Shown here: one piece after another, positions 1 to 64,000 of the stretch
How the letters are laid out: every line of letters begins with the position of its first letter
Position numbering within the stretch: the stretch's first letter is position 1
Origin: Symbiodinium sp. CCMP2592
Lineage: Eukaryota; Sar; Dinophyceae; Suessiales; Symbiodiniaceae
Reading direction: 5' to 3'
Assembly (NCBI GenBank): GCA_905221615.1
Contig: CAJNDT010005880.1
Location: 674,501-738,500 of the forward strand
Length of the DNA: 64,000 nt
The notes under the pieces: model-generated
The model's database searches: none
What the model was told of the DNA's origin: nothing
What the model saw: only the letters and a program-made list of their open reading frames with translations
Made by a program: the position numbers and the translations under genes

Positions 1-1050
1 GGAATGGAGGAATGGGGTACAATTATAACTACTATCACTACCATTCTTCCATATAATTCGGATGACCACACTTAGGGGACTTATTCAGTCCCTTAAGCCT
101 TTAAGTAAGCCCCTAACCGCTAAGCCCTAAACCTCAAACCCTAAACCCCTTAAAGGGTAATTTGCTGAACCTTTGCCAAGCCCCAAGACTGAACCTCCAA
201 GCCTGACGAAGCCTAAGCGCCCCACGGGCTTAGAGTTTAGTTTTGAGGACCTGGGCATTAGGTGGTGATATTCGTTCAGGTTTCATAAGTCTTTCAATAG
301 GGGACCCTAACACAGTACCCTGAATAGTAGGATCCTTAATATCAGGGCCCCAAATTCAAAATAAGGTAAATGTTCGGAAACTACCATATTCATAATAAGT
401 GTTTTGAACATTGTTTGCAGCTAGTAAAGTTTCAAGGCTCCAACCGTCCACGAAGTTCACTGCAGCCTCACCCGCCCAACGGTAGCCCTAAGACGCAGGT
501 TGTTTGCTCAGCGAGGGCAAAATTTTCTCATCCCCAAACCCTAAAATCACCTAACAAAAGGAAGGAAGCGACGTTGGTGTAAGGATGTTTTCCGAAGCTT
601 CCAAAACCCAAGCTCTAAGACCTGCGCCGAAACCCCTGTACACCAAAGTATTCGAAAGATAAGCAGTGTAGACCCCTGGGCCATAAACCCCTTCTCACCA
701 ACGACCTGAACATTAGGATGCTTGTGATGATCTCGTGTTAAGCAACGGTTGTAATTTCGGAGTCTACATGAGTCATCACGGCGTCGTTGCGGTCTTATGG
801 ACGTCGCTTGGGGTTTAGGACTTGGGGAGCCTCTGATTCAGCCATGAGTTGCTTTTCTGACTGTTTGTTGTCGCGGAACGGGTGCGGAGTCGAGGTGGGA
901 TTCAATTTTTCGGGGTTTGGGTTGGGGGGCTCGGGGTTTTCTCAGGGTTTACAGGTTTCCTGGCTTTCTCCTTCTCTCTAGACAGAAGCCCTCAACCCTA
1001 GCCCTAATCTCTAAAACCCTAGACCCACGCCCTGAAAAGCTCAGCCTCCT
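1..1050. other. gene-free, telomere-like degenerate DNA
   Basis: No convincing gene. The stretch has scattered CCCTAAA-type heptamers (for example near 124-150 and 1000-1025) and one decayed element end (293-388). The short ORFs at 370 and 787 have no protein-like pattern. Confidence 0.6.
293..388. mobile_element. MITE family E, left end missing (E0)
   Basis: Internal blocks GGGGACCCTAA, AGTAGGATCCTTA and ATAAGGTA and the right end TTCGGAAACT match the E family (intact copy at 55537-55643). The matching left arm is absent. Confidence 0.6.
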
Positions 1051-1053
1051 TGA

Positions 1054-1158
1054 CTAGGATGCCCAGTAGTACCCTTATTCGCTTTTTGTAGCCCTAGGCT
1101 CCTTATAAAGGTACCCAATACCAAAAGGGAGCCCTTTCTACTCCTAGGTTACTGGGCT
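1054..1158 (+). mobile_element. MITE family C (C1)
   Basis: Family C is about 112 bp. It starts CTAGGATGCCCAGTAGTACC and ends with the inverse form GTTACTGGGTATCCTAG, with a core CCTTATTCCCTTTTTGTAG. This copy has lost the last bases after ACTGGGC. Eleven copies occur in the window. Better copies are flanked by 4-bp direct repeats. Confidence 0.8.
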
Positions 1159-1204
1159 TTACACCTTTACACCTCAAAGGAGCCTCGGACCCTCAACCCT
1201 CCTA

Positions 1205-1308
1205 CAGGTGCCTAAATAATTACCTATACTATTTTGGGGGGTTCCTTATTATAAATACAGCATAAGGGGCCCTAAAACCCCATTCTAATTATTAAGGCCC
1301 CTACATTA
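1205..1308 (+). mobile_element. MITE family N (N1)
   Basis: Inverted-repeat element. Left arm GGTGCCTAAATAATTACC, core TTCCTTATTATAA, right arm ATTCTAATTATTAAGGCCCC. Related copies are at 4583, 18846, 35128, 41761, 52487 and 56244. Confidence 0.7.
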
Positions 1309-1371
1309 AACGCCCAGGAGAAGGCCTAGTTACCACTAGCATCGTCTTAAAGTCACTATAAATGTTAATTA

Positions 1372-1479
1372 TATGGGTGGCTGTCAAAATTAGGGTCCCT
1401 TTTTGGGTCCTTATTATAATACGACACCTAATATTTAAGGTACCCAAAAGGGACCCCTGTTTTGACAACTGCCCATATA
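1372..1479 (+). mobile_element. MITE family D (D1)
   Basis: Terminal inverted repeat ATGGGTGGCTGTCAAAATTA pairs with TTTTGACAACTGCCCAT. The core holds CCTTATTATAATACGACACC and AATATTTAAGGTACCC. Eight family copies are seen. A hairpin spans the whole element. Confidence 0.85.
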
Positions 1480-1740
1480 GGACAATCGAACCCAGACCCC
1501 TGTTTAAAAAAATACGAAGGCCCCGACAATAAACGCCCAGAGAAAGTTGTTTAGAACCCTTGTAGTATCCTTAACCTAAAGCTTAAAACTTAAGCCTCAA
1601 GCCCAGAATTCTAAGCCCTATAAACCTTAAATCCTAAACTTCCTAAGTCCTAAGCCCTAAACCCCAAAACCCCAAACCCAAAGTCGCCCAAAACCGGCCC
1701 AAAACCCAAAACCCTCCAGCCCACAACGCCTACAAACGCC

Positions 1741-1990
1741 CCAGGAGAAGGCCCCTATACTATAGAACTCTGTCGGCCCCTTTAAGGAACACTAGGACCC
1801 AGAGTAAGCCCTTTTTCCCTTTTGTAGGGTTCAGGTTCCCTTATGACCCTTTTAAACCAAAAAGGGCACCCGTTTTATTCCTAGGTTACTCTTAGGTCTA
1901 GAACACTTTTTAAAGAGCCTACTATAGAACCCTACTATAGACCCCTTTAGCGAACCCTCTTGAAGGAGTCTACCATCGACCCCTTCAAGA
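1741..1990 (+). repeat. duplicated module, copy 1 (carries an F insertion)
   Basis: A GGAGAAGGCCCC...TACTATAGAACCCT...AGACCCCTTTA...GAACCCTCTTG module that recurs at 2245-2360. This copy is interrupted by element F1. The other copy is uninterrupted and acts as an empty site. Confidence 0.65.
1792..1901 (+). mobile_element. MITE family F (F1) with 4-bp target duplication
   Basis: Family F runs from CTAGGACC(C)AGAGTA to TTACTCTTAGGTCTAG, with internal AACCAAAAAGGGCACCC. Flanks read AACA before and AACA after the element, a 4-bp duplication. The paralogous module at 2245-2360 lacks the element. Confidence 0.85.
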
Positions 1991-2084
1991 AAATTCTTTA
2001 TAGGGAGCCCTTTAAAAGGAACAGTTTAAACGAGCCCTATTCTAATTACTGAGGCCCCTATATATCACACACTAGCCTTCGTAC

Positions 2085-2170
2085 CTTAACCCTAAACCCA
2101 AAACCCTAAACCCAAAACCCTGAACCCCAAAACCCTGTACCCCAAAACCCTGAACCCTAAACCCTAAATA
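2085..2170 (-). repeat. telomere-like array (CCCTAAA/CCCAAAA)
   Basis: A run of CCCTAAA, CCCAAAACCCTGAA and similar heptamer variants in C-strand orientation. It is degenerate and so not an active chromosome end. Confidence 0.8.
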
Positions 2171-2244
2171 AACCCTAATCCCCTACCCCCCCGTTATCCC
2201 CTAAACCCCCGCTATTAAGGCGCCTATATGAAACGCACCCCCCC

Positions 2245-2360
2245 CTTCAGGAGAAGGCCCCGTTACTATAGAACCCTTCTGTCGACCCCTGTCAGGAACC
2301 CTAAGGAGCCTACTATAGAACCCTACTGTAGATCCCTTTAAGGAACCCTCTTGCCTTCTA
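2245..2360 (+). repeat. duplicated module, copy 2 (empty site)
   Basis: Paralogue of the module at 1741-1990. It reads CAGGAACCCTAAGGAGCCTACTATAG continuously where copy 1 carries element F1. A shorter GGCGCCTATATGAAACGCGCC-type repeat unit recurs at about 2218, 2358 and 2452. Confidence 0.65.
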
Positions 2361-2369
2361 TGAAACGCG

Positions 2370-2800
2370 CCTTAACCTTCATACCTCAACCCTTAACCCA
2401 AAAACCCTGAACCCTAAACCTAAACCCTGAACCCTATAACCCTATAAGCAAGGCGCCTATATGAAACGCGCCTTCCAGGAGAAGGCGAGCCAACTCTTTG
2501 AAGTGAACGGCTGCCTGGAGCGCCGCGTCGAAAGGGCTCGGAGCCCTGAGGGCTTTAGGGCTCCTTTAAGGGATCCTTAAGGGTTCCTTTAAAGAGGTCT
2601 GTAAGCGTTACTACTAGGGATCTATAAGGGTACTATAACAATGCAGGAACTCGAGGGTTCCTTTAAAGGGTTCCTTAAAGGGGGTCTAAAAGGGATCTAC
2701 AGTAGGGTTCTATGATACATGGCCTTCATAATTCAGGGGTTAGGGTTTAGGGTTTAGGGTTACGAGGAACCTTAGGGTTCCTTTAAAGGGGTCTATAAGG
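2370..2800. repeat. degenerate telomere-like and TTCCTTTAAAGGG-type repeats
   Basis: C-strand heptamers to about 2450 give way to G-strand units GGGTTCCTTTAAAGGG(G/A)TCTATAAGGG. This second unit recurs throughout the window between telomere-like heptamers. Confidence 0.7.
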
Positions 2801-2813
2801 GTTACGATAAGGG

Positions 2814-2908
2814 GAACCTGATTAAGAAAACTTGGGTGTTTATTAGGGTTCCTTATATGAAACCTTCTATTATGGGGTTATAGGCCCAAAGTTTCTTAAT
2901 CAGGTTCT
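2814..2908 (+). mobile_element. MITE family O (O1)
   Basis: Arms GAACCTGATTAAGAAA and TTTCTTAATCAGGTTC are inverse of each other. The core holds TATTAGGGTTCCTTATATGA. Second copy at 45776-45880. Confidence 0.8.
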
Positions 2909-2959
2909 TACATTAGGGTTTTGGGGTTGTCTTGCAGCAAAACGTGAACCCCTGAACGA

Positions 2960-3030
2960 GTTATATACGGAAATCATAGTAAGGAGCCCTAAGAAGGGAG
3001 GTTTCTTATTAGGGTCCATTAAAGCTTTGG
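2960..3030 (+). mobile_element. MITE family L fragment
   Basis: GAAATCATAGTAAGGAGCCC and GGTTTCTTATTAGGGTCC match the inner part and right end of family L (for example 52080-52160). The left end is decayed. Confidence 0.5.
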
Positions 3031-3396
3031 GTTGTAGGAGTTTAAGTCTCATGGTTTAGGGTTTATGGGCCTGGTTTCAGAGTCTAGGCCTTCTTGCTTG
3101 TTCTCGTTTTTGTTTTAAGGGTTGAGGGGTGGTGGTTTAGGGGCTTAGGTTGTCGGGGATAGATAGGTCTTGAATCGGGTTTGGCAGGCGATTTATAGAG
3201 TTCTAATGTACTATTTTCTATCAGGGGTTCTTCCACGGTTTGAGATTTAGAGCTTTGGGTTTTCGGGTGTATGCTTCGTCCAGGATGCTGACAAGGATTT
3301 AGGACATGTTGAGGATTGTTTAAACCCTCAACCCTAAACCCTAAACCCTTTTTTCGCGATTTTGTACGCTTCCGTTTCGTTGGAGGACGGTAATTA

Positions 3397-3513
3397 CCCA
3401 GACCCCCGAAAGGATCCAAAAGTAGATCCCTTAATGGGGTTTCTGTAAAGTGCCCTTAGTAGTATAGGGCCCCAAATTAGGATCTACTTTCCAGATCCTC
3501 CAGGGGGTCTGGG
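3397..3513 (+). mobile_element. MITE family H (H1)
   Basis: Arms CCCAGACCCCCG and GGGGGTCTGGG, followed inward by GGATCCAAAAGTAGATCCC and its inverse GGATCTACTTTCCAGATCC. Copies at 26745 and 39485. Confidence 0.8.
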
Positions 3514-3730
3514 TTGGGGGGAAGGCTTTCCGGCATTGTCCGAAGCGTTCAACGACTGAGCTACGTGGGCGTAGGATAGTAAAGTTAAACACCTGAAATT
3601 ATGGGGGGCCTCACATTTTGATTGAAGCTATATTCCTGCGTTCTGGTGTATTGGGCTCTCTGGGTAGGCTTGTAGTTTAGTAGCTGTGGGATTTCTCGGA
3701 TTTGGGATTCAGTGGTGTCAGAATCTAAGA

Positions 3731-3841
3731 CTAGGATCCGGAGTAGGCCCTTATTCCCTTTTTTAGGGTTTTAGGTTCCCTTATAACCACCTTTAAACCA
3801 AAAAGGGCACCCTTTTCATTCCTAGGCTACTCTTAGGTCTA
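3731..3841 (+). mobile_element. MITE family F (F2) with 4-bp target duplication
   Basis: Full F element from CTAGGATCCGGAGTAGG to CTCTTAGGTCTAG. The flanks are AAGA on both sides, the same duplication length as F1 and F5. Confidence 0.85.
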
Positions 3842-3963
3842 GAAGAGGGCCGGTATTGTAGACCTAAGTGGCAGGATCCTCATCCTGAACCCCGGCACGC
3901 GACATTCCGCAAAGAAGCTTTATTCCCTGAGACTCGAATCTCCCATAATTGAGGAATATACTT

Positions 3964-4088
3964 TACTTGGAGGGGCAAGGGGACTTAGTAAGTCGGTTAT
4001 AAGTAGGGTTATAATTGGGGTAACTCCATTTAGGGTACTTATAACTCTACTTTTCACCTACTTACTAAGTCCCCTGCCCCTCCAAGTA
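3964..4088. mobile_element. MITE, family A variant (A1)
   Basis: Perfect-looking arms TACTTGGAGGGGCAAGGGGA and its inverse, then the A-family inner motif CTTAGTAAGT...CTTACTAAG. The outer arm differs from ordinary A copies and matches the copy at 45940-46163. Confidence 0.8.
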
Positions 4089-4142
4089 AATTATAGTAGG
4101 ATCCCTATTGTGATTTAAGGGGTTTTCCTTAACTAAGGGCTA

Positions 4143-4248
4143 TACTGTTGATGGACAAAATCCTGCATGACCCTAAGGACTCTAAACTATGGGAACTATG
4201 GTATGTTCCTTGTAATGAGTAATGCAGGATTTTGTCCATCAGCAGTAG
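4143..4248 (+). mobile_element. MITE family G (G1)
   Basis: Arms CTGTTGATGGACAAAATCC and GGATTTTGTCCATCAGCAG, bounded by TA on both sides. Inner TGCAT...ATGCA pairing continues the hairpin. Five other copies; a variant arm carries GATATAAATCC. Confidence 0.85.
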
Positions 4249-4461
4249 GAGTCTCTGGGTTGAGTCAGGAGCTTTAGAAGGCTGGGGAACTGATTGCCCT
4301 CTGAGCCCGGGTGACCTTCCAAAGTAGGTTTATACTTCAGAACCCTAAACCCGAGACCCAAAGCTCTAAACTTAAACCCCAACTCCGAAATCCTGAAAGC
4401 CTGAATCCCGAATCCAACTCTGATTTTTTTGTGCGGTAGCTATATATTCCATACTAGCCTA

Positions 4462-4487
4462 GAAAAAGGTAGGTTTTGGTAGGTTAA
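4462..4487 (+). mobile_element. MITE family I, right end only
   Basis: GGTAGGTTTTGGTAGGTTAAG matches the right arm of family I (for example 36676-36780). No left arm lies upstream. Confidence 0.6.
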
Positions 4488-4582
4488 GCCCTAAACCCTA
4501 AACCTCGAATAAGGTAAACCCTAAAGCCTAAATCGCGAATGCTAAACTCTCAATCTGAAGCTCTGGTGTGACGTTAATGCAG

Positions 4583-4682
4583 GTGCCGTAATAATCACCT
4601 GTACTATTTTAGGGGTTCCTCATTATAACTATAGTATAATGGGCCCCGAAACCCTATTCTAGTTATTAAGGCCCCTATCTTA
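4583..4682 (+). mobile_element. MITE family N (N2)
   Basis: GGTGCCGTAATAATCACC, core GGGTTCCTCATTATAACTA and right arm ATTAAGGCCCCTATCTTA parallel N1. Confidence 0.7.
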
Positions 4683-4689
4683 AGCTGTT

Positions 4690-5780
4690 GCTTTACCTGC
4701 GCAGTTGGAAATCGTAAAGGTTTCTTTCGGTTCTTGTCTTGTAGAACTCTGGCACCGGGTTTATTTGGTTTCGTTTGAGTTTAGTTTGCAGAGCTTGTAG
4801 GTTCTATCTCAGGCATCCTGAGCGGTGTGTGTGTGTGTGTGTTTGTTTAGGGTTCGTGGCGTTCGGCGGTCCCGTTTTAGCGTAGGAAGGCATAATGATT
4901 ACGTGCTAGCCTTCCCTCACAGGCCCTGTATACCTATAGACTTATAGAATACGCAATATTCCCCAAACCCGAATATCCTAATATCTAAACCCTAATAAAG
5001 GCCGAACCCTTACAGGGTCTGGCTTTTCGGGCCTCAGCTTGGAGGTTTCAGAGTTGACGTTAGGGTCTAGGGTAGAAGCGGAATATGATTATCCTAACCC
5101 CTTTCAGGAAATTATAGGGTATCCTACCATGAAACCATATTCCAACTTTCTGGAGTTCCCTGTAGGGTTGAAACCCAGAGGGACTTCATGGCATAGGGTG
5201 CATGTCAAATTTGCCTCAGCTTTTGTCTAGGGTTAAAACTTACGCTGGTTTGGGTATAGGGTTAAAGTTTACATTAGTTTGGGTTTAGGGTCTATACTCG
5301 GATTTGTACTGAGGTTCTAAAGTTCACAAAGGGTTTATCCCAATGCTTATACCACGTAAGGTTTACAGTATACTAGGGTTTTTGTGATCATACACAGGGC
5401 TCTTCAGGAATCCTGAATCCTGCATATTTGAAGGCTTGGCTCTAGTAGTAACGACCCCGGCTACTCCACACACTTCTTGAGGTCATCGTTATCGTCGTGG
5501 CCAAGTCGCCGGAGGGGAAGGCGTGGCAGATGAGTCGACTCCGTAAATAAAGCTTTCCTTTTCACCAGCCTGAACCCTGAACCCCAAGAAGCACGGTTTA
5601 GGGTTTAGGGTTCAGGGACAGTCTAGTCTACCTAGCCGTGACGGTTTGAGGAAATGATGGAAAGACATAGGCTGCGAGCAGAGAGTTATTAAATGGTATC
5701 CCTGTTAAGGATCTGTCTATGATGCTCTGGTTTGCAGGTTTTGCGATGTACGACAAACTTGAGAGCTGCTTGCCCAAAAA
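4690..5780. other. no gene recognised
   Basis: Mostly unique sequence with a (GT)n tract at 4827-4842 and scattered TTTAGGG-like motifs at 5225-5300 and 5595-5615. The 63-residue ORF at 5039 resembles no family. Confidence 0.5.
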
Positions 5781-5799
5781 AATTAATTGGGCTTTGCCA

Positions 5800-5895
5800 C
5801 GACATTGGTGGCGACGGCGACGGCTGCTCCTGCTACTACGACGAGGACGTCAATGACCACTACTGCTACTGCTATGGGTGCTGCTTTTAAGACGG
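5800..5895 (+). repeat. trinucleotide-rich low-complexity tract
   Basis: GGCGAC, CTGCTACTAC and GACGAGGAC triplets give Thr/Ala-rich or Arg-rich reading depending on frame. The 69-residue ORF at 5787 is probably a by-product. Confidence 0.5.
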
Positions 5896-6287
5896 GCGCG
5901 ATGGAAACCAAGACAGATCCGAACCCAATAGCTAGATATGCTTCAATAGCAATAATTATCAGGTTCCGATCAATCAGACACAGCTACAAACCCTAAACCC
6001 CTAAACCCTAAACCCCTAATGTTGGGTATAATTCACAGCTGAAGATGCCGTCGCTTCTTTGGGTTCAGGAGCGGCTCAGGGGAGCCAGCCGTTGCGCACA
6101 CCGGTCTACTCAGCAGTTCGGCCAGTGGCCGAAAGACTTCCTGTAAAGGAGCCCTTATGGGAACGCTTGAAGGAGCCCTTATGGGCTCTATAAAATTATG
6201 CTAGAATATACATCCGCAGCACGATCAATTTTTTAAGGCCATTACATTATTCAAAGACTGCCCGGCATTCGACCTGTTGGCCATGAG

Positions 6288-7901
6288 TTGATTGGCAGCT
6301 GGAGTCCCCAGTCAATCATGTCACCTACACTTGAGGTAAGCCTCATGAGTGGCACGACTGTGTCACTGCAGACGCACGGCGACGAATCCGTAGAATCGTT
6401 GAGGGAGCGTGCGCAGAGAGCCCTGAAAGCTGGCAAAGGTCGGCTCTTGGACTCCACCGGAAGAGTTCTTGGTGAAGGAGCGCCTCTGGAAAAGGCCAGG
6501 CTGCAACATCAGGAGCGACTGACGTTCCAGGTTCGACGGGTCGAGATATGCGGTGGATGGTTTGCCTTTGCTGCGATCCTGGGGGATGGCTCTGTCGTGA
6601 CCTGGGGCTGTGGTGACTGCGGTGGTGACAGTAGTGCTGTGCGAGATCAGCTGAGGAATGTTCAGCAGATTCAAGCGACTCATGCAGCCTTTGCTGCGAT
6701 CCTTGGTGATGGCTCTGTCGTGACCTGGGGCCGTGGTGGTGCTGGTGGTGACAGCAGCGCTGTGCGAGATCAGCTGAGGAATGTGCTGCAGATTCAAGCA
6801 ACTGGATCGGCCTTTGCCGCAATCCTGGGGGAAGGCTCCGTCGTGACCTGGGGCGATGCCGACGCCGGTGGTGACAGCAGTGCTGTGCGACATCAGCTGA
6901 AGAATGTGCAGCATATTCAAGCAAATGTTTATGCCTTTGCTGCGATTCTGGGGGATGGCTCCGTGGTTACTTGGGGAGATGCTGGCAGGGGTGGTAACAG
7001 CAGTGCTGTGCAAGATCAGCTGAAGACTGTGCAGCAGATACAAGCAACCAATGGGGCCTTTGCTGCGATCCTTGGTGATGGCTCTGTCGTCACCTGGGGC
7101 CGTGCTGACAGCAGTGGCGTCCGAGATCAGCTGAAAAATGTGCAGCACATTCAAGCAACTCAGTATGCCTTTGCTGCGATCCTTGATGATGGTTCCGTGG
7201 TGACCGGGGGCATGTCTTATTGCGGTGGTGACAGCCGCGCGGTGCGAAATCAACTGAGGAACGTACAACAGATTCAGGCAACTGATGGGTCCTTTGCTGC
7301 GATCCTGGGGGACGGCTCCGTCGTGACCTGGGGTACGGCATCCGTCGGTAGTAACAGCAGTGCTGTGCAAGATCAACTGAGGAACGTACAACAGATTCAG
7401 GCAACTGATGGGTCCTTTGCTGCGATCCTGGGGGACGGCTCCGTCGTGACCTGGGGTACGGCATCCGTCGGTAGTAACAGCAGTGCTGTGCAAGATCAAC
7501 TGAGGAACGTACAACAGATTCAGGCAACTGATGGGTCCTTTGCTGCGATCCTGGGGGACGGCTCCGTCGTGACCTGGGGTACGGCATCCGTCGGTAGTAA
7601 CAGCAGTGCTGTGCAAGATCAGCTGAAGAATGTGCAGCAAATTCAAGCAACCAATGGGGCCTTTGCTGCGATCCTGGGGGATGGCTCTGTCGTGACCTGG
7701 GGCGAAGCTCCCCGCGGTGGTGACAGCATTGCCGTGCGAGATCAGCTGAAGAATGTGCAGCAGATTTCAGCAACCAGGGGCGCCTTTGCTGCGATCCTTG
7801 CTGACGGCTCCGTCGTGACTTGGGGCCATGCTAGGTACGGTGGTGACAGCAGTGCTTTTCAAGATCAGCTGGGCAAAGCTCCCCACGCAACACCCTTGTA
7901 G
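6288..7901 (+). CDS. ubiquitin-like / RCC1-repeat protein, copy 1
   Basis: Single ORF of 537 residues with no intron visible. Residues about 12-85 form a ubiquitin-like segment (LEVSLMSGTTVSLQ, SVESLRERAQRAL, LLDSTGRVL). From residue about 90 there are eleven units of roughly 41 residues with the core FAAILGDGSVVTWG and a linker DSSAVRDQLRNVQQIQAT. Such cores belong to the RCC1/alpha-tubulin-suppressor-like beta-propeller family, usually protein-interaction or exchange-factor scaffolds; more than seven units exceeds one standard propeller. Unit 5 is shortened, unit 6 reads VVTGG instead of VVTWG, and unit 11 runs into a divergent tail (GKAPHATPL). Two in-frame ATGs (6288, 6318) both align with the paralogue at 56924, so the true start is unresolved. 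Cellular role is not predictable from sequence. Confidence 0.85.
   Translation: MIGSWSPQSIMSPTLEVSLMSGTTVSLQTHGDESVESLRERAQRALKAGKGRLLDSTGRVLGEGAPLEKARLQHQERLTFQVRRVEICGGWFAFAAILGDGSVVTWGCGDCGGDSSAVRDQLRNVQQIQATHAAFAAILGDGSVVTWGRGGAGGDSSAVRDQLRNVLQIQATGSAFAAILGEGSVVTWGDADAGGDSSAVRHQLKNVQHIQANVYAFAAILGDGSVVTWGDAGRGGNSSAVQDQLKTVQQIQATNGAFAAILGDGSVVTWGRADSSGVRDQLKNVQHIQATQYAFAAILDDGSVVTGGMSYCGGDSRAVRNQLRNVQQIQATDGSFAAILGDGSVVTWGTASVGSNSSAVQDQLRNVQQIQATDGSFAAILGDGSVVTWGTASVGSNSSAVQDQLRNVQQIQATDGSFAAILGDGSVVTWGTASVGSNSSAVQDQLKNVQQIQATNGAFAAILGDGSVVTWGEAPRGGDSIAVRDQLKNVQQISATRGAFAAILADGSVVTWGHARYGGDSSAFQDQLGKAPHATPL
7261..7629 (+). repeat. three near-identical 123-bp units inside the RCC1 gene
   Basis: Units begin at 7261, 7384 and 7507. 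By eye the first two are identical and the third changes only in its last bases. Neighbouring units are clearly more diverged, so this is a recent in-frame tandem amplification. Confidence 0.9.
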
Positions 7902-9045
7902 ACCTTACAGCGTGTTACCGGGCCTACACTCAAGCCCTTCTAATATTCATTAACATTCCTTAAGTTATCCCTTATATGGAACTCTTCGAAGGAACACCAC
8001 TGTAGGCCTTTGAACACTTTGGGTTTAGGGTGTTGGGATCGGTTTGAAGACCCGCAACCCTGTTTCGCAACCCTATGACCGCATGAAGCCAACTTTTAAT
8101 CGTACTTTTAATCGTACAAGGCTGGGTTGTCCTTTGGGATCTGTTATAATTTCCTCACTATTTTGTAGAGAACCATAATAGTAAATGATTTTCAAAGGGC
8201 TTAAAGGACAACTCAGAAGGCGGGCTTGTTACCTTCAGCCCTAAGCCCTGCAGTCGGGCCTGAACACTTGGCACTGCTTCTTTACGTATGGTAATATAGG
8301 GCCTTAACAGACAACTAGAATAGGGCTACTTTAAAGGGTTCTGAAACGGGTTATTGTAAGGGGTACTATGGTAATTGGTCATGGTTTCCCGTGGCGCTAT
8401 GGTACACCGTATGCATAAGTATACCCCATGTCCATGTTCTGACAACCCTGCAAAAGAACTCTAGACAGCCTTAACCCCAAACCCTACAAAAAGACCTACA
8501 AAAGCCCTGTAAATCCCTGGGAAAAATATCTACAAGCAGAACAACAAGAAGTCAGGTAAAGGTTTTCGATTTAGGGTTTTGTTCCTTCATGGGTTCATGT
8601 GCTGGTTTTATGAGGGTTCCTTGAAACGGGTTGAGGGTTTAAGGCTTTTATGGGTTTAGGGTCCAATCCTAAACTCCACATGGAAACAGGATCGACGGAT
8701 TCAGTATATGAGTTGAAGGTTTCAGATTGGATTCCGATTCGAAAAAGAAAAGCCCCACCATGTATGTGCAGTCAGGGCGGGTAATCATGCATCATAGTCT
8801 CCTTAGGAAGTATTTTTTTATGTTGCTCATATAAAACCCAAGAGAATGTTTAAAATATGATTTTCATATGGTTCAACGGGGGGTCTAGTACAGAAGCTCG
8901 AGGGTTCAGTGTTGTAGGGGTTTGCATCTTCATTCTGCCCCAACAGACAGGGTTTAGGGTTTCGGGTTCGCCAGCGCAGTTGCTGGCGCACTACGCAATT
9001 CCGCTTTTCAGCACTTTGAAGCAATTTCTCTTCCCTAGGGGTCAT
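7902..9045. other. no gene recognised
   Basis: Downstream of the RCC1 gene. Contains a short tandem TTTTAATCGTAC at about 8093 and scattered TTTAGGG motifs. No terminator or polyadenylation signal can be assigned. Confidence 0.5.
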
Positions 9046-9047
9046 TC

Positions 9048-9192
9048 CTAAGTGCAAAAACGTCATCCCTAAGTGCAAATCGCCCCTAAGTGCAAACGCG
9101 CCCTAAGTGCAAAAGCGCCCCTAAGTGCAAAAGCGCCCCTAAGTGCAATAGCGCCCCTACGTGCAAGAGCACCCCTCCTTGCAAGCCCCCCC
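9048..9192 (+). repeat. 18-bp minisatellite
   Basis: About eight copies of CCCTAAGTGCAAAAGCGC with drift toward the 3' end (CTACGTGCAAGAGCACCC). Because 18 is a multiple of three, one frame reads a hexapeptide repeat of the type KAPLSA. The ORF at 9073 is therefore possibly spurious. Confidence 0.9.
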
Positions 9193-9194
9193 CT

Positions 9195-9262
9195 TGTCCT
9201 GCCTTGCCCTGGTCTGCCCTGCCCTGCCCTGCCCTGCTCGGCTCTGCTCCCTCTGCCCTGCC
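9195..9262 (+). repeat. TGCCC pentamer tract
   Basis: Runs of TGCCC, TGCCT and CTGCT directly after the 18-bp minisatellite. Confidence 0.8.
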
Positions 9263-9504
9263 CTGAACCCTGCTTCATTACGTTCAATTTACTTAAACCT
9301 CTGTTCGGGTGAATTGCTTCACTTTTCTTAAATATGTTGGTTGGTTTGCTGTTTCAATATACTTCAAAGTGGCCCCTTTATTTTACACAGACAAATTCTA
9401 CTTTACTTAAAACTGAATTGTGATCGTCGGCTGCTTTCTTTCAATCCTGCTTTCCTTCGGCTCGGTCAAACAACAGTCTGCGCTGGCGCACTTAAGCGCA
9501 AGCC

Positions 9505-10090
9505 TTCTAAAGTTAGGGTTAGGGTTTAGGGTTTAGGGTGCTCACCAGAAGGGGCTACTAGCTTGGTCCGACCGTGAAGGAGGCCTCAAGCAGACTCAAA
9601 TTGACTCGACCGTGTAATTCGTGAACCCTAAACCCTAAACCCACCCACACCGGCCAGAGGATTTGGCTATCCGGAACGCCACAGACGTGCATCGGGATAC
9701 AAGGACCGGCTGGTATGGATTGTTAGGCTACTTACATTCCCTAAACCCCTATAAACATAACCCTGAGCCATAAACCACGAAGCCTAAATCTTAAACCTTA
9801 AATCCGTCTCCCTGAAGCTTCATGCTCCAGCGCGATGTTTTAGGATTCCTCCACGGGCTCCTGTGAAGTTCCTAGAAGGGGCTGAAATAAGGGCCCCTGC
9901 AAGGGTTCCTGCAAAGGGCGCAACCTCAAGTCCCAAAATATGGAGTCAAACAATGAAATCTGTTGAGGGCTTGGGGTTTAAGTGTTTAGGGCCTAGAGTG
10001 AAACGATAGTTTGGGTTTAAAGGGCTTGCTTTCGAGTAGGAGGACAGAGCTGGTTTCATGCAGCGTCGAACATCTCCCCTTTAGAGGAGC
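9505..10090. other. gene-free; short telomere-like tracts
   Basis: GGGTTAGGGTTTAGGGTTTAGGG at about 9513 and CCCTAAACCCTAAACCC at about 9625 are separated by unique sequence. No gene seen. Confidence 0.5.
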
Positions 10091-10097
10091 TCTATTC

Positions 10098-10207
10098 CTA
10101 GACCTAAGAGTAACCTAGGAATAAAAAGGGTGCCCTTTTTGGTTTAAAGGGGCTTACAAGGGAACCTGAACCCTTAAAAAAGGGAATAAGGGCCTACTCC
10201 AGGTCCT
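10098..10207 (-). mobile_element. MITE family F (F3)
   Basis: Reverse orientation: CTAGACCTAAGAGTAACC at the left, ACTCCAGGTCCTA at the right. Internal AAGGGTGCCCTTTTTGGTTT pairs within the hairpin. Confidence 0.8.
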
Positions 10208-10392
10208 AAATTCTAATTATTTAGGCTCCTACATTAGAATTTCGGCAAGGCCCCCCAAACTTCAACTCAAGACCCTACGCTGGACCGCAGCCAACCCAAG
10301 AACCGCAACACCCCCAACGCCTCAGCATTAATGTACACCCGTAAGCCCCAACCGCGATGACAGTACCAGCACCCCTAAAGAAACCCATAACC

Positions 10393-10503
10393 ACTAGGAC
10401 CCGGAGTAGGCGCTTATTCCCTTGTTTTAGGGTTCAGGTTCCCGGAAAAGCCCATTTAAATCAAAAAAGGCACCTTTTTTTCCTAGGTTACTCAGAGGTC
10501 TAG
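10393..10503 (+). mobile_element. MITE family F (F4)
   Basis: CTAGGACCCGGAGTAGG to CTCAGAGGTCTAG. It abuts element B1 directly at its right end, so its target duplication is not readable. Confidence 0.8.
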
Positions 10504-10607
10504 ATCTCCAGTATCCCTCAGTTAAGGAATATACCTGAAATCATAGTAGGGATCCTACTACAATTTAAGGTATCTTCCTTAATTCAGGCATATTGGAGTC
10601 TTTGGGA
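10503..10607. mobile_element. MITE family B, diverged (B1)
   Basis: CTCCAGTATCCCTCAGTTAAGG, core AGTAGGGATCCTACTA, right arm ATATTGGAGTCTTTGGG. Family B is about 105-110 bp with arms CCCAGAGACTCCAATATCCC. Confidence 0.75.
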
Positions 10608-10899
10608 ATCCATGTGCTATCCCTTCAAGGAACCTGAAAGCCCCGATCAACGACTCTGAAGATAAAAAAAGTCAACAGAGACATAAGAGAAACTGCATAC
10701 GGCCCTTGAGACTTCCAAAAAAACCCAATAGAAACTCCAGAAAGCCCTAAACCCTGAAACCCTAAAGCCCTAAACTCCCAACTCTTAAAAATAAAAAACA
10801 TTTGAACTAAACTTGAACTAAACCTGAAGCCCCGAGAAGGACCAACCATGCACAGCAGGGAATTGAGGTGACGATCCCGGATGGCAGGGGACCTCAGTC

Positions 10900-11165
10900 C
10901 CTTTTAGGGTTTAGGGCTTCCTTAACGGGTTTAGGGTTTTGGGTTTAGGGCTTCCTTAAAGGGTTTAGGGTTTTGGGCTTAGGGCTTCCTTAAAGGGTTT
11001 AGGGTTTAGGGCTTCCTTAACGGGTTTAGGGTTTAGGGCCTACTGAAAGGCTCATTTGACTAGGCTTCTGTAATAGGGGTCTAGGGTTTAGAGGCTCATA
11101 GGACTTATAGGGTTCCCTTTTAAGGGTACTATAGGGCTCTGTACTAAGGGGTTTAGGGTTTAGTG
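10900..11165 (+). repeat. telomere-like array with A-element end fragments
   Basis: Alternating GGGTTTAGGG and CTTCCTTAA(A/C)GGG units. Partial A left ends (GAAAGGCTCATTTGACT at 11043; AGAGGCTCATAGGACTTA at 11091) precede the full element A2. The segment 11106-11165 resembles the insert at 33368-33430. Confidence 0.75.
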
Positions 11166-11167
11166 CT

Positions 11168-11291
11168 TACTTAAAGGCTCATGGGACTTCGTGAACAGGG
11201 CTAAAAGTAGGTTGTAATTAGGATAACCCCACTTAGGGGACTTACAAGCCCCAACTCTAACCTATTTACTAAGTCCCATGATCCTCTAAGT
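11168..11291 (-). mobile_element. MITE family A (A2)
   Basis: Family A is about 122 bp. Arms TACTTAAAGGCTCATGGGAC and GTCCCATGATCCTTTAAGTA differ at one position that gives orientation. The core is CCCCACTTAGGGGACTTATAA. Ends are bounded by TA. Arms here are slightly decayed. Confidence 0.85.
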
Positions 11292-11606
11292 TTAAGGTTT
11301 AGGAATTCGGGTTTAGGGTTCAGGGCTTGTTCGTTTTTTTTGCAGCCTAAAGTCTTGAGGTTCAGGGCTGAATGCTTGCTTTCTTCTATGCGTGAGTCAA
11401 GGGACTAATATGTGGGTCGGCATAATATACCAACCCAGAGGGCCCATATACGCGACTACTATGGAATTAGGTCCCCAAAGCCATAATTGGGATGGTCGTT
11501 TAGGGCCTAATACCATGATAGTAGTGTATATGGACCCTGTGGGCAATAATGTGCCATCGTGCGCATGCCTTTTTCCAGCAAGTCTGCATTATCTGCTCAG
11601 AGTCAA

Positions 11607-11954
11607 TCATGCTGCGGAACTGCTCTGCCCAAAGGAGGGCGCGCCACCGCTTGTGTAGTGCACGGCGCGTGTACACCTGGAGAATTGAGTGACTACAGCT
11701 TGCAAGTTTTCACAGCTCAACTTTTCAACAAGCCCAGAGGGCGTCAAGATATTATACTCATCTGCTCTTTCGCCATCACTGAGTCTCACTACAAAGCGGC
11801 GTGGGGTAGCCTCACAGATGAAGCCTTCATCTGTCGACGGCGCGGGGTGTTTCGCAACCCCGAAAGCTGGGGTGCCCACGCATCCCGATCCCTGCAACAG
11901 GGTTGGTGGTCGCCAGAGGGAAGATAGGCGGCCGCGGCCGCTACAGCAAGGCAC
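11607..11954 (-). CDS. possible exon, unrecognised protein
   Basis: A 115-residue open frame on the minus strand. The stretch HPAPSTDEGFICEATP, RRFVVRLSDGERADEYN, ILTPSGLVEKLSCENL reads like real protein. Overlapping + strand frames (11559, 11689, 11903) are less protein-like. The N-terminal third is Arg/Pro/Gly-rich and may be intron. No family recognised; it could also be a relic. Confidence 0.3.
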   Translation of the reverse strand: MPCCSGRGRLSSLWRPPTLLQGSGCVGTPAFGVAKHPAPSTDEGFICEATPRRFVVRLSDGERADEYNILTPSGLVEKLSCENLQAVVTQFSRCTRAVHYTSGGAPSFGQSSSAA

Positions 11955-12400
11955 AGCGCACTCACTTTTGCATAGTGCAGTGCCTCAAGTGCAAGGTCGA
12001 GCCCTGCAACAAGCGGATGGAGGCAGAGATCGACGGCCAGAAATGTATTGAACCAAGCCGGTTCCTTCTGTGTGTAGAGATTCTGATTGGGTTCAGGCCT
12101 AAACTAGAGCACCAACGATGCCTATAACCAGGGTGTTTAATAAGAAGCAGTTTCCCGCAGGCATATCTGCAGAAAGCATTTGCAGACTGGCAGGGCATAG
12201 GCATAGGACTTAGGGTAACCTGATCTAATGCCCGCTAGGCAGGCTTAGGGCTATATGGGAAATAAGGGAGAAGGGGTCTCGGGCTTAATTTGCTACAACT
12301 CAGGGATTAGGGCTTAGTGCTTGGGGTTCAGGCATTAGTGTTTAGGGCTCAGGGTTTAGGGTTTTAGTGTTTAGGGATTGGGGCTTATTAGGGTTTAGGG

Positions 12401-12521
12401 CTTAGAGGATCATGGGTTTTCGTAAGTAGGTTATGATTGGGGTTATAAGTCCCCCAAGTGGGGTTATCCTAATTATAACCTACTTATGACCTTACTTACC
12501 AAGTCCCATGAGCCTTCAAGT
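12401..12521 (+). mobile_element. MITE family A (A3)
   Basis: CTTAGAGGATCATGGG to AGTCCCATGAGCCTTCAAG, with core ATAAGTCCCCCAAGTGGGGT. The left inner arm has a TTTTCG change. Confidence 0.85.
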
Positions 12522-12634
12522 GCCGACGCAGGGCACTTGCAAGTAAAGGCCCTTGTCCTCGTGGGGCACAACCGCTACTTTGTTGGCAGTGGGGATGGAT
12601 TCCAATAAACCCAAAACCCTGAACCTTAAACAGG

Positions 12635-12705
12635 AGCTCCCATAGGCTCCATGGTAGTTCCTTTTTGGGGTCCATATTTAGAATCCTACAAGGTCATCCC
12701 AAAAG
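12635..12705 (+). mobile_element. half element of family U
   Basis: CCCATAGGCTCCATGGTAGTTCC and ATTTAGAATCCTACAAGG match the left half of the palindromic element at 63062-63257. No right arm here. Confidence 0.5.
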
Positions 12706-12777
12706 CGATATGGGTACAATCGAGACGACCATTGGTGGCCGACCCACCTTCTCGAACGATCATTCGTTCCCAGATAC

Positions 12778-12836
12778 CCAAACCCTAAACCCTAAACCCT
12801 AAACCCTAAACCCCTAAACCCTAAACCCTAAACCGT
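12778..12836 (-). repeat. telomere-like array, near-perfect CCCTAAA
   Basis: About eight CCCTAAA heptamers in a row, one of the cleanest runs in the window. Confidence 0.9.
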
Positions 12837-13173
12837 CTGAGTTGGCATCCGTTGTATGCAAAAAGCCAAAAGAGGCGCCCGAAAAGGATGTGCATTTTGC
12901 AAGGGTTCTAGCTGTTTGGGATGCTTTGAGTGGTCTGGGAACACGTGGCCCAAACATTGCTTGAAGGCTGCGGGAATGAGTAAGTAGGTTGTATATAAAA
13001 TATTGCTATTATTCGGAGACCCCACCGAGGGGATGCATAGCCCCAAACATGCCCCACTTACTACGTCTCCAAGCCTTGCAAAGCACAAGTCCTAGGCTGT
13101 GCGTGGAAGGAAACCTTGCGAGTGGAGATGAGCGACAGGCCAGAGGGCTCAGGGTGACATCAAGCTCCTTCAC

Positions 13174-13386
13174 TACTTAAGGGCTCATGGGACTTCGTAA
13201 GCTAGGACCTAGAGTAGGCCCTTATTCCTTTTTCTAGGATTCAGGTTACCTTATAAGCCCCTTTAAACCAAAAAGGGCACCCTGGTCTAGTAAGTAACTT
13301 TAAAGTATAAGTTTAAGGCTGTAAGAAGGATAACCTTGCTGGGGGTACGTATCACCACAATTAGAAGTCCCATGAGCCTTGAAGTA
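13174..13386 (-). mobile_element. MITE family A (A4) split by a nested F
   Basis: Left arm TACTTAAGGGCTCATGGGAC at 13174 and right arm AGTCCCATGAGCCTTGAAGTA ending at 13386. The inner arm is interrupted by F5. Removing F5 and one copy of TAAG restores the A sequence. Confidence 0.8.
13202..13290 (+). mobile_element. MITE family F (F5), internally shortened, nested in A4
   Basis: CTAGGACCTAGAGTAGG to CACCCTGGTCTAG. TAAG lies on both sides: a 4-bp target duplication inside an A-family element. Confidence 0.85.
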
Positions 13387-13389
13387 GGG

Positions 13390-14145
13390 CTGTATCAGGC
13401 CTCCGCAGGGTGTTGCAGGGGATTCATCGGCATTTAGAGGGTTTTGTATGGAGTCGATGGCAGGGGTTCTATGGGTTCAGGGTTTAGAGGTTTAAGCTTG
13501 GCATTTAACCTGGACCCTCAACCCGAAACCCCAAACCTCAATCTCGGCTCCCCAATTTGAAACTGCCGAGAATCTAGGGAGAGGATCAAGCAAACTGTCC
13601 GTTGACCGGCAGTTAGTATGAAGGTTTGAATGATCAGTCACGATCTTCCCTTACATTCCCTACTTGTACGATGATCTACTCCTCCAAAGTTGCATTCTAT
13701 CTACAAGCCATATATCACACAGCCACCATGCAAGCGATGCAAGCGATACCCTAAGCCAGCAATCATTCTGGTGAGCTCTGCAAGCCCGAAGCGACAAAGC
13801 CTTCTTCGAAACGGGTATAGGGTGCTGGGTTCAGGGACGTTGCTGTAGATAGGCCAGGGATATTTCGTGGTCCACGCCATTGTCGTCGGGTTTAAGGAGA
13901 CATTATCCACACATAGTTATCGGATGTTTTGCCCCCAAAACCCTAGCCCCCGTAGCCAATTAGCTCAGCAATCCTGAGCCCTAGACCCTCACACCTCAAC
14001 TCTGACCCTTAAGCCCACAAAAACCCGAACTTTATCCCCGAACTATAACTCGCACCGATGCTTTGAGTGTTTGGGGGCTTATACTTACCCTACACCCTAA
14101 ACCCGCAACCCCTAATCCGCATCAGCCCAAGGCTTGGGGTAGACG
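13390..14145. other. no gene recognised
   Basis: Mostly unique sequence with few telomere-like motifs. The ORF at 13701-13910 (minus) is 69 residues with no recognisable pattern. A CCGTAGCCA motif at 13950 is discussed as a finding. Confidence 0.45.
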
Positions 14146-14149
14146 TTTG

Positions 14150-14270
14150 CTTAGAGGATCATGGGACTTAGTCAGTAGGTTATAACTGGGGTTATAAGTC
14201 CCTTAAGTAGGGTTATCTTAATTATAACCTACGTGTAACCTTACTTACTAAGTCCCATGAGCCTTTAAGT
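14150..14270 (+). mobile_element. MITE family A (A5)
   Basis: CTTAGAGGATCATGGGAC to AGTCCCATGAGCCTTTAAG. Arms are almost perfectly inverse. Confidence 0.9.
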
Positions 14271-14339
14271 GGACTCCTCCCTCGATTTGGGGGAATCATG
14301 GCTCGGAGTCCCTCATCCTACGAAAAGCGCAAGCCCAAA

Positions 14340-14475
14340 TGCCTCGGTTTAGGGTTCAGGGTTTAGCGTTTAGGGTCTAGGGTTTAGGGTTCAGGGTTTA
14401 GGGTTTAAGGTTCAGGGTCTAGGGTTCAGGGTTCAGGGTTCAGGGTTTAGGGTTTAGGGTTAGGGTTTAGGATTC
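14340..14475 (+). repeat. telomere-like array, G-strand
   Basis: TTTAGGG, TTCAGGG and TCTAGGG heptamers in series. Transition variants dominate the middle. Confidence 0.9.
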
Positions 14476-14565
14476 CTATGCAAAACCCTACTACCGTGTA
14501 GCGAGCTGCCATGCGCATCAGCCTCTGCCTTGGGTTTTGGCTGCTTAGCAACTCGTCGACCAAAG

Positions 14566-14677
14566 CTAGGATGCCCAGTAGTACCCTTATTCCCTTTTTG
14601 TAGTCCTGGGTTCCTTATAAAGTTACCCAATACCAAAGAGAGAGGCCTTTTTACTCCTAGGTTACTGGGTATCCTAG
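14566..14677 (+). mobile_element. MITE family C (C2) with 4-bp target duplication
   Basis: Full length from CTAGGATGCCC to GGTATCCTAG. AAAG lies on both sides. Confidence 0.9.
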
Positions 14678-14963
14678 AAAGGGTAACGACAAATCCTCAA
14701 ATCTGACGGAGAAAGCCCAAAAGCCGAGACCCTGAGCTAAAAACACCCCAACCCTGAAACGGCCACCGACACCCGAAACCCTAAACCCTCGAGATAAACC
14801 GCCACCTAAAGGCCTCCATGGGCCTGAGGTGTAGATGTAGAAGCTCACAACATGAGCGCCGAAATCCTGAAAGCCCTAAAAACCCTAAACCCTAAGTCCC
14901 TAAACCCTAAACCCAGATCTAGGGGCTGAAGGTGCGTAACAAGAACTCCGACAAGCCGCGGCG

Positions 14964-15410
14964 ATGGACACGGACCCCATCGAGCAATTCCCCGAAACAG
15001 CGAATCAAGGCTCCGACCCCATCGAGCAATTCTCCCAGGAACCCGGGAGTAGCTCGGGGGCAGTGTTGCCTGCAGCACGATACCTCGAAGGGGTCGATCC
15101 TGACACCGACGAAAGTCGTGCTCTTAAGTTGCAGCGCAGGCTCTACGATGACCATACTACTCAAGGGGCACTCGAAGTCATCGCATTCAAAAGGGCCTCC
15201 GAGATGTCAGCGATGTCCGCTCTCCGCCGACAATTCCCCGACTCTTCGGACTCCGAGTTGGCCCTGATTTGGCGCAGACAACTCACCGGCGAAGACATCG
15301 ATGACAATGGTATGCCCATCGAGCTGATCGGCCGCGATGGATCATCGATAGAGGATCACCGCAAAAGAGACGTCGATCGTGTACAGATGTACCTGAAGTA
15401 CTTCAGTTAG
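14964..15410 (+). CDS. unrecognised acidic 148-residue protein
   Basis: Complete ORF with ATG in a purine-rich context. The N-terminus carries an imperfect duplication (DPIEQF at residues 4-9 and 18-23), followed by a Ser/Gly/Pro linker. A charged, probably helical C-terminal half follows (ALKLQRRLYDD, EVIAFKRASEMSAMSALRRQ, ELALIWRRQLTGEDID). Sequence is GC-rich and free of telomere-like motifs, unlike its surroundings, which supports coding. The opposite-strand ORF (14919-15164) is less protein-like. It could be a complete small gene or a terminal exon. No family recognised. Confidence 0.5.
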   Translation: MDTDPIEQFPETANQGSDPIEQFSQEPGSSSGAVLPAARYLEGVDPDTDESRALKLQRRLYDDHTTQGALEVIAFKRASEMSAMSALRRQFPDSSDSELALIWRRQLTGEDIDDNGMPIELIGRDGSSIEDHRKRDVDRVQMYLKYFS

Positions 15411-15446
15411 GGCGCTTTGAGTCTTGTTAAGGAATTTGCCTCGATC

Positions 15447-15525
15447 CTTAAGACTAATGTATAGGGAATCCCAACACTATTTGGCCTTAACCTGGTTTCC
15501 AACTTTATGGGGTTTGCCGTACCTC
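15447..15525 (+). mobile_element. family X repeat, left-truncated (X1)
   Basis: CCTTAAGACTAATGTATAGG and GGTTTCCAACTTTATGGGGT closely match 17380-17457. It lies about 35 bp beyond the stop of the 14964 ORF. Confidence 0.7.
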
Positions 15526-15676
15526 CATGAGGAAAACAAACATGATTTACTACACATTAAGGTTTAGGGTTTAGGGGTTTAGGGTTTAGGGTGGGGCGTG
15601 TATGGTTGGGATCTGGTGCGGTGCTTGGTGCGACCTTGGGTCTGGGCAGTAGGACGGGCAGTCGAGGCTTAGGCCA

Positions 15677-15783
15677 CCCAGAGACTCCAATATCCCTTAA
15701 TTAAGGAATATTCCTTAAATCATACTAGGGATCCTACTATAATCTAAGGAATATTCCTTAATTAAAGGATATCGGAGTCTCTG
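15677..15783. mobile_element. MITE family B (B2)
   Basis: CCCAGAGACTCCAATATCCC to GGATATCGGAGTCTCTG. The inner AATTAAGGAATATTCC motif also appears inverted, so nearly the whole element can pair. Confidence 0.9.
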
Positions 15784-16087
15784 CACACCCGCAACATCGC
15801 ATCGACCGTGGGGAAACTTCTGAGACCGGAGAAAGGCTTATGGTTTAGAGTTTCAGGGTCTAGCGGTTGGGGTTTAGGACTTTAGGGTTCTAGGGTATAA
15901 GGGGTCCGAAAGCCCTTCTAAAGAATGCTGTAAGATAAGATACCTATGAATCCATAGTCACGGGGTATATGATATAGTGCTGCCCTAGGCGAATACAGTA
16001 GAAGCCAAAAGCCCACACCCCAAACCCAAAGCCGTGAACCCTAAACTCTAAGCCTTAAGCCCCAAACTCTAAACCTTAAGCTCTGAA

Positions 16088-16365
16088 CCCTAAACTCTGG
16101 CTAGCAATCGTGGATTTCCGACGCTCGCGATTTTCCATACCTTTCTCGAAACGATGTTCGTTGTCGACGCTCTCAATTTCGTTGAAATCACCTGACGCCG
16201 CATTCGACTGTTTGTGCGGTGCATTTTTGAAGGTCGAATGTCAAGCGCTACCGGCCCTAAAGCCATGAACTCAAAAGAAGGGGTTCGAGCCACAGCAAAT
16301 GGCATGGCCCAGCACCGTTTGCAAGACGAGAACGGCGGCGATGGGACTACGCGCCAAACCAACAC
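16088..16365 (-). other. unique sequence, weak possible exon
   Basis: Free of telomere-like motifs, between two MITE-rich stretches. The 91-residue minus-strand ORF (16090-16365) is Arg/Ser/Val-rich and matches no family. A GGTTCGAGCC box at 16277 has no tRNA body. Confidence 0.25.
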
Positions 16366-16491
16366 CCCAGCGACTCCAGTATCCCTTAATTAAAGAATAT
16401 TCCTTAAATCATATAAATTATATAGGGGATCCTACTATATTTTAAGGATTTAGGGTATATTCCTTAACTAAGGGATATTGGAGTCTCTGGG
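16366..16491. mobile_element. MITE family B (B3)
   Basis: CCCAGCGACTCCAGTATCCC to ATATTGGAGTCTCTGGG. A small duplication of ATATAAATTATATAGGG makes the core longer than usual. Confidence 0.85.
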
Positions 16492-16588
16492 ACGATAAAC
16501 CCCAAATCAACACCGCCGAAAGCACAATTTGTTAGCCAGGTTTGGGCTGCCGCGCGACATACAGGAAGAGCTTCTTCCAATCGAGGTG

Positions 16589-16693
16589 GCCAGAGACTCC
16601 AATATCCCTTAATTAAGAATATTCCTCAAATTATGGTAGGATCCCTAATATGACTTAAGGTATATTCCTTAATTAAGGGATATTGGAGCCACC
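16589..16693. mobile_element. MITE family B (B4)
   Basis: CCAGAGACTCCAATATCCC with a core GTAGGATCCCTAATATGA. The right arm breaks off after ATATTGGAG. Confidence 0.8.
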
Positions 16694-16762
16694 TAGGTGC
16701 AGGGGTTCCGGGTCTAGGGTTGAAGGTTTTGGGTAGGGGCGGGGTGTGACTGCCAAACCAAA

Positions 16763-16862
16763 TTGGCGGTTGTCAAAATTATGGTTCCTTTTTGGGTACC
16801 CTAAATATTAGGTGCCGTAGATTGGGGACCCCAAAAGCGACCATAATTTTGACAACCACCCA
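16763..16862 (-). mobile_element. MITE family D (D2)
   Basis: GGCGGTTGTCAAAATTATGG to ATAATTTTGACAACCACCC. The core carries AATATTAGGTGCCGTA. Confidence 0.85.
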
Positions 16863-17014
16863 AATCAGGTTTGGAGGGCTTGTAAAACGGAGTTGGAGGG
16901 TTGTATTTTGAAGTGTCGCTGTGGGCTTGTTGGTGGTATTTGCAGAATTGCTTTTGATTTCGGGCTTCGAGGTTTGGAGTGTCGGTTTTCACGGCGGAGG
17001 GGTTTTAGGAATAC

Positions 17015-17118
17015 ATTAGGAGCTGCCCTCACCCTGTAATAGTGACTATAAGGATCATATTAGGGCCCTATTATGGTCCTATGATACCACTATTACAGGG
17101 TGGGGGGCCCCTTCTAAG
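17015..17118. mobile_element. MITE family M (M1)
   Basis: TTAGGAGCTGCCCTCACCC and its inverse GGGTGGGGGGCCCCTTCTAA enclose paired CTGTAATAGTG/CACTATTACAG arms. Second copy at 61666-61765. Confidence 0.8.
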
Positions 17119-17351
17119 GTTTCGGGCTTCTCACTGATGGCATCCCTGCATGTAAGGGCTTGTCGGGGGCTCTTTACTTATTGGCTGCAAACTGAACTTT
17201 TCAACTTTTGGGGGTTCTTAGAAGGTAGTCGATTCTGAAAGTTTCAACTTTAATTCCCTTGGGTCTTGGGCCAGGGAGTTTATGCCCAAACTGAGTAAGC
17301 CTTGCAAGTTGGAAGGCCCAGTGCTTAAAACCCTACATGTCTACAGTTGAA

Positions 17352-17457
17352 GCCCAAAAGTTGGAAACCCCAGAGCCTCCATCCTTAAGAGTAATGTATA
17401 GGGAATCCCAGCACTGTTTGACCTTTATCCGGTTTCCAACTTTATGGGGTCTGCTGT
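17352..17457 (+). mobile_element. MITE-like family X (X2)
   Basis: AAAGTTGGAAACC at the left is inverse to GGTTTCCAACTTT near the right end. Its inner part matches X1. Confidence 0.65.
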
Positions 17458-17459
17458 AT

Positions 17460-18080
17460 AGTAAACTCGACAACTGTCATTGCAAGTCCATAAAGCTTGA
17501 AGACCCGTGAGTAGCCACGCCCTGCAGGGAAGCCAAGACTACTAAATGCCCACAGCTCTGGAGCAGATTAGTATGAGGCTTCGAGTTTATGTTGGGCGGC
17601 ACAAGGTTGCATCAAGAATTGGTTCAGGAGTTAGAACACTCAAAGAAAGTGGTACATGGGTGTAGTTCGGGCTACACATCCCCAAGTTGGGATTCTCCAC
17701 CTTACAGCTTGTCTCAAAATGTACTGGCTAAATCCACCAAGCCTTCAAGAAAGTGATGAAGAGATCCGAAGCGGCTGCCACCCCAAAGCAGAGCGCGCAC
17801 CCTAGATTACAAAGCCTACACCAAGAACATAATCTTATACTGCCCTGAGAATCCTGAGTTGCCGACCCTAAAGCTTAAATCATCAGTACTCCCAAAACCC
17901 CAAACCTTAAACCCCTGAATCCTGAGCCTTAAATCCTGAACCCCTGAGAATTCAACCCTGAGCTTGAAGTGTCCTTCGCTGGAAGGCGAACTGGTTTCGC
18001 GAAGAGCGCGCAGCCAGACAGCAATTTAGGGAGTTTAGGGTACGGTTTATGGTTTAGGCTACTAGCTTGGGTTAGTCCAC
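17460..18080. other. no gene recognised
   Basis: Unique sequence with a few CCCAAACC/CCCTGA heptamers at 17880-17960. No ORF of interest. Confidence 0.45.
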
Positions 18081-18087
18081 CGGGCCC

Positions 18088-18190
18088 AATACCCCTTCAT
18101 CAATGATTATACCTGAAATCATAGTATGAAGCCCGTCGTAGTTCAAGGTATGTTCCTTGCATGAGGGGTATTGGGAACTCTGGTACTTGG
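18088..18190. mobile_element. MITE, B-related subfamily
   Basis: CCCAATACCCCTTCATCAAT, core ACCTGAAATCATAGTATGAAG, right arm ATGAGGGGTATTGGGA. The same outer arm occurs at 33691 and 55079. Confidence 0.65.
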
Positions 18191-18426
18191 AGGTTCAGGG
18201 TTCAAGGGTTTAGGGTGTCGGGCACTTAAAGGCGTAAGCAAGGTCTAGACTGGGCGATGGGTCTGGGAGGGGGGTTGTCTGTCGGTGAAGGGCTGAAGAT
18301 ACTCGAAGGCCAAAGGGACTGAGTAAGTAGGTCGCCGCTTAGGGTTTAGGGTTTGGGGGATTAGGGTTAGGGTTTAGGGGTTTTATGTGGAGGAGCACAG
18401 GGTAGCTTTTCGGGCTAGACTTAGTC

Positions 18427-18687
18427 ATGTCAGCAAGACCTTGGTTTGAAGTCATCGCTGGAGTTAACGTGCTTGCAAGTGTTTGCGCCTTCTACGCTTT
18501 GAGACTTTGCGCGTCAAGGGCTTCCGGGCTTTTGTTCAAAGTGTTCAGCAGTCAAAACTCACGGTTTGTCAGGATTGAGTGCTGGATTTCAGGGCCTCGG
18601 GGTGGATGCATTGCATTGAACCCAGTCCTGTTGTCCATGGGTTTTCCTGCGCTAGTTTACTTGCGGCTTGAGGTGATGATAGGCTAG
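18427..18687 (+). CDS. weak hypothetical ORF
   Basis: 86-residue ORF, hydrophobic N-terminal half (VIAGVNVLASVCAFYALRL) that could be a membrane segment. It ends inside the left end of element F6, so a natural stop is doubtful. No family recognised. Confidence 0.2.
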   Translation: MSARPWFEVIAGVNVLASVCAFYALRLCASRASGLLFKVFSSQNSRFVRIECWISGPRGGCIALNPVLLSMGFPALVYLRLEVMIG

Positions 18688-18792
18688 GACCTAGAGTAGG
18701 CCCTTATTCCCTTTTCTAGGCATCAGGTTCCCTTAAAAGCCCCCTGAAACCAAAAAGGGTACCCTTTGTCTTCCTAGGTTTACTCTTGGGTA
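18684..18792 (+). mobile_element. MITE family F (F6)
   Basis: CTAGGACCTAGAGTAGG to TTACTCTTGGGTAC. The right terminus is altered, so no duplication is readable. Confidence 0.8.
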
Positions 18793-18845
18793 CAGTAGGT
18801 GCCACCTGAAACTCGAATCTACCAAACCCCAGGCCCTTCCACCCC

Positions 18846-18943
18846 AAATTCCATTATAAAACTAGAACAGGGTTTTGGGGGGTCCCTTAGCTATAGTACA
18901 ATATACCCCAAACCCTATTCTAATTAATAATGCCCCTATAGTA
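18846..18943 (-). mobile_element. MITE family N (N3)
   Basis: AGAACAGGGTTTTGGGGGGT and its inverse ACCCTATTCTAATTAATAAT, with a central CTATAGTA motif. Confidence 0.65.
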
Positions 18944-18984
18944 TGCGCTTGCCAGCTCCTGATCTACTGCCTCCATTGGGTTCA

Positions 18985-19215
18985 ACAAGAAGCAGCACGC
19001 CATGAATGCGTTTTGCCTGCACTACCTTTGCCTTCTTCGCGCATGCTACAACAGCAAGAGGTTCAAGCACGATTGGCAGGACTACACCATTGCTACAACG
19101 ACCCTCCGGAATGTGAGCTCCATGGCTGAAGCGGCTGTAGCCACAACGATGACGACGATCGAGCCCCTAGCCCTCCAAGAGCTCCGAACCGAGCCACACT
19201 TTGGAAACAGGGTTT
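18985..19215 (+). CDS. possible exon, unrecognised
   Basis: The open frame through 19002-19217 reads FNKKQHAMNAFCLHYLCLL, RACYNSKRFKHDWQDYTIA, TTTLRNVSSMAEAAVATTM. It ends at ACAG followed by a TTTAGGG array. The composition is more protein-like than surrounding DNA. A second frame overlaps (18875-19129). Function unknown. Confidence 0.25.
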
Positions 19216-19516
19216 AGGGTTTAGGGTTTAGGGATTCGTGAAAATGCCAGGCAGGTCTCGGGAAGCTAACTTCAGAGCAAGCCAGCAGCCACTTTACCGA
19301 CCAGGATCGCACGGCCTTGTCCGCTGAGATGCTACTGAAAAATTTACTTTAGATTCCTTAGATGTAGAATATTTTAAGGAACATTTTAAAGGAGCCCTTG
19401 TCTAATTGTTCGTGTGTGAGCTTCCAGAAGTCGGGCTGCCGTTCATACGGAAGCTTTAGTGGATGCTAATTTTAGGGTTTTAGGGTTTCAGGGTTTATGG
19501 TTTAGGGTTTAGGAGA

Positions 19517-19600
19517 AGCCAGAAAGTCGGAACATTATTACCCTCATGCCTTTCCAAGTTAAAGTATAGAGGATTTTAGCACTAATCATTTGGGATTCGC
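19517..19600 (+). mobile_element. MITE family P fragment (P2)
   Basis: AGCCAGAAAGTCGGAACATT, ACCCTCATGCC and GGATTTTAGCACTAATC resemble the element at 34687-34803 in reverse order of parts. The far arm is missing. Confidence 0.5.
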
Positions 19601-19609
19601 AATAGGTTC

Positions 19610-20200
19610 AGTGAGGTCCTTCCTCAGGGCTTCGGGTGCATACGGTTTTCTTTCGATCGTAGGGTTCAGTCCTACCCACGCTTTGGGTTAGATGTAGGTT
19701 TGTCGGGTAGATGAGCCTGATGCCAGTCGGAAGAGAGAAGCTGGTAGGCCCCCGAATCCCTTAGCCCCAAACCGTAAATCCAACATCCTACAACCCTAAA
19801 CGCAAAGCCTAAAGCCCTTTCAAACCCCCACAAGACCCTGTAACAAACCTGTTGAAACCTCAAGCCTCAACCCCAGCTGCCTCACCTTCCCAGAAAGTGG
19901 CGCGGTCTCTGCCGTTGATGCAGACGACCTACCGGATCCACAAGCAGCTCTTGCCATGTGTTTTTGGGATATGGGGCGGAAAGGTTTAGGGTGTGGGTTC
20001 TTGATTTCGTGGGCGCGTAGATCACTGTGTTCCCGGCAGGTGGGAGGCTCAGCAAGCTTGTGGCAAATAAAGGCCCTGACAATGCGGATCCTGCTACAGT
20101 ACTTGTGTATATATTCGAGTCGCTCGTTTTTCTGGAACTCCGCAAACGGACAGGTACAGGTAGACAGTGCTTCCGCAGCCGGTAGCCTGGCCTGTAGCCG
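19610..20200. other. no gene recognised
   Basis: Low telomere-like content. Opposed ORFs at 19882-20145 (minus) and 19956-20237 (plus) overlap and neither is convincing. Confidence 0.4.
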
Positions 20201-20213
20201 TCATGGATTCGTG

Positions 20214-20325
20214 TACTTGAAGGCTCACGGGACTTAGTAAGTAAGGTTATAAGTAGGTTATAATTAGGATAACCCCACTTAGGGGACTTGTTATAACCCC
20301 AATTATAACTTACTTACCAAGTCCA
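20214..20325 (-). mobile_element. MITE family A, right end truncated (A6)
   Basis: TACTTGAAGGCTCACGGGAC, core CCCCACTTAGGGGACTTG. It ends after TTACCAAGTCC without the outer right arm. Confidence 0.85.
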
Positions 20326-20439
20326 TTTGTCCATGTGCTTTTGTGCGAGCGACCTTGGCAGCCGAGATACAACCAGCAAACCAGCAAATAGAAGGAGCAG
20401 TCACTATAAAGATCGCCTTCATTACTCCCATGACCACCA

Positions 20440-20590
20440 CCTTCAGCAGCAGCATCATCATCATCGTCATCATCAGGACAAACATCAGTACCAGGACCGC
20501 AGTTTCTACGACCACCATCGCCACGACAATCATCATCATCATCATCATCATCCTCATCATCATCATCATCAGCAGCAACGCAGCATCGCT
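20440..20590 (+). repeat. CAT/ATC trinucleotide tract
   Basis: CATCATCATC runs with CACCAC interruptions. The His-rich, Ile-rich and antisense Met-rich ORFs over it are products of the triplet. Confidence 0.9.
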
Positions 20591-20599
20591 TTCACTATA

Positions 20600-21470
20600 A
20601 TCATGTCCGTCGCACAGACACCTTCACGTCGCAGTGCTGACGGGTGCGGATGGGTACAGCCAGAAGCGTTTAATCTGGACTCTAAATCCCAGAGTTCAAG
20701 GGTGCAGGTCAGAACCTCCAAAAACGATCAAAAACGTAGGGCCTGCTAGATCCAAAGACCCTGTCGAAGATCATCAGGGCGTCGGAGCCTCACCCTGAAG
20801 ATCGAATCCCAGCCCCCTGCCAGGGTTCGCATCCGCGTGGCGAACCCGGAACGTGAAGTCCTCAGATCCCGAGAGCCGCATGGGTTCTCAGAAAGGGGCT
20901 CTCACTCAGAGAGCTACGCAAGTCAGGAAGCTACCAGCCCCCGACCCCCGAGGGTTCAGGGTTGGGGGAAGGATGTAGGTATATTCGCTTCTAATTACCT
21001 GGCTAACCCTTACACCCGATGATCCTCAACACAAGCCCGTAGCCACAAGGCACAACACCAGACACCCCAAAGCTAAACTCTCAACCCCGAATCGCAAAGT
21101 CTGAAACCTTGAACCTCAAGCACTAACCTCAAACTATGAACCCCAAAGGCCAAACACCAAAAACCCGATGAGAGAACCACCGACAACCCCGAACCTCAAT
21201 CCTCGAAACACCGTCAAAGCACCCCAAATCCCACAGCCTTAAACGACGCTATGAACTCGCAAAACCCCCAGAGCCCCCAGCACCAAACCTAAGCCTTTAA
21301 GCCTTAGACACCGAAGCCCCAAACCCTTCCACACCAAACCCTGCCGCATTTAACCCGCTCCCCCCTTCAAAAAAGAACACGAACAAAAAAAACAAATCCC
21401 TAAACCCTAGCATGTAAAACTACAACAAATCAGCAATCACCATCCTCGCCCCTCCCCCCACCCTGCCTGA
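20600..21470. other. no gene recognised
   Basis: Unique to about 21010 (short ORF 20837-21022 unconvincing), then C-rich sequence with AACCCC/CAAACC motifs that grade into the array at 21470. Confidence 0.4.
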
Positions 21471-21790
21471 GCCCTAAACCCTAAACCCTCCTAAACCCTA
21501 AACCCTCCTAAACCTTAAACCCTAAACCTTCCAAAACCCTAAACCCTAAACTTGCCTAAACCCTAAACTTCCCTTAAACTCTAAACCCTAAACTCGCCTA
21601 AACCACAGAAAAAACCCAAACCCTAAACTTTCCCAAGCCCCAAACCCTAAACCCTCATAAAACAAAACTAAACCCTAATTTTTCCCAAACTCCAACCCCT
21701 AACTAAACCCTCATAAAAAAAACTAAACCCTAAACTTTCCACAAAACCCCAAAACCCCAAAACTCCAAAACCCCAGAACCCCGAAACAGA
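21470..21790 (-). repeat. telomere-like array, C-strand
   Basis: CCCTAAA heptamers alternating with CTCCTAAACC, CTTTCC and CTCATAAAA spacers, then AACCCC runs. Confidence 0.85.
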
Positions 21791-21884
21791 AGCACTTAAG
21801 CGGCGATAGCCCCAGGTGCCGAGCTTCGGGGCCTCGGCTTGCCGACGATGCCGGGAGCCTCATGAACTAGCCCCGGGGGTTCGA

Positions 21885-22150
21885 GGTTTAGGGGTTAGGG
21901 GTTTAGGGGTTTAGGGTTTCGGGGTTTAGGGTTTAGGGGTTTAGGGTTCAGGATTTCGAGGTTTAGGGTTTAGGGCTTTAGGACTTAGGGGTTTAGGGGT
22001 TTAGGGTTTAAGGGTTCCCTTAAGGTTTGGGGTTTAGGGTTCCTTTAAAGTCATAGAGTTTAGAGCAGTTTAGGGCTCCAGGTTGAGGGCTTAATTAGGG
22101 TTTAAGGCTTCCCTTTAGGTTTGGGGTTTAGGGTTCCTTTTTGTAATACC
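21885..22150 (+). repeat. telomere-like array, G-strand
   Basis: GGGTTTAGG with GGGG variants, then TTAAGGGTTCCCTTAAGG units. It faces the C-strand array at 21470-21790. Confidence 0.85.
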
Positions 22151-22334
22151 ACAAGATCGTAATCGTTACTTTAAGGTCTGGGGGTTAGGGCTTGAGGCTT
22201 CGGGTTCGGCGAAGAATATGATAAGGGGTTAGGGTCTCTTTGAGGGATACTACTAACCAGCATAGTAATTTGCAAGGATACAAAGGGGTTTCAGGTTCGG
22301 GGTTTAAGATTTAAGGGCTCTGGATTTTCTAACA

Positions 22335-22408
22335 TCATAGCTCCTTCTGGAAGCTACCCAGAACCAAGAAGGGAGCCCTTCTTATTCCTAGGTTGTTGGG
22401 CATCCTAG
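22335..22408 (+). mobile_element. MITE family C, left truncated (C3)
   Basis: CCAAGAAGGGAGCCCTTCTTATTCC and GGTTGTTGGGCATCCTAG match the right half of family C. Confidence 0.7.
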
Positions 22409-22426
22409 AAGGCTTCTAAATTAGGT

Positions 22427-22550
22427 TACGTAGAGGATCATGGGACTTAGTAAGTAGGTTATAATTGGGGTTATACGTCCCCTAAGTGGGGTTATCCTAA
22501 CTATAACCTACTTATAACCTTACTTACTAGGTCCCGTGAGCCTTCAAGTA
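22427..22550 (+). mobile_element. MITE family A (A7)
   Basis: TACGTAGAGGATCATGGGAC to GGTCCCGTGAGCCTTCAAGTA. Full length, bounded by TA. Confidence 0.9.
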
Positions 22551-22570
22551 CTCTAAGGATAGTATAGGGT

Positions 22571-22662
22571 CTAGGACCTAGAGTAGGGTTCAGGTTCCCT
22601 AGCAAAGCCCCTTGACACCAAAAAGGGCACCCTGTTTATTCCTAGGTTACCCTTAGGTCTCG
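22571..22662 (+). mobile_element. MITE family F, internally shortened (F7)
   Basis: CTAGGACCTAGAGTAGGG with a 20-bp internal loss, then AACCAAAAAGGGCACCC-type core to GGTTACCCTTAGGTCT. Confidence 0.75.
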
Positions 22663-22725
22663 AAGCTTCTAAACAGGGAATAACTGTAAGGATATTATCG
22701 GGTCTTCGACTCTGGGCTCAAGGTA

Positions 22726-22855
22726 GAAACCAAAAAGGGCACCCTGCTTATTCCTGGCTCACTCTTGGGTCCAATAAGGATACTATATGGTGTTCGACTC
22801 CTGTTTATTCCTAGGTTTCTCTTGGGTCCCATAAGGAGACTATACTTAAAGGGTC
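22726..22855 (+). repeat. two extra F right-half fragments in tandem
   Basis: AAAAAGGGCACCCTG...TTATTCC at 22732 and TGTTTATTCCTAGGTTTCTC at 22804 repeat the right half of F7. Each is followed by TTGGGTCC and AAGGA(T/G)ACTATA. This looks like local tandem duplication of a half element. Confidence 0.65.
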
Positions 22856-22915
22856 ATGGGACTGAGTAACTAGGGTTTTAATTAAGGTAACTACACTTAT
22901 AACCCCAATTAATGT
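22850..22915 (-). mobile_element. MITE family A, left half
   Basis: TACTTAAAGGGTCATGGGAC, AGTAACTAGGG and CTACACTTATAACCCC. It breaks off before the right arm. Confidence 0.7.
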
Positions 22916-23120
22916 ATACATGCTTCACAAGAACATACCTTAGGTTTGAAAGGCATCCTTGCTGTAGTTTCAGGCTTAGTCCTTGTGACCCGGCTTTAAA
23001 AAATGCCGAACACCCGGTACAACGGCAAAAACACTACAAAGCCCTCTGCTCCTCAGTGAAGGAGTTCGGGCGTCTGAAGCTAGACCGTAAACCCTAAACC
23101 CTAAGCCGTTAATCCCAAAC
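22916..23120 (+). other. unique sequence with short ORF
   Basis: A 61-residue ORF (22912-23097) contains no recognisable motif. It is bounded by MITE remains and CCCTAAA motifs. Confidence 0.2.
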
Positions 23121-23125
23121 CCTAA

Positions 23126-23225
23126 CTTAGGGGTACTTAGAAATAGTTTTTAATTTCTGGTGATTAGAATCCCTAAGAAACAGCTAAAATTCGAATTTGT
23201 GCTTGGGTTCTAAGTTCAGTATAGC
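23126..23225 (+). mobile_element. MITE family K (K1)
   Basis: AACTTAGGGGTACTTAGAAATA at the left and GGGTTCTAAGTTCAGTATAG at the right. Inner AATCCCTAAGAAACAGCTAA is conserved in all three copies (28985, 53362). Confidence 0.75.
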
Positions 23226-23301
23226 TAACTCCTGACCACTGGTTAGGAGCCGACTTGGACAGGCGAACAAAGAAGGCCGTCAACCTAGCTTAAAACAAGA
23301 A

Positions 23302-23430
23302 GAACCCTAAACCCCTAAACCCTAACCCCTGAACCCTAAAGCCTAACCCCTGAACCCTAAACCCCTAAACCCCTAAACCCCAAACCCTAACCCCTGAACC
23401 CTAAACCCCTAAACCCTTAAACCTCAGGTG
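23302..23430 (-). repeat. telomere-like array, C-strand (CCCTAAACC/CCCCTGAACC)
   Basis: Alternating 7- and 8-bp units CCCTAAA, CCCCTAAA and CCCCTGAA. Confidence 0.9.
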
Positions 23431-23499
23431 CACCTTTGCTGCGAACGATCGCAGTCACTGGGCCTGGGTAAGTGCTGAGGCCTCCTTCAGAAAAGACAG

Positions 23500-23995
23500 G
23501 CTTTGGTTTGGGGTTTAGGGTTTCGGGGTTTAGGGTTTAGGCTTTCGGGGTTTAGGGTTTCGGGGTTTAGGGGGTTTAGGGGTTTCGGGGTTTTGGGGGT
23601 TTAGGGATTTAGGGGTTAGGGGTTTAGGGTTTAGGGGTTTAGGGGTTAGGGGTTTAGGGTTCAGGGTTTAGGGGTTTAGGGTTTAGGGTTTAGGGGTTAA
23701 GGGTTTAGGGCTTGGGTTTGGGGTTTAGGGTTTAGGGTTTAGGGATTTAGGGGGTTTAGGGTTTCGGGGTTTAGAGTTTAGGGTTTAGGGGTTTGGGGTT
23801 CAGGGTTTAGGGGTTTAGGGTTTAGGGTTTAGGGGTTTGGTTTGGGGTTTAGGGTTTAGGGATTTAGGGGGTTTAGAGTTTAGGGTTTAGGGATTAGGGA
23901 TTTAGGGGGTTTAGGGTTTAGGGGTTTGGTTTAGGGTTTAGGGATTTTCGGCTTTATGGATTTAGGGTTAGGGTGTAAGGTTTAGGGGTTTATAT
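23500..23995 (+). repeat. long telomere-like array, G-strand
   Basis: Nearly 500 bp of GGGTTTAGGG/GGGGTTTAGG/TTCGGGG units, the longest telomere-like run in the window, in mixed 7- and 8-bp register. Confidence 0.95.
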
Positions 23996-24011
23996 GTGCC
24001 CAGCATCCGCG

Positions 24012-24269
24012 CACCCCCCCCCCCCTCCCCCCCCCATGGTAATCCCCCTCCCCCCCCCTGTGGTTCCTGTGGTTCCCCCCCCCCCCTGTGGTTCCTCTTG
24101 GTTTTCCCCCTCCCTTTTGTGGTTCTTCTGGTTCCTGTCTCCCCCCTCCCCCCCTGTGGTTCCTGTGGTTCCTCCGCGTGGTTGCTGCTGCTTTGTTGTT
24201 GCTGCTGTTCTTCTTCTTGTTCTTGTTCTTGTTCTTGTTGTGTGGTCGCCCGGGTCGGGGGGGGGGGAT

Positions 24270-24309
<40 letters not shown>

Positions 24310-24310
24310 C
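24012..24310. repeat. C-rich minisatellite facing a poly-G tract
   Basis: Poly-C blocks and CCCCCTGTGGTTCCTGTGGTTCC-like units (24012-24180), a TTCTTGTTCTTG tract (24210-24240), then G10 and more than 30 G residues (24276-24308). The C and G tracts could pair as a hairpin or form G-quadruplexes. All ORFs here are low-complexity products. The homopolymer length may be misassembled. Confidence 0.9.
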
Positions 24311-24319
24311 GAGAACGCG

Positions 24320-24860
24320 GAGCGCGGGCACATATAGGGTTAGGGGTTTAGGGGGTTTATGGGGTTGAGGGTTTCGGGTGTAGCATCGGTCTGCTGAACG
24401 CTGTTTGTGCAGAAATGTCCACCCCGAGACCGCCCAAACGTTAGGGATCTTCAGGGTCTTAAGGCTTTACTAGGTAGGGCTTTGGGATGTTTTTTTTTTT
24501 TCTTTCTTCTTGGGCTTCAGAGGATCTGAGTTACGAATATACGGAGTTGTAGGGGTGGGTTTTTTTATAGATTAAGGGGTGCCTTTAAGGGTTCATGCAA
24601 GGGTTCCTTTTAAGGTACTTGTAGGGATTCTACAGGGGTTTACAATTACGGCTGGGGTTTGTTAGTGTTTGGGGGCTTTAAGGTTTGTGGTTCTGAGAGA
24701 TGTAGGGCTTTGGGGCTTTGGTGTCTTGGGGCAAGGGTGTTGAAGTTTTTAGGGTTTCGGGTTTTTGTTCGCGTCTCGGCAGGAGTTATCTTTGCTCTTA
24801 TGGAGTAGGGTTTAGGTTTGTAGGGCATTGGGGTTTTGGGGCTTTGCGGCTTTAGGAAGT
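24320..24860. other. gene-free, G-strand telomere-like remnants
   Basis: Scattered TTTAGGG, a T-rich run at 24491 and GGTTCCTTTTAAGG units. Nothing coding seen. Confidence 0.5.
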
Positions 24861-24861
24861 A

Positions 24862-25041
24862 CCCAGAGACTCCACTATCCCGGAATATTCCTTAAATTAT
24901 AATAGGATCCCTAATATGATTTAAGGAATATACCTAAGTTAAGGGATATTGGAGTCTCCTTAACCCTATACCCTATAGATCCCTTAAAGGAACCCTAACC
25001 CTAGCTATTCCTTAATTAAGGGATATTGGAGTCTCTGGGTA
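24862..25041. mobile_element. MITE family B (B5) split by a telomere-like insert
   Basis: CCCAGAGACTCCACTATCCC starts the element and GGAGTCTCTGGG ends it at 25041. TA lies on both outer sides. The right arm is present twice, separated by the insert at 24959-25015. Confidence 0.85.
24959..25015 (-). repeat. telomere-like insert with 20-bp flanking duplication
   Basis: CTTAACCCTATACCCTATAG, ATCCCTTAAAGGAACCC and TAACCCTAG, flanked by TTAAGGGATATTGGAGTCTC at 24939-24958 and 25016-25035. Confidence 0.8.
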
Positions 25042-25125
25042 GGGTTTTTGGTTTTCAGGCTTTGGGGGTTCCGGGGCTTTGGGGAGTCCGAGGCTTGGGG
25101 TTTCGGGCTTGCGGATTGTCGGTTT

Positions 25126-25455
25126 TAGGGTTTAGGGTTTAGGGTGGTTCCTTTAAAGGGATCTTTAGGGTTTAGGGGGGTTCCTTTAAAGGGATCTCTA
25201 GGGGTTTAGGGTTTAGGGTTTAAGTTTTTTTTAGGGTTTAGGGTTTAGGGTTTCGGCGATCAGGGCTTTGGGTTCAGTTTAGGGTTCTCAGAACCCCAAA
25301 CCCTAAACCTAGTTTAGGGCTGAGGCTTCAGGGTTTAGGGTTTAGGGTTTAGGGTTTAGGGTTTAGGGTTTGGGGTTTAGGGTTTGGGGTTTAGGGTTTA
25401 GGGTTTAGGGTTTAGGGTTTAGGGTTTGGGGTTTAGGGTTTAGGGTTTAGGGTTT
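25126..25455 (+). repeat. telomere-like array, G-strand
   Basis: TTTAGGG arrays, including about fifteen near-perfect heptamers at 25335-25455. The unit GGTTCCTTTAAAGGGATCT(T/C)TAGGG is present twice at 25142-25203. Confidence 0.95.
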
Positions 25456-25880
25456 ACCGTGGAACGGTAGGGGGCGAAGGGTCGGGAGTTCAGGGCCTAA
25501 GAGCTCACGTGTGTCGTTGAAAATGACTAGCAATGATATCCCATTGTAGTCTCTGTGTAATGACCAGCTTAAAAGTTGATACTTCCACATTTTATGAAAC
25601 AGTTTAAGCCCTTTTGAACACGCTCCTCAATTCAAAAAACTTACACGACACTACAAAAAGACAGACCCAACCAACAAGACAGAGTTCAGACTCCCCCAAA
25701 CCCCTAAACCCTAAAACCTAAACCCCTAAACCCCCAACCTGAACTCCAGCTCTGAAAGGCCGGCGTTCAGAGCACCAACAATGAGGTCTTGACGAAGCTT
25801 CTCCAGGACGGCCGCCCTTTCTTTGCCCACAGAAGCAGTCAAAGACAGCCAAATATCCTTGTAGGGGCTCATCAGGTATC
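25456..25880. other. unique sequence, no gene recognised
   Basis: The 61-residue minus ORF at 25718-25903 is unconvincing and runs into element A8. Confidence 0.4.
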
Positions 25881-25885
25881 AACTT

Positions 25886-26008
25886 GGTTAAAGGCTCATG
25901 CAACTTAGTAAGTAAGGTTACAAGTAGGTGACATGTAGGAGAACACCACTTCGGGGACTAATAACCCCGATTCTAACCTACTTACTAAGTCCCATGATCC
26001 TTTAAGTA
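25886..26008 (-). mobile_element. MITE family A (A8)
   Basis: GTTAAAGGCTCATGCAACTT to GTCCCATGATCCTTTAAGTA. The left outer arm has drifted. Confidence 0.85.
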
Positions 26009-26162
26009 TCTACAGTATAGATACATAAGACCCTTAATAGGAGCCTTCTGTTAAAGACTCTTACTGTATGGGGGAAGTACCCAACCTCAACCACCGAGGT
26101 TCCGAACAGAACCCAAAACCCCAAACCCTGAAAAAGGAACACTATTCCGTTTTGTGTATACA

Positions 26163-26232
26163 TTATATATATATATATATATATAGATGTGTGTGTTTAT
26201 ATATACGTATATATATATATATATATATACCC
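26163..26232. repeat. TA dinucleotide tract
   Basis: (TA)n with a GATGTGTGTG interruption; self-complementary and able to extrude a cruciform. The Tyr/Ile-rich ORFs on both strands are by-products. Confidence 0.95.
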
Positions 26233-26589
26233 CTTTCGGTTCTGCAGCCCCCGAGCCCGACCCGTAAGGATTGACGAAACACTTGGCAGACTGGAGCGCC
26301 TGCCGCAAAGGGGTCTATAGGGACATAGGGATGGGGATCCTCCTAAACGGGGCTATGGGGATACATAGGAATTATAGGGTTCCTTCAATGGGTTCTGTAG
26401 GCATATAAAGGGATTAGAGGGTTCCTGAAAAGGGTTTAGGGGTTTGGGGTGTTGGGTTGTTCTCGGGAGCTCGGTGGGGGCCGCAGGACAACAACATAAA
26501 GCTGGACGAATGGCCCCATGGATCCTTCGCAGACCTATTGACAGAGGTCTACGAGACGCAGGCATCCGGGAGTTCAGGGAAACTACCCA

Positions 26590-26693
26590 AACCTTCCAAA
26601 ATCCCTTACTTAAGAATATTCCTTAAAGACCATTAGGGATCCTACTATACTTTTGAGGTATTCCTTCATTAAGGGGTTTTGGAGGCTCTGGGC
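26590..26693. mobile_element. MITE family B, diverged (B6)
   Basis: CCAAAATCCCTTACTTAAGA, core TTAGGGATCCTACTATA, right arm TTTTGGAGGCTCTGGG. Confidence 0.75.
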
Positions 26694-26744
26694 ACGGGTT
26701 GGGCTTCGCAGTATGCGTCCAAAGCAGCAGGATGCTTGTTGCAA

Positions 26745-26968
26745 CCCAGACCCCCGGGAGGATCCAAAAAGTAGATCCCTTCATAATAGGTTCTTTTTAA
26801 GGGTTCCTTCAAGGGCCCCTTTAAGGGATCTATAGGGTTTTAGGGTTTAGGGTTGAAGGCTTAGGGGAGGAATCCAAAAAGTAGATCCCTTAATGGGGTT
26901 TCCTATAAAGTAGCCTTAGTAGTATAGGGCCCCAAATTTGGGGATCTACTTTCTAGATCGGGTCTGGG
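26745..26968 (+). mobile_element. MITE family H (H2) split by a telomere-like insert
   Basis: CCCAGACCCCCGGGAGGATCC left end and GGGTCTGGG right end. The left inner arm occurs twice, at 26756-26781 and 26865-26891, with one extra A in the second. The insert lies between. Confidence 0.85.
26782..26864 (+). repeat. telomere-like insert with 26-bp flanking duplication
   Basis: AAGGGTTCCTTCAAGGG, CCCCTTTAAGGGATCTATAG and GGTTTTAGGGTTTAGGGTT. The flanking copies share AATCC/GATCC then AAAAAGTAGATCCCTT. Confidence 0.8.
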
Positions 26969-26969
26969 A

Positions 26970-27255
26970 ATAACTTCAAGGGAACGTAATTTCCCAGAAT
27001 CCCACCATCTATTGGATGGCAGAGCACGTGCTCACTGCTTGTTATGTTGGGTTTCGGATTTGGATCTTTGAACGCTTGCTTGTTCAGAACAGCGTTTACA
27101 GTTTTCGGGTGCAGGATTCGAGGTTCGGGGTTTAAAGGCTTTAAGTTCAGGATTTACTTTGATTCCTGGTTCCTCTTGACAGAGGCAGTGAGTCTCAAGT
27201 TCTCCGATTGAAGGCCGCTGTGAAACCTCCAACTTGGCAACTTGGGTTCAGGGTT
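26970..27255. other. unique sequence, no gene recognised
   Basis: The 66-residue minus ORF (27032-27232) has scattered charged residues but no known pattern. Confidence 0.35.
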
Positions 27256-27262
27256 TGGGGTT

Positions 27263-27378
27263 TACTTCCAGGCTCATGGGACTTAGTAGGTAAGGTCATA
27301 TGTAGGCCATACTTAGGGTAACCCAACTTAGGGGACTCATCGCCCCTACTATAGCCTACTTACTAAGTCCCATGATCC
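27263..27378 (-). mobile_element. MITE family A, slightly shortened (A9)
   Basis: TACTTCCAGGCTCATGGGAC, core CCCAACTTAGGGGACTCAT. The outer right arm is lost after CCCATGATCC. Confidence 0.8.
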
Positions 27379-27442
27379 GCTCTCTCTTGGGAAGCAGAAA
27401 GCAGCCTGCATGCTGGAGTCTTTGCATCCCTGCAGACCACCA

Positions 27443-27580
27443 TACTTAAAGGATCATGGGACTTAGTAAGTAGGTTATAATTGGCGTTATAAGTCCCCTA
27501 AGTGGGGTTCCCTAAGTGGGGTTATCCTAATTATAACCTACTTATAACCTTACCTACTAAGTCCCATGAGCCTTTAAGTA
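27443..27580 (+). mobile_element. MITE family A (A10)
   Basis: TACTTAAAGGATCATGGGAC to GTCCCATGAGCCTTTAAGTA with a perfect TA boundary. The core CCCTAAGTGGGGTT is duplicated in tandem. Confidence 0.9.
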
Positions 27581-27853
27581 GCCGGAGCTACGTCCTGCAC
27601 TGTTTATTGTTTCTAGGGTCCTTCCACATTCTGTATGACAGCATGCCCTACAAAAGCCAGTTGGGCCCTGGACCGTAAATTCTGATGAAAACTACACCTG
27701 CAGTTCTAATTATCTTCAAACCCTAAGTCCTACATCCTGATGAGCCCTAAACCCTAAACCCTACGCCCGAGGAGTGTCGGGATTGGGACAGAGCATCGTC
27801 TCCGGCACGATGGGCTTCACACTTTCTGAACAAAGGACCTGAACCCCAAAACC

Positions 27854-27977
27854 TACCTAGAGGCTCATGGGACTTAGTAAGTAAGCTTATAAGCAGGTTA
27901 TGATTAGGATAACCCCACTTAGGGGACTTATAACCCCAATTTTAACCTACTTACTAAGTCCCATGATCCTTTAAGTA
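27854..27977 (-). mobile_element. MITE family A (A11), followed by an L element
   Basis: TACCTAGAGGCTCATGGGAC to CCCATGATCCTTTAAGTA. Element L4 starts at its right edge. The same pairing occurs in reverse at 32950-33142. Confidence 0.9.
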
Positions 27978-28050
27978 CCTCTTTTAGCACTTATATCAGG
28001 AAATCATGTTCAGGAGCCCGGGGGAGGTAGGTTTCTTAGGGTCCAGGTAG
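27978..28050 (+). mobile_element. MITE family L (L4), joined to A11
   Basis: CCTCTTTTAGCACTTATATC, AGGAAATCATGTTCAGGAGC and GGTAGGTTTCTTAGGGTCC. It is a diverged L copy whose junction to A is shared with 32950-33022. Confidence 0.65.
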
Positions 28051-28059
28051 GGTTCAAAG

Positions 28060-28680
28060 AGCCCAGGCGCCTGGCCGCCTGAGTTGGGCTTCGTAGGGTT
28101 TGTATAAGTTGTTTGGGGGGTTGAAGGTTGTTGTGTATGTACCTGGTGTGTGTGTGTGTGAGGGGTCGTGTCTTACATTGGGAGTCTCAACAAGTAGAAT
28201 CGGGTCTTGACGTTTTGCTGCTGTAGATATATGAAGGAGCCCTGAGAAATCAATGTCTCTTTTTTCCATGCCCCTGTTGGGGTGTGTGGGTTTTCGACTT
28301 CAGCTGGAGTAGCAGGGATCCTCAATAGTTACCACCTGTCTGAAGCTACAATAAACCACAGTCTGAAAGCTAATGACTAGCCCTAAGATTCCCGAACTCG
28401 AAACCCCAAAACCCTAAACCCTAAACTTCGCATCAGGCATCCACACTGCGAGTCATCAAGGGCGAGCTAATACGACACCTCCGCGTTATCAAGGCACCTC
28501 TGACATACCGTGTTTTGCAGCGGTTGTATACGGGTTTTTGCAATGGTCTAATGATTAGACTCTAATGATTCTAATGCAGAAGGTTTATGATTCAAGGTGG
28601 GTGAAGGTGATGGCTGGGCGAAGAACGCTTTTCGGGTGCCGTCCGCAAGTGTGTGGGTTCAGGCTTTTGTTTTTTCGCAA
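28060..28680. other. no gene recognised
   Basis: The ORF at 28054-28269 (minus) includes a (GT)n-encoded stretch. A tandem TCTAATGATT lies near 28548-28572. No recognisable protein. Confidence 0.4.
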
Positions 28681-28743
28681 ATGCTCATAGGACTTGGTAA
28701 GGTAGGTTGATTCAAAAGCTAACAGTCCCATGAGCCCTGAAGT
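28679..28743. mobile_element. MITE family A relic, internally deleted (A12)
   Basis: GCTCATAGGACTTGGTAAG faces CAGTCCCATGAGCCCTGAAGTA with little between. Confidence 0.6.
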
Positions 28744-28984
28744 AGGGTTGCGGAATACCAACAGGATAGACAGGCTCTCAGGGTTGGGGAAAGGGTGGAG
28801 GTTCAGCAGCGTGCTTTACTAAGAAAGAGACCGCACCAATCAATATGACCATGTGTTTACAGCAACAGAAAAGATCCAACACCCGGGTCAAATTTGCAAG
28901 GCCCCAAAATCGAACCCTGGAACCTTAAACCCTAAACCTTATGCTTTTTAAGACATGATCTAAGTATACCCGTCACACACTAAA

Positions 28985-29079
28985 CTTAGGGGTACTTAGA
29001 AATATTTTGTTTTGGTTATTATAATCCCTAAGAAACAGCTAAAATTACAATTTTTGCTAGGGTTCTAAGTTCAGTATAG
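28985..29079 (+). mobile_element. MITE family K (K2)
   Basis: CTTAGGGGTACTTAGAAATA, AATCCCTAAGAAACAGCTAA and TTGCTAGGGTTCTAAGTTC, as in K1. Confidence 0.8.
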
Positions 29080-29161
29080 TAAACCGCAAACCCTGAATCT
29101 TAAACCCGGCCTCCCCAAGGCCGATTTTTCTTCACTACCCCGAAGGGTCAAATGTACCGAC

Positions 29162-29222
29162 ATGGGTGGTTGTCAAAATTAGGGTTCCAAAAAGGAACTA
29201 TAATTTTGACAACCGCCCACAT
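29162..29222. mobile_element. minimal family D hairpin (D3, 60 bp)
   Basis: ATGGGTGGTTGTCAAAATTA, then GGGTTCC/GGAACTA, then TAATTTTGACAACCGCCCA. Only the two arms remain; the usual 40-bp core is absent. Confidence 0.9.
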
Positions 29223-29356
29223 AGTAGAATGTAGAGTTTCCATATTCGGAATTGCTATTATGACTTAGGGAAGTGTCCCCCATAACAGTACATAGGACCC
29301 TTTGGGTATAGCGTGCCCCACGAGCCTGCTCTCAGTATTTAGGACGCTACAACATG

Positions 29357-29462
29357 TGTGGGAGTTTCCGAAAATAGAGCACCCTAGTGTAGTACCCTAA
29401 ATGGTGGGATCCTTAGTATACGGACCGCAAAATAAGGTACCCCTAATTTCGGAAGCTCCCGT
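29357..29462 (-). mobile_element. MITE family E (E1)
   Basis: TGGGAGTTTCCGAAAATAG to CTAATTTCGGAAGCTCCC, with GTGGGATCCTTAGTATA at the centre. Confidence 0.85.
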
Positions 29463-29569
29463 ATCTCTCTTTGGAAGGTCTGGCTTGTCACGGAGATCCT
29501 GGGTGTCACCCACCTTCTGGTCACCAAGAGCAAGGACTACGACTGTAGAAGTTTCAAAGTATGCCTGAA

Positions 29570-29655
29570 CTCCAAGTAACCTACCTTTTCGAGGACATAT
29601 ATAAAGAAATCATATTAGGGAACCCTAAAAAGTTAGGTTCCTTAGGGTCCAGGTG
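29570..29655 (+). mobile_element. MITE family L (L1)
   Basis: GTAACCTACCTTTTCGAGGA, ATATAAAGAAATCATATTAG and GGTTCCTTAGGGTCCAGGT. Copies with the same ends lie at 49270 and 52080. Confidence 0.8.
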
Positions 29656-29669
29656 AGCAATAGGAATTT

Positions 29670-29828
29670 TCGTTGTCGTCCTCCTCGTCGCAGTCGTAGT
29701 CGTAGTAGTCATCGTCGTGCTCGTACTCGTAGTCAGAGTCCTCGTTCTCGTCCTTGTAATCACCGTCGTCGCCGCTGTCCTCGTCGTAGTGAAAGTAGGA
29801 GTAGGAGTAGGAAGAGTATAATAGTATA
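29670..29828 (-). repeat. GTC/GTA trinucleotide-rich tract
   Basis: CGTCGT, GTAGTC and AGGAGTA triplets. The minus-strand Thr-rich ORF (29581-29841) is probably produced by this tract plus the adjoining L element. Confidence 0.75.
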
Positions 29829-29979
29829 AGTATAATTGCAATCAGTTGTGGGTCCGATGGGTCTTCGTTTTGATTACAGATGCTGAATCCCTAAACGCAG
29901 CCCTAAACCCTGGAATCGTGTAACAGCACTTACAGAACCTGAAGTTTAGGGTGGACACTAGGTTTGGCAGCCACATCCT

Positions 29980-30450
29980 ACAGAATCCCTAATGCCCGCC
30001 CTAAACCTTAAAACCCTAAAGCCCCAAAGCCCTAAACCCTAACGCCTTAAGCCCTAAACAGCGGAGCCCTTGGTATAACCGTCCTAAGGCGGACGCCGAC
30101 TCATGAGCCCCCGCACAGCACGCAAGCCTAAACCGCCTCTCTAAAGCTTGTAAAAAGTCCTTTTTGGAACCTCGGTTAAGGTGTAATTAGGGTTTAGGGT
30201 TTAATTCGAGTGTATAGGGTTTAAGGTCTAATTAGGGTGTAGGGTTTAGGGTGCAAAAACGGCGTAGGGTTCAGGGTTTAGGAAACATCTTGTAGGCATC
30301 CTTATGGCCTCCATGCAGAAATTCCTAAGGCCTAAGCCCGAAACCGCAGCCCTAAACCTTAAACCCTAAACTTGAAACCCGAAACCCTAAACCCTAAGCC
30401 TAAACCCCAAACCCTAAACCCTAAACCCCAATCCCTAAACCCTAGCACTT
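29980..30450 (-). repeat. degenerate telomere-like sequence, mainly C-strand
   Basis: CCCTAAACC, CCTTAAACC and CCCGAAACC runs at 29996-30060 and 30335-30450, with a G-strand patch TTTAGGG at 30187-30280. Confidence 0.8.
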
Positions 30451-30536
30451 TCTTTAAAAGCCCTGAAGTTCCAGGACCGGCCTTTGTGTATGTCACTGGA
30501 GTCGCCACCTCGGAGGAACAAAACTCTGCTTTCAAT

Positions 30537-30755
30537 CGGTTTAGGGTTTAGGGATTCCTTTAAGGGTTTAGGGTTTAGGGTTTCTTTAAGGGTTTGTGGT
30601 TCCTTTAAGGGTTGAGGGTTTAGGGTTGAGGGTTTAGGGTTTAGGGTTGAGGGTTTAGGGTTTAGGGTTGAGGGTTTAGGGTTTAGGGGTTAGGGTTGAG
30701 GGTTTAGGGTTTAGGGGTTAGGGTTGAGGGTTTAGGTGTTAGGGTTGAGGGTTTG
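30537..30755 (+). repeat. GGGTTGAGGGTTTAGGGTTTA array upstream of C4
   Basis: TTTAGGG with regular TTGAGGG variants. The same two-variant pattern precedes C6 (46830) and C8 (50586). Confidence 0.9.
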
Positions 30756-30859
30756 CCCAGTAGTACCCTTATTCCCTTTTTGTAGTCCTAGGTTCCTTAT
30801 AAAGTTACCCAATACCAGAAAGGGAGCCCTTTTTATTCCTAGGTTACTGGGCATCCTAG
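30754..30859 (+). mobile_element. MITE family C (C4), left end clipped
   Basis: Starts at GCCCAGTAGTACCC directly in the array, lacking CTAGGAT. The right end GGGCATCCTAG is intact. Confidence 0.85.
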
Positions 30860-31210
30860 TAATGGGTTCCTTAACAGAAGGGATCGAAAAGGGTTCTGGA
30901 AGCGATGTACAGTGTGGGGTTCCTAAAAGGGATCCTTAATGGGTTTTCTTAAAGGGGTCGATAAGGATCTAGAAGGGATCCATAGGGTTCAGGGTTTTTG
31001 AGTTTTAGGGTTGAGGGCATTTAGTGTTTTAGTGCTGGACGGCTTCAGGGTTAAGGTAAACCCTAACCCCTAAACCCTAAGCCCTAAAGCCTAAACCCGA
31101 AGCCTTCAAGCCTAAACCCTAAGCCCTAGACCCCAAACCCTGAGCCGCAGACCCTAAACCCTACACCCAAAGCCTTGTTGTCCGAAACGCCGAATCCCTA
31201 AACCCTAATA

Positions 31211-31312
31211 AGGTGGTTGTCAAAATTGGGGTCCCTCTTTGGGTGCGTATTATAATACGGCACCTTATATTTAGGGTACCCAAAAAGGGACCATAATCTT
31301 GACAACCACCCA
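31211..31312 (+). mobile_element. MITE family D (D4)
   Basis: GGTGGTTGTCAAAATTGGGG to ATAATCTTGACAACCACCC. The core is typical (TTATAATACGGCACC). Confidence 0.85.
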
Positions 31313-31354
31313 GCCCACGAGTCGCCGACCGAAGTGAAACCTGTAGTATCACTA

Positions 31355-31500
31355 TCATAGGCTCCCTTAGGGGGGTAGAGGGGGGGGGGGGGGGTTGGGG
31401 GGCCTTAATGCCACTAGTTAGTAAGGACCAAACAAGGCAGGAAGTATAATCCCCTCCTCCCCTCCCCCTTCCCTCCTACCCCCCTCAGGGTCCCTATGAG
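31355..31500. mobile_element. MITE-like family Q (Q1)
   Basis: TCATAGGCTCCCTTAGGGGG and its inverse CCCTCAGGGTCCCTATGA. It has G-rich and C-rich inner arms and a central ACTAGTTAGTAAGGACC. Copies at 38022 and 63313. Confidence 0.75.
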
Positions 31501-31509
31501 ACTTTGATC

Positions 31510-32060
31510 CCTAAGGATTCCTGTAAGGGTTATTTTGGGTTCTCTAGATTTTAGGGTTTTTAGGACGCAAACAACCCCCGAAAAGGTTTAAGGTTCATAT
31601 TAATATAGTCATATGCCATATAGGGATTCATAGTATAAAGGTATATGGCCCCTACTTATGAGGGTCAAGTGGTCCCCAAGGATATAGGTAGTTCTCTTCA
31701 TCAGGGTCCCTTTAAGTATCCTTTTTATTGCGCCGTGGTTTTTTTTGGGCGGGGGGATCTACATAGGGACACTAATAATTCTTAAGGCCCCTAGATCAGG
31801 GCACAGGCTCCGCGCGCTCAGGGATTTCTGCTACAAGGCTCACCTGTCTTTGTCAATCCGCGAAATTTCTGGGATGACCCAAAGCCCAAACCCTAAACCC
31901 AAATCGCGGCCACAAGAAGAGCGATGGGATGCTGAATCTGGATCCTTCATGGTCCTCTTTTACCTAGCAGAAGTCTCCTCGTAATTTGCTCAGGATGCAA
32001 GGCGGTGTGAATACATGTTCTATCAAACCTGCTAGTTCGCTTGTGCGTCTGAGAAGCTAC
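31510..32060. other. no gene recognised; possible upstream part of the ART-like gene
   Basis: Contains a partial N-like motif (CTTAAGGCCCCTAGA at 31780) and a 79-residue ORF (31745-31984) without known pattern. Confidence 0.35.
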
Positions 32061-32062
32061 CT

Positions 32063-32749
32063 TTGCAATTAACCGAAATGTACTTGTGGTTCAAATGTTT
32101 TGTCCTTAGCACCTCTGAACTGTACCTCCCCACGGATCCCCGTGCTGACTACATTGAAACGGAGATTTGGCCATCTTGGATCTGCGCTTCGCATGGCCAT
32201 AGCGAGCGCATCAAGGACCAAGTCACCGACGCCTCCATCGCGCTGCACTGGTTTACAAATGACACGCGAGAAGAGCTGGGACCTTCAGCCACCTATCAAG
32301 GCAGGCCATTCTTAGCTCTCGGGGAATTTCCCCCGCGTCTCTACCACAGGACGACGCACGACGCTGCCTTCAGCATCCTCAGTTCCGGCTTTACGCCAGG
32401 GTACAACAAGAGTGGCAAATTCCACAATTATTTTGCCAAGGCTACCCTTAGTGAACTGGAGAACCGAGCAGGCAGTCGCTCGAACCTGCCCTACGAGATC
32501 GTGCTCGATACACAAGAGGTCAATCGCCACGCATACCTCTTCGAGACGACCTCTGAGGGCATCCTTACCCGTGATGTGGTGCCGGGCACATGTGTTTTAT
32601 ACATCCGCGACACCATCAAGGAGGTGCAAGTGCTCTGCAACTGTAAACAAGTGATCGTCGCTTTAGCAGGTTGTTTGGGGTTAGTCTGGTTGGGGTCGAG
32701 GGATTTGCGGCTTTTCGGGATGTACGAATCAGGCCTGATTATGGCATAG
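32063..32749 (+). CDS. Tpt1/KptA-like ADP-ribosyltransferase-fold protein (exon)
   Basis: 228-residue ORF. Residues 93-113 (LYHRTTHDAAFSILSSGF) match the HGT..A..IL..GL block of RNA 2'-phosphotransferases (Tpt1/KptA). GKFHNYFAKA at 118-127 sits where the R-x-H-hydrophobic block lies. FETTSEGILTRDVVPG (160-175) resembles the closing NGVxLT...VP block. In that family the enzyme removes the 2'-phosphate left by tRNA splicing, using NAD; related folds transfer ADP-ribose to proteins or RNA. H95 and E165 are candidate catalytic residues. The N-terminal lobe (RHG motif) is not seen. CTTAG before codon 17 (32111) looks like a splice acceptor and CAG/GTTGTT near 32670 like a donor, so both ORF ends may be intron. 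Hydrolytic versus transferase activity cannot be decided. Confidence 0.55.
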   Translation: MQLTEMYLWFKCFVLSTSELYLPTDPRADYIETEIWPSWICASHGHSERIKDQVTDASIALHWFTNDTREELGPSATYQGRPFLALGEFPPRLYHRTTHDAAFSILSSGFTPGYNKSGKFHNYFAKATLSELENRAGSRSNLPYEIVLDTQEVNRHAYLFETTSEGILTRDVVPGTCVLYIRDTIKEVQVLCNCKQVIVALAGCLGLVWLGSRDLRLFGMYESGLIMA

Positions 32750-32949
32750 CTGGTGGTTGGGTTCATGATGCGTTATGGAAACGTAATAGAGACCCATCTA
32801 GGACCCTTAGGACCCCTATGCAACCGTTGCCCCACTAAACCCTAAACCCTAAACCGTGGCTCGAACCCTTGAAGCCCGTGTGGAAACCCTAGCAACCCAA
32901 TGTACACCCGAAGCTCCAATTCCCAGAAGCCTTACGACCCTTGATCCTA

Positions 32950-33019
32950 CCTGGGCCCTAAGAAACCTACCTGCTCAGGGCTCTTGAACATGATTTCCTT
33001 GTATAAGTGCTATAAGAGG
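32950..33019 (-). mobile_element. MITE family L (L5), joined to A13
   Basis: GGGCCCTAAGAAACCTACC, GAACATGATTTCCTTGTATA and AGTGCTATAAGAGG. It is the reverse of L4, and again touches an A element. Confidence 0.65.
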
Positions 33020-33142
33020 TACTGAAAGGATCATGGGACTTAGTAAGTAGGTTATAACTGGGGTTATAAGTCCCCTAAGTGGGGTTATCCTAATTGTAAC
33101 CTACATTTTTCCTGACTTACTAAGTCCCATGAGCCCTCAAGC
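33020..33142 (+). mobile_element. MITE family A (A13)
   Basis: TACTGAAAGGATCATGGGAC to AGTCCCATGAGCCCTCAAG. The inner right arm has decayed to CATTTTTCCTGAC. Confidence 0.85.
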
Positions 33143-33337
33143 ACGACCCTTAATCCTACAAGCCGCGTCTCTGAATGTCAGTAACCATATTCCTCAGGGT
33201 TTCTCCTGATAACTACAGTATAAAATACCCGAAACTACCCCGAAAACTCTGAGGCGTGGAATGACGTGGGAACAGGCTTTGGATCAGGCGCTGTCCATTC
33301 GTTTGGGCCTGGAGGCCGGATTTCATGACAGAAGGAT

Positions 33338-33552
33338 ACTTAAAGGATCATGGGACTTAGTAAGTAAGGGCTTAGGGTTCCCTTTAAGGGTACTATAGGG
33401 CTCTATAACAAGGGTTTAGGGTTTAGGGTCTACTTAAAGGATCATGGGACTTAGTAAGTAGGGTTATAAGTAGGTTATAATTAGGATAACCTCACTTAGG
33501 GGACTTATAACCCCCGTTATAACCCACTTACTAAGTCCCATGATTCTAAGTA
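33338..33552 (-). mobile_element. MITE family A (A14/A15) split by a telomere-like insert
   Basis: The 30-bp left arm starting TACTTAAAGGATCATGGGAC is present identically at 33338-33367 and 33431-33460. The rest of the element (to 33552) follows only the second copy. Confidence 0.9.
33368..33430 (+). repeat. telomere-like insert with 30-bp perfect flanking duplication
   Basis: AGGGCTTAGGGTTCCCTTTA, AGGGTACTATAGGGCTCTAT and GGGTTTAGGGTTTAGGGTC. A clearly related insert precedes A2 at 11106-11165. Confidence 0.85.
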
Positions 33553-33690
33553 TGCATGATCTATGTGGATTCTTATGAAGCCACGAGAAGACACATGGAA
33601 AAGCCCGAGCCGCACATGCTAAGCCCTTTTGTCGTCAGCACCTTTCCCTTTGTACGTGCGGGCGTGCTTTGGATGTGTATTGCTCTCACA

Positions 33691-33866
33691 ACCCAGAGAG
33701 CCCAATACTCCTACTCTAATGTGAAGCCCCTTACCATTTAAGGTATATTCCTTGATTAAAGGGTCTTAAACCCTGTCAAACCTTGAAAGGAAACCTTACA
33801 TGAGCCCTTAAAGGAACTCTACGTTAAGGTATATTCCTTAATTCAAAGGTCTGGAGCTCTCTGGGA
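33691..33866. mobile_element. MITE family B (B7) split by a telomere-like insert
   Basis: CCCAGAGAGCCCAATACTCC left end, GAGCTCTCTGGGA right end. TTAAGGTATATTCCTT(G/A)ATT is present at about 33738 and 33824. Confidence 0.7.
33766..33823 (-). repeat. insert with about 28-bp imperfect flanking duplication
   Basis: TTAAACCCTGTCAAACCTTG, AAAGGAAACC and GCCCTTAAAGGAACTC are degenerate CCCTAAA plus CCTTAAAGGAAC units between the duplicated B arm. Confidence 0.65.
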
Positions 33867-34466
33867 GTCTGTCTCTGCAGCATGTTGGGACTTTCCGACA
33901 TTGAGGTTCCTGTGGCAGCCACAGAGGTTTCGGAAGCAATGGTAGCCACAGGGCCCTAGGGTTCAACTTGGTTTTTGGAAACGGTTTAGGCTGCAGGGTT
34001 TAGGGTTGAATATTGAAGCATCGCAGCAAGAATGTTGCAAGTGAGGTTTGCTCTGCAGGTGAAGGTGCTGTCGCTGTGAGTTTAATGCAGGGGACGACAT
34101 GATTGGTAATAGTACCCCCTTACAGTCCCCATATCCTCCCACACCCTGTTGTCAATAACCCTAAACCGCAGACCTTGTGATCGTCGACATGTTTCTTGTA
34201 CTGCTATCTGCAAGCTTGGGCAGCTTCATGTAACCAGTTAACACCCAAGAGCATCGTTTTTCAGGGCATGTACAAAGAAATCACAGGAATGAACTATGTA
34301 GATGTAGGTCGTTGTTTGACCCCAAAGCCCTAAAGTTGTAAAGCCCAGCGGCCCTTGTGCAGGACAACTTCAAGAAGAAGAGCATTATTGTCGCCGCGGC
34401 CACAGCATCCTTGTGATCCGAAACTGGAGTCCTGAACTTTCCGAGCACAGCAGACGGTCTGAAATC

Positions 34467-34610
34467 TTAGGGTCCTAGAGCTTGAACCCTGAAACCTAAA
34501 TGGGAGTTTCCGAAAATTAGGGATACCTTATTTGGGGGTCCTCATAATAAGGATCCGACTATTTAGGGTACTATATTACGGTCCTAGAGCTTGAACCCTG
34601 AAACCTAAAT
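34467..34610 (+). mobile_element. right-truncated E element (E2) between 31-bp direct repeats
   Basis: GGTCCTAGAGCTTGAACCC and GAAACCTAAAT occur before (34471-34501) and after (34580-34610) a partial E element whose left arm TGGGAGTTTCCGAAAATTAG is intact and right arm missing. Confidence 0.75.
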
Positions 34611-34686
34611 CCCAAACTTAGCATGCTCCAGACCCGGTACAGGTTGGGTTTGATTTGTTGGGTGAGTGGGTTTTGGTGTCTGGGTT

Positions 34687-34803
34687 TATAGTACAAGCCA
34701 GAAAGTTGGAACATGGCTTTAGGAGGATTAGTGCTAGGATCCCTAATACTTTCCCTTAAGGGCATGGGGATAATGATGTTCCAACTTTCTGGCTTCTACT
34801 ATA
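34687..34803 (+). mobile_element. MITE family P (P1)
   Basis: TATAGTACAAGCCAGAAAGT(TGGAAC) and its inverse (GTTCCAACTTTCTGGCTTCTACTATA). The core is CTAGGATCCCTAATACTTTC. Confidence 0.85.
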
Positions 34804-34945
34804 AAGTTTAGGGGTTTCCCTAAACCCTAAACCCTAAACCCCAAAACCAGAAACCGTTTCTGGTTTTGGATTTGTCAGTTCCGGGCCCCGGACAGGTAGG
34901 GAGCCCCTGTGGCATGTTGCCAGCTTTTCTGATGTCGGGTTCATT

Positions 34946-35053
34946 CGGGTGGTTTTTAGAAATTATGGTCCGTCTTGGGGTCCTTATTATAGTACGGCAC
35001 CTAATATTTAGGGTATTTAAAAAAAAGGAAAATATAATTTTGACAACTACCCA
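34946..35053 (+). mobile_element. MITE family D, decayed (D5)
   Basis: GGGTGGTTTTTAGAAATTATG to ATAATTTTGACAACTACCC, with TATTATAGTACGGCACC in the core. Confidence 0.75.
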
Positions 35054-35127
35054 TGCGTAGTTCCGATCAGAAGGGGGTCACTCTTGTTGTAGTGTGGCTT
35101 CCAGGCTTACTAGCAAGGCATGGGTGG

Positions 35128-35238
35128 TACTATAGGGGCTTAAATAATTACCAATACTATTTTCGGGGGCTCCTGGAAAATCTTAGAAAACAAAGAGTCC
35201 CCAAACAACCTTTTCAAATTATTCAGGCCCCCATATTA
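35128..35238 (+). mobile_element. MITE family N, diverged (N4)
   Basis: ATAGGGGCTTAAATAATTACC and its inverse AAATTATTCAGGCCCCCAT. The core is altered (GAAAATCTTAGAAAACAAAG). Confidence 0.6.
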
Positions 35239-35239
35239 T

Positions 35240-35960
35240 GATCGTTCCTTCTTCTTGTGGAGGCTGTAACGGCTTTGGCTAGTGACTGCTGACCATGATT
35301 GCACGATTCAGGGCTCGTTTCCCTGCCATGAGGCGTCTTATGCCAACGATGGGTTTAGGGTTCAGGGTTTTTAGGCTTCAGGGTTCAGACTCGACCATAT
35401 ACCTTTCAATCCTTTTAGTCCTTTAAACCTTATACAAGCTCTATAAGCCCTACGAGCCCTATAAACGCTTAAGCCCTGGACCCTAAACTTCCCTGTACCA
35501 ACAAAACCTGCTTTGCAAAATCAAACAACTGATGGATGTGCGTGCAAATGCTGCTTCTGTGCTCCGACATGTCATGGACGAGTTCCTGTGAGATGCCTTA
35601 GTTTTTTATGGGAGATGCTTTAATTGTCCTGCTTGCCCGGCAATGTTCTGTGGTGGTCTCACGTGTAACGCTGGGGACTGCCAATGCAAGGCGAACCTAA
35701 ACTTCCCTGTGGCGGGAGCTAGGACTTCGCGACTTCGAGCGACTTGAAAGCCAAAATGCGCACAGTTTCCATGCACCCCCCCCCCCCCCCCGCGCCCCCG
35801 ACGCAACACGAACGAACGGCAATGGCTGGAGCGCGATTCACCAAGTTCGCAGTTCGCAAGGAGTGTTTCGGATTTGCCCTTTCGGTTCCGGCTGCCGTCC
35901 CAAAGCCTAACAACCAGAAACGAGCGCATAAGCCCCCCCCCTTCGTACTGTAAGCCTATT
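35240..35960. other. no gene recognised; C18 tract
   Basis: A C-rich homopolymer at about 35776-35795 lies within otherwise unique sequence. ORFs on both strands (35606-35929 minus, 35744-35953 plus) cross it and neither is convincing. Confidence 0.4.
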
Positions 35961-36082
35961 TTTTAGTATAATATGTGCGAAAACCCTAGTTTTGTGGTAT
36001 AGAGGACCCCGGAATCCTACTGTATTCTTGTAGTATCATAACTAGAAAAATTACTTCCCGGCTGCAGGCGGAAGCCTGAAAC

Positions 36083-36125
36083 AAGTCGTGGGGAAACCCT
36101 ATTCTAATTATTATGGCCCCTATAT
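36083..36125 (+). mobile_element. family N right end
   Basis: GAAACCCTATTCTAATTATT followed by ATGGCCCCTATA. The left arm is absent. Confidence 0.55.
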
Positions 36126-36127
36126 CC

Positions 36128-36232
36128 CTTGTACCTTATGCTATCCTTATAGTATCCTTAGAGTATCCTTATAGTTCCTTTTATAGTATCCTTATAGTAC
36201 CCTTATAGTATCCTTATAGTATCCTCATAGAG
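36128..36232 (+). repeat. TATCCTTATAG tandem repeat
   Basis: About nine units of 10-13 bp (TATCCTTATAG, TACCCTTATAG). Unit period is irregular. Confidence 0.85.
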
Positions 36233-36324
36233 AACCTCAAGTTCGGAGGGAGAGTGGGGAAACCCCCGGGTCCGAGAGCCAAGGACGTGAACTCCAAGCA
36301 GTTTTTTCAGGAGATCGAGTGCGC

Positions 36325-36600
36325 TGTAGGGGTGTAGGGGTTTAGGATTTAGGGTGTATGGGTGTGGGGGTTTAGGATTTAGGGTGTAGGGGTTTAGGGG
36401 TTTAGGATTCAAGGTTTAGGGTTTAGGGGTTTAGGATTTAGGGGTTAGGGGTTAAGCCGTTGGTGTTTAGGGTTTAGGGGTTTAGGATTTAGGGGTTTAA
36501 GGGCTTCAGGGTTTGTAGGGTTTATAAGATTTTTTGGGCGTATAGGGTTTAGGGCTTCAGGGGACTTCTAGGGCTTATGGGAAATTTTGAGCGTATAGGG
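36325..36600 (+). repeat. telomere-like array with GGGTGTAGGGG/GGATTTAGGG variants
   Basis: Alternation of GGGGTTTAGGATTTAGGG and GGGTGTAGG units produces the Pro/Asn-rich minus ORF at 36203-36412, which is not a gene. Confidence 0.85.
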
Positions 36601-36675
36601 TTTATGGAGCCTATTATAAGCGAGATCGAGTGCACTGGCCTTGCATCGGGCTCGGATCTCAAGGGACTTAACAAG

Positions 36676-36780
36676 TACCCTAACCCACCGAAACCTACAT
36701 TTTTGTAGGTTGTTATTATAAACCCCAATAGTGAGTTTTCAGGCACCCTACAAAAAAGTAGGTTTTGGTAGGTTAGGGTA
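36676..36780 (+). mobile_element. MITE family I (I2)
   Basis: TACCCTAACCCACCGAAACC and its inverse GGTTTTGGTAGGTTAGGGTA enclose CATTTTTGTAGG/CCCTACAAAAAAG. TA lies on both ends. Confidence 0.9.
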
Positions 36781-36839
36781 GGGTTACAGTTTAGGTTATA
36801 AGTCAGCTAAATAGGGGAGCGTGCTGTCAGGGCCCTCAA

Positions 36840-37085
36840 AGAAGGGTTTTATAGTGTTTAGGGGTTTAGGGTTTTGGGGTTTAGGATTTAGGGGTTAGGG
36901 GTTTAGGGTTTTGGGTTTAACGGCTTCAGGGTTTGTAGGGTTTATAAGACTTAAGGGTTTGTAGGGTTTGTAGGGTATAGAGGACGTATAGGGCTTATAG
37001 GGTTTATGGGGCCTATAGGGTTTGGTAATTAGGGTCTACCTAAACTTAACTCTAAACCCTAAACCCTAAACCCTAAACCCTATAT
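36840..37085. repeat. telomere-like array, G-strand then C-strand
   Basis: GGTTTAGGG variants and GTAGGG(T)TTATAAG units to about 37030, then four CCCTAAA heptamers in the opposite orientation. Confidence 0.85.
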
Positions 37086-37266
37086 GGTTTCGGGCCAAGT
37101 TTGGCATCGAGGGCTTATCGGGCTCTCAGGCTGTTCAAGGTGTTTTTTTACGGTTTTACGGCTGCAGTGGCTGTGGAGGTGGGCCAATTTTAGGAAGTAG
37201 ACCTCGAACCGCAAAGTCCGAAATCCCTACACCCTAACTCAAGATCCTCGCCCTTGGCCCTAAAGC

Positions 37267-37386
37267 TACTTAGAGGATCATGGGACTTATTAAGTACGTT
37301 ATATTGGGGCTCATAAGTCCCCGAAATGGAGTTATCCTAATTATAAGCTACTTATAACCTCACTAAGTCCCATGAGCCTTCAAGTA
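37267..37386 (+). mobile_element. MITE family A (A16)
   Basis: TACTTAGAGGATCATGGGAC to AGTCCCATGAGCCTTCAAGTA. The inner right arm has lost a few bases. Confidence 0.85.
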
Positions 37387-37429
37387 AAGCAAGATCCTAA
37401 ACTCCTCTAAACGCTTTACCCACATATCT

Positions 37430-37539
37430 TAGGACCTGGAGTAGGCCCTTATTCCCTTTTTTAAGGGTTGAGGTTCCCTTGTAAGCCCCTTTAAACCAAA
37501 AGGGCACCCTTTTTATTCCTAGGTTACTCTTAGGTCTAG
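37430..37539 (+). mobile_element. MITE family F (F10)
   Basis: TAGGACCTGGAGTAGGCCC to CTCTTAGGTCTAG, with the first C mutated. No clear target duplication. Confidence 0.85.
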
Positions 37540-37544
37540 TTTAT

Positions 37545-38020
37545 CTCAAGATCCTTCAGAAGACCTCCAGGCACGTCCTAAGCCTCTAAGCCGAGTATGT
37601 AGCCTTCACGACGATTAATCTAAAAGCCTTGGGCAGTTTGACCAGGCTTCGGAGTGAAGTATAGTATCCGTTTTATAGGGAGTATAAGAGATATTATTCA
37701 GACCCTAACCCTAAACCCTCAACCCTAAACCGTCATATCATGATCCCGCCAGAAGTTCTTCAATCAAGGCGCCGCAGTATGACAACTACTCCCTGTACAG
37801 TTTGGGTTTACATCATTTAAAGCGTCCCTTGCTATACGGGATCAACACGGGATCTATAAAAGCTTGTGGAGTTAACTGTTTAAGGTTATAGGTCTTCCTG
37901 CAAGGGTAGGGGAGCCTGTTTATTCATGTGGTTCAGGGTGGGTTTAGGGTTTATCGGTTCAGGGCTTAGGGTCCGTTACACGGTTTATCGTTGATGGGGT
38001 AGTGACCCTGAGCCCTACAC
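37545..38020. other. no gene recognised
   Basis: Mostly unique with short CCCTAAACCC near 37705. Nothing coding seen. Confidence 0.4.
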
Positions 38021-38021
38021 T

Positions 38022-38150
38022 CATACGGATCCTTAAAGGTGTAGGGGGAGGGGGGGTAGGGGGCCTTAAGGCCCATAATAAGGACTAGTTAATAAGGGGA
38101 AATATAGTCCCCTACACCCCTCCCCCCTACACCCCTAAGGATCCCTATGA
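38022..38150. mobile_element. MITE-like family Q (Q2)
   Basis: TCATACGGATCCTTAAAGGT and its inverse ACCCCTAAGGATCCCTATGA. G-rich and C-rich inner arms flank CTTAAGGCCCATAATAAGG. Confidence 0.8.
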
Positions 38151-38192
38151 TACACCCGAAACCCCAAGCCGGAGATCCTTTCAGTCTTGGAT

Positions 38193-38292
38193 TGGTGGTT
38201 GTCAAACTTATGGCCCTTTCTGGGTCCCTATTATAATACGGCACCTGTTATTTAAGGTACCCAAAAATGGACCCTAATTTTGACAACCACCT
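38193..38292 (+). mobile_element. MITE family D (D6)
   Basis: TGGTGGTTGTCAAACTTATG to CTAATTTTGACAACCACC. Core typical. Confidence 0.85.
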
Positions 38293-38639
38293 AAGTGTCT
38301 AATTTAGTATGGAGTCATGATTGAATGGTGTCCTGCGCGACCCTTTCTTGGATTCGGGTAGGGCCCACCAATCCCTGTTGTGCTATCCTTGAAACCTTCA
38401 ACCAGGAACACTCCCTAAACCCGAAACCCCAAACCCTGAAAGAGATGCGCCGCTCGTTCGCACAGCACGAAATCGCGGTAAATCGAACGAGCTACTGAGC
38501 ACAGGTCCGCACCGGCAGCTTTGCCTTCGTCCACCTGCCAATTGAATAGCTTTTGAGCTCGAAAAGCGAAAAAACTCAACTTTGCACCGTAAAACAATGA
38601 ACCCATAAACCCCAAACCCTAGACTCCAATGCAGAAAAC

Positions 38640-38850
38640 TCTCAAAACCCTAAACCCCAAACCCAAAACCCGTGCCAGGTACTCCCTCTCCTATCCTGGG
38701 CTGAAGACGGCTTATCATATCCACGAGGCCAGGTTCCGGAGGTTTGGAGATGTACTTAAGGGTTTAGGGTTCAGGGTTTAGGGGTTGAGGATTTAGGCGT
38801 TTAGGGGTCTAGGGGTCCAGAGGTTTAGGGGTTTCGGGTTTTGGGGTACT
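38640..38850. repeat. telomere-like remnants of both orientations
   Basis: CCCTAAACCCCAAACCC at about 38647 and GGTTTAGGGTTCAGGG at 38760-38845, separated by unique sequence. Confidence 0.6.
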
Positions 38851-39002
38851 TGAGGGCTCAGGGGACTTACTATGTAGAGTTATAGGGCTCAGGGGACTTG
38901 GTATGTGGGTCATAACTGGTGTTAAAAGTGCCCTAAGTGGGCTAATCCTACTTAGAACCTTACTTTGTGATCTTACTCACTAAGTGCCTGAGCCTGTAAG
39001 TA
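38847..39002 (+). mobile_element. diverged family A variant with duplicated left arm (A17)
   Basis: TACTTGAGGGCTCAGGGGAC, with GGGCTCAGGGGACTT repeated 31 bp later. The right end is TGCCTGAGCCTGTAAGTA. Confidence 0.65.
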
Positions 39003-39092
39003 TGTTCTCGCATTTAGGGGGTTTTGTAAGGGCACCTGTTAATCCCCATTGCTTTCTTTTGCAGGGCCTCTGTACTACGGGCGAAGAGTTCG

Positions 39093-39245
39093 ATGAACCC
39101 TAAACCCCAAAACCCTAAACCCTAAACCCCAAAACCCAAAACCCTAAATCCCAAACCCTAAAAACCAAAACCCTAAACTCCTAAAACCTAAACCCCTAAA
39201 CCCTAAACCCTAACCCCCCCCAACAAAAAAAAAAACCTAAACCCA
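39093..39245 (-). repeat. telomere-like array, C-strand
   Basis: CCCTAAACCCCAAAACCC units, ending in AACCCCCCCCAAC and an A11 tract. Confidence 0.9.
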
Positions 39246-39342
39246 AAAATCGGCGAGCGCAGCATGAGGTCACCTGCCGTGTCGCCGACCCGCATACTCT
39301 ACTTGGCCTACCTGAAGGGTGCCGCCTGGGAGCTAGCGGGTC

Positions 39343-39454
39343 CTAGGATGCCCAGTAGTACCCTTATTCCCTTTTTGTAGTCCTAGGTTCCTTATAAAGT
39401 TACCCAATACCAAAAAGAGAGGCCTTTTTATTCTCAGGTTACTGGGTATCCTAG
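39343..39454 (+). mobile_element. MITE family C (C5) with 4-bp target duplication
   Basis: Full-length copy with GGTC on both sides. Confidence 0.9.
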
Positions 39455-39484
39455 GGTCTGTCTCTAACGGTCCACGTACTACAG

Positions 39485-39605
39485 CCCAGACCCCCAAGAA
39501 GATCCAAAAAGTAGATCCCTTAATGGGGGTTCCTATAAAGTACCCTGAGGAGCATAGGGCCCCAAATTAGGGGATCTACTTTCTCGATCCTCCCGCGGGT
39601 CTGGG
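39485..39605 (+). mobile_element. MITE family H (H3)
   Basis: CCCAGACCCCCAAGAAGATCC to GATCCTCCCGCGGGTCTGGG. Uninterrupted, in contrast to H2. Confidence 0.9.
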
Positions 39606-39945
39606 AATACCAGTATGTAATTGGAGCTCGAAAAGTTAACAATGTGTTAAGTAGTTTCAACTTTTTGCACTGTAACAAGTAGCCTCAAACGTGTATTAGC
39701 CAGACCCCAACATTTCGTTGTGAGTTTTTCGGACGTAATTAAAGGTCTATCAGATGTAATTAATTGGTACCTCAGCCTTCAAGCCTAAACCGCACAAGTT
39801 CGACTTGAAGCCTCTTGGACTGCCAAAACTCTTAAAGCTGACATCCTAAACCGAAAGCAGACCTGATTAGGATCACTTGCCACTGCAGCTGCAACTTTGA
39901 TTGTTTCTAAGAACGTTGGGTTTAGGGAATAAGCCAAAGCACCTC

Positions 39946-40070
39946 TACTTAAAGGCTCATGGGACTTAGTAATTCAGGTTAGAAAGAGGGTTATAATCAG
40001 GATAACCCCACTTAGAGGACTTATAACCCCAGTTATAACCTACTTACTAAGTCCCATGATCCTTTAAGTA
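39946..40070 (-). mobile_element. MITE family A (A18)
   Basis: TACTTAAAGGCTCATGGGAC to GTCCCATGATCCTTTAAGTA, bounded by TA. Confidence 0.9.
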
Positions 40071-40074
40071 TTCA

Positions 40075-41650
40075 TATACTCCCCAAGCTACTCAGGCACG
40101 GAATCACCATCCTGAACCCAAGTACCAGCAGATCTCCTCGCACTCCTCAAGACAACAGTCCGCCAATGCGCTGAGCAGTATACAGTCACCGGAGGTGATG
40201 AAAATAATCATAGCTCATATTCGTGCCAGCAACTACTTTGCTATGTTGCAGTGGCCTTGGTGCTCGCATGGCTTTGGGTTTGAGGTGTTCCAGGTCCTCA
40301 AGCTGTTTGGGTTGGTTTTGCGGGTTTCCGGGACTGAAATCTCCGAACACCGCTGTATGCCCCACCTGTTTATTTCCAGGCCTCCCTCAGAAGTTTACCC
40401 TGGGGGGTGCACATGAATCAACCTTGAATCTTAAAACCCTAAACCCAAAATCCTACAGTGTAGGAAGACTTCAGGGATTCATCCCTTCCTCACTATTGGC
40501 CGTTTTTGAGCCGTGGTTTCCTCAGCGATAGACGCTGATATGAGCATATGTAAAGCATGCGTGCGGTTTTCGATCCTATGTGTTTTCTGGTTGTGGGGTT
40601 CCCCTGTTTGTAAAGCCTAATTAAGCCGCTGAGGAACGAGAGTCGTCTTAGACTCCGGTTGGGGACTGTGGAGGGTCTTTAAATTTAAGTCCAGTGACAT
40701 GTTTGAGTGTTTGGGGCTTTAGTGGACCCTAAGCCCTAAACCCTAAACCCAAACCTTAACCGTTATTCTGGGGGGTTCAAGACTTAGTGTTTTTAGGGGC
40801 AGGGGTTCAGGGATTTAGAGCAATGTCGTCTGCAGCCGAGCTGTCCACAATGTGCATGCAAGTTCTCTACAGCCAGGAACGATTTCGTGATCTCGCACGG
40901 ATCGGCCGATGACTCCGCGACTTAGCTGCGAGCCGTCAGGGTTGTGAAATGAAAGCGCTTAGTGCATCTGCAAACAGCTGCTCGCCAGTCTATGTGCCAA
41001 ATTTAGCACGGTTCAGGGTTTCCAAATGTGAGCGTTTCGGGACTATGTCTGTGGCTCTCTTTTGGTTGGCTCTTACGACCTTAACATACTTTACTGCAAG
41101 AAAGGATGCGAAAAGTTAAAGTGTTTGGCCCAAAGCCGCCTAAAGCCCTATGTCCGAAACCCCAAGCCCCCCAACTCTAAATCCTAGACCCTAAACCCTA
41201 AACCCCCTTGCTGCTATCTTTTCCTATGGTGTGGACTCCCTGACACTAACCACTAAGGGCCTAAATACTAAAGCTTTTAGGGTTTAGGGTTTAGGGGTTT
41301 AGGGGAAGTTTAAAGAGAATAGATGGCTTTTGGTTCAGGTTTCTTCGCAGAATTGCGGGGATCAAAGCCTCCTTTTATTCCAGGGCCTCAAACTCAGAGG
41401 TACGAACCAAAGACAGCTGTGCGGGAAAGCACTCGACAGCACTCCTATACCAGAATTCCAAAACTCAAGTCCAGATCTATCAAACCTCCCGCAAAAACCC
41501 GATGCCTTCAGTTGTTTTCACCGGTGCCTATAAAGACCCAATCCTAGATCAGGGCCCTAGAAGAGGCACGCAATTCCCGTATTGGATCGAAGTTCGAACA
41601 AAACGCTGAAACCACACCACCACCCCCTTAACTGGTCCAGTCTGGAAGTA
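40075..41650. other. longest stretch with few repeats; no gene recognised
   Basis: Overlapping ORFs at 40195-40416, 40223-40531 and 41323-41547 (all +) show no recognisable motif. Short CCCTAAACCC runs at 40735 and 41195 and TTTAGGG at 41278 interrupt the sequence. It could hide small exons. Confidence 0.35.
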
Positions 41651-41654
41651 AATC

Positions 41655-41760
41655 CTACGGTTGATGACATAAATCCTGCATTACCCACAATAAGGAATGC
41701 ACCATTATTCCCGTGGTTAGGGCGCTTAAGGTAATGCAGGATTTGTATCATCGACAGTAT
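41655..41760 (+). mobile_element. MITE family G, ATAAATCC variant (G2)
   Basis: CTACGGTTGATGACATAAATCC to GGATTTGTATCATCGACAGTA. Right edge adjoins a partial N element. Confidence 0.85.
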
Positions 41761-41834
41761 GTTGGGGGTTCGTTACAAGTATAGTATAAGGGCCCCAAAA
41801 CCTATTCTAACTATTAAGGCCCCTATACTAAGCA
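41761..41834 (+). mobile_element. MITE family N, left arm missing (N6)
   Basis: GGGGGTTCGTTACAAGTATA to TAACTATTAAGGCCCCTATA. Element G2 takes the place of the left arm, so G2 may have inserted into or replaced it. Confidence 0.7.
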
Positions 41835-42027
41835 AGCCTAAGCCACCCTAAACCCAAAACTGCTCATGCCCTGACCCTAACCCTTAGCCTAAACCCTAGA
41901 TCCTAAGCCCCTAGCAGCACACTTAGGAACCCTTATAGTGGCCACTATAATTTGATAACAATTCTTATAGAGCTTTCATCACTCTTCATTGCTAACAACT
42001 CTTTTATTGTAGAGCTTTTACGGAACC

Positions 42028-42234
42028 CTACGGTTGATGATATAAATCCTGAGATAAATCCTGCCCATAATAAGGAGTATACCATACTCCCCATAGTTTA
42101 GGGTCCTTAAGGTAATGCAGGATTTATATCATAACCCTAAACCGTAAAACCCTATCGATCCCTTAAAGGAGCCCCTTAAAGGTACCCTTATAGATCCCTT
42201 TAAACCCAGGATTTTTCTCATCAACCGTAAACCC
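42028..42234 (+). mobile_element. MITE family G (G3) split by a telomere-like insert
   Basis: CTACGGTTGATGATATAAATCC at the left. The right arm is given twice: CAGGATTTATATCAT (about 42118) and CAGGATTTTTCTCATCAACCG (42207). Confidence 0.8.
42133..42206 (-). repeat. telomere-like insert with about 15-bp imperfect flanking duplication
   Basis: AACCCTAAACCGTAAAACCC, TATCGATCCCTTAAAGGAGC and TATAGATCCCTTTAAACC. The flanking copies differ at two of 15 positions. Confidence 0.75.
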
Positions 42235-42600
42235 CGAAGTTTTGATCAGCCCCTGGATCCCTGCGCTCTGAAGGCGACTCCTACGCCGTAGACCCTAAGC
42301 CCTACACCCCGTTCCAACCTAAGGGTCCCTTTAAAGGGTTCTATAAGGGTTACCATAAGGGATCTATAAGGGTACTATAATAATGGAACCTTACACCCCA
42401 GCCCCAAAACCCTACACTAACAACCCTCAACCCTGCACCCTGAACCTCAAACCCTAAAGCCCCAAAGCCCGAACCCCTAAACCCCTAAACACCGAAACCC
42501 TAAGCCCGTAAACCCCAAACCCTACACCAACAACCCTACACCCTGCACCGGAAAAGGTGACGCCTACGCATTACACCTGGCAGCCTTTCCAGGCTCAGAT
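42235..42600 (-). repeat. degenerate telomere-like sequence, C-strand
   Basis: CCCTACACC, CCCCAAACC and CCCTGAACC variants at 42395-42550, with a GGTTCTATAAGGGTTACCAT unit before them. Confidence 0.7.
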
Positions 42601-42602
42601 CA

Positions 42603-42783
42603 ATGGGGAAAAGGAGGGACCCTTAATGGGGACCCCTACCCTATAATGGGCTATATAATGGGTATATAATAGCTTTGTTAAGGGTATCCTTACCCTATAA
42701 TGGGCTATATAATGGGTATATAATGGCTATATTAAGGGTATATACCTGGGGGTCCTTCATTAAGGGTCCCTCCTCTTACCCTT
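42603..42783 (+). mobile_element. MITE family J (J1) with internal duplication
   Basis: GGGGAAAAGGAGGGACCC to GGGTCCCTCCTCTTACCC. The segment CCCTATAATGGGCTATATAA is present twice (62-bp period), so this copy is longer than J3. Confidence 0.85.
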
Positions 42784-42832
42784 GGGACTCAGAGATTCGG
42801 ATCGCAGGGGTGCTTTTGAGGATCCCTTCAAG

Positions 42833-42937
42833 CCTAGTAGCTGAGTGGATACACTGTACACTTTTTGGGGATCGTATCACTCACCACAAAACTGAAAGTT
42901 AATACTTTTGAGGGGCTTATGAACTCAGCAACTAGGG
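42833..42937 (+). mobile_element. MITE family V (V1)
   Basis: CCTAGTAGCTGAGTGGATAC and its inverse TATGAACTCAGCAACTAGG. Inner ACACTTTTTGGGG recurs in V2 (61261); V3 is at 55273. Confidence 0.75.
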
Positions 42938-43069
42938 TTATTTAGGGTTCCTTTAGAGGCTCCTGTTGGGGGTGAAGCAACCCTTAACAGGGCCCTGAAA
43001 GGAACCCTGGCTGCAGCAACTAAGGCAAGGCTTCCTTTGACGCTTCCTTGGAGTGCTCAGATTTCGGAT

Positions 43070-43340
43070 CGAGGGTCCTTTAAAGGTTTAGGGTTTAAGG
43101 TTTAGGGTTTAGGGTTTAGGGGTTTAGGGTCCTTTAAAGGTTCAGGGCTTAAGGTTTAGGGGTTTAGGGAGGGGTGTAGGGTTTTGACTTAGATGTCCTA
43201 TGGGAGAACTGTAGACTTTTTGGTCTATCTTAAAACGTTTGAACTTTTTTGGGCGCCCGGTTCTTGAAACAAAGAGTTGAGGATTCCTTCAAGGGTTCCT
43301 TTGATGCTTCCGTTGAAGGTTTAGGGTTTAGGGGTGAGTT
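43070..43340 (+). repeat. telomere-like G-strand array
   Basis: GGTTTAGGG with GGGTCCTTTAAAGGTT units twice (43078, 43128), and GGTTCCTTTGATGCTTCC later. Confidence 0.8.
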
Positions 43341-43454
43341 CCTACAAGGGTTTGGGGTCATATAATTTTGTGAAGGGGTACCTTAAGTTAGTCTAGGTAG
43401 TTTCGGCCTATAGCTGTCAACCCCCGAAGCCGTTATCCCTAATTCCCTAACCCC

Positions 43455-43640
43455 TACTTAGAGGATCATGGGATTTAGTAAGTAGGTTATAACTGGGGTT
43501 ATAAGTCCCCTAAGTGGGGTTACCCTAATTATAACCTACTTATAACCTTACTTACTAAGTCCCATGAGCCTTCAAGTAGACCCTAAACCCTAAACCCCTC
43601 GTATAGAACCCCCTATAGTGCCCTTTAAGGGAACCCTAAC
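43455..43640 (+). mobile_element. MITE family A plus 62-bp telomere-like tail (A19)
   Basis: Full A element (43455-43578), then ACCCTAAACCCTAAACCCCT...AGAACCCCCTATAGTGCCC to about 43640. The same element-plus-tail unit occurs at 62438-62629, but here no second A arm follows. Confidence 0.85.
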
Positions 43641-43844
43641 GTACCTAACCCTAACCCCTAAGACCTTGAACTTGAACAACGCCAAACCCGCAGGCCCAGG
43701 CGCGTCTTATCGGACGACGGGTCCGGAAGCCAAGTTCAGACGGTCTCAGTTTCTTCTGTAACGGTAACGGGTTTAGGGTTTAGGGTTTAGGTATAGTAGG
43801 AATACATAGCTTTAAATAGGCATGAGGATAAAGCATAGCTATGT

Positions 43845-43871
43845 GTGCATGCATGCATGCATGCATGCATG
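43845..43871. repeat. (ATGC)n microsatellite
   Basis: About six GCAT tetramers, self-complementary. Confidence 0.95.
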
Positions 43872-44047
43872 TTTGCGTATGTATGTTTACTTACACATAA
43901 AGAAGCAACATCGCGGCTTCTGTGTAATACCAATATAACCCATCCCAAAGCCTGTCCTTGGGAATCGGTTTTGGGTTTCCATATGTTATCGACGGGATAG
44001 CGATGGAAACCCGGCAGCCCAGAGGGCGATTCACTTGTGGGTTCGAT

Positions 44048-44153
44048 GTGGGAGTTTCCGAAAATTAGGGGTACCTTGTTTTGGTGTCCTTATAATAAGG
44101 ATCCTACTACTTAGGGTACTATATTAGGGTCCCCTATTTTCGGCAACTCCCAT
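44048..44153 (+). mobile_element. MITE family E (E3)
   Basis: TGGGAGTTTCCGAAAATTAG to CTATTTTCGGCAACTCCCA. Core CCTTATAATAAGGATCCTAC. Confidence 0.9.
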
Positions 44154-44253
44154 AAGATGTACGTTGAACGTGGACTAAAGATGCCATGCGCTCGGGCTCG
44201 GATTCCCTGTATTTTGCATGAGTCATAACCGATACTATTGCTTAAGGGGTTCC

Positions 44254-44361
44254 ATGTGGGAGTTTTCGATAATAGGGGACCCTAACAAAGCACCCTGAAG
44301 AGTAGGATCCTTTTTGTAGGGGCCCCAAAGTAAGGTACCCCTGATTTTCAGAAACTCCCAA
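44254..44361 (-). mobile_element. MITE family E (E4)
   Basis: TGGGAGTTTTCGATAATAGG to CTGATTTTCAGAAACTCCCA, reverse orientation to E3, about 100 bp away. Confidence 0.9.
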
Positions 44362-44364
44362 TTT

Positions 44365-44420
44365 AGAAATTTACTGTACGTATTCTACCACTGGCCCTTA
44401 TTCTAATTGTTAAGGGCCCC
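44365..44420 (+). mobile_element. family N right end
   Basis: CCTTATTCTAATTGTTAAGG followed by GCCCCT. Left arm missing. Confidence 0.5.
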
Positions 44421-44530
44421 TCGACTGAACCCTATGCCCCACATAGGCTCTGTCAGTTGGTAACACGGGGAGGTTCCGCCCCACTGGGAGCCGCAAGAAA
44501 CTCATGTGAAGGCTTTCGGGCCTAGAATTT

Positions 44531-44632
44531 ACCTGAAACCACCATAACCTACTTATTGCAGGTTCTTATTACAAACCCTAATATGGAATCTATAGGGACC
44601 CTACAAAAAAGTAGGTTTTGGTGGGTCAAGGA
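44531..44632 (+). mobile_element. MITE family I (I3)
   Basis: ACCTGAAACCACCATAACC...GGTTTTGGTGGGTCAAGG, with TATTGCAGGTTCTTATTACA and ACCCTACAAAAAAGTAGG. Confidence 0.85.
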
Positions 44633-44914
44633 AGGATATTAAGATCAGGGCTTTGGGCCTAGGCGTTTGGGCTGTTTTGGGGGATTCAGGCGACGGATGT
44701 CGTGTTCTGATTCAGGATTCGGAGTTCTAGGGGATTTTCTGATGTTTAGGATAGGGTCTTTGGGTTAAAGCTCCCTAAACCCTAAACCCCAAAACCCTAA
44801 ACCGCTGAACCTTAAACAATTCGAGGACTCAGGCCATCAAAGCTTCTGCATCCAGCAGCGCTTTGTTTCAGCTCGGATGGCTTAGAGCTGTCGGAGCTTA
44901 GTATAGAAGCCCGA

Positions 44915-45062
44915 ATAGCCAGTAATACTATCCCGAGGGTTTAGGGTTCGGGGCTTACGGTTTAGGGAGTAACACTATCTCTAGTTTAGGGAGTACTACT
45001 ATCCCCGGGGGTCCTCATTGTAGTTATGCCTGTTCTAATTTTAAAGTCTCGTACAATAAGCC
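44915..45062 (+). mobile_element. family N-like element with repeated arm and telomere-like inserts (N11)
   Basis: AGTAATACTATCCCGAGGG (44921), AGTAACACTATCTCTAG (44968) and AGTACTACTATCCCCGGGGG (44992) are three copies of the same arm. TTTAGGGTTCGGGG and TTTAGGG lie between them. CCTCATTGTAGTTATG and TCTAATTTTAAAG follow. Confidence 0.6.
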
Positions 45063-45537
45063 GTACACTCGACAGCTCGAAACCTGCACTCTGGAAGCCC
45101 CCATCGCCTGCTCAGAAGAAGTGCCTCAAGATGACTCTCATGGACAAGAACTCGGCGACGGTGGGCTCCGGCAGATGTTTGCACTTGTGTCTTTTTTAAT
45201 ATAAGTGGGGTGTTATTAAGGCTGTGTGCAGGGCGTATTGAGGGTACACGTGGCTTTACATGGTCTTATAAGGGTCTTGTGGGCATTACCAGGTTTTTTT
45301 GTGTTGGATTTATAAAACTCTTGTCTTGACCCAAAACATGCGGCTTGTTCGTCTTGATGGAGCAGCGAGGGGACCTACGGTAGGCTTTAGGGTTTGGGGT
45401 ATCCTTAATGGGCTCCGGCATTTGAGGGAATGCTCCGGAGCCCAATTTAGAGTTCAGAAGTGGGATCAACCGCCCCAGCAGAAAAAAAAACACATTTGAA
45501 GCACTGTAAACCCTAAGACTAAACCTTAACCGTAACG

Positions 45538-45752
45538 TGCTGACAGCAGCGCGGTGCGAGATCAACTGAAGAATGTGCAACAGGTTCAAGCAACTGATGG
45601 GGCCTTTGCTGCGATCCTAGAGACTAATTAAGGAATATACCGTTAAATCATACTAGGGATCCTACCATAATTTAAGGAATATTCCTTAATAAGCGATATT
45701 GGAGTCTCTGGGATCCTGGGGGAATGGCTCCATAGTGACGTGGGGACTTCCT
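45538..45752 (+). pseudogene. single-unit RCC1-repeat pseudogene split by a MITE
   Basis: GCTGACAGCAGCG... translates as DSSAVRDQLKNVQQVQATDGAFAAIL in fragments that match the linker and core of the two RCC1-repeat genes. The unit is cut at GATCCT by element B8 and resumes after it with CTGGGGGAATGGCTCC. That reading has one extra A (expected GGGGGATGGC), which shifts the frame. Only about one unit remains; flanks are unrelated. It is a relic, not a gene. Confidence 0.85.
45619..45711. mobile_element. MITE family B (B8) inside the RCC1 relic
   Basis: AGAGACTAATTAAGGAATATACC to GATATTGGAGTCTCTGG, slightly shortened at the left arm. GATCCT lies on both sides (45613-45618 and 45712-45717). Confidence 0.9.
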
Positions 45753-45775
45753 CGAGTTTGTCTCACAAGCTTTCA

Positions 45776-45880
45776 TGTAGGAACCTGATTAAGAAATCTT
45801 GGCCCCATAACCCCAAAATACTAGGATTCATATAAGGAACCCTAATAAAGAGCCAAGGTTTCTTAATCAGCTTCCTACAT
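45776..45880. mobile_element. MITE family O (O2)
   Basis: TGTAGGAACCTGATTAAGAAA to TTTCTTAATCAGCTTCCTACA. Arms extend further out than in O1. Confidence 0.85.
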
Positions 45881-45939
45881 TCGGATGCTAGAGACCTGGA
45901 CCTTTTGAGTTTACACTTCTTCTGGTGACCACACTTAGT

Positions 45940-46163
45940 CACCTGGAGGGTCGGGGGACTTAGTAACTGGTTATTTGAGGGACTTATAAGTACCACAACC
46001 CCAATTAGGGTCCCTTTTAAGGTACCTAGAAGTCTACTTACTACCTACTTACTAAGTCCCTGAACCCTAAACCCTAAACCCTATAGCACCCCTATAGAGC
46101 CCTTTAAAGGAACCCTTATAATCCCCTTTAAAGGAGCCCCTAAGTCCCCCGACCCTCCAAGTA
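45940..46163. mobile_element. family A variant (A20) split by a telomere-like insert
   Basis: ACCTGGAGGGTCGGGGGACT and its inverse CCCCCGACCCTCCAAGTA, like A1. CTAAGTCCC is present at 46052-46060 and 46140-46148. Confidence 0.8.
46061..46139 (-). repeat. telomere-like insert with 9-bp flanking duplication
   Basis: TGAACCCTAAACCCTAAACC, CTATAGAGCCCTTTAAAGGA and CCCTTTAAAGGAGCCCC. Shortest duplication in the set. Confidence 0.7.
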
Positions 46164-46220
46164 GTGGCTCCAGGGTTTCGGGGATTCAGGCTTTAGGAGG
46201 CAGGGTTTAGCGTTTAGGTT

Positions 46221-46320
46221 TATCAAAGGGGAAAAGGAGGGACCCTTAATGGGGACCCCTACCCTATAACTTAATGGGCTATATAGTGGCTGGGTATATA
46301 ATTAAGGGTATATACCCTTA
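46221..46320 (+). mobile_element. MITE family J, right arm missing (J2)
   Basis: TCAAAGGGGAAAAGGAGGGA, CCCCTACCCTATAA and GGGTATATACCC. The sequence ends in TTTAGGG-like DNA. Confidence 0.75.
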
Positions 46321-46469
46321 AAGTATAGGGTTTTAGAGAGTTCAGGGGTTCGGGGTTTAGGAGGTTTTAGGGTCAGCGACACTAGTGCTCGGGTTTTTGT
46401 GATTCAGTCAGGTCGTTTAGGAAAGCAGTCCCCCGCAGCCGGAACCGCTTGAAGGACCCCTCAATCATA

Positions 46470-46750
46470 AACCCTAAATACCTAAACCCTATATCCCCGA
46501 GCCGCATATACATAAAATTTTTAAAAACCCTAAATCCCTAAAAACTTTCATCTTAAACCCCAAACCATTAGATCAACCCATCTCGGTGCATCCTATCCCT
46601 AAACCCTAAATCTCTAAATCCCCAGAGACTTACATCCTGAACCCTAAACCCGAAATCAGCCCTAAACCCTAAACCCCATAGATCCCTTATAGATCCCTTA
46701 AAGGAACCCTAGGCAACCCCAAACCCTAAGCCCATCTCAGACTTCCGTAG
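46470..46750 (-). repeat. degenerate telomere-like sequence, C-strand
   Basis: CCCTAAATCCCTAAA and CCCATAGATCCCTTATAGATCC. The latter is the second recurring unit. Confidence 0.75.
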
Positions 46751-46807
46751 GTTGAAGAGCTGAACCTGCTGGGCCCTTAGAGTCGGCTCGTTGTCTTTGC
46801 TTTGCCA

Positions 46808-47008
46808 TAGTTGGGTAACAATTTAGGGTTTAGGGTTTAGGGTTGAGGGTTTAGGGGTTAGGGTTGAGGGTTTAGGGTTTAGGATGCCCAGTAGTACCCT
46901 TATTCCCTTTTTGTAGTCCTAGGTTCCTTATAAAGTTACCCAATACCAAAAAGAGAGGCCTTTTTATTCTTAGGTTACTGGGTATCCTAGTAGTTGGGTA
47001 ACAATTTA
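46808..47008 (+). repeat. 18-bp direct repeat around a telomere-like array plus element C6
   Basis: TAGTTGGGTAACAATTTA occurs at 46808-46825 and 46991-47008. Between lie a TTTAGGG/TTGAGGG array (46826-46879) and C6. Confidence 0.85.
46880..46990 (+). mobile_element. MITE family C (C6)
   Basis: TAGGATGCCCAGTAGTACCC to GGTATCCTAG. It begins in a TTTAGGG array exactly as C4 and C8 do. Confidence 0.9.
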
Positions 47009-47099
47009 CATTTTTAAGGATACTTAAACCCAACAAGGAATAAAAATGCACATGTTTAATCCTATCCCAACCATGAACTAGGTTGGCGTGGCAGAGTAG

Positions 47100-47248
47100 G
47101 TAACCTTAGGGTTTAGGGTTAAGGGGTAAGGGTTTAGGGTTTAGGGGTTTAGGATTTTAGGATTTTAGAGTTTAGGGTTTAGTGTTTAGGGTTTTAGGGT
47201 TCAGGGTTTAGGGGCTTTGGGTTTAGGGTTTAGGGGTTAGGGTTTAGT
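47100..47248 (+). repeat. telomere-like array, G-strand
   Basis: GGGTTTAGGG, GGATTTTAGG and GGTTTAGTGTTTAGGG units. Confidence 0.85.
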
Positions 47249-47249
47249 A

Positions 47250-47790
47250 GTAGAGTAGGTAGACTTGAACCTCTCTGGTGTACTATCATTTCTATACTAG
47301 GTATCGGCTTGGGATAGTCATTATTGTCCCTTTATTGTTTAATGTAGAACCCCAGCAACAGTTAGTTTTGGGGGCTGTTGAAATCGACACCTAGTATAAA
47401 ACCTCAGTATACTTCCAAAGGCAAACCTGCAGTCTCCCAGGATACTGCACAAGTAAGGGAGAGTGGGGAAGTGAATACAGGGACTACCGTAAGGGAATTT
47501 GTAGGCATCATTGTACTGTGAAACCGTTTGAAAGGGCTCGGTGTAGGGTTCTAGGGTTTGGGGTTTCTGCTTTGGGGCTTAGTCTTTACTGATTTAGGGA
47601 ATAGGGTTTCCGTGGAAACAGTTCCGTCCCTGCCACGGTTGCTATTTTGGGCGTCGTGGTTGCCAGTCGGCTTTGGATTTGGGGCTGGTATTAGGGCCGG
47701 CACTAGTAATCATTTATTCCCCCTGTAATCCTTAATGTATATACGACATTATAATATGCCCCAGACCGTTAATTTTTTTACACAAACCTC
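47250..47790. other. no gene recognised
   Basis: Inverted motifs CTAGGTATCGGC(47298)/GACACCTAGTAT(47389) hint at a further palindromic element. Otherwise unique sequence. Confidence 0.35.
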
Positions 47791-47994
47791 GAAATCGCAC
47801 TGCCCTTAAACTTTTAAACCCTTAACCCCGAAACCCTAGAATTCCTCAACCCTAAACCCTAAAGTCCCAATGCACCCTTAAAAAAAACCCTAAACCCTAA
47901 ACCCTAAAGCCTAAACTGCTCGAAGGCTAAGTAACCCAGGAAGGAAACACGAGAAAGGCGGTCGCCCCCGGACACTCCACTCACCCAACACCCT

Positions 47995-48117
47995 CACTTA
48001 GAGGATCATGGGACTTAGTAAGTAGGTTATAATTAGGGTTATAAGTCTGCTAGGTGGGGTTATCCTAATTACAACACACTCATAACCTAACTTACTAAGT
48101 CCCATGAGCCTTTAAGC
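47995..48117 (+). mobile_element. MITE family A (A21)
   Basis: CACTTAGAGGATCATGGGAC to AGTCCCATGAGCCTTTAAG. Core altered to CTGCTAGGTGGGG. Confidence 0.85.
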
Positions 48118-48119
48118 AG

Positions 48120-48260
48120 CCCCGTAAACCCCAAACCCTTGAACCCTAGTAGAACTCCCTTACAAACTCTTGCAAACCCTAAGCCCTAGACCCTAAACCC
48201 TGCACCTAAAAAAAAGGCCTACCACACTTAAAAAAAAAACAAACCTATACCTCAAAAGCC
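48120..48260 (-). repeat. degenerate telomere-like, C-strand, with poly-A
   Basis: CCCTAGACCCTAAACCC followed by AAAAAAAAGGCC and a second A9 run. Confidence 0.6.
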
Positions 48261-48334
48261 GTCGACCCTAGACACTTCTTAGGCCGGCACCCAAGCGACA
48301 GCTGCCGTTACCCGCCTGGGTTCCCAGCAGCGTC

Positions 48335-48415
48335 AGTTTAGGGTTTAGGGTTTAGGGTTTTGGGTTTTGGGTTTAGGGTTTTGGGTTTAGGGTTTAGGGT
48401 TTTCGGGGGATGTGT
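48335..48415 (+). repeat. telomere-like array, G-strand
   Basis: TTTAGGG and TTTTGGG units alternate. Confidence 0.9.
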
Positions 48416-48583
48416 AAGATCCCTCTCCAAAGTCTCTATAAGGGTTTGTTCAAGGATTCTGTAGTTTAGTTGCCTAAAAGGCATCTTCAACCTTCAAGGC
48501 TTGTCGGTTCCTAGAAGCTGGCGCGATTCTGAAGGCTCAGCCTTTCAGCTACTTGGGCATGAAGGAGCCAACAGACCCTAAAC

Positions 48584-48695
48584 CTAGGATGCCCAGTAGT
48601 ACCCTTCTTCCCTTTTTGTGGTCCTAGGTTCCTTATAAAGTTTCCCAATACCAAAAAGAGAGGCCTTTTTATTCTTAGGTTACTGGGTATCCTAG
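48584..48695 (+). mobile_element. MITE family C (C7) with 4-bp target duplication
   Basis: Full-length copy inserted in a CCCTAAAC run. AAAC lies on both sides, although the repetitive target weakens this single reading. Confidence 0.85.
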
Positions 48696-48788
48696 AAACC
48701 TAAACCCTTGAACCCTGAACCCGCTACTGCAGCATTCTGAGCATTCTGAACGGCGAAGAGCCTGCCTGAGTACCTCATAGAATCAGAG

Positions 48789-48870
48789 AACCCAGTTCCC
48801 CAGAATTAAGGAGTACAGCTTAAGTCATACTATGAAGCCCCATGTAACTTGAGTTTGATGGAACTATCTG
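48789..48870. mobile_element. decayed B-related element
   Basis: GAACCCAGTTCCCCAGAATTAAGG, TAAGTCATACTATGAAGCCCC resemble the subfamily at 18088. The right arm is not clear. Confidence 0.4.
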
Positions 48871-49154
48871 CTCAACTCGCTGTAGGAATCCTGAATCGGA
48901 TCTAGGGTTTCAGGGTTTCGGATGGATCACCGGGTTTAGGCTTGGGGTTTCAGGGTTCTGGATTTACTGATTGGGTTTATATTGAGTCTTAGGGTCTTAT
49001 CACTTGGCGGACGAATCTCAGGTTGAAGTACCCTGAGCTGTGACAGCATGGTATACTCTTAGGTGAGGCTTCAGGGCTAAATAACTCTGGCCTTGTGTTC
49101 CTGGGGAGCGGGTACGGGTACCGTTATCTCATCGCATCGAACGCTAAATTCCAC

Positions 49155-49179
49155 ATCATCATCATCATCATCATCATGT
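49155..49179 (+). repeat. (CAT)n microsatellite
   Basis: Eight CAT triplets, giving Ile, Ser or antisense Asp runs in the ORFs that cover it. Confidence 0.95.
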
Positions 49180-49269
49180 GTTTCTGCGAAGGTCCAACAG
49201 ACAAAAACAAACATTCGCGCAGAACCCTTTATCACGTGGGGGTGGTTGGGCGGAAAGTCTTTACGCTCC

Positions 49270-49352
49270 ACGTAACCTACCTTTTTAAGGACTTACATAA
49301 AGAAATCATATTAAGGAACCTTAAAAAGGGTAGGTACCTTTGGGTCCAGGTA
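49270..49352 (+). mobile_element. MITE family L (L2)
   Basis: CGTAACCTACCTTTTTAAGGA to GGTACCTTTGGGTCCAGGT. Confidence 0.85.
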
Positions 49353-49419
49353 AACTCTTAACCATCAAGTCCTAATTCGGGCGTTTACGCCGGATTTGTG
49401 CTAAAACGAACGTGGGAGT

Positions 49420-49526
49420 GTGGGAGTTTCCGAAAATTGGGGGTACTTTATTTGGGTGTCCTTCTAATAAGGATCCTACTATTTAGGGTACGATATTAGG
49501 GTCCCCTGCTTTCGGAAACTCCCATG
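49420..49526 (+). mobile_element. MITE family E (E5)
   Basis: TGGGAGTTTCCGAAAATTGG to CTGCTTTCGGAAACTCCCA. Preceded by a stray GTGGGAG copy of the tip. Confidence 0.9.
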
Positions 49527-49539
49527 TACCTTAAACTAT

Positions 49540-49610
49540 AAGGGGCTTCATATTGAATTATGATTCAAGCTCTTTTCCTTAACTGAGGGGTACTGGGGTC
49601 TCTGGGTCCA
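49540..49610. mobile_element. B-related half element
   Basis: GGGGCTTCATATTGAATTATG and CTTAACTGAGGGGTACTGGG, then GTCTCTGGGT. Right half only. Confidence 0.5.
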
Positions 49611-49644
49611 GGGGAGATTGTCGGAGCCGTGCGTAGCATAGCTA

Positions 49645-49760
49645 CCCAGAGACTCCAATATCCCTTAATTAAGGAATATACCTTAAATCATATTAGGGAT
49701 CCTAGGTCCTACCATAATTTAAGGAATATTCCTTGATTAAGGGATATTAGAGTCTCTGGG
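49645..49760. mobile_element. MITE family B (B9), TA-bounded
   Basis: CCCAGAGACTCCAATATCCC to ATATTAGAGTCTCTGGG, with TA immediately outside on both sides. Core duplicated GATCCTAGGTCCTA. Confidence 0.9.
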
Positions 49761-49821
49761 TACTCGGGAAGTTTTCTACGAGGACCACTTCCCCTCTTTC
49801 ACCATAAAAACAGGCGGCACG

Positions 49822-49892
49822 TGGTTTAGGGTTTAGGGTTTAGGGTTTGGCTTTAGGGTTTAGGGTTTAGGTTTAGGGTGAGGGTTTAGGAG
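49822..49892 (+). repeat. telomere-like array, G-strand
   Basis: GGTTTAGGG heptamers with GGCTTTAGGG and GGTGAGGG variants. Confidence 0.9.
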
Positions 49893-49952
49893 TTCTCATC
49901 CAGTCAATCACAAACCTGCCGCCAGAGATCCACGAGGATACATCGAAGCTCT

Positions 49953-50063
49953 ACCCAGAGACTCCAATATCCCTTAATTAAGGAATATTCATTAAATTAT
50001 GGTTTTATCCCTAATATGATTTAAGGTATGTTCCTTAATTAAGGGATATTGGAGTCTCTGGGT
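49953..50063. mobile_element. MITE family B (B10), TA-bounded
   Basis: CCCAGAGACTCCAATATCCC to ATATTGGAGTCTCTGGG with TA on both outer sides. About 190 bp after B9. Confidence 0.9.
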
Positions 50064-50296
50064 ACGATCTCCCAAACCCCCAGAAGCACTAGTCGATTCT
50101 GCGTGTATGGATATCCCCCAAATCGTTACGTGACTTTCTAAATCCTTGAAGAACCCTAAACCCTAAATGCTGAATGGAACTTTCTTCGACCATGAAGGCC
50201 CCCTAATCCCTAAAGCAAGTTAAGGACTTTGTAGGTTTAAAACTCTCCCTAAACCCGAAACCCTTGACCCCAAACCCTATAAACCCCAAACCCCAT

Positions 50297-50511
50297 ACCC
50301 AGAGACTCCAACATCCCCTAATTGAGGAATATTCTTTAAATCATAATAGGGATCCCATTATAATTTAACGAATATTCCTTAATTAAGAGATATGGGAGTT
50401 TCCGAAAAATAGGGGACCCTAATATAGTACCCTAAATAGTACGATCCTTGTTATATATACGAACAAGGTAACCCCTAATTTTCGGAAACTCCCATATTGG
50501 AGTCTCTGAGA
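50297..50511. mobile_element. MITE family B (B11) containing a nested E
   Basis: CCCAGAGACTCCAACATCCC left, ATATTGGAGTCTCTGAG right. Removing E6 and one TA gives the uninterrupted arm AAGAGATATTGGAGTCTC. Confidence 0.9.
50393..50494 (-). mobile_element. MITE family E (E6) nested in B11, TA duplication
   Basis: TGGGAGTTTCCGAAAAATAGG to CTAATTTTCGGAAACTCCCA with TA on each side. It lies in the B arm at ATA/TTGG. Confidence 0.9.
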
Positions 50512-50585
50512 GCATGCCTGAAGGAACCCATGGTCTTCGCCGTCAACGACGAGCCAAACAGCAGGCTCAAGGCGCTTGACGGCTT

Positions 50586-50683
50586 AGGGTTCAGGGGTTA
50601 GAGTTGAGGGCTTAGGGTTGAGGGTTTAGGGTTGAGGGTTGAGGGTTTAGGGTTGAGGGTTTAGGGTTGAGGGTTTAGGGTTT
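50586..50683 (+). repeat. GGGTTGAGGGTTTA array upstream of C8
   Basis: Strictly alternating TTGAGGG and TTTAGGG heptamers, the same variant pattern as at 30600 and 46845. Confidence 0.9.
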
Positions 50684-50790
50684 AGGATGCCCAGTAGTAC
50701 CCTTATTCCCTTTTTGTAGCCCTAGGTTCCTTATAGTTGCCCAATACCAAAAAGGGAGCCCTTTTAGTCCTAGGTTACTGGACATCCTAG
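50683..50790 (+). mobile_element. MITE family C (C8)
   Basis: TAGGATGCCCAGTAGTACCC to TTACTGGACATCCTAG, with a small internal deletion (TTATAGTTGCCC). Confidence 0.9.
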
Positions 50791-50814
50791 GTTTTTTTTT
50801 GTAGTTTGTCTGTT

Positions 50815-50980
50815 ACCGAGAGTTTAGGGTTTAGGGGTTTAGGGTTCCTTTTTAAGGGTTCTTTTAAATGGTTCCTTTATGGTATCTATAGGGGTTTAGG
50901 GCTTAGGGTTCAGGGTTTTAGGGTCTAGGGTTTAGGGGTTCAGTGTTTAGGCTTGAGGGTTTAGAGTGTAGGGGTTCCTT
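50815..50980 (+). repeat. telomere-like and GGTTCCTTTTTAAGGG units
   Basis: GGTTTAGGGGTTTAGGGTTCC followed by TTTAAGGG and GGTATCTATAGGGG units. Confidence 0.8.
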
Positions 50981-50999
50981 TACTTAGTAGCTGAGTAGG

Positions 51000-51440
51000 T
51001 AACCTGTAACCCTGGGAGGTTCATATATTCCTACCATAATGGAAGGGTTAACCTTTTCTGGGTTAGGGTACTCAGCCCCTAGCTGTGCTACACTATTTTG
51101 CTACAGAGTTGCTACCTCTGTGTGGTGTCTTTGCTCTTTTGCTTCAGCTGGTCTTCGTTCTTTTCTTGATTTTCTATTCTCAGTCTCCTTGTTACGTGGC
51201 TTCACCACCTTTGGGGTTGACGATGATTATAGGTGGATCTTGAAAGAAACTCCTCCAATTTGGGAACCTATACTAGAAAGGGGTACTTGATAGGAACCCC
51301 TGTAAGAAATTTGTTTTTTGTTGGATGTTTCCAGGGGTTTGCAAGGATTTACGATTTTGGGGGCTTGACCAGCCAGGAATATCCTTTCACATTCGCTGGC
51401 TACCCCAACGTGGTAGCGCCCCGCTTCCTCACCCCCCCAA
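51000..51440 (+). other. unique sequence with two weak ORFs
   Basis: ORFs at 51039-51290 (Leu/Phe/Ser-rich) and 51233-51478 overlap in different frames. No family recognised. CTTAGTAGCTGAGTAGG at 50983 resembles a V-family left end. Confidence 0.3.
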
Positions 51441-51570
51441 ACCTCAAACCCCTACAGCCCTTAACCCTAAACCCCTAAACCCCTCAACCCTAAACCCCTA
51501 AACCCTACACCCCTAAGCCCCCAACCCTAAACTCTAAACCCTAAGCCCTGAACACAGGAACCCCAAACCC
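51440..51570 (-). repeat. telomere-like array, C-strand
   Basis: CCCTAAACCCCTAAACC and CCCAACCCTAAAC units. Confidence 0.85.
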
Positions 51571-51574
51571 AAAG

Positions 51575-52075
51575 CCGACCTCACTGTTGGAGATGTCCTC
51601 GAGCAGGCAATATTGTTGTTAGTTGTTGTGGGGGACCCGTTAGTAGTAGAATCGATAAACTTTAACTTTTTGGGGGGTGCTATACGCCCTATGTAATCGA
51701 AATGTATTCCCAAGCTTAACGTTTAGTTCCCCAGGATACTTGACAAGAAGGCCCCAAAACAACCGTGACTATAGCAGCAATAAAAGACAGCAGGCAAGAC
51801 AATAAGCTGATAAGGAGAGACAGACACGAGGACGCCAGTTTCAAGGTTGTAAGAAGAGGCAAAACGGACTCCTACACTCAGAATTTCCGACTTACGCAGT
51901 ACAACAACTGCATCACTCACTTGCCCCCAGAGGCGTGAACCCTACATCCGAAACTGGCCCCAAGGCCACAAATTACAGGAGCTGATGCTTTGTAGGGAAT
52001 GGGGGGATGGATCTCAAAAAAAAATCCCTATATCATCCCCAATAGCAGTCTCCATAATCCATTCCCCCACCTTAA
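51575..52075. other. no gene recognised
   Basis: Unique sequence. The 65-residue minus ORF (51723-51920) has no known pattern. AGTAGTAGAATCGATAAACTTT near 51642 resembles V3. Confidence 0.35.
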
Positions 52076-52079
52076 CCCC

Positions 52080-52160
52080 ACGTAACCTACCTTTTTAAGG
52101 ACTTATATAAAGAAATCATATTAGGGAACCCTAAAAAGGCAGGTTCCTTAGGGTCCAGGC
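52080..52160 (+). mobile_element. MITE family L (L3)
   Basis: CGTAACCTACCTTTTTAAGGA to GGTTCCTTAGGGTCCAGG. Best-preserved L copy. Confidence 0.85.
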
Positions 52161-52234
52161 ATTCCCTACTAAGAACCAGACGGTACAGGAGCTGATGCGA
52201 GGAAGGGAGACGAACTGGGTGCGTGGCTCAGAAT

Positions 52235-52410
52235 CCGAGACTCCAATATCCCTTAACTAGTTAAAGAGTATACCTTCACGTGTAGTAGGATCTAAATATC
52301 CTTAAATTACAGTATCCCCCAAGCAAGGAATATACCTTAAATTCTAGTAGGATCCCTAATATGGTTTAAGGAAAAATTCCTTAATTAGGGGATATTGGAG
52401 TCTCTGGGGA
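52235..52410. mobile_element. MITE family B with internal duplication (B12)
   Basis: GAGACTCCAATATCCCTTAAC to GATATTGGAGTCTCTGGG. The inner segment (ATACCTT...GTAGTAGGATC...) is present twice in diverged form. Confidence 0.75.
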
Positions 52411-52486
52411 TTCCCTGACCTCTACAGCAGGCTCAAAGGCCCAGTGGACAGAGACTAACGTCCAGGGGTTTACATAATATCGGAGC

Positions 52487-52683
52487 TTGAATAAACACCT
52501 ATACTGTTTTTGGGGGTGCCTGATTACAACTAAAGTATATATAATGGAACCCCCCAAAGCTATTGATATACATCCTGCATTACTCATAATAAGGAATATG
52601 CCATTATTCCCATTGTTTAGGGCCCGTTGGGTAGTGCAGGATTGATATCATCAGCAGAAATATGAAAGCCCCTATATTAGGGT
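52487..52683 (+). mobile_element. MITE family N (N8) containing a nested G
   Basis: AATAAACACCTATACTGTTTT, TGATTACAACTAAAGTATAT, then G4, then GAAAGCCCCTATATTA. Confidence 0.75.
52559..52658 (+). mobile_element. MITE family G (G4) nested in N8
   Basis: TTGATATACATCCTGCATTAC to GCAGGATTGATATCATCAGC. TA flanks both sides loosely. Confidence 0.8.
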
Positions 52684-52710
52684 TTACGGCTCGAGGCTCT
52701 GGGTGTTGTG

Positions 52711-52845
52711 GATTATCAAAGGGGAAAAGGAGGGACCCTTAATGGGACCCCTACCCTATAATGGGCTATATAACGGGTATATAATAGCTATATTAAGGGT
52801 CTATACCTAGGGGTCCTTATGAAGGGTCCCTCCGTTTACCCTTGG
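52711..52845 (+). mobile_element. MITE family J (J3)
   Basis: TCAAAGGGGAAAAGGAGGGA to GGGTCCCTCCGTTTACCCTTGG. TATA-rich core TAATAGCTATATTAAGG. Confidence 0.9.
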
Positions 52846-52963
52846 AGTTTTGGGGTTTACAGGCATGTGCCACAAACTAGCAGAATCTCTGGGTCTTGTT
52901 TGGGATTCGTGGCTTATGGTGTAGGGTGCAGGATCTAGGGCGCCGGGTTCAGGTTTCAGTATT

Positions 52964-53215
52964 TTGATGTTGAGGGTTCGGGGTCATGTTATGGGTTCAA
53001 TGGTCGCGGTTTTGGGTTATACTGTGCTGCTACACAGCGAAGGCGGTGCAGAATATAAAGTTCAAGTTGCACTCGTGCTGCCGCTGCAGGGGACCAGAAA
53101 CGCAGAATTCAGTCCAAGTAATCGTAGCAGCAAGGCTAGCAAGCTGGTAATCACAGCCGTCCCCAATGTGGTGGCAGAAACAGCAACATTCAGATATGCG
53201 ATGCCTAAAGCCTAA
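52964..53215 (+). CDS. weak hypothetical ORF
   Basis: 83 residues. The part VAVLGYTVLLHSEGGAEYKV, QVALVLPLQGTRNAEFSPSN and KLVITAVPNVVAETATFRYA has balanced composition and could be an exon. The first codons overlap telomere-like GGGTT motifs and the stop lies in CCTAAA DNA. Family unknown. Confidence 0.25.
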   Translation: MMLRVRGHVMGSMVAVLGYTVLLHSEGGAEYKVQVALVLPLQGTRNAEFSPSNRSSKASKLVITAVPNVVAETATFRYAMPKA

Positions 53216-53361
53216 AACCTGAACCCTAAACCCTGAACCCTAATCCCTAAATGGCTATAGTTGAACACCCACATTTTGCCTTGGATTTAAGGAGAGGGCC
53301 TGGAACGCTGCAACACACATCTGTGCCAGAAGCCCAGACTTGCGCCAAGGATGTTACGTAA

Positions 53362-53462
53362 CTTAGGGGTACTTAGTAATATGTTTTTTAGTTTTTGATT
53401 GCTATAATCCCTAAGAAACAGCTGAAATTATAATTGTTGCTAGGGTTCTAAGTTCAGTATAG
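53362..53462 (+). mobile_element. MITE family K (K3)
   Basis: CTTAGGGGTACTTAGTAATA, AATCCCTAAGAAACAGCTGA and CTAGGGTTCTAAGTTCAG. Confidence 0.8.
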
Positions 53463-53469
53463 GAGTAAG

Positions 53470-53591
53470 GGCTGAGAGAGCCTAGTAAGTAGAGTTACAA
53501 TTCGGGTTTATGAGTGCCCTAAGCGGGGTTATCCTAATTATGTCCTTACTCATTATAACCTTACTTGCTAAGTCCCCTGAGCCTTTAAGTA
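53470..53591 (+). mobile_element. family A variant, decayed left arm (A22)
   Basis: Left end GGGCTGAGAGAGCCTAGTAAG is poorly kept; right end AGTCCCCTGAGCCTTTAAGTA is good. It starts within 10 bp of K3. Confidence 0.7.
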
Positions 53592-53717
53592 GGGATCCTT
53601 TTGCTTCTTTGCGATTGTTTTATCCTACTATGTGCAACTGGAGGTCCTCGACAAGGAATGCCCTAGCCTAAACCCTAGACCCCCCAACTACCCTCTAATG
53701 CACTGGTACTACCCTCC

Positions 53718-53840
53718 ACTGAAAGGCTCATGGGACTTAGTAAGTAAGGTTGTAAGTGGGTTATAATTAGGAAAACCCAACCTAGCGGACTTATAACCCT
53801 AATTATAACCTACTTACTAAGTCCCATGATCCTCTAAGTG
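53718..53840 (-). mobile_element. MITE family A (A23)
   Basis: CACTGAAAGGCTCATGGGAC to GTCCCATGATCCTCTAAGTG. The outermost bases on both sides read CACT/AGTG instead of TACT/AGTA, a matched change. Confidence 0.9.
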
Positions 53841-54303
53841 CCCTCTAAGGACCAGAGGGTCCTACTTAAAAGCCATTTGGGGGGTCCTGGAAAGCCCGAA
53901 AACCCTAAACCTTAAGCCCTGAGGATCTTTGCTTCTTTCCTGCAGAAATGTTGGAAAGTGGCGGCTTTCGGATTTGAGAGAACTGCGAAGGGAGGAGTTC
54001 GTGATATAGGGGCCTTAAAAGTTTCAACAGGGCTCCTTTTGTAGAGGTCCTTTGTTCTGAAAGGGGGATAATGGGTTTATGGGCTATTAAGAGATTTGGA
54101 AGTCCCTAATACTTAGAATAGGATTTGGGCGTATAGCATAATGGACTATGCTGCTGTATGGACTATCAGGGCATATAGGGGATACTATTATAACTACTTG
54201 TGCTTAGGGCTTAGGATAAGGAGTTCTTGTAAACCCTAACCCTGGTTAATTACCTTAAATCCTGAACCCTAAACCGGCCTTCCTCCAACCGTTCCGCTGA
54301 CCA

Positions 54304-54420
54304 TTTACAGGATCATGGGACTTAGCAAGCAGAGTTGTAATTGGGGGTCCCCGAAGTGGGGTTATCCTAATTAAAACCTACTTATCACCTTACTTGCTAA
54401 GTCCCATGAGCCTTTAAGTA
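54304..54420 (+). mobile_element. MITE family A (A24)
   Basis: TTTACAGGATCATGGGACTTA to GTCCCATGAGCCTTTAAGTA. Left outer arm decayed. Confidence 0.85.
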
Positions 54421-54502
54421 GCAGATGTCAGGGGTCGCTTGGAGGGCAGCGGCGCTTATCAACGCCGTGAGACGTTTTACTCGCGACACTGGCAAGACGC
54501 TC

Positions 54503-54705
54503 CTAGGATGCCCAGTAGTACCCTTTTTGTAGTCCTAGGTTCCTTATAAAGTTACCCAATACCAACAAGAGAGCCCTTTTTATTCTTAGGTTACTGTTAC
54601 TGGGTATCCTAGTTCCCTTATAGATCCCTAAACCCTAAACCCTAAACCCTAAAGGATCCCTTAAAGGAGCCCTTTAAGGAACCCTACTGTTACTGGGTAT
54701 CCTAG
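54503..54705 (+). mobile_element. MITE family C (C9) split by a telomere-like insert
   Basis: CTAGGATGCCCAGTAGTACC left. The right arm ACTGTTACTGGGTATCCTAG is present identically at 54593-54612 and 54686-54705. Confidence 0.9.
54613..54685 (-). repeat. telomere-like insert with 20-bp perfect flanking duplication
   Basis: TTCCCTTATAGATCCC, four CCCTAAA heptamers, then GGATCCCTTAAAGGAGCCC and TTTAAGGAACCCT. Confidence 0.85.
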
Positions 54706-54774
54706 GCTCCGTCTGCAAGCTTTGCACCCTCCTGAGTCGGTTTGCACAACAGCGGAGAGCTTTTCTAGGGCTTG

Positions 54775-54884
54775 CCTAGAGCCTCCAATGTCCCTTAATT
54801 AAGGAATAGACCTTAAATCATATTAGGGATCCTACCAGAATTTAAGGCATATTCCTTAATAAAGGGATATTGGAGTCTCTGGGT
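54775..54884. mobile_element. MITE family B (B13)
   Basis: CCTAGAGCCTCCAATGTCCC to ATATTGGAGTCTCTGGG, core ATTAGGGATCCTACCA. Confidence 0.85.
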
Positions 54885-54944
54885 GCCAGCTCAACACTGA
54901 TGAGGCGGCAGGGTCGACTTGTGCTCCCAACGCACTTGGGAATA

Positions 54945-54985
54945 AGCGAGGTTTAGGGTTTAGGGGTTTAGGGTTTAGGGTTGCC
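54945..54985 (+). repeat. short telomere-like array
   Basis: GGTTTAGGG heptamers, about five units. Confidence 0.85.
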
Positions 54986-55078
54986 CCAAGAGAGCACCAG
55001 GCGCTCAGGATTGGGGTTGTCATGTTGACCGGAGCGCCTCTGCTACGCCTTGCTGGTGATGCAGATCGGGTCTTTGAG

Positions 55079-55189
55079 ACCCAGAGAGCCCAATACCCCT
55101 TCATGAAGGAATATAGCTTGAATCATAGTAGGATCCCTAGTCTGATTTAAGGAATATTCCTTAATTAGGTGATATTGGAGTCTCTGGGG
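55079..55189. mobile_element. MITE B/B-related hybrid (B14)
   Basis: Left arm CCCAGAGAGCCCAATACCCC is of the 18088 subfamily. The right arm GATATTGGAGTCTCTGGG is ordinary B. The two ends no longer match fully, which suggests recombination between subfamilies. Confidence 0.8.
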
Positions 55190-55272
55190 AAGATGAGCTG
55201 AGGGTACCTCGAGTTTCGGCAAACACAGCCCCCAACGCCCGGCTCTTCCTAAACTGGGAGTTTCACAGTAGT

Positions 55273-55375
55273 ACTTAGTAGTTGGGTTGATAAACTTTAA
55301 ACTTTCTGCAATAATGAAACCCTGTCTAAAACTGAAAGCTTAAACTTTTTTGGCTAATGAACTCGGCAACTAAGA
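55273..55375 (+). mobile_element. MITE family V (V3)
   Basis: CTTAGTAGTTGGGTTGATAA and its inverse CTAATGAACTCGGCAACTAAG. Confidence 0.75.
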
Positions 55376-55536
55376 GTAACAGCAGTGAGAAACGGTCCCC
55401 ACGAAGAAAAGAAGTAAAATAATAAGCCCTGAACCCTAAACCATAAACCGCTAAACCTTAAAACCTAGACCCTAAACCACAGACCGTTTCGGGGTTTGGG
55501 GAGCGGGCTCAGAGTGTGGATTATGGGGTCAACGTA

Positions 55537-55643
55537 CATGGGAGTTTCCGAAAATAGGGGTACCTAACTTAGGGGTCCTTATAATAAGGATCCTACTATT
55601 TAGGGTGCTATGTTAGGGTCCCCTATTTTCGGAAACTCCCATG
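55537..55643 (+). mobile_element. MITE family E (E7)
   Basis: CATGGGAGTTTCCGAAAATAG to CTATTTTCGGAAACTCCCATG, arms perfect by eye over about 25 bp. Confidence 0.9.
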
Positions 55644-55664
55644 TTGTGATGTAAATGCAGAGGT

Positions 55665-55759
55665 GGTAGTTCTCTTAAGTCCCCTTTAGCCTCCTTTTCA
55701 AGAGGGTGCCGTACCTTTTTGGGGTACCTGAAAAGGGACCCTAATTTAGAGAACTACTA
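55665..55759 (+). mobile_element. single palindromic element, family T
   Basis: GTAGTTCTCTTAAGTCCC and the inverse GGGACCCTAATTTAGAGAACTAC with inner AGAGGGTGCCGTACC. Only one copy in the window. Confidence 0.65.
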
Positions 55760-56240
55760 CACCGGGAGGATTGGAATTTGTGCCGGGTTGGGTTCAGGGT
55801 TTATGCATGATTTCCGGGTGGGGGACAGTCGCGGCATAGGGTTGCCAAAGCAGCATTCTGCAGCCGTCAGCCAGCCGAACAATCCCACATCTCCGATAAT
55901 TCAACCCCAACCCAGTCGAAGAGTCCAGCTTGGTCGTGGTTCGTGATGGCGTCTTTCCATTTTATTTTGTCGGCCATAGGAATGTATGTGGGGTTTCTCA
56001 AACCCCTTTTACAAGGATCCGAGTCAGGCTTACACTTGAGCCCTTCACTTTCTGAAGCCCAAAATCCTAAACTCTAACAAACCCCAAATCCCCCAAACTC
56101 CATCATATATGAAACTGTACGGGAGTGCCGCCATCCCTGATGCGCCGAGGATCCGGAATACAGTCTGCAAGACTTCTACGAGGACGACGGCTGCACGAGT
56201 CCTTTGACCGAACCTCCGAAAAAGTTCCTGCATGATTGAG
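55760..56240. other. no gene recognised
   Basis: Short ORFs on both strands (55719-55946 plus, 56045-56254 minus) without known pattern. Confidence 0.4.
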
Positions 56241-56243
56241 CAA

Positions 56244-56336
56244 TGTAGGAACAATTATAATTAGAATAGGGTTTTTGGGGGGTTCCTTATTATGATTCCC
56301 CAAACCCAGTTCTAAATATTAAGGCCCTACAGTAAA
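56244..56336 (-). mobile_element. MITE family N (N7)
   Basis: TGTAGGAACAATTATAATTAG and its partner TTCTAAATATTAAGGCCCTACA. Core GGGTTCCTTATTATGA. Confidence 0.75.
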
Positions 56337-56419
56337 GCGCTCTTTGACCTGAGGCCCCGAAACCTAAGCCCGAAATCCTGCTGGCACAACCCAAACCTCA
56401 AACCTCAAAACCCCAAAGC

Positions 56420-56836
56420 TTGAGCCCTAAACCCCGCACGGCAAACCCCAAAGCCCCAACTCCAAGCCCCGGAAATCTTGGATTAGAGAACTTGACTGCA
56501 GGGCTGGGGGCAACACAGGCTGACATTCGGCATTTGTTTAGGCCTTTGGTTCATCCAAAGCGTCATGTCAACGACGCTCAAGCGTCGCTACTGCTTACAA
56601 GCACAGTAAATACCAACATGTACTCGAATCCTAGATACCCATGCTTTTTTTTCAATCAGATTCGGCGTGCTCCGATTCAAAACGGCAGCCGAAACAGCAA
56701 CGAGCATGCTAAGGATCATTCTCACCTGAAGTTCAGTCGCTTCTTTGGTTTGCGGGGGACGAAAGCTGCAAACCAATCACCCGAAGCCATTCTGCAATCA
56801 GCTGCCAGAGGTCGGTCTTCAGTTGTGTTTACATGA
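56420..56836 (+). CDS. hypothetical ORF upstream of RCC1 copy 2
   Basis: 138 residues. The first 25 come from Pro/Lys-coding CCCAAA DNA. The remainder (GLGATQADIRHLFRPLVHPK, NTNMYSNPRYPCFFFNQIRR, HSHLKFSRFFGLRGTKAANQ) has balanced composition and no known motif. It ends 88 bp before the RCC1 start on the same strand, so it may be a separate small gene or an upstream exon. Confidence 0.3.
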   Translation: MSPKPRTANPKAPTPSPGNLGLENLTAGLGATQADIRHLFRPLVHPKRHVNDAQASLLLTSTVNTNMYSNPRYPCFFFNQIRRAPIQNGSRNSNEHAKDHSHLKFSRFFGLRGTKAANQSPEAILQSAARGRSSVVFT

Positions 56837-56923
56837 CGACAGAGAAGCATTCACTGAAGAAACACTGCTTGTGCCGCCAGACACAACACAGCCGCGGCAC
56901 TAGGCATTGTATTTGGCCATGGA

Positions 56924-58441
56924 TTGATCCGGAGCGGAGTCTCCATCATGTCACTGACCTTTGAGGTAAGCCTCATAAGCGGCAAGACGGTGTCACTGCA
57001 GGCACACGAGGATGACTCCGTGGAATCGCTGAGGGTGCGTGCACAGAGAGCCCTGGGAGTTGGCAGAGGCCGACTCATGGACTCCGCTGGCAGCATTCTT
57101 GACGGAGCAGCACCGCTAAAGAGAGCCAGGTGCAAGGAGCCGGTAACGCTGCAGATTCGAAGGGTGGATATATGTTGCGGAAAGCAGGCCTTTGCTGCGA
57201 TCCTGGGAGATGGCTCCGTCGTAAGTTGGGGGGCTGCAGGTGGTGACAGCAGTACTGTGCAAGATCATCTGAAAAATGTGCAGCAGATTCAAGCAACTGA
57301 TGGGGCCTTTGCTGCGATCCTGGGAGACGGCTCCGTCGTGACCTGGGGCAATGCTGGCTACGGTGATGACAGCAGTGCCGTGCAAGATCAGCTGAAGAAT
57401 GTGCAGCAGATTCAAGCAACTCAGAGGGCCTTTGCTGCGATTCTGGGGGATGGCTCCGTCGTGACCTGGGGCCATGCTGGCTACGGTGGTAACAACAGTG
57501 CTGCGCGAGATCATCTGAAAAATGTGCAGCACATTCAAGCAACTTTGTGCGCCTTTGCTGCGATCCTCGGGGACGGCTCCGTCGTGACCTGGGGCAATGC
57601 TAGCTACGGTGGTGACAGCAGTGCTGTGCAAGATCAGCTGAAGAATGTGCAGCAGATTCAATCATCTCAGAGTGCCTTTGCTGCGGTCCTGGCAGATGGC
57701 TCCGTGGTGACCTGGGGCAGTGCTGGCCGCGGCGGTGACAGCAGTGCTGTGCGAGATCAGCTGAAGAATGTGCGACAGATTAAAGCAACTTCGCTCGCCT
57801 TTGCTGCGATCCTGGGGAACGGCTCCATCGTGAGCTGGGGCGTTGCTGCTTCCGGTGGTGACAGCAGTGCCGTGCAAGATCATCTGAAGAATGTGCAGCA
57901 GATTCAAGCGTCTCGGTGGTCCTTTGCTGCGATCCTTGCTGATGGCTCTGTCGTGACCTGGGGCGTTGCTGGTTCTGGTTCTAGTGGAGACAGCAGTGCT
58001 GTTCAAGATCATCTGAAAAATGTGCAACAGATTCAGGCAACCGCTTTTGCCTTTGCGGTGATCCTGGGGGATGGCTCCGTCGTGACCTGGGGTAATGCCA
58101 TGTTCGGTGGTGACAGCAGCGCTGTGCAAGATCATCTGAAAAATGTGCAGCAGATTCAAGCAACTGATGGGGCCTTTGCTGCGATCCTGGGAGACGGCTC
58201 CGTCGTGACCTGGGGCAATGCTGGCTACGGTGATGACAGCAGTGCCGTGCAAGATCAGCTGAAGAATGTGCAGCAGATTCAAGCAACTCAGAGGGCCTTT
58301 GCTGCGATTCTGGGGGATGGCTCCGTGGTGACCTGGGGCAATGCTGGCTACGGTGGTGACAGCAGTGCTATGCAAGGTCACTTACAGAATTCGCAGCAGA
58401 TTAAAGCAACTGCACGAGCCTTTTGTCGCGATCCTACCTGA
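56924..58441 (+). CDS. ubiquitin-like / RCC1-repeat protein, copy 2 (frameshifted 3' end)
   Basis: 505-residue ORF, paralogue of the gene at 6288. Residues 9-82 form the ubiquitin-like segment (FEVSLISGKTVSLQ, DSVESLRVRAQRAL, RLMDSAGSIL). Ten RCC1-type units follow (core FAAILGDGSVVTWG, linker DSSAVQDQLKNVQQIQAT). A two-unit block (about 57264-57490) recurs nearly unchanged at 58117-58350, a sign of recent duplication or conversion. At 58421-58424 the run CCTTTTG has one T more than expected for CCTTTG; the corrected frame would continue FVAILPDGSVVSW. The present stop is therefore an accident and the gene may be a young pseudogene or have a shortened product. Two in-frame ATGs (56924, 56948) correspond to those of copy 1. 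Propeller-type scaffold by family; partner unknown. Confidence 0.8.
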   Translation: MIRSGVSIMSLTFEVSLISGKTVSLQAHEDDSVESLRVRAQRALGVGRGRLMDSAGSILDGAAPLKRARCKEPVTLQIRRVDICCGKQAFAAILGDGSVVSWGAAGGDSSTVQDHLKNVQQIQATDGAFAAILGDGSVVTWGNAGYGDDSSAVQDQLKNVQQIQATQRAFAAILGDGSVVTWGHAGYGGNNSAARDHLKNVQHIQATLCAFAAILGDGSVVTWGNASYGGDSSAVQDQLKNVQQIQSSQSAFAAVLADGSVVTWGSAGRGGDSSAVRDQLKNVRQIKATSLAFAAILGNGSIVSWGVAASGGDSSAVQDHLKNVQQIQASRWSFAAILADGSVVTWGVAGSGSSGDSSAVQDHLKNVQQIQATAFAFAVILGDGSVVTWGNAMFGGDSSAVQDHLKNVQQIQATDGAFAAILGDGSVVTWGNAGYGDDSSAVQDQLKNVQQIQATQRAFAAILGDGSVVTWGNAGYGGDSSAMQGHLQNSQQIKATARAFCRDPT

Positions 58442-58618
58442 TGGCTCTGTCGTGAGCTGGGTTTGCTGTGATCCTTACCTTAATCTACCGAACCCTACTT
58501 TTTTGTAGGTTCATATTACAAACCCTAATATGGGATTTATAGGGACCCTACAAAAAAGTAGGCTTTGGTAGGTTAAGGTAGTCATGGCTCCGTCTTCATC
58601 TGAGTCAATGCTTACGGA
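58442..58618 (+). pseudogene. decayed 3' continuation of RCC1 copy 2, split by a MITE
   Basis: GATGGCTCTGTCGTGAGCTGGG after the frameshift, then a shortened unit GTTTGCTGTGATCCT to 58475. Element I4 follows, then CATGGCTCCGTCTTCATCTG and GTCAATGCTTACGG (58583-58615), which align with the next part of an RCC1 unit. Confidence 0.75.
58476..58580 (+). mobile_element. MITE family I (I4) inside the RCC1 tail, TA duplication
   Basis: TACCTTAATCTACCGAACCC to GGCTTTGGTAGGTTAAGGTA. Removing the element and one TA leaves GATCCTTAGTCATGGCTCC, the same length as GATCCTTGGTGATGGCTC(T) in copy 1. Confidence 0.9.
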
Positions 58619-58640
58619 TTCTAGGGACCCTTCAGGCTAC

Positions 58641-58749
58641 ATATGGGTGGTTGTCAAAATTATGGTCACGTTTTGGTTACCCTAAATAATAGGTGCTGTA
58701 TTCCAATCAGGACCAAAAATAGGGATCATAATTTCGACAACCACCCATG
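58641..58749 (-). mobile_element. MITE family D (D7)
   Basis: ATGGGTGGTTGTCAAAATTA to ATAATTTCGACAACCACCCAT. The outer GGCTACAT/ATGTAGCC also pairs. Confidence 0.9.
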
Positions 58750-59150
58750 TAGCCATATAGGATATATGGTAATATAGTATAGTAGGTATATAGGGATCCC
58801 AGGGTTAAGGGCCCGTGGTTTCAACCTTAGACATGTGCTCGTAAGATGCATGGAGCTTGTTGTTGAACATGGTCTGGGATGGCTAGGATTTTCAATGTAA
58901 GCTCAATTTCCAGCGATGACCCTGTGTTCAAAGAATTCTGTGTTCAGGATCTTTTTTGACTGTGCCTAGAAAGCGCGCGCCCTTGGCTATGTCTTCGAAC
59001 TCGACGACGGATCCTTCCACTTTCTGGTAGTTACGTTGGAGTCTCATTGAAGGGGTTTGAGATTTTAGCTTGTTGCGAGTGCTGAGCCAACAAGCCATTA
59101 AAAAGCCATACATAAAATAATCATAAACCCCTTATCCCGGAACCCCGAAT
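58750..59150. other. no gene recognised
   Basis: Unique sequence. The 61-residue minus ORF (58928-59113) has no known pattern. Confidence 0.35.
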
Positions 59151-59345
59151 TTGACTTTAAACCCTAAACCCTGAACCTACACTCAACACCCTAAACCCAA
59201 AACCCTAAATACCCTACACCCAAAACCCTTAACCTGCAATTATCTGCAACCTAAAACCCTAAACCCTTAAACCCTAAAACCCTTATAGATCCCTTGAAAG
59301 GAACCCCTATAGATCCCTTTAAAGGAACCCTAAACCCTAACTCCT
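59150..59345 (-). repeat. telomere-like C-strand sequence with CCCTTTAAAGGAACC units
   Basis: CCCTAAACCCTGAACC units, then TATAGATCCCTTGAAAGGAACC and TATAGATCCCTTTAAAGGAACC in tandem. Confidence 0.85.
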
Positions 59346-59439
59346 CAAGCACCGAGTTCTCAAAAACCCCTGCGGGAGGACTGCACGGCTTCTTTCCCTG
59401 AGCTGCAGCTTTTCATGGCGCGGAGCCCAGCAGCATTTT

Positions 59440-59680
59440 GGGGTTTCGGGATTCTTTTCAAGGGTTCCTTTTAAGGGTTCCTTTAAAGGGTTCCTTTTAA
59501 AGGGTTCCTTTAAGGGATCTTCAGGGTTTGGGGTTTAGGGTTTTAGGGTTTAGGGTCTAGGGTTAGGGTTTACGGTTTGGGGTTTAGGGTTTAGGGTTCG
59601 TTCAAGGGCTCCCTGAAAGGGTTCCGTTAAGAAAGCGGTTCGGGTTCCTGTAAAAGGGATCTATCAGGGTTCAGATAAGG
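59440..59680 (+). repeat. GGTTCCTTTTAAGGG units and telomere-like array
   Basis: Four tandem GGGTTCCTTTTAAAG units (59463-59520), then TTTAGGG heptamers to about 59600. Together they are the G-strand equivalent of the block at 59150. Confidence 0.85.
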
Positions 59681-59801
59681 TTGGTGCAGCGTCCAGCGTG
59701 AAGGTTCTTAAAAAAAGGCCGGGGTCCATGTAAGGCTTTCTACAGCGGGTTCTATTGGAGTTTAGGATTCGGGTTTAGAGTGTAGGTTTCAGGGTTAAGG
59801 G

Positions 59802-59922
59802 CCTAGCTAGGTTCCTGAATAGTACGCTGTTGCCCTTTTTGCTTTAGGGTCCCCTTATAAAAACCGACCAGTAGGAAAAAGGGTAACCTTGTCATTAAGG
59901 GGCTACTCAGGAACCTAGTTAG
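59802..59922 (+). mobile_element. MITE family S (S1)
   Basis: CTAGCTAGGTTCCTGAATAG and its inverse CTACTCAGGAACCTAGTTAG enclose GTTGCCCTTTTT/AAAAAGGGTAACC. It abuts C10. Confidence 0.8.
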
Positions 59923-59923
59923 A

Positions 59924-60035
59924 CTAGGATGCCCAGTAGTACCCTTATTCCCTTTTTGTAGTCCTAGGTTCCTTATAAAGTTACCCAATACCAAAAAGAG
60001 AGGCCTTTTTATTCTTAGGTTATTGGGTATCCTAG
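59924..60035 (+). mobile_element. MITE family C (C10)
   Basis: Full-length CTAGGATGCCC to GGTATCCTAG. Flanks (TAGA/TCAA) do not match. Confidence 0.9.
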
Positions 60036-60261
60036 TCAAGGCAATATCCTTTAAGACAAGGTCCCTTCCTTCGGAGTTTCTTAACAAGGTTTAAGTGAAG
60101 GGTTTTGGAGGGGTTGCTATTTGAGGGGTTTTAACCGTCGGCTCGAAACACTAAGCGTGATTACTTTCGGATTTTTGGGGCAAGGTTCTCCAGCAACTGT
60201 ACGGAGAACCCTATTAGACCCCTAAGCCCCTAAACCCATAAACCCTAAATCCCCAAACCTC

Positions 60262-60350
60262 TCCTAAAGCTCTTGTGCCCTTTCTGTCTTGCTGAGCCTC
60301 CTTATCAAAACCTGACAGCAAGGGCCAAAAGTCCGCTGATTAAGGAGTAG
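60262..60350 (+). mobile_element. family S fragment
   Basis: TGCCCTTTCTGTCTTGCTGAG, CTTATCAAAACCTGACAGC and GATTAAGGAGTAGCC resemble the inner part of S1. Confidence 0.4.
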
Positions 60351-60448
60351 CCAGAGACTCCACTATACGTTACAGTATAGTAGGGTCCTTAATATGATTA
60401 AAAGAACATACCTCATACCTCAGTTAAGGGATATGGGAGTCTCTGGGT
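60350..60448. mobile_element. MITE family B (B15)
   Basis: CCAGAGACTCCACTATACG to GGATATGGGAGTCTCTGGG. Left inner arm decayed. Confidence 0.8.
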
Positions 60449-60449
60449 A

Positions 60450-61255
60450 CTGGATAGCCCTGAGATGAGGGTTTGCTGTTTGATTGACTTTAGCATGTTT
60501 AGGTCCAGAGCCTTCAAAACCTTTTAGTAAAGTAAACAAGATGCCTACTGCTTCAGTTATAGACAGTTATAGAGGGGTCCTCGATGCGATTAAAGGTGGG
60601 TTCCCCAATCCTCAATGAAGAGATCCTGGACTCTATGGGGTGATGAGGGCTTTAGGATTTCGGCAGTAGCGCTACGGGCCAAAACACGCATGGACAGCTG
60701 CATATCGCAGAACGCTTCCAACAGAGAAATAGCTCCTTTGCAAAATTCATAAACCCTGATCCGTAAGTTTTTAGCATACGTTTCGGTGGTTTCAGTTTCA
60801 GATCCTGTAAATGAACCCTTATCACAACTTATATAGTTATGGGAACCGTTTTAGGAACCCTTAAAGGAGCCCCTCGAGAGCAGATTCTTTGAGGGGCCTA
60901 CTTGAACGAAGTCCCCCCCCGGATCCGTAGAAGCCGCTTAGGGCTTACCTGTAGCCGACAAAACCTACCTTTCTAGGGTTCCTTATTATGTTTATATGCG
61001 TATTTGTTATATAGCCCCTTAAAGCGGTGAGTTGTTTGTGCCACAGGTAGGGTTCACGGTTTTAGGTTCAGGGCCTAGGGTTCAGGGACATGCTTATCGC
61101 AATAGCTTCGACGCATAGGGCTCAATCCTGTAGTCTGCTATAAGTTCCTAAACTCAAGCCTAAACTCTAAACCTAGCCAGAACGCCCCAACGACGAAACC
61201 TCCAAAGCTTGCTTGTAAAGACCGTAATTAAATAGAAAACCCTGAAGCCCTAAAA
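60450..61255. other. no gene recognised
   Basis: A decayed B-like end (CAATCCTCAATGAAGAGATCC near 60608) and GGAACCCTTAAAGGAGCCCC at 60842. Otherwise unique. Confidence 0.4.
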
Positions 61256-61260
61256 CTCCT

Positions 61261-61361
61261 CTCAGTAGCTGAGCGGATACACTTTAGAAAATTTGGGATA
61301 ATATTATCCACTATAACCCTAAAGTGCACACTTTTGGGGGGCGTATGAACTCAGAAACTAA
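61261..61361 (+). mobile_element. MITE family V (V2)
   Basis: CTCAGTAGCTGAGCGGATAC to GCGTATGAACTCAGAAACTAAG. Confidence 0.75.
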
Positions 61362-61368
61362 GTCCTAG

Positions 61369-61485
61369 ATGGGTGGTTGTCAAAATTAGGTTCCCTTTTC
61401 GGGTGCCCTAAATATTAGGTGCCGTATTATATTATTAAGGACCACAAAAAGAGACTCTAATTTTGACACCCCCCCCCCCGCCCCC
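61369..61485 (+). mobile_element. MITE family D (D8), right tip replaced by poly-C
   Basis: ATGGGTGGTTGTCAAAATTA left; right TCTAATTTTGACACC followed by C10, where ACAACCACCCAT is expected. Confidence 0.8.
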
Positions 61486-61543
61486 AATGTCGCCTCCTTA
61501 ACCCTAAACCCTATAGATCCCTTACAGGAGCCCTAAAGGAACC

Positions 61544-61637
61544 CTACGGTTGATGATATAAATCCTGCATTACCCATAATAAGGAATATACCATAAGGGT
61601 CCTTAAGGTAAAGCAGGATTTAAAACATCAACCGTAG
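61544..61637 (+). mobile_element. MITE family G, ATAAATCC variant (G5)
   Basis: CTACGGTTGATGATATAAATCC to GGATTTAAAACATCAACCGTAG. Inserted next to TATAGATCCC/GGAACCC units. Confidence 0.9.
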
Positions 61638-61783
61638 GAACCATTCCTTAATTAAGGGATATTGGTTAGACGCTGCCCCCGCCCTGTAAGAGTGGTATAA
61701 TAGGACTATAATAGGGCCCAAATATAATCCTTATAGTCACTATTACAGGGTGTGGGCAGCTTCTAAGATATTGGAGTTTCTGG
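61638..61783. mobile_element. family B right half (B17) containing a nested M
   Basis: ATTCCTTAATTAAGGGATATTGG, then M2, then GATATTGGAGTTTCTGGG. The left half is absent. Confidence 0.8.
61666..61765. mobile_element. MITE family M (M2) nested in B17, 8-bp target duplication
   Basis: TTAGACGCTGCCCCCGCCC to GTGTGGGCAGCTTCTAA. GATATTGG lies on both sides. An 8-bp duplication is typical of hAT-type elements. Confidence 0.9.
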
Positions 61784-61879
61784 GTTCTTCCCCAATCGCA
61801 AAGACCCAGATCTCCTGAAAGTCATCCGGAAGGACTTCTCGGTCATCTTGCTGTGTCGAGATAGATCCTGGATTTAGGA

Positions 61880-61990
61880 TATGGGAGTTTCCGAAAATAG
61901 GGAGGGGACCCTAATATAGCACCCTAAACCGTAGTATCCTTCTTATTAAGGTAAATAGGAGTATCCTTCATATAAGGACCCCAAAATAAT
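61880..61990 (-). mobile_element. MITE family E (E8), right arm lost
   Basis: ATGGGAGTTTCCGAAAATAG left, duplicated GTATCCTTC core. Interrupted by J4 at CCCCAAAATAAT. Confidence 0.8.
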
Positions 61991-62122
61991 CCAAGGGTAA
62001 AAGGAGGGACCCTCAATAAGGGCCCCTAGGTATATACCCTTAGTATAGCCATCAGAAACCCATTACATAGCCCATTATAGGGTAGGGGTCCCATTAAGGG
62101 TCCCTCCTTGTCCCCTTGGATT
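61991..62122 (-). mobile_element. MITE family J (J4) nested at the end of E8
   Basis: CCAAGGGTAAAAGGAGGGAC to GGGTCCCTCCTTGTCCCCTTGG, reverse to J1-J3. Confidence 0.9.
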
Positions 62123-62145
62123 CTCTGTCATCCTGTTGTGTCCAT

Positions 62146-62337
62146 ATGGGAGTTTCCGAAAATTAGGGGTTACCTAAGGGTTCCTTCCAAGGGTTACTAC
62201 AAGGGTTCCTTTCAAAGGCTCTATAAGGGTCTAGAGTTTCCGAAAATTAGGGATGCCTAATCTTGGGGTGCTTAAAATAAGGATCCTACTATTTAAGGTA
62301 CTATATTAGGGTCCACTCTTTTCGGAAACTCCCATAT
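62146..62337 (+). mobile_element. MITE family E (E9) split by a telomere-like insert
   Basis: GAGTTTCCGAAAATTAGGG, then (GT/A)T(A/G)CCTAA, is present at about 62150-62177 and 62234-62260. The full right half to CCCAT follows the second. Confidence 0.85.
62178..62233 (+). repeat. insert with about 27-bp flanking duplication
   Basis: GGGTTCCTTCCAAGGGTTAC, TACAAGGGTTCCTTTCAAAG and GCTCTATAAGGGTCTA. This insert has the second unit type but no exact TTTAGGG. Confidence 0.8.
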
Positions 62338-62437
62338 CGGGGTCGTGTGAACCCGGTCGGGTTCCTTTCCCAGGAACAGCTTGCGAAACCCTAGAACCTC
62401 TAGAACAGGGGCCGCTTGCGGACACCGCATCAAGCTC

Positions 62438-62565
62438 TACTTAAAGGATCATGGGACTTAGGTAAGTAGGTTATAATTGGGGTTATAAATCCCTTAAGTA
62501 GGGTTATCTTAAATATAATCTACTTGTAGTAACCTTACTTACTAAGTCCCATGAGCCTTTAAGTA
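62438..62565 (+). mobile_element. MITE family A (A25)
   Basis: TACTTAAAGGATCATGGGAC to GTCCCATGAGCCTTTAAGTA. The right arm recurs at 62630-62658 after an insert. Confidence 0.9.
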
Positions 62566-62566
62566 G

Positions 62567-62629
62567 ACCCTAAACCCTAAACCCCTCTTGTAGAACCCCC
62601 TATAGTGCCGTTTAAGGGAACCCTAAGCC
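62567..62629 (-). repeat. telomere-like insert with 29-bp perfect flanking duplication
   Basis: ACCCTAAACCCTAAACCCCT, CTTGTAGAACCCCCTATAGT and GCCGTTTAAGGGAACCC. The flanking copies (62538-62566, 62630-62658) include the A arm CCCATGAGCCTTTAAGTAG. The same tail follows A19. Confidence 0.85.
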
Positions 62630-62750
62630 CTTACTAAGTCCCATGAGCCTTTAAGTAGTGCTCAAGGCCACGGAGAACGAAGCCACCTCCAGCGGCAGAA
62701 GCGCAGCTTGGAATCAAGCGACTTAGGACATGGAGACCTGACGGCTTGGG

Positions 62751-62960
62751 TATACCTTAACCTACCTTTAAAAGGCTCCTTTAAGGGATCCTATTAAGGG
62801 TTCTATAAGGGGGAGTTTAGGGAACTTAGAGGATCATGGGAGTTAGTAAGTAGGTTATAATTGGGGTTATAAGTCCCCTAAGTGGGGTTATCCTAGTTAT
62901 AAGCTACTTATAACCCTACTTACTAAGTCCCATGAGCCTTTAAGTATACCTTAACCTACC
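62751..62960 (+). repeat. 16-bp direct repeat around GGTTCTATAAGGG-type sequence plus A27
   Basis: TATACCTTAACCTACC occurs at 62751-62766 and 62945-62960. The second copy starts element I5. Between lie AAGGCTCCTTTAAGGGATCC, GGGTTCTATAAGGGGG and A27. Confidence 0.8.
62823..62946 (+). mobile_element. MITE family A (A27)
   Basis: ACTTAGAGGATCATGGGAGTT to GTCCCATGAGCCTTTAAGTA, directly abutting I5. Confidence 0.9.
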
Positions 62961-63049
62961 AAGACCTACTTTTTGTAGGTTCCTATTATAAGCCCTGATA
63001 TGGCATTTACAGTGACAGTACAAAAAGTGGGTTCTGGTGGGAGAAGGTA
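62947..63049 (+). mobile_element. MITE family I (I5)
   Basis: TACCTTAACCTACCAAGACC to GGGTTCTGGTGGGAGAAGGTA. Core TTTTTGTAGGTTCCTATTAT. Confidence 0.9.
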
Positions 63050-63061
63050 GGTTTAGGGTTT

Positions 63062-63257
63062 ACCCATAGGCCCCATAGTAGTTCATGTTGGGGATTAACT
63101 TATAGGATCCTGAATATGAACCAAAAGGAACTACTACTGTTGATGGACAAAATCCTGCATTACCCATTATAAGGAATATACCATGGTTCCCATAGTTTCG
63201 GGTCCTTTAGGTCATGCAGGATTTTGTCCATCAGCAGTACTATGGGGATTATGGGTA
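63062..63257. mobile_element. family U element containing a nested G
   Basis: ACCCATAGGCCCCATAGTAGTTC and the inverse GAACTAC, then G6, then TATGGGGATTATGGGT. Core TTATAGGATCCTGAATATGA. Confidence 0.8.
63135..63239 (+). mobile_element. MITE family G (G6) nested in U
   Basis: CTGTTGATGGACAAAATCC to GGATTTTGTCCATCAGCAG. TACTA stands on both sides. Removing the element and one TACTA restores GAACTACTATGGGG, the inverse of the other U arm. Confidence 0.9.
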
Positions 63258-63312
63258 AGGTTTTAAGGTTTCAGGATCCGGGTCGCTTGGCTGTCCAAGG
63301 GCTGCATTCTTC

Positions 63313-63432
63313 GTAGGGACCTTTAGGGGGAGTAGGGAGGAGGGGGGTAGGAACTATACTTCCGTAAAAAGGCCTGATTAAGTCCTTAATGGGCATTAAG
63401 GCTCCCTATTTTTCTAAGGGTCCCTTTGTATT
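63313..63432. mobile_element. MITE-like family Q, decayed (Q3)
   Basis: TAGGGACCTTTAGGGGGAGT and CTAAGGGTCCCTTTGTA, with TTAAGTCCTTAATGGGCATT between. C-rich arm decayed. Confidence 0.6.
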
Positions 63433-63657
63433 CTGGATGCTCCTCAGGCTGACTCCTCAGGAGTCACTGTCCATGTTGATGATGCGCATGGTACATACCC
63501 AAGGACTTATCCCCAAAGCCTAAACCCTAAACCTAAACCCTAAACCCTCTACCCAAACCCTTCTAAGCCCCTATGCTCGCCACTTAAAACCCTGCATCCT
63601 AGCCCGGGCCGTGCTGGCATTTCGAGACTGTCGCGGGATCGAAGGGGGCCTGCATAA

Positions 63658-63772
63658 CTAGGATGCCCAGTAGTACCCTAATTCCCTTTTTGTAGTAGTC
63701 CTAGGTTCCTTATAAAGTTACCCAATACCAAAAAGAGAGGCCATTTTATTCTTAGGTTACTGGGTATCCTAG
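63658..63772 (+). mobile_element. MITE family C (C11) with 4-bp target duplication
   Basis: CTAGGATGCCC to GGTATCCTAG with ATAA on both sides. Confidence 0.9.
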
Positions 63773-63835
63773 ATAAACAAGAAGCCCTAAACCCTAATCA
63801 GCTCATGGGCTTCGCATTTTCTAAACCCTGACTGT

Positions 63836-63937
63836 TTGGGAGCTCCCGAAAATAAGGGGTACCTTATTTGGGGGTCCTTATAATAAGGATCCTACTATTT
63901 ATGGTACTATGTTACCCTATTTTCGGGAACTCCCATT
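63836..63937 (+). mobile_element. MITE family E (E10)
   Basis: TGGGAGCTCCCGAAAATAAG to CTATTTTCGGGAACTCCCA. A few bases lost before the right arm. Confidence 0.85.
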
Positions 63938-64000
63938 CTCATGATGAAGAAAGCCGTGCCACTGATGCTCGGTTCTCAGACGGTGACAACCTATAGAGCC

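Follow-up and report, generated by a model that had tools for sequence, protein, structure and literature searches.

Composite MITEs in the window

The window, by which we mean the whole 64-kb stretch of Symbiodinium DNA analyzed here, contains MITEs of several families, together with composite elements built on them (Table 1). A first-pass annotation had described about a dozen MITEs interrupted by telomere-like inserts between long duplications. In nearly every case the apparently interrupted MITE proves to be complete: a patch sits at one of its ends, and beyond the patch the last 13-34 bp of the element are repeated. The patches measure roughly 40-110 bp and usually consist of telomere-like DNA. 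When the nine coordinate pairs proposed earlier were re-aligned, a duplication around the insert was recovered at eight, but the pair at 46052 shares only 9 bp, which is weak alone. Nor are the dozen cases all independent, as those at 33338 and 62538 are two copies of one composite.

Table 1. Composite MITEs and related features, in window coordinates, with the flanking repeats found on re-alignment
Feature	Position	Strand	Layout and remarks	Repeat pair and re-alignment
G composite, absent from first-pass annotation	11088..11291	+	copied end 11088-11107, insert, MITE 11168-11291	
A composite	24863..25039	+	MITE ~24863-24958, insert 24959-25015, second end copy 25016-25035; same composite also at C5018:174758	24939/25016: exact over 20 bp, reaching 30 with 3 mismatches
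Q composite	26745..26972	+	copied end 26745-26784, insert ~26785-26864, MITE from ~26865	26756/26865: 26 bp with one indel, 20 exact
G composite	33337..33552	+	copied end 33337-33366, insert 33367-33430, MITE 33431-33552	33338/33431: 30 bp exact
A-like composite	33736..33865		repeat flanks unit-type insert	33738/33824: 29 bp, 3 mismatches
R composite	42024..42229	+	MITE 42024-42132, insert 42133-42206, copied end 42207-42229; relatives in L024, L026, L027	42118/42207: 15 bp, 2 mismatches
G MITE whose end bears the same module	43455..43639	-	second end copy not seen	
G-like MITE end with telomere-like insert	46022..46150		weak	46052/46140: 9 bp only
Variant	46808..47008	+	repeat around TTTAGGG array and whole K MITE (46880-46991)	18 bp
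K composite	54503..54705	+	MITE 54503-54612, insert 54613-54684, copied end 54685-54705; 4-bp target repeat GCTC on outside	54593/54686: 21 bp exact
Polarity exception	61496..61636	+	unit-type module against R MITE end, opposite polarity	
P composite	62148..62335	+	copied end 62148-62175, insert, MITE ~62232-62335; target repeat ATAT	62150/62234: 19 bp exact
G composite	62438..62658	-	MITE 62438-62566, insert 62567-62629, copied end 62630-62658; same as 33337-33552	62538/62630: 29 bp exact

Three further places had been listed as related. Those at 46808 and 62751 do have repeats, of 18 and 17 bp, but between the members of each pair lies a complete MITE along with telomere-like or unit DNA, and the duplicated DNA is flank, unlike in the MITE-end cases. 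The third, at 44921, is a loose triplication of about 14 bp around TTTAGGG words, outside every MITE family seeded.

The repeats exceed chance expectation: in a 264-kb sample (the window plus 20 sampled 10-kb stretches), a direct-repeat scan returned 45 rows, many of them ordinary repeats, versus none in a single order-1 Markov control. Before counting, rows lying in dense repeats or in the two RCC1-like ORFs had been removed, by which the true case at 33337 was lost. The same MITE families also include insert-free copies; among 146 copies examined, a collection in which composites were over-represented, 40 rows had an end repeat. Two exact instances of the unit GGTTCCTTTAAGGGATCTATA are present, each on the minus strand, the remaining copies being variants; an Rfam scan of the window gave no match.

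Duplications are concentrated at MITE ends

The first-pass annotation placed the breaks at random points within MITEs. This does not agree with the 264-kb sample, in which 30 of 35 split-MITE rows have their duplication within 12 nt of a terminus. We rejected random internal breaks on the basis of this clustering and of an empty search for duplications of a K interior word (gap 79-109). End duplications of families K, P and A were counted by exact searches across the 1.1-Gb Symbiodinium genome. For the right end of K, duplications in direct order were found in 12 rows at a gap of 48-78 and in 47 rows at a gap of 79-109, and for its left end in 17 rows. The P and A searches yielded 62 and 32 rows, respectively, 10 of the latter lying in two tandem arrays (7 and 3 rows). 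Reversed-pattern controls gave 0 for each of these searches (K right, K left, P and A). At a gap of 79-109, the genome search likewise returned 0 duplications of a K interior word and 0 pairs of K right ends placed tail to tail. The P interior-word control returned 30 rows, of which 10 fell in two arrays and most others were, by eye, partial P repeats; three distinct cases (4 rows) were judged by eye to have telomere-like filler. Considering that the search patterns demand a duplication, patches without one are uncounted; such patches exist, both at 43455 and as telomere arrays at the left ends of K copies (46880, 30754 and 50683).

K composites carry target duplications and occur in multiple copies

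K, which has the ends CTAGGAT and ATCCTAG, resembles Introner family 1 as published for S. microadriaticum. In the portion of that account drawn on here (PMC9860276), the family shares with K a similar length (published example 115 bp), TIRs, a 4-bp TSD, a terminal AG and a strand bias along contigs, and the likeness refers to these features. Of five plain K copies read on the plus strand of the window, four have exact 4-bp TSDs; with its inverted ends, K has the TSD and TIRs of an Introner.

In the composites, the K target duplication encloses the MITE, the patch and the copied end together. The 4 bp before the MITE match the 4 bp past the second end copy with at most one mismatch in 39 of 57 rows, while 7 of 57 match to that degree at the comparison site, the start of the insert; permutation gave a mean of 4.8 and a maximum of 13 in 2000. 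For P, the corresponding figure (14 of 17, versus a permuted mean of 11.3) does not discriminate. Some enlarged transposons appear to have multiplied. One K type comprises 19 rows, another 9 and another 8, their flanks are unrelated by eye, and the target repeats outside K composites vary from locus to locus.

Such multiplication bears on a possible, if rather doubtful, alternative, namely that patches enter anywhere but that mainly those duplicating an end leave the element transposable (or, for K, spliceable), so that the end specificity reflects survivorship. That composites are multicopy is in its favor, as are the telomere-like patches in P interiors and the resemblance of K to an Introner carrying its own 3' splice site, as described in the part of PMC9860276 cited here. 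Yet insertions into the interior would spare the ends, and the K interior word gave 0 duplications at a gap of 79-109. Moreover, many K types are single rows, and amplification is therefore not needed to see them.

Patches differ in content and mostly share one polarity

The same end duplication recurs with different patches. Types were defined on the K-proximal 45 nt, since single-linkage clustering had merged most telomere-like inserts. There were 28 types at a threshold of 0.70, and 9, 18, 32 and 38 at 0.60, 0.65, 0.75 and 0.80, making the number of independent events strongly threshold-dependent. Most K inserts are telomere-like. Some, with the same duplication, consist of fragments of K or of a different MITE, which lends no support to telomeric DNA as the defining ingredient that the first-pass annotation had made of it. 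Pieces of P (77 bp in L078, 74 bp in L079 and 29 bp in L073), of G (35 bp, L070) and of the K interior (26 bp, L054) were found inside patches, and 14-18 bp of the P terminus are present in 7 of 9 rows of one left-end K type. The module at 54593 also stands at the ends of Q MITEs and of one G MITE (L029-L042); in L040 it has 19 nt of the G terminus and runs into Q across a common GATCCT. This is the one clear overlap at a switch point, that in L054 being about one base. Short-word BLAST of inserts against the MITE seeds gave mostly noise.

Inserts do lie on both genomic strands, as noted earlier, but relative to the MITE they mostly have one polarity, with the C-rich strand outward. A strict polarity was rejected given exceptions in K (L055, L067, L081, L084, L087), R (61540, L020:1934) and A (C5141). 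Variants in the first end copy are common to the second copy in 8 cases, 3 of them from one locus, and absent from it in 7.

The loose core and polarity common to the modules, and duplication lengths that vary as in target-primed insertion, would suit a module that is itself mobile, a short SINE-like or other element whose insertion at MITE ends duplicates 13-34 bp of target. We regard this as improbable: K inserts lack constant ends or body, foreign MITE termini travel with the modules, and other MITE pieces give the same signature (L070, L073, L078, L079). A TPRT retroposon (SINE/LINE) would show a constant body and 3' end alongside variable TSDs, but K inserts have no body or ends in common, and we likewise rejected insertion of one element whose ends are fixed.

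Also unlikely are random staggered double-strand breaks with fill-in, at which telomerase adds or captures telomeric DNA as in mammalian interstitial telomeric sequences (ITS). The long target duplications, telomere-like filler and polarity bias are real, and, in the horse data cited from PMC7215372, duplications occur at 3 of 66 ITS loci and one insert has telomerase-RNA sequence. Against this, the sites cluster at MITE ends, near-identical patches occur in different families, and telomerase would presumably not write ATAGATCCC units. As a set, the inserts are not all telomeric repeat, many being units or MITE pieces; such non-telomeric pieces led us to reject telomerase as the sole source.

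A proposed model of template switching at transposon ends

Of the earlier proposal of break repair with captured DNA, the foreign filler and the target duplication, both absent from plain copies, stand and fit break repair, but the random internal sites and the telomeric identity are not supported. We favor repair by template switching where a transposon end has been cut or has stalled, with later remobilization and without a need for telomerase, and give this reading a probability of roughly 0.57. A MITE end would be cut, perhaps by its own transposase, or replication would stall there. One strand end would copy 13-34 nt of the terminus and then switch template to another repeat, whether a telomere-like tract, a CCCTTATAGATCCCTTTAAAGGAACCC-type unit or part of a different MITE. 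Joining of the switched strand to the MITE end would leave MITE, patch and second end copy within the old target-site duplication. The enlarged element could then move and multiply with its patch because the second copy supplies a new outer end. We infer that the transposase uses this end, and likewise the cause of the break, the direction of synthesis, the polymerase and the role of microhomology.

A recurring end-extension cycle seems to us a long shot. In it, a 3'-OH exposed by the transposase on the MITE or introner would prime synthesis of the C strand, with telomeric G-strand DNA or RNA as template, giving patches mostly of one polarity; the strand would then return to the terminus, and the resulting composite introners would spread telomere-like DNA through the genome.

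For a dinoflagellate genome, the patched composites supply a definite pathway, open to counting, through which very small DNA transposons enlarge, swap patches among families and disperse telomere-like DNA. Should K be an introner, these events would also lengthen introns and copy a 3' splice region.

Comparison with known systems

The closest parallels concern filler at transposons. In Pack-TIR gap filling and FoSTeST capture by DNA transposons, as outlined in the part of PMC8277862 used here, template switching at TIR elements captures unrelated DNA, which is later remobilized with TSDs. The K composites similarly hold foreign DNA between two end copies within the target duplication, and are multicopy with distinct TSDs. 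In contrast to the Pack-TIR filler described there, which lies in the element interior, the filler here is at the end, comes with a 13-34 bp second end copy and is mostly telomere-like. At rice excision sites, foreign filler of 1-123 bp was reported at transposon borders in 58 of 94 excisions and attributed to repair (the data cited from PMC4423477); unlike in those scars, the element here remains and gains a duplicated end.

Interstitial telomeric sequences at breaks, in the sections of PMC7215372 considered, share the telomere-like insert and an occasional target duplication. Duplications are rare in the horse (3/66 loci), whereas ours involve MITE ends and mixed filler. Small tandem duplications arising from CST-Pol alpha fill-in at breaks with 3' overhangs (PMC8355091) are likewise short duplications at break ends; the portion of that work cited here does not concern long filler, and a role of CST-Pol alpha in MITE patches is conjecture. 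End-duplicated, patched MITEs are, in our best reading, a new variant of known filler or gap-repair capture at transposons.

Patches adjoin the ends of complete MITEs

The first-pass annotation had described MITEs interrupted by telomere-like inserts, with the sequence at the insertion point present on both sides. The duplications are indeed there, and in the window cases they consist of the MITE's own terminal sequence; the interruption fell away, as the window inserts adjoin one terminus of a complete MITE. We call this arrangement (a whole MITE, a patch at one end and a second copy of that end) a composite. On re-alignment, seven of the nine coordinate pairs proposed earlier have duplications of at least 19 bp (with one indel at 26756 and 3 mismatches at 33738), while those at 42118 (15 bp, 2 mismatches) and 46052 (9 bp) are shorter. 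Elements of the families defined by seeds from the window (G, K, A, P, Q, R and S) are 100-126 bp long, and the majority of copies carry no insert. When 264 kb were scanned for direct repeats, after a filter had removed dense repeats and the RCC1-like ORFs (and, along with these, the case at 33337), 45 rows were obtained, many of them ordinary repeats; a single order-1 Markov control yielded none. Among 35 split-element rows in the same 264 kb, a count in which palindromic elements enter twice and some rows are adjacent MITEs, 30 had the duplication no more than 12 nt from a terminus, 4 had it in the interior and 1 was an interior case without duplication.

The genome comprises 1.098 Gb in 5383 contigs, with the window on contig C5018. 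The dinoflagellate telomere unit has been reported as TTTAGGG (PMC11453091); this word occurs at 4.2 per kb in the window and CCCTAAA at 3.0. The respective densities in 20 stretches of 10 kb (200 kb, including 2600 N) are 1.2 and 1.6 per kb; these stretches lie on five contigs with hits to the K composite at 54593 and so are not strictly random. At window 2359-2474, an 86-bp telomere-like tract lies within a 15-bp direct repeat, at the end of no seeded MITE family.

Genome-wide, we searched for an exact MITE end word occurring twice in direct order at a set gap, by which mutated copies are missed. At gap 48-78 the K right end gave 12 rows (4 of them one array) and the K left end 17; at gap 79-109 the K right end gave 47. 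The P end gave 62 rows and the A end 32 (10 in two arrays); reversed-pattern controls for these searches gave 0 rows each, as did, at gap 79-109, a K interior word and K ends placed tail to tail. The three K searches yield 76 exact rows, about 2% of the 3781 occurrences of a 25-base K interior word, both counts missing mutated copies. A P interior word occurred twice in 30 rows, 10 in two arrays and the remainder mostly partial P repeats; by eye, telomere-like filler was present at three distinct loci (4 rows), and the end preference is therefore not absolute. Patches thus prefer MITE ends strongly, without exclusivity.

Other arrangements were also seen. The window A composite near 24943 has a second copy at C5018:174758-174850, identical over the 80 bases shown, and one locus (L034) carries, by eye, four tandem units of the 54593 module plus end copy. 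Short tandem arrays of MITE fragments (C3946:309320-309972, C5213:120380-120595, C5347:114672-115014 and C58:994738-995397) look as if seeded by partial duplication and then tandemly amplified. At window 34471-34610, flanking DNA is repeated directly and exactly over 31 bp on either side of a truncated P MITE, which has no telomere-like insert. Repeats of flanking DNA also surround a telomere-like tract plus a whole K MITE (18 bp; 46808-47008) and a unit or telomere-like tract plus a whole G MITE (17 bp; 62750-62960), a variant that has no simple account under the end-patch model.

Insert content and polarity

K inserts were read in 69 of the 76 rows (60 fetched stretches, loci L002 and L044, and the window), leaving out 7 right-end rows of gap 79-109; the listing holds 70 rows, with one extra from L085, and L045-L047 were added for typing. 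At a threshold of 0.70 they form 28 types, 17 with C-rich polarity relative to the MITE, 5 with G-rich and 6 with none (p = 0.017). This polarity is also significant at 0.75 (32 types, C:G 21:5) and 0.80 (38 types, 27:5), and not at 0.65 (18 types, 8:4) or 0.60 (9 types, 3:1). Of 21 P inserts (20 of 62 loci, picked for variety, plus the window copy), 20 carry C words, none G words and 1 neither; by eye, over the 80 bases shown, the 32 A inserts comprise 17 C-type, 1 G-type (on C5141), 4 other and 10 in arrays. The DNA outside 113 MITE copies was reached at 203 ends; among ends with at least 2 telomere or unit words, the C-rich strand is favoured in the first 40 bp outside the MITE (10 vs 2), leans weakly at 40-80 bp (6 vs 3) and is no longer preferred beyond 80 bp (9:9, 14:27, 23:21, 13:18).

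End duplications in K composites span 13-34 bp, excluding the tandem cases L056, L083 and L100. Some K patches contain MITE sequence: P pieces of 77, 74 and 29 bp, a G piece of 35 bp and a K interior piece of 26 bp; one left-end type has a P terminus of 14-18 bp in 7 of 9 rows. The 54593 module turns up again at the termini of Q MITEs and of a single G MITE, and in the Q locus L040 it bears 19 nt of the G terminus.

Composites as probable mobile elements

Plain K copies on the window's plus strand have an exact 4-bp target duplication in 4 of 5 cases. In 57 K composites, the tetranucleotide preceding K agrees, with at most 1 mismatch, with the one following the second end copy in 39 and with the insert start in 7 (permutation mean 4.8, maximum 13); patch and copied end therefore lie inside the target duplication. 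For P composites the corresponding match was 14 of 17 against a permutation value of 11.3, P targets being too much alike for the comparison to be informative. Many-copy K insert types (19, 9 and 8 rows), whose flanks are unrelated by eye, imply that composites were mobilised. K types found in a single row point to patches having formed anew repeatedly, provided that these types have no overlooked relatives.

The K family as a possible introner

In length, TIRs and 4-bp TSD, K resembles the Introner example described for S. microadriaticum, which spans 115 bp (PMC9860276). Of the 3781 K places, the first 100 include 67 pairs of neighbours on a shared contig, and by eye 66 of these pairs agree in strand; in the window, the 54593 copy and the nine further K copies matched by it share the strand of both RCC1-like ORFs. 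Such long one-strand blocks are as expected of gene-oriented introners, and not of a randomly inserted palindromic MITE. Among 120 matches listed for the ORF at 56924-58441, the best is from Symbiodinium microadriaticum (68% identity), and many further Symbiodinium proteins are related, which marks the genome as that of a Symbiodinium-like dinoflagellate.

Coordinates of RCC1-like ORFs and an example K element in the window
Feature	Position	Strand	Remark
RCC1-like repeat ORF	6288-7901	+	123-bp internal tandem repeats
K MITE example	46880-46991	+	window copy
RCC1-like repeat ORF	56924-58441	+	123-bp internal tandem repeats

Formation of patched ends and known relatives

The observed anatomy is consistent with template-switch repair after breakage or stalling at the end of a transposon: the MITE terminus would be copied over a short length, the template would switch to abundant repeats, and the new strand would be joined to the end of the MITE. 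Of the switches, the one from a G terminus to Q across GATCCT (L040) is the clearest. Both the transposase as maker of the break and the strand that is extended are parts of this account that we infer. End-duplicated, patched dinoflagellate MITEs found no match among the open-licence titles and abstract openings listed. Known relatives are gap-filling capture and FoSTeST by transposons (PMC8277862), filler at transposon excision sites (PMC4423477) and the insertion of telomeric DNA at breaks (PMC7215372).
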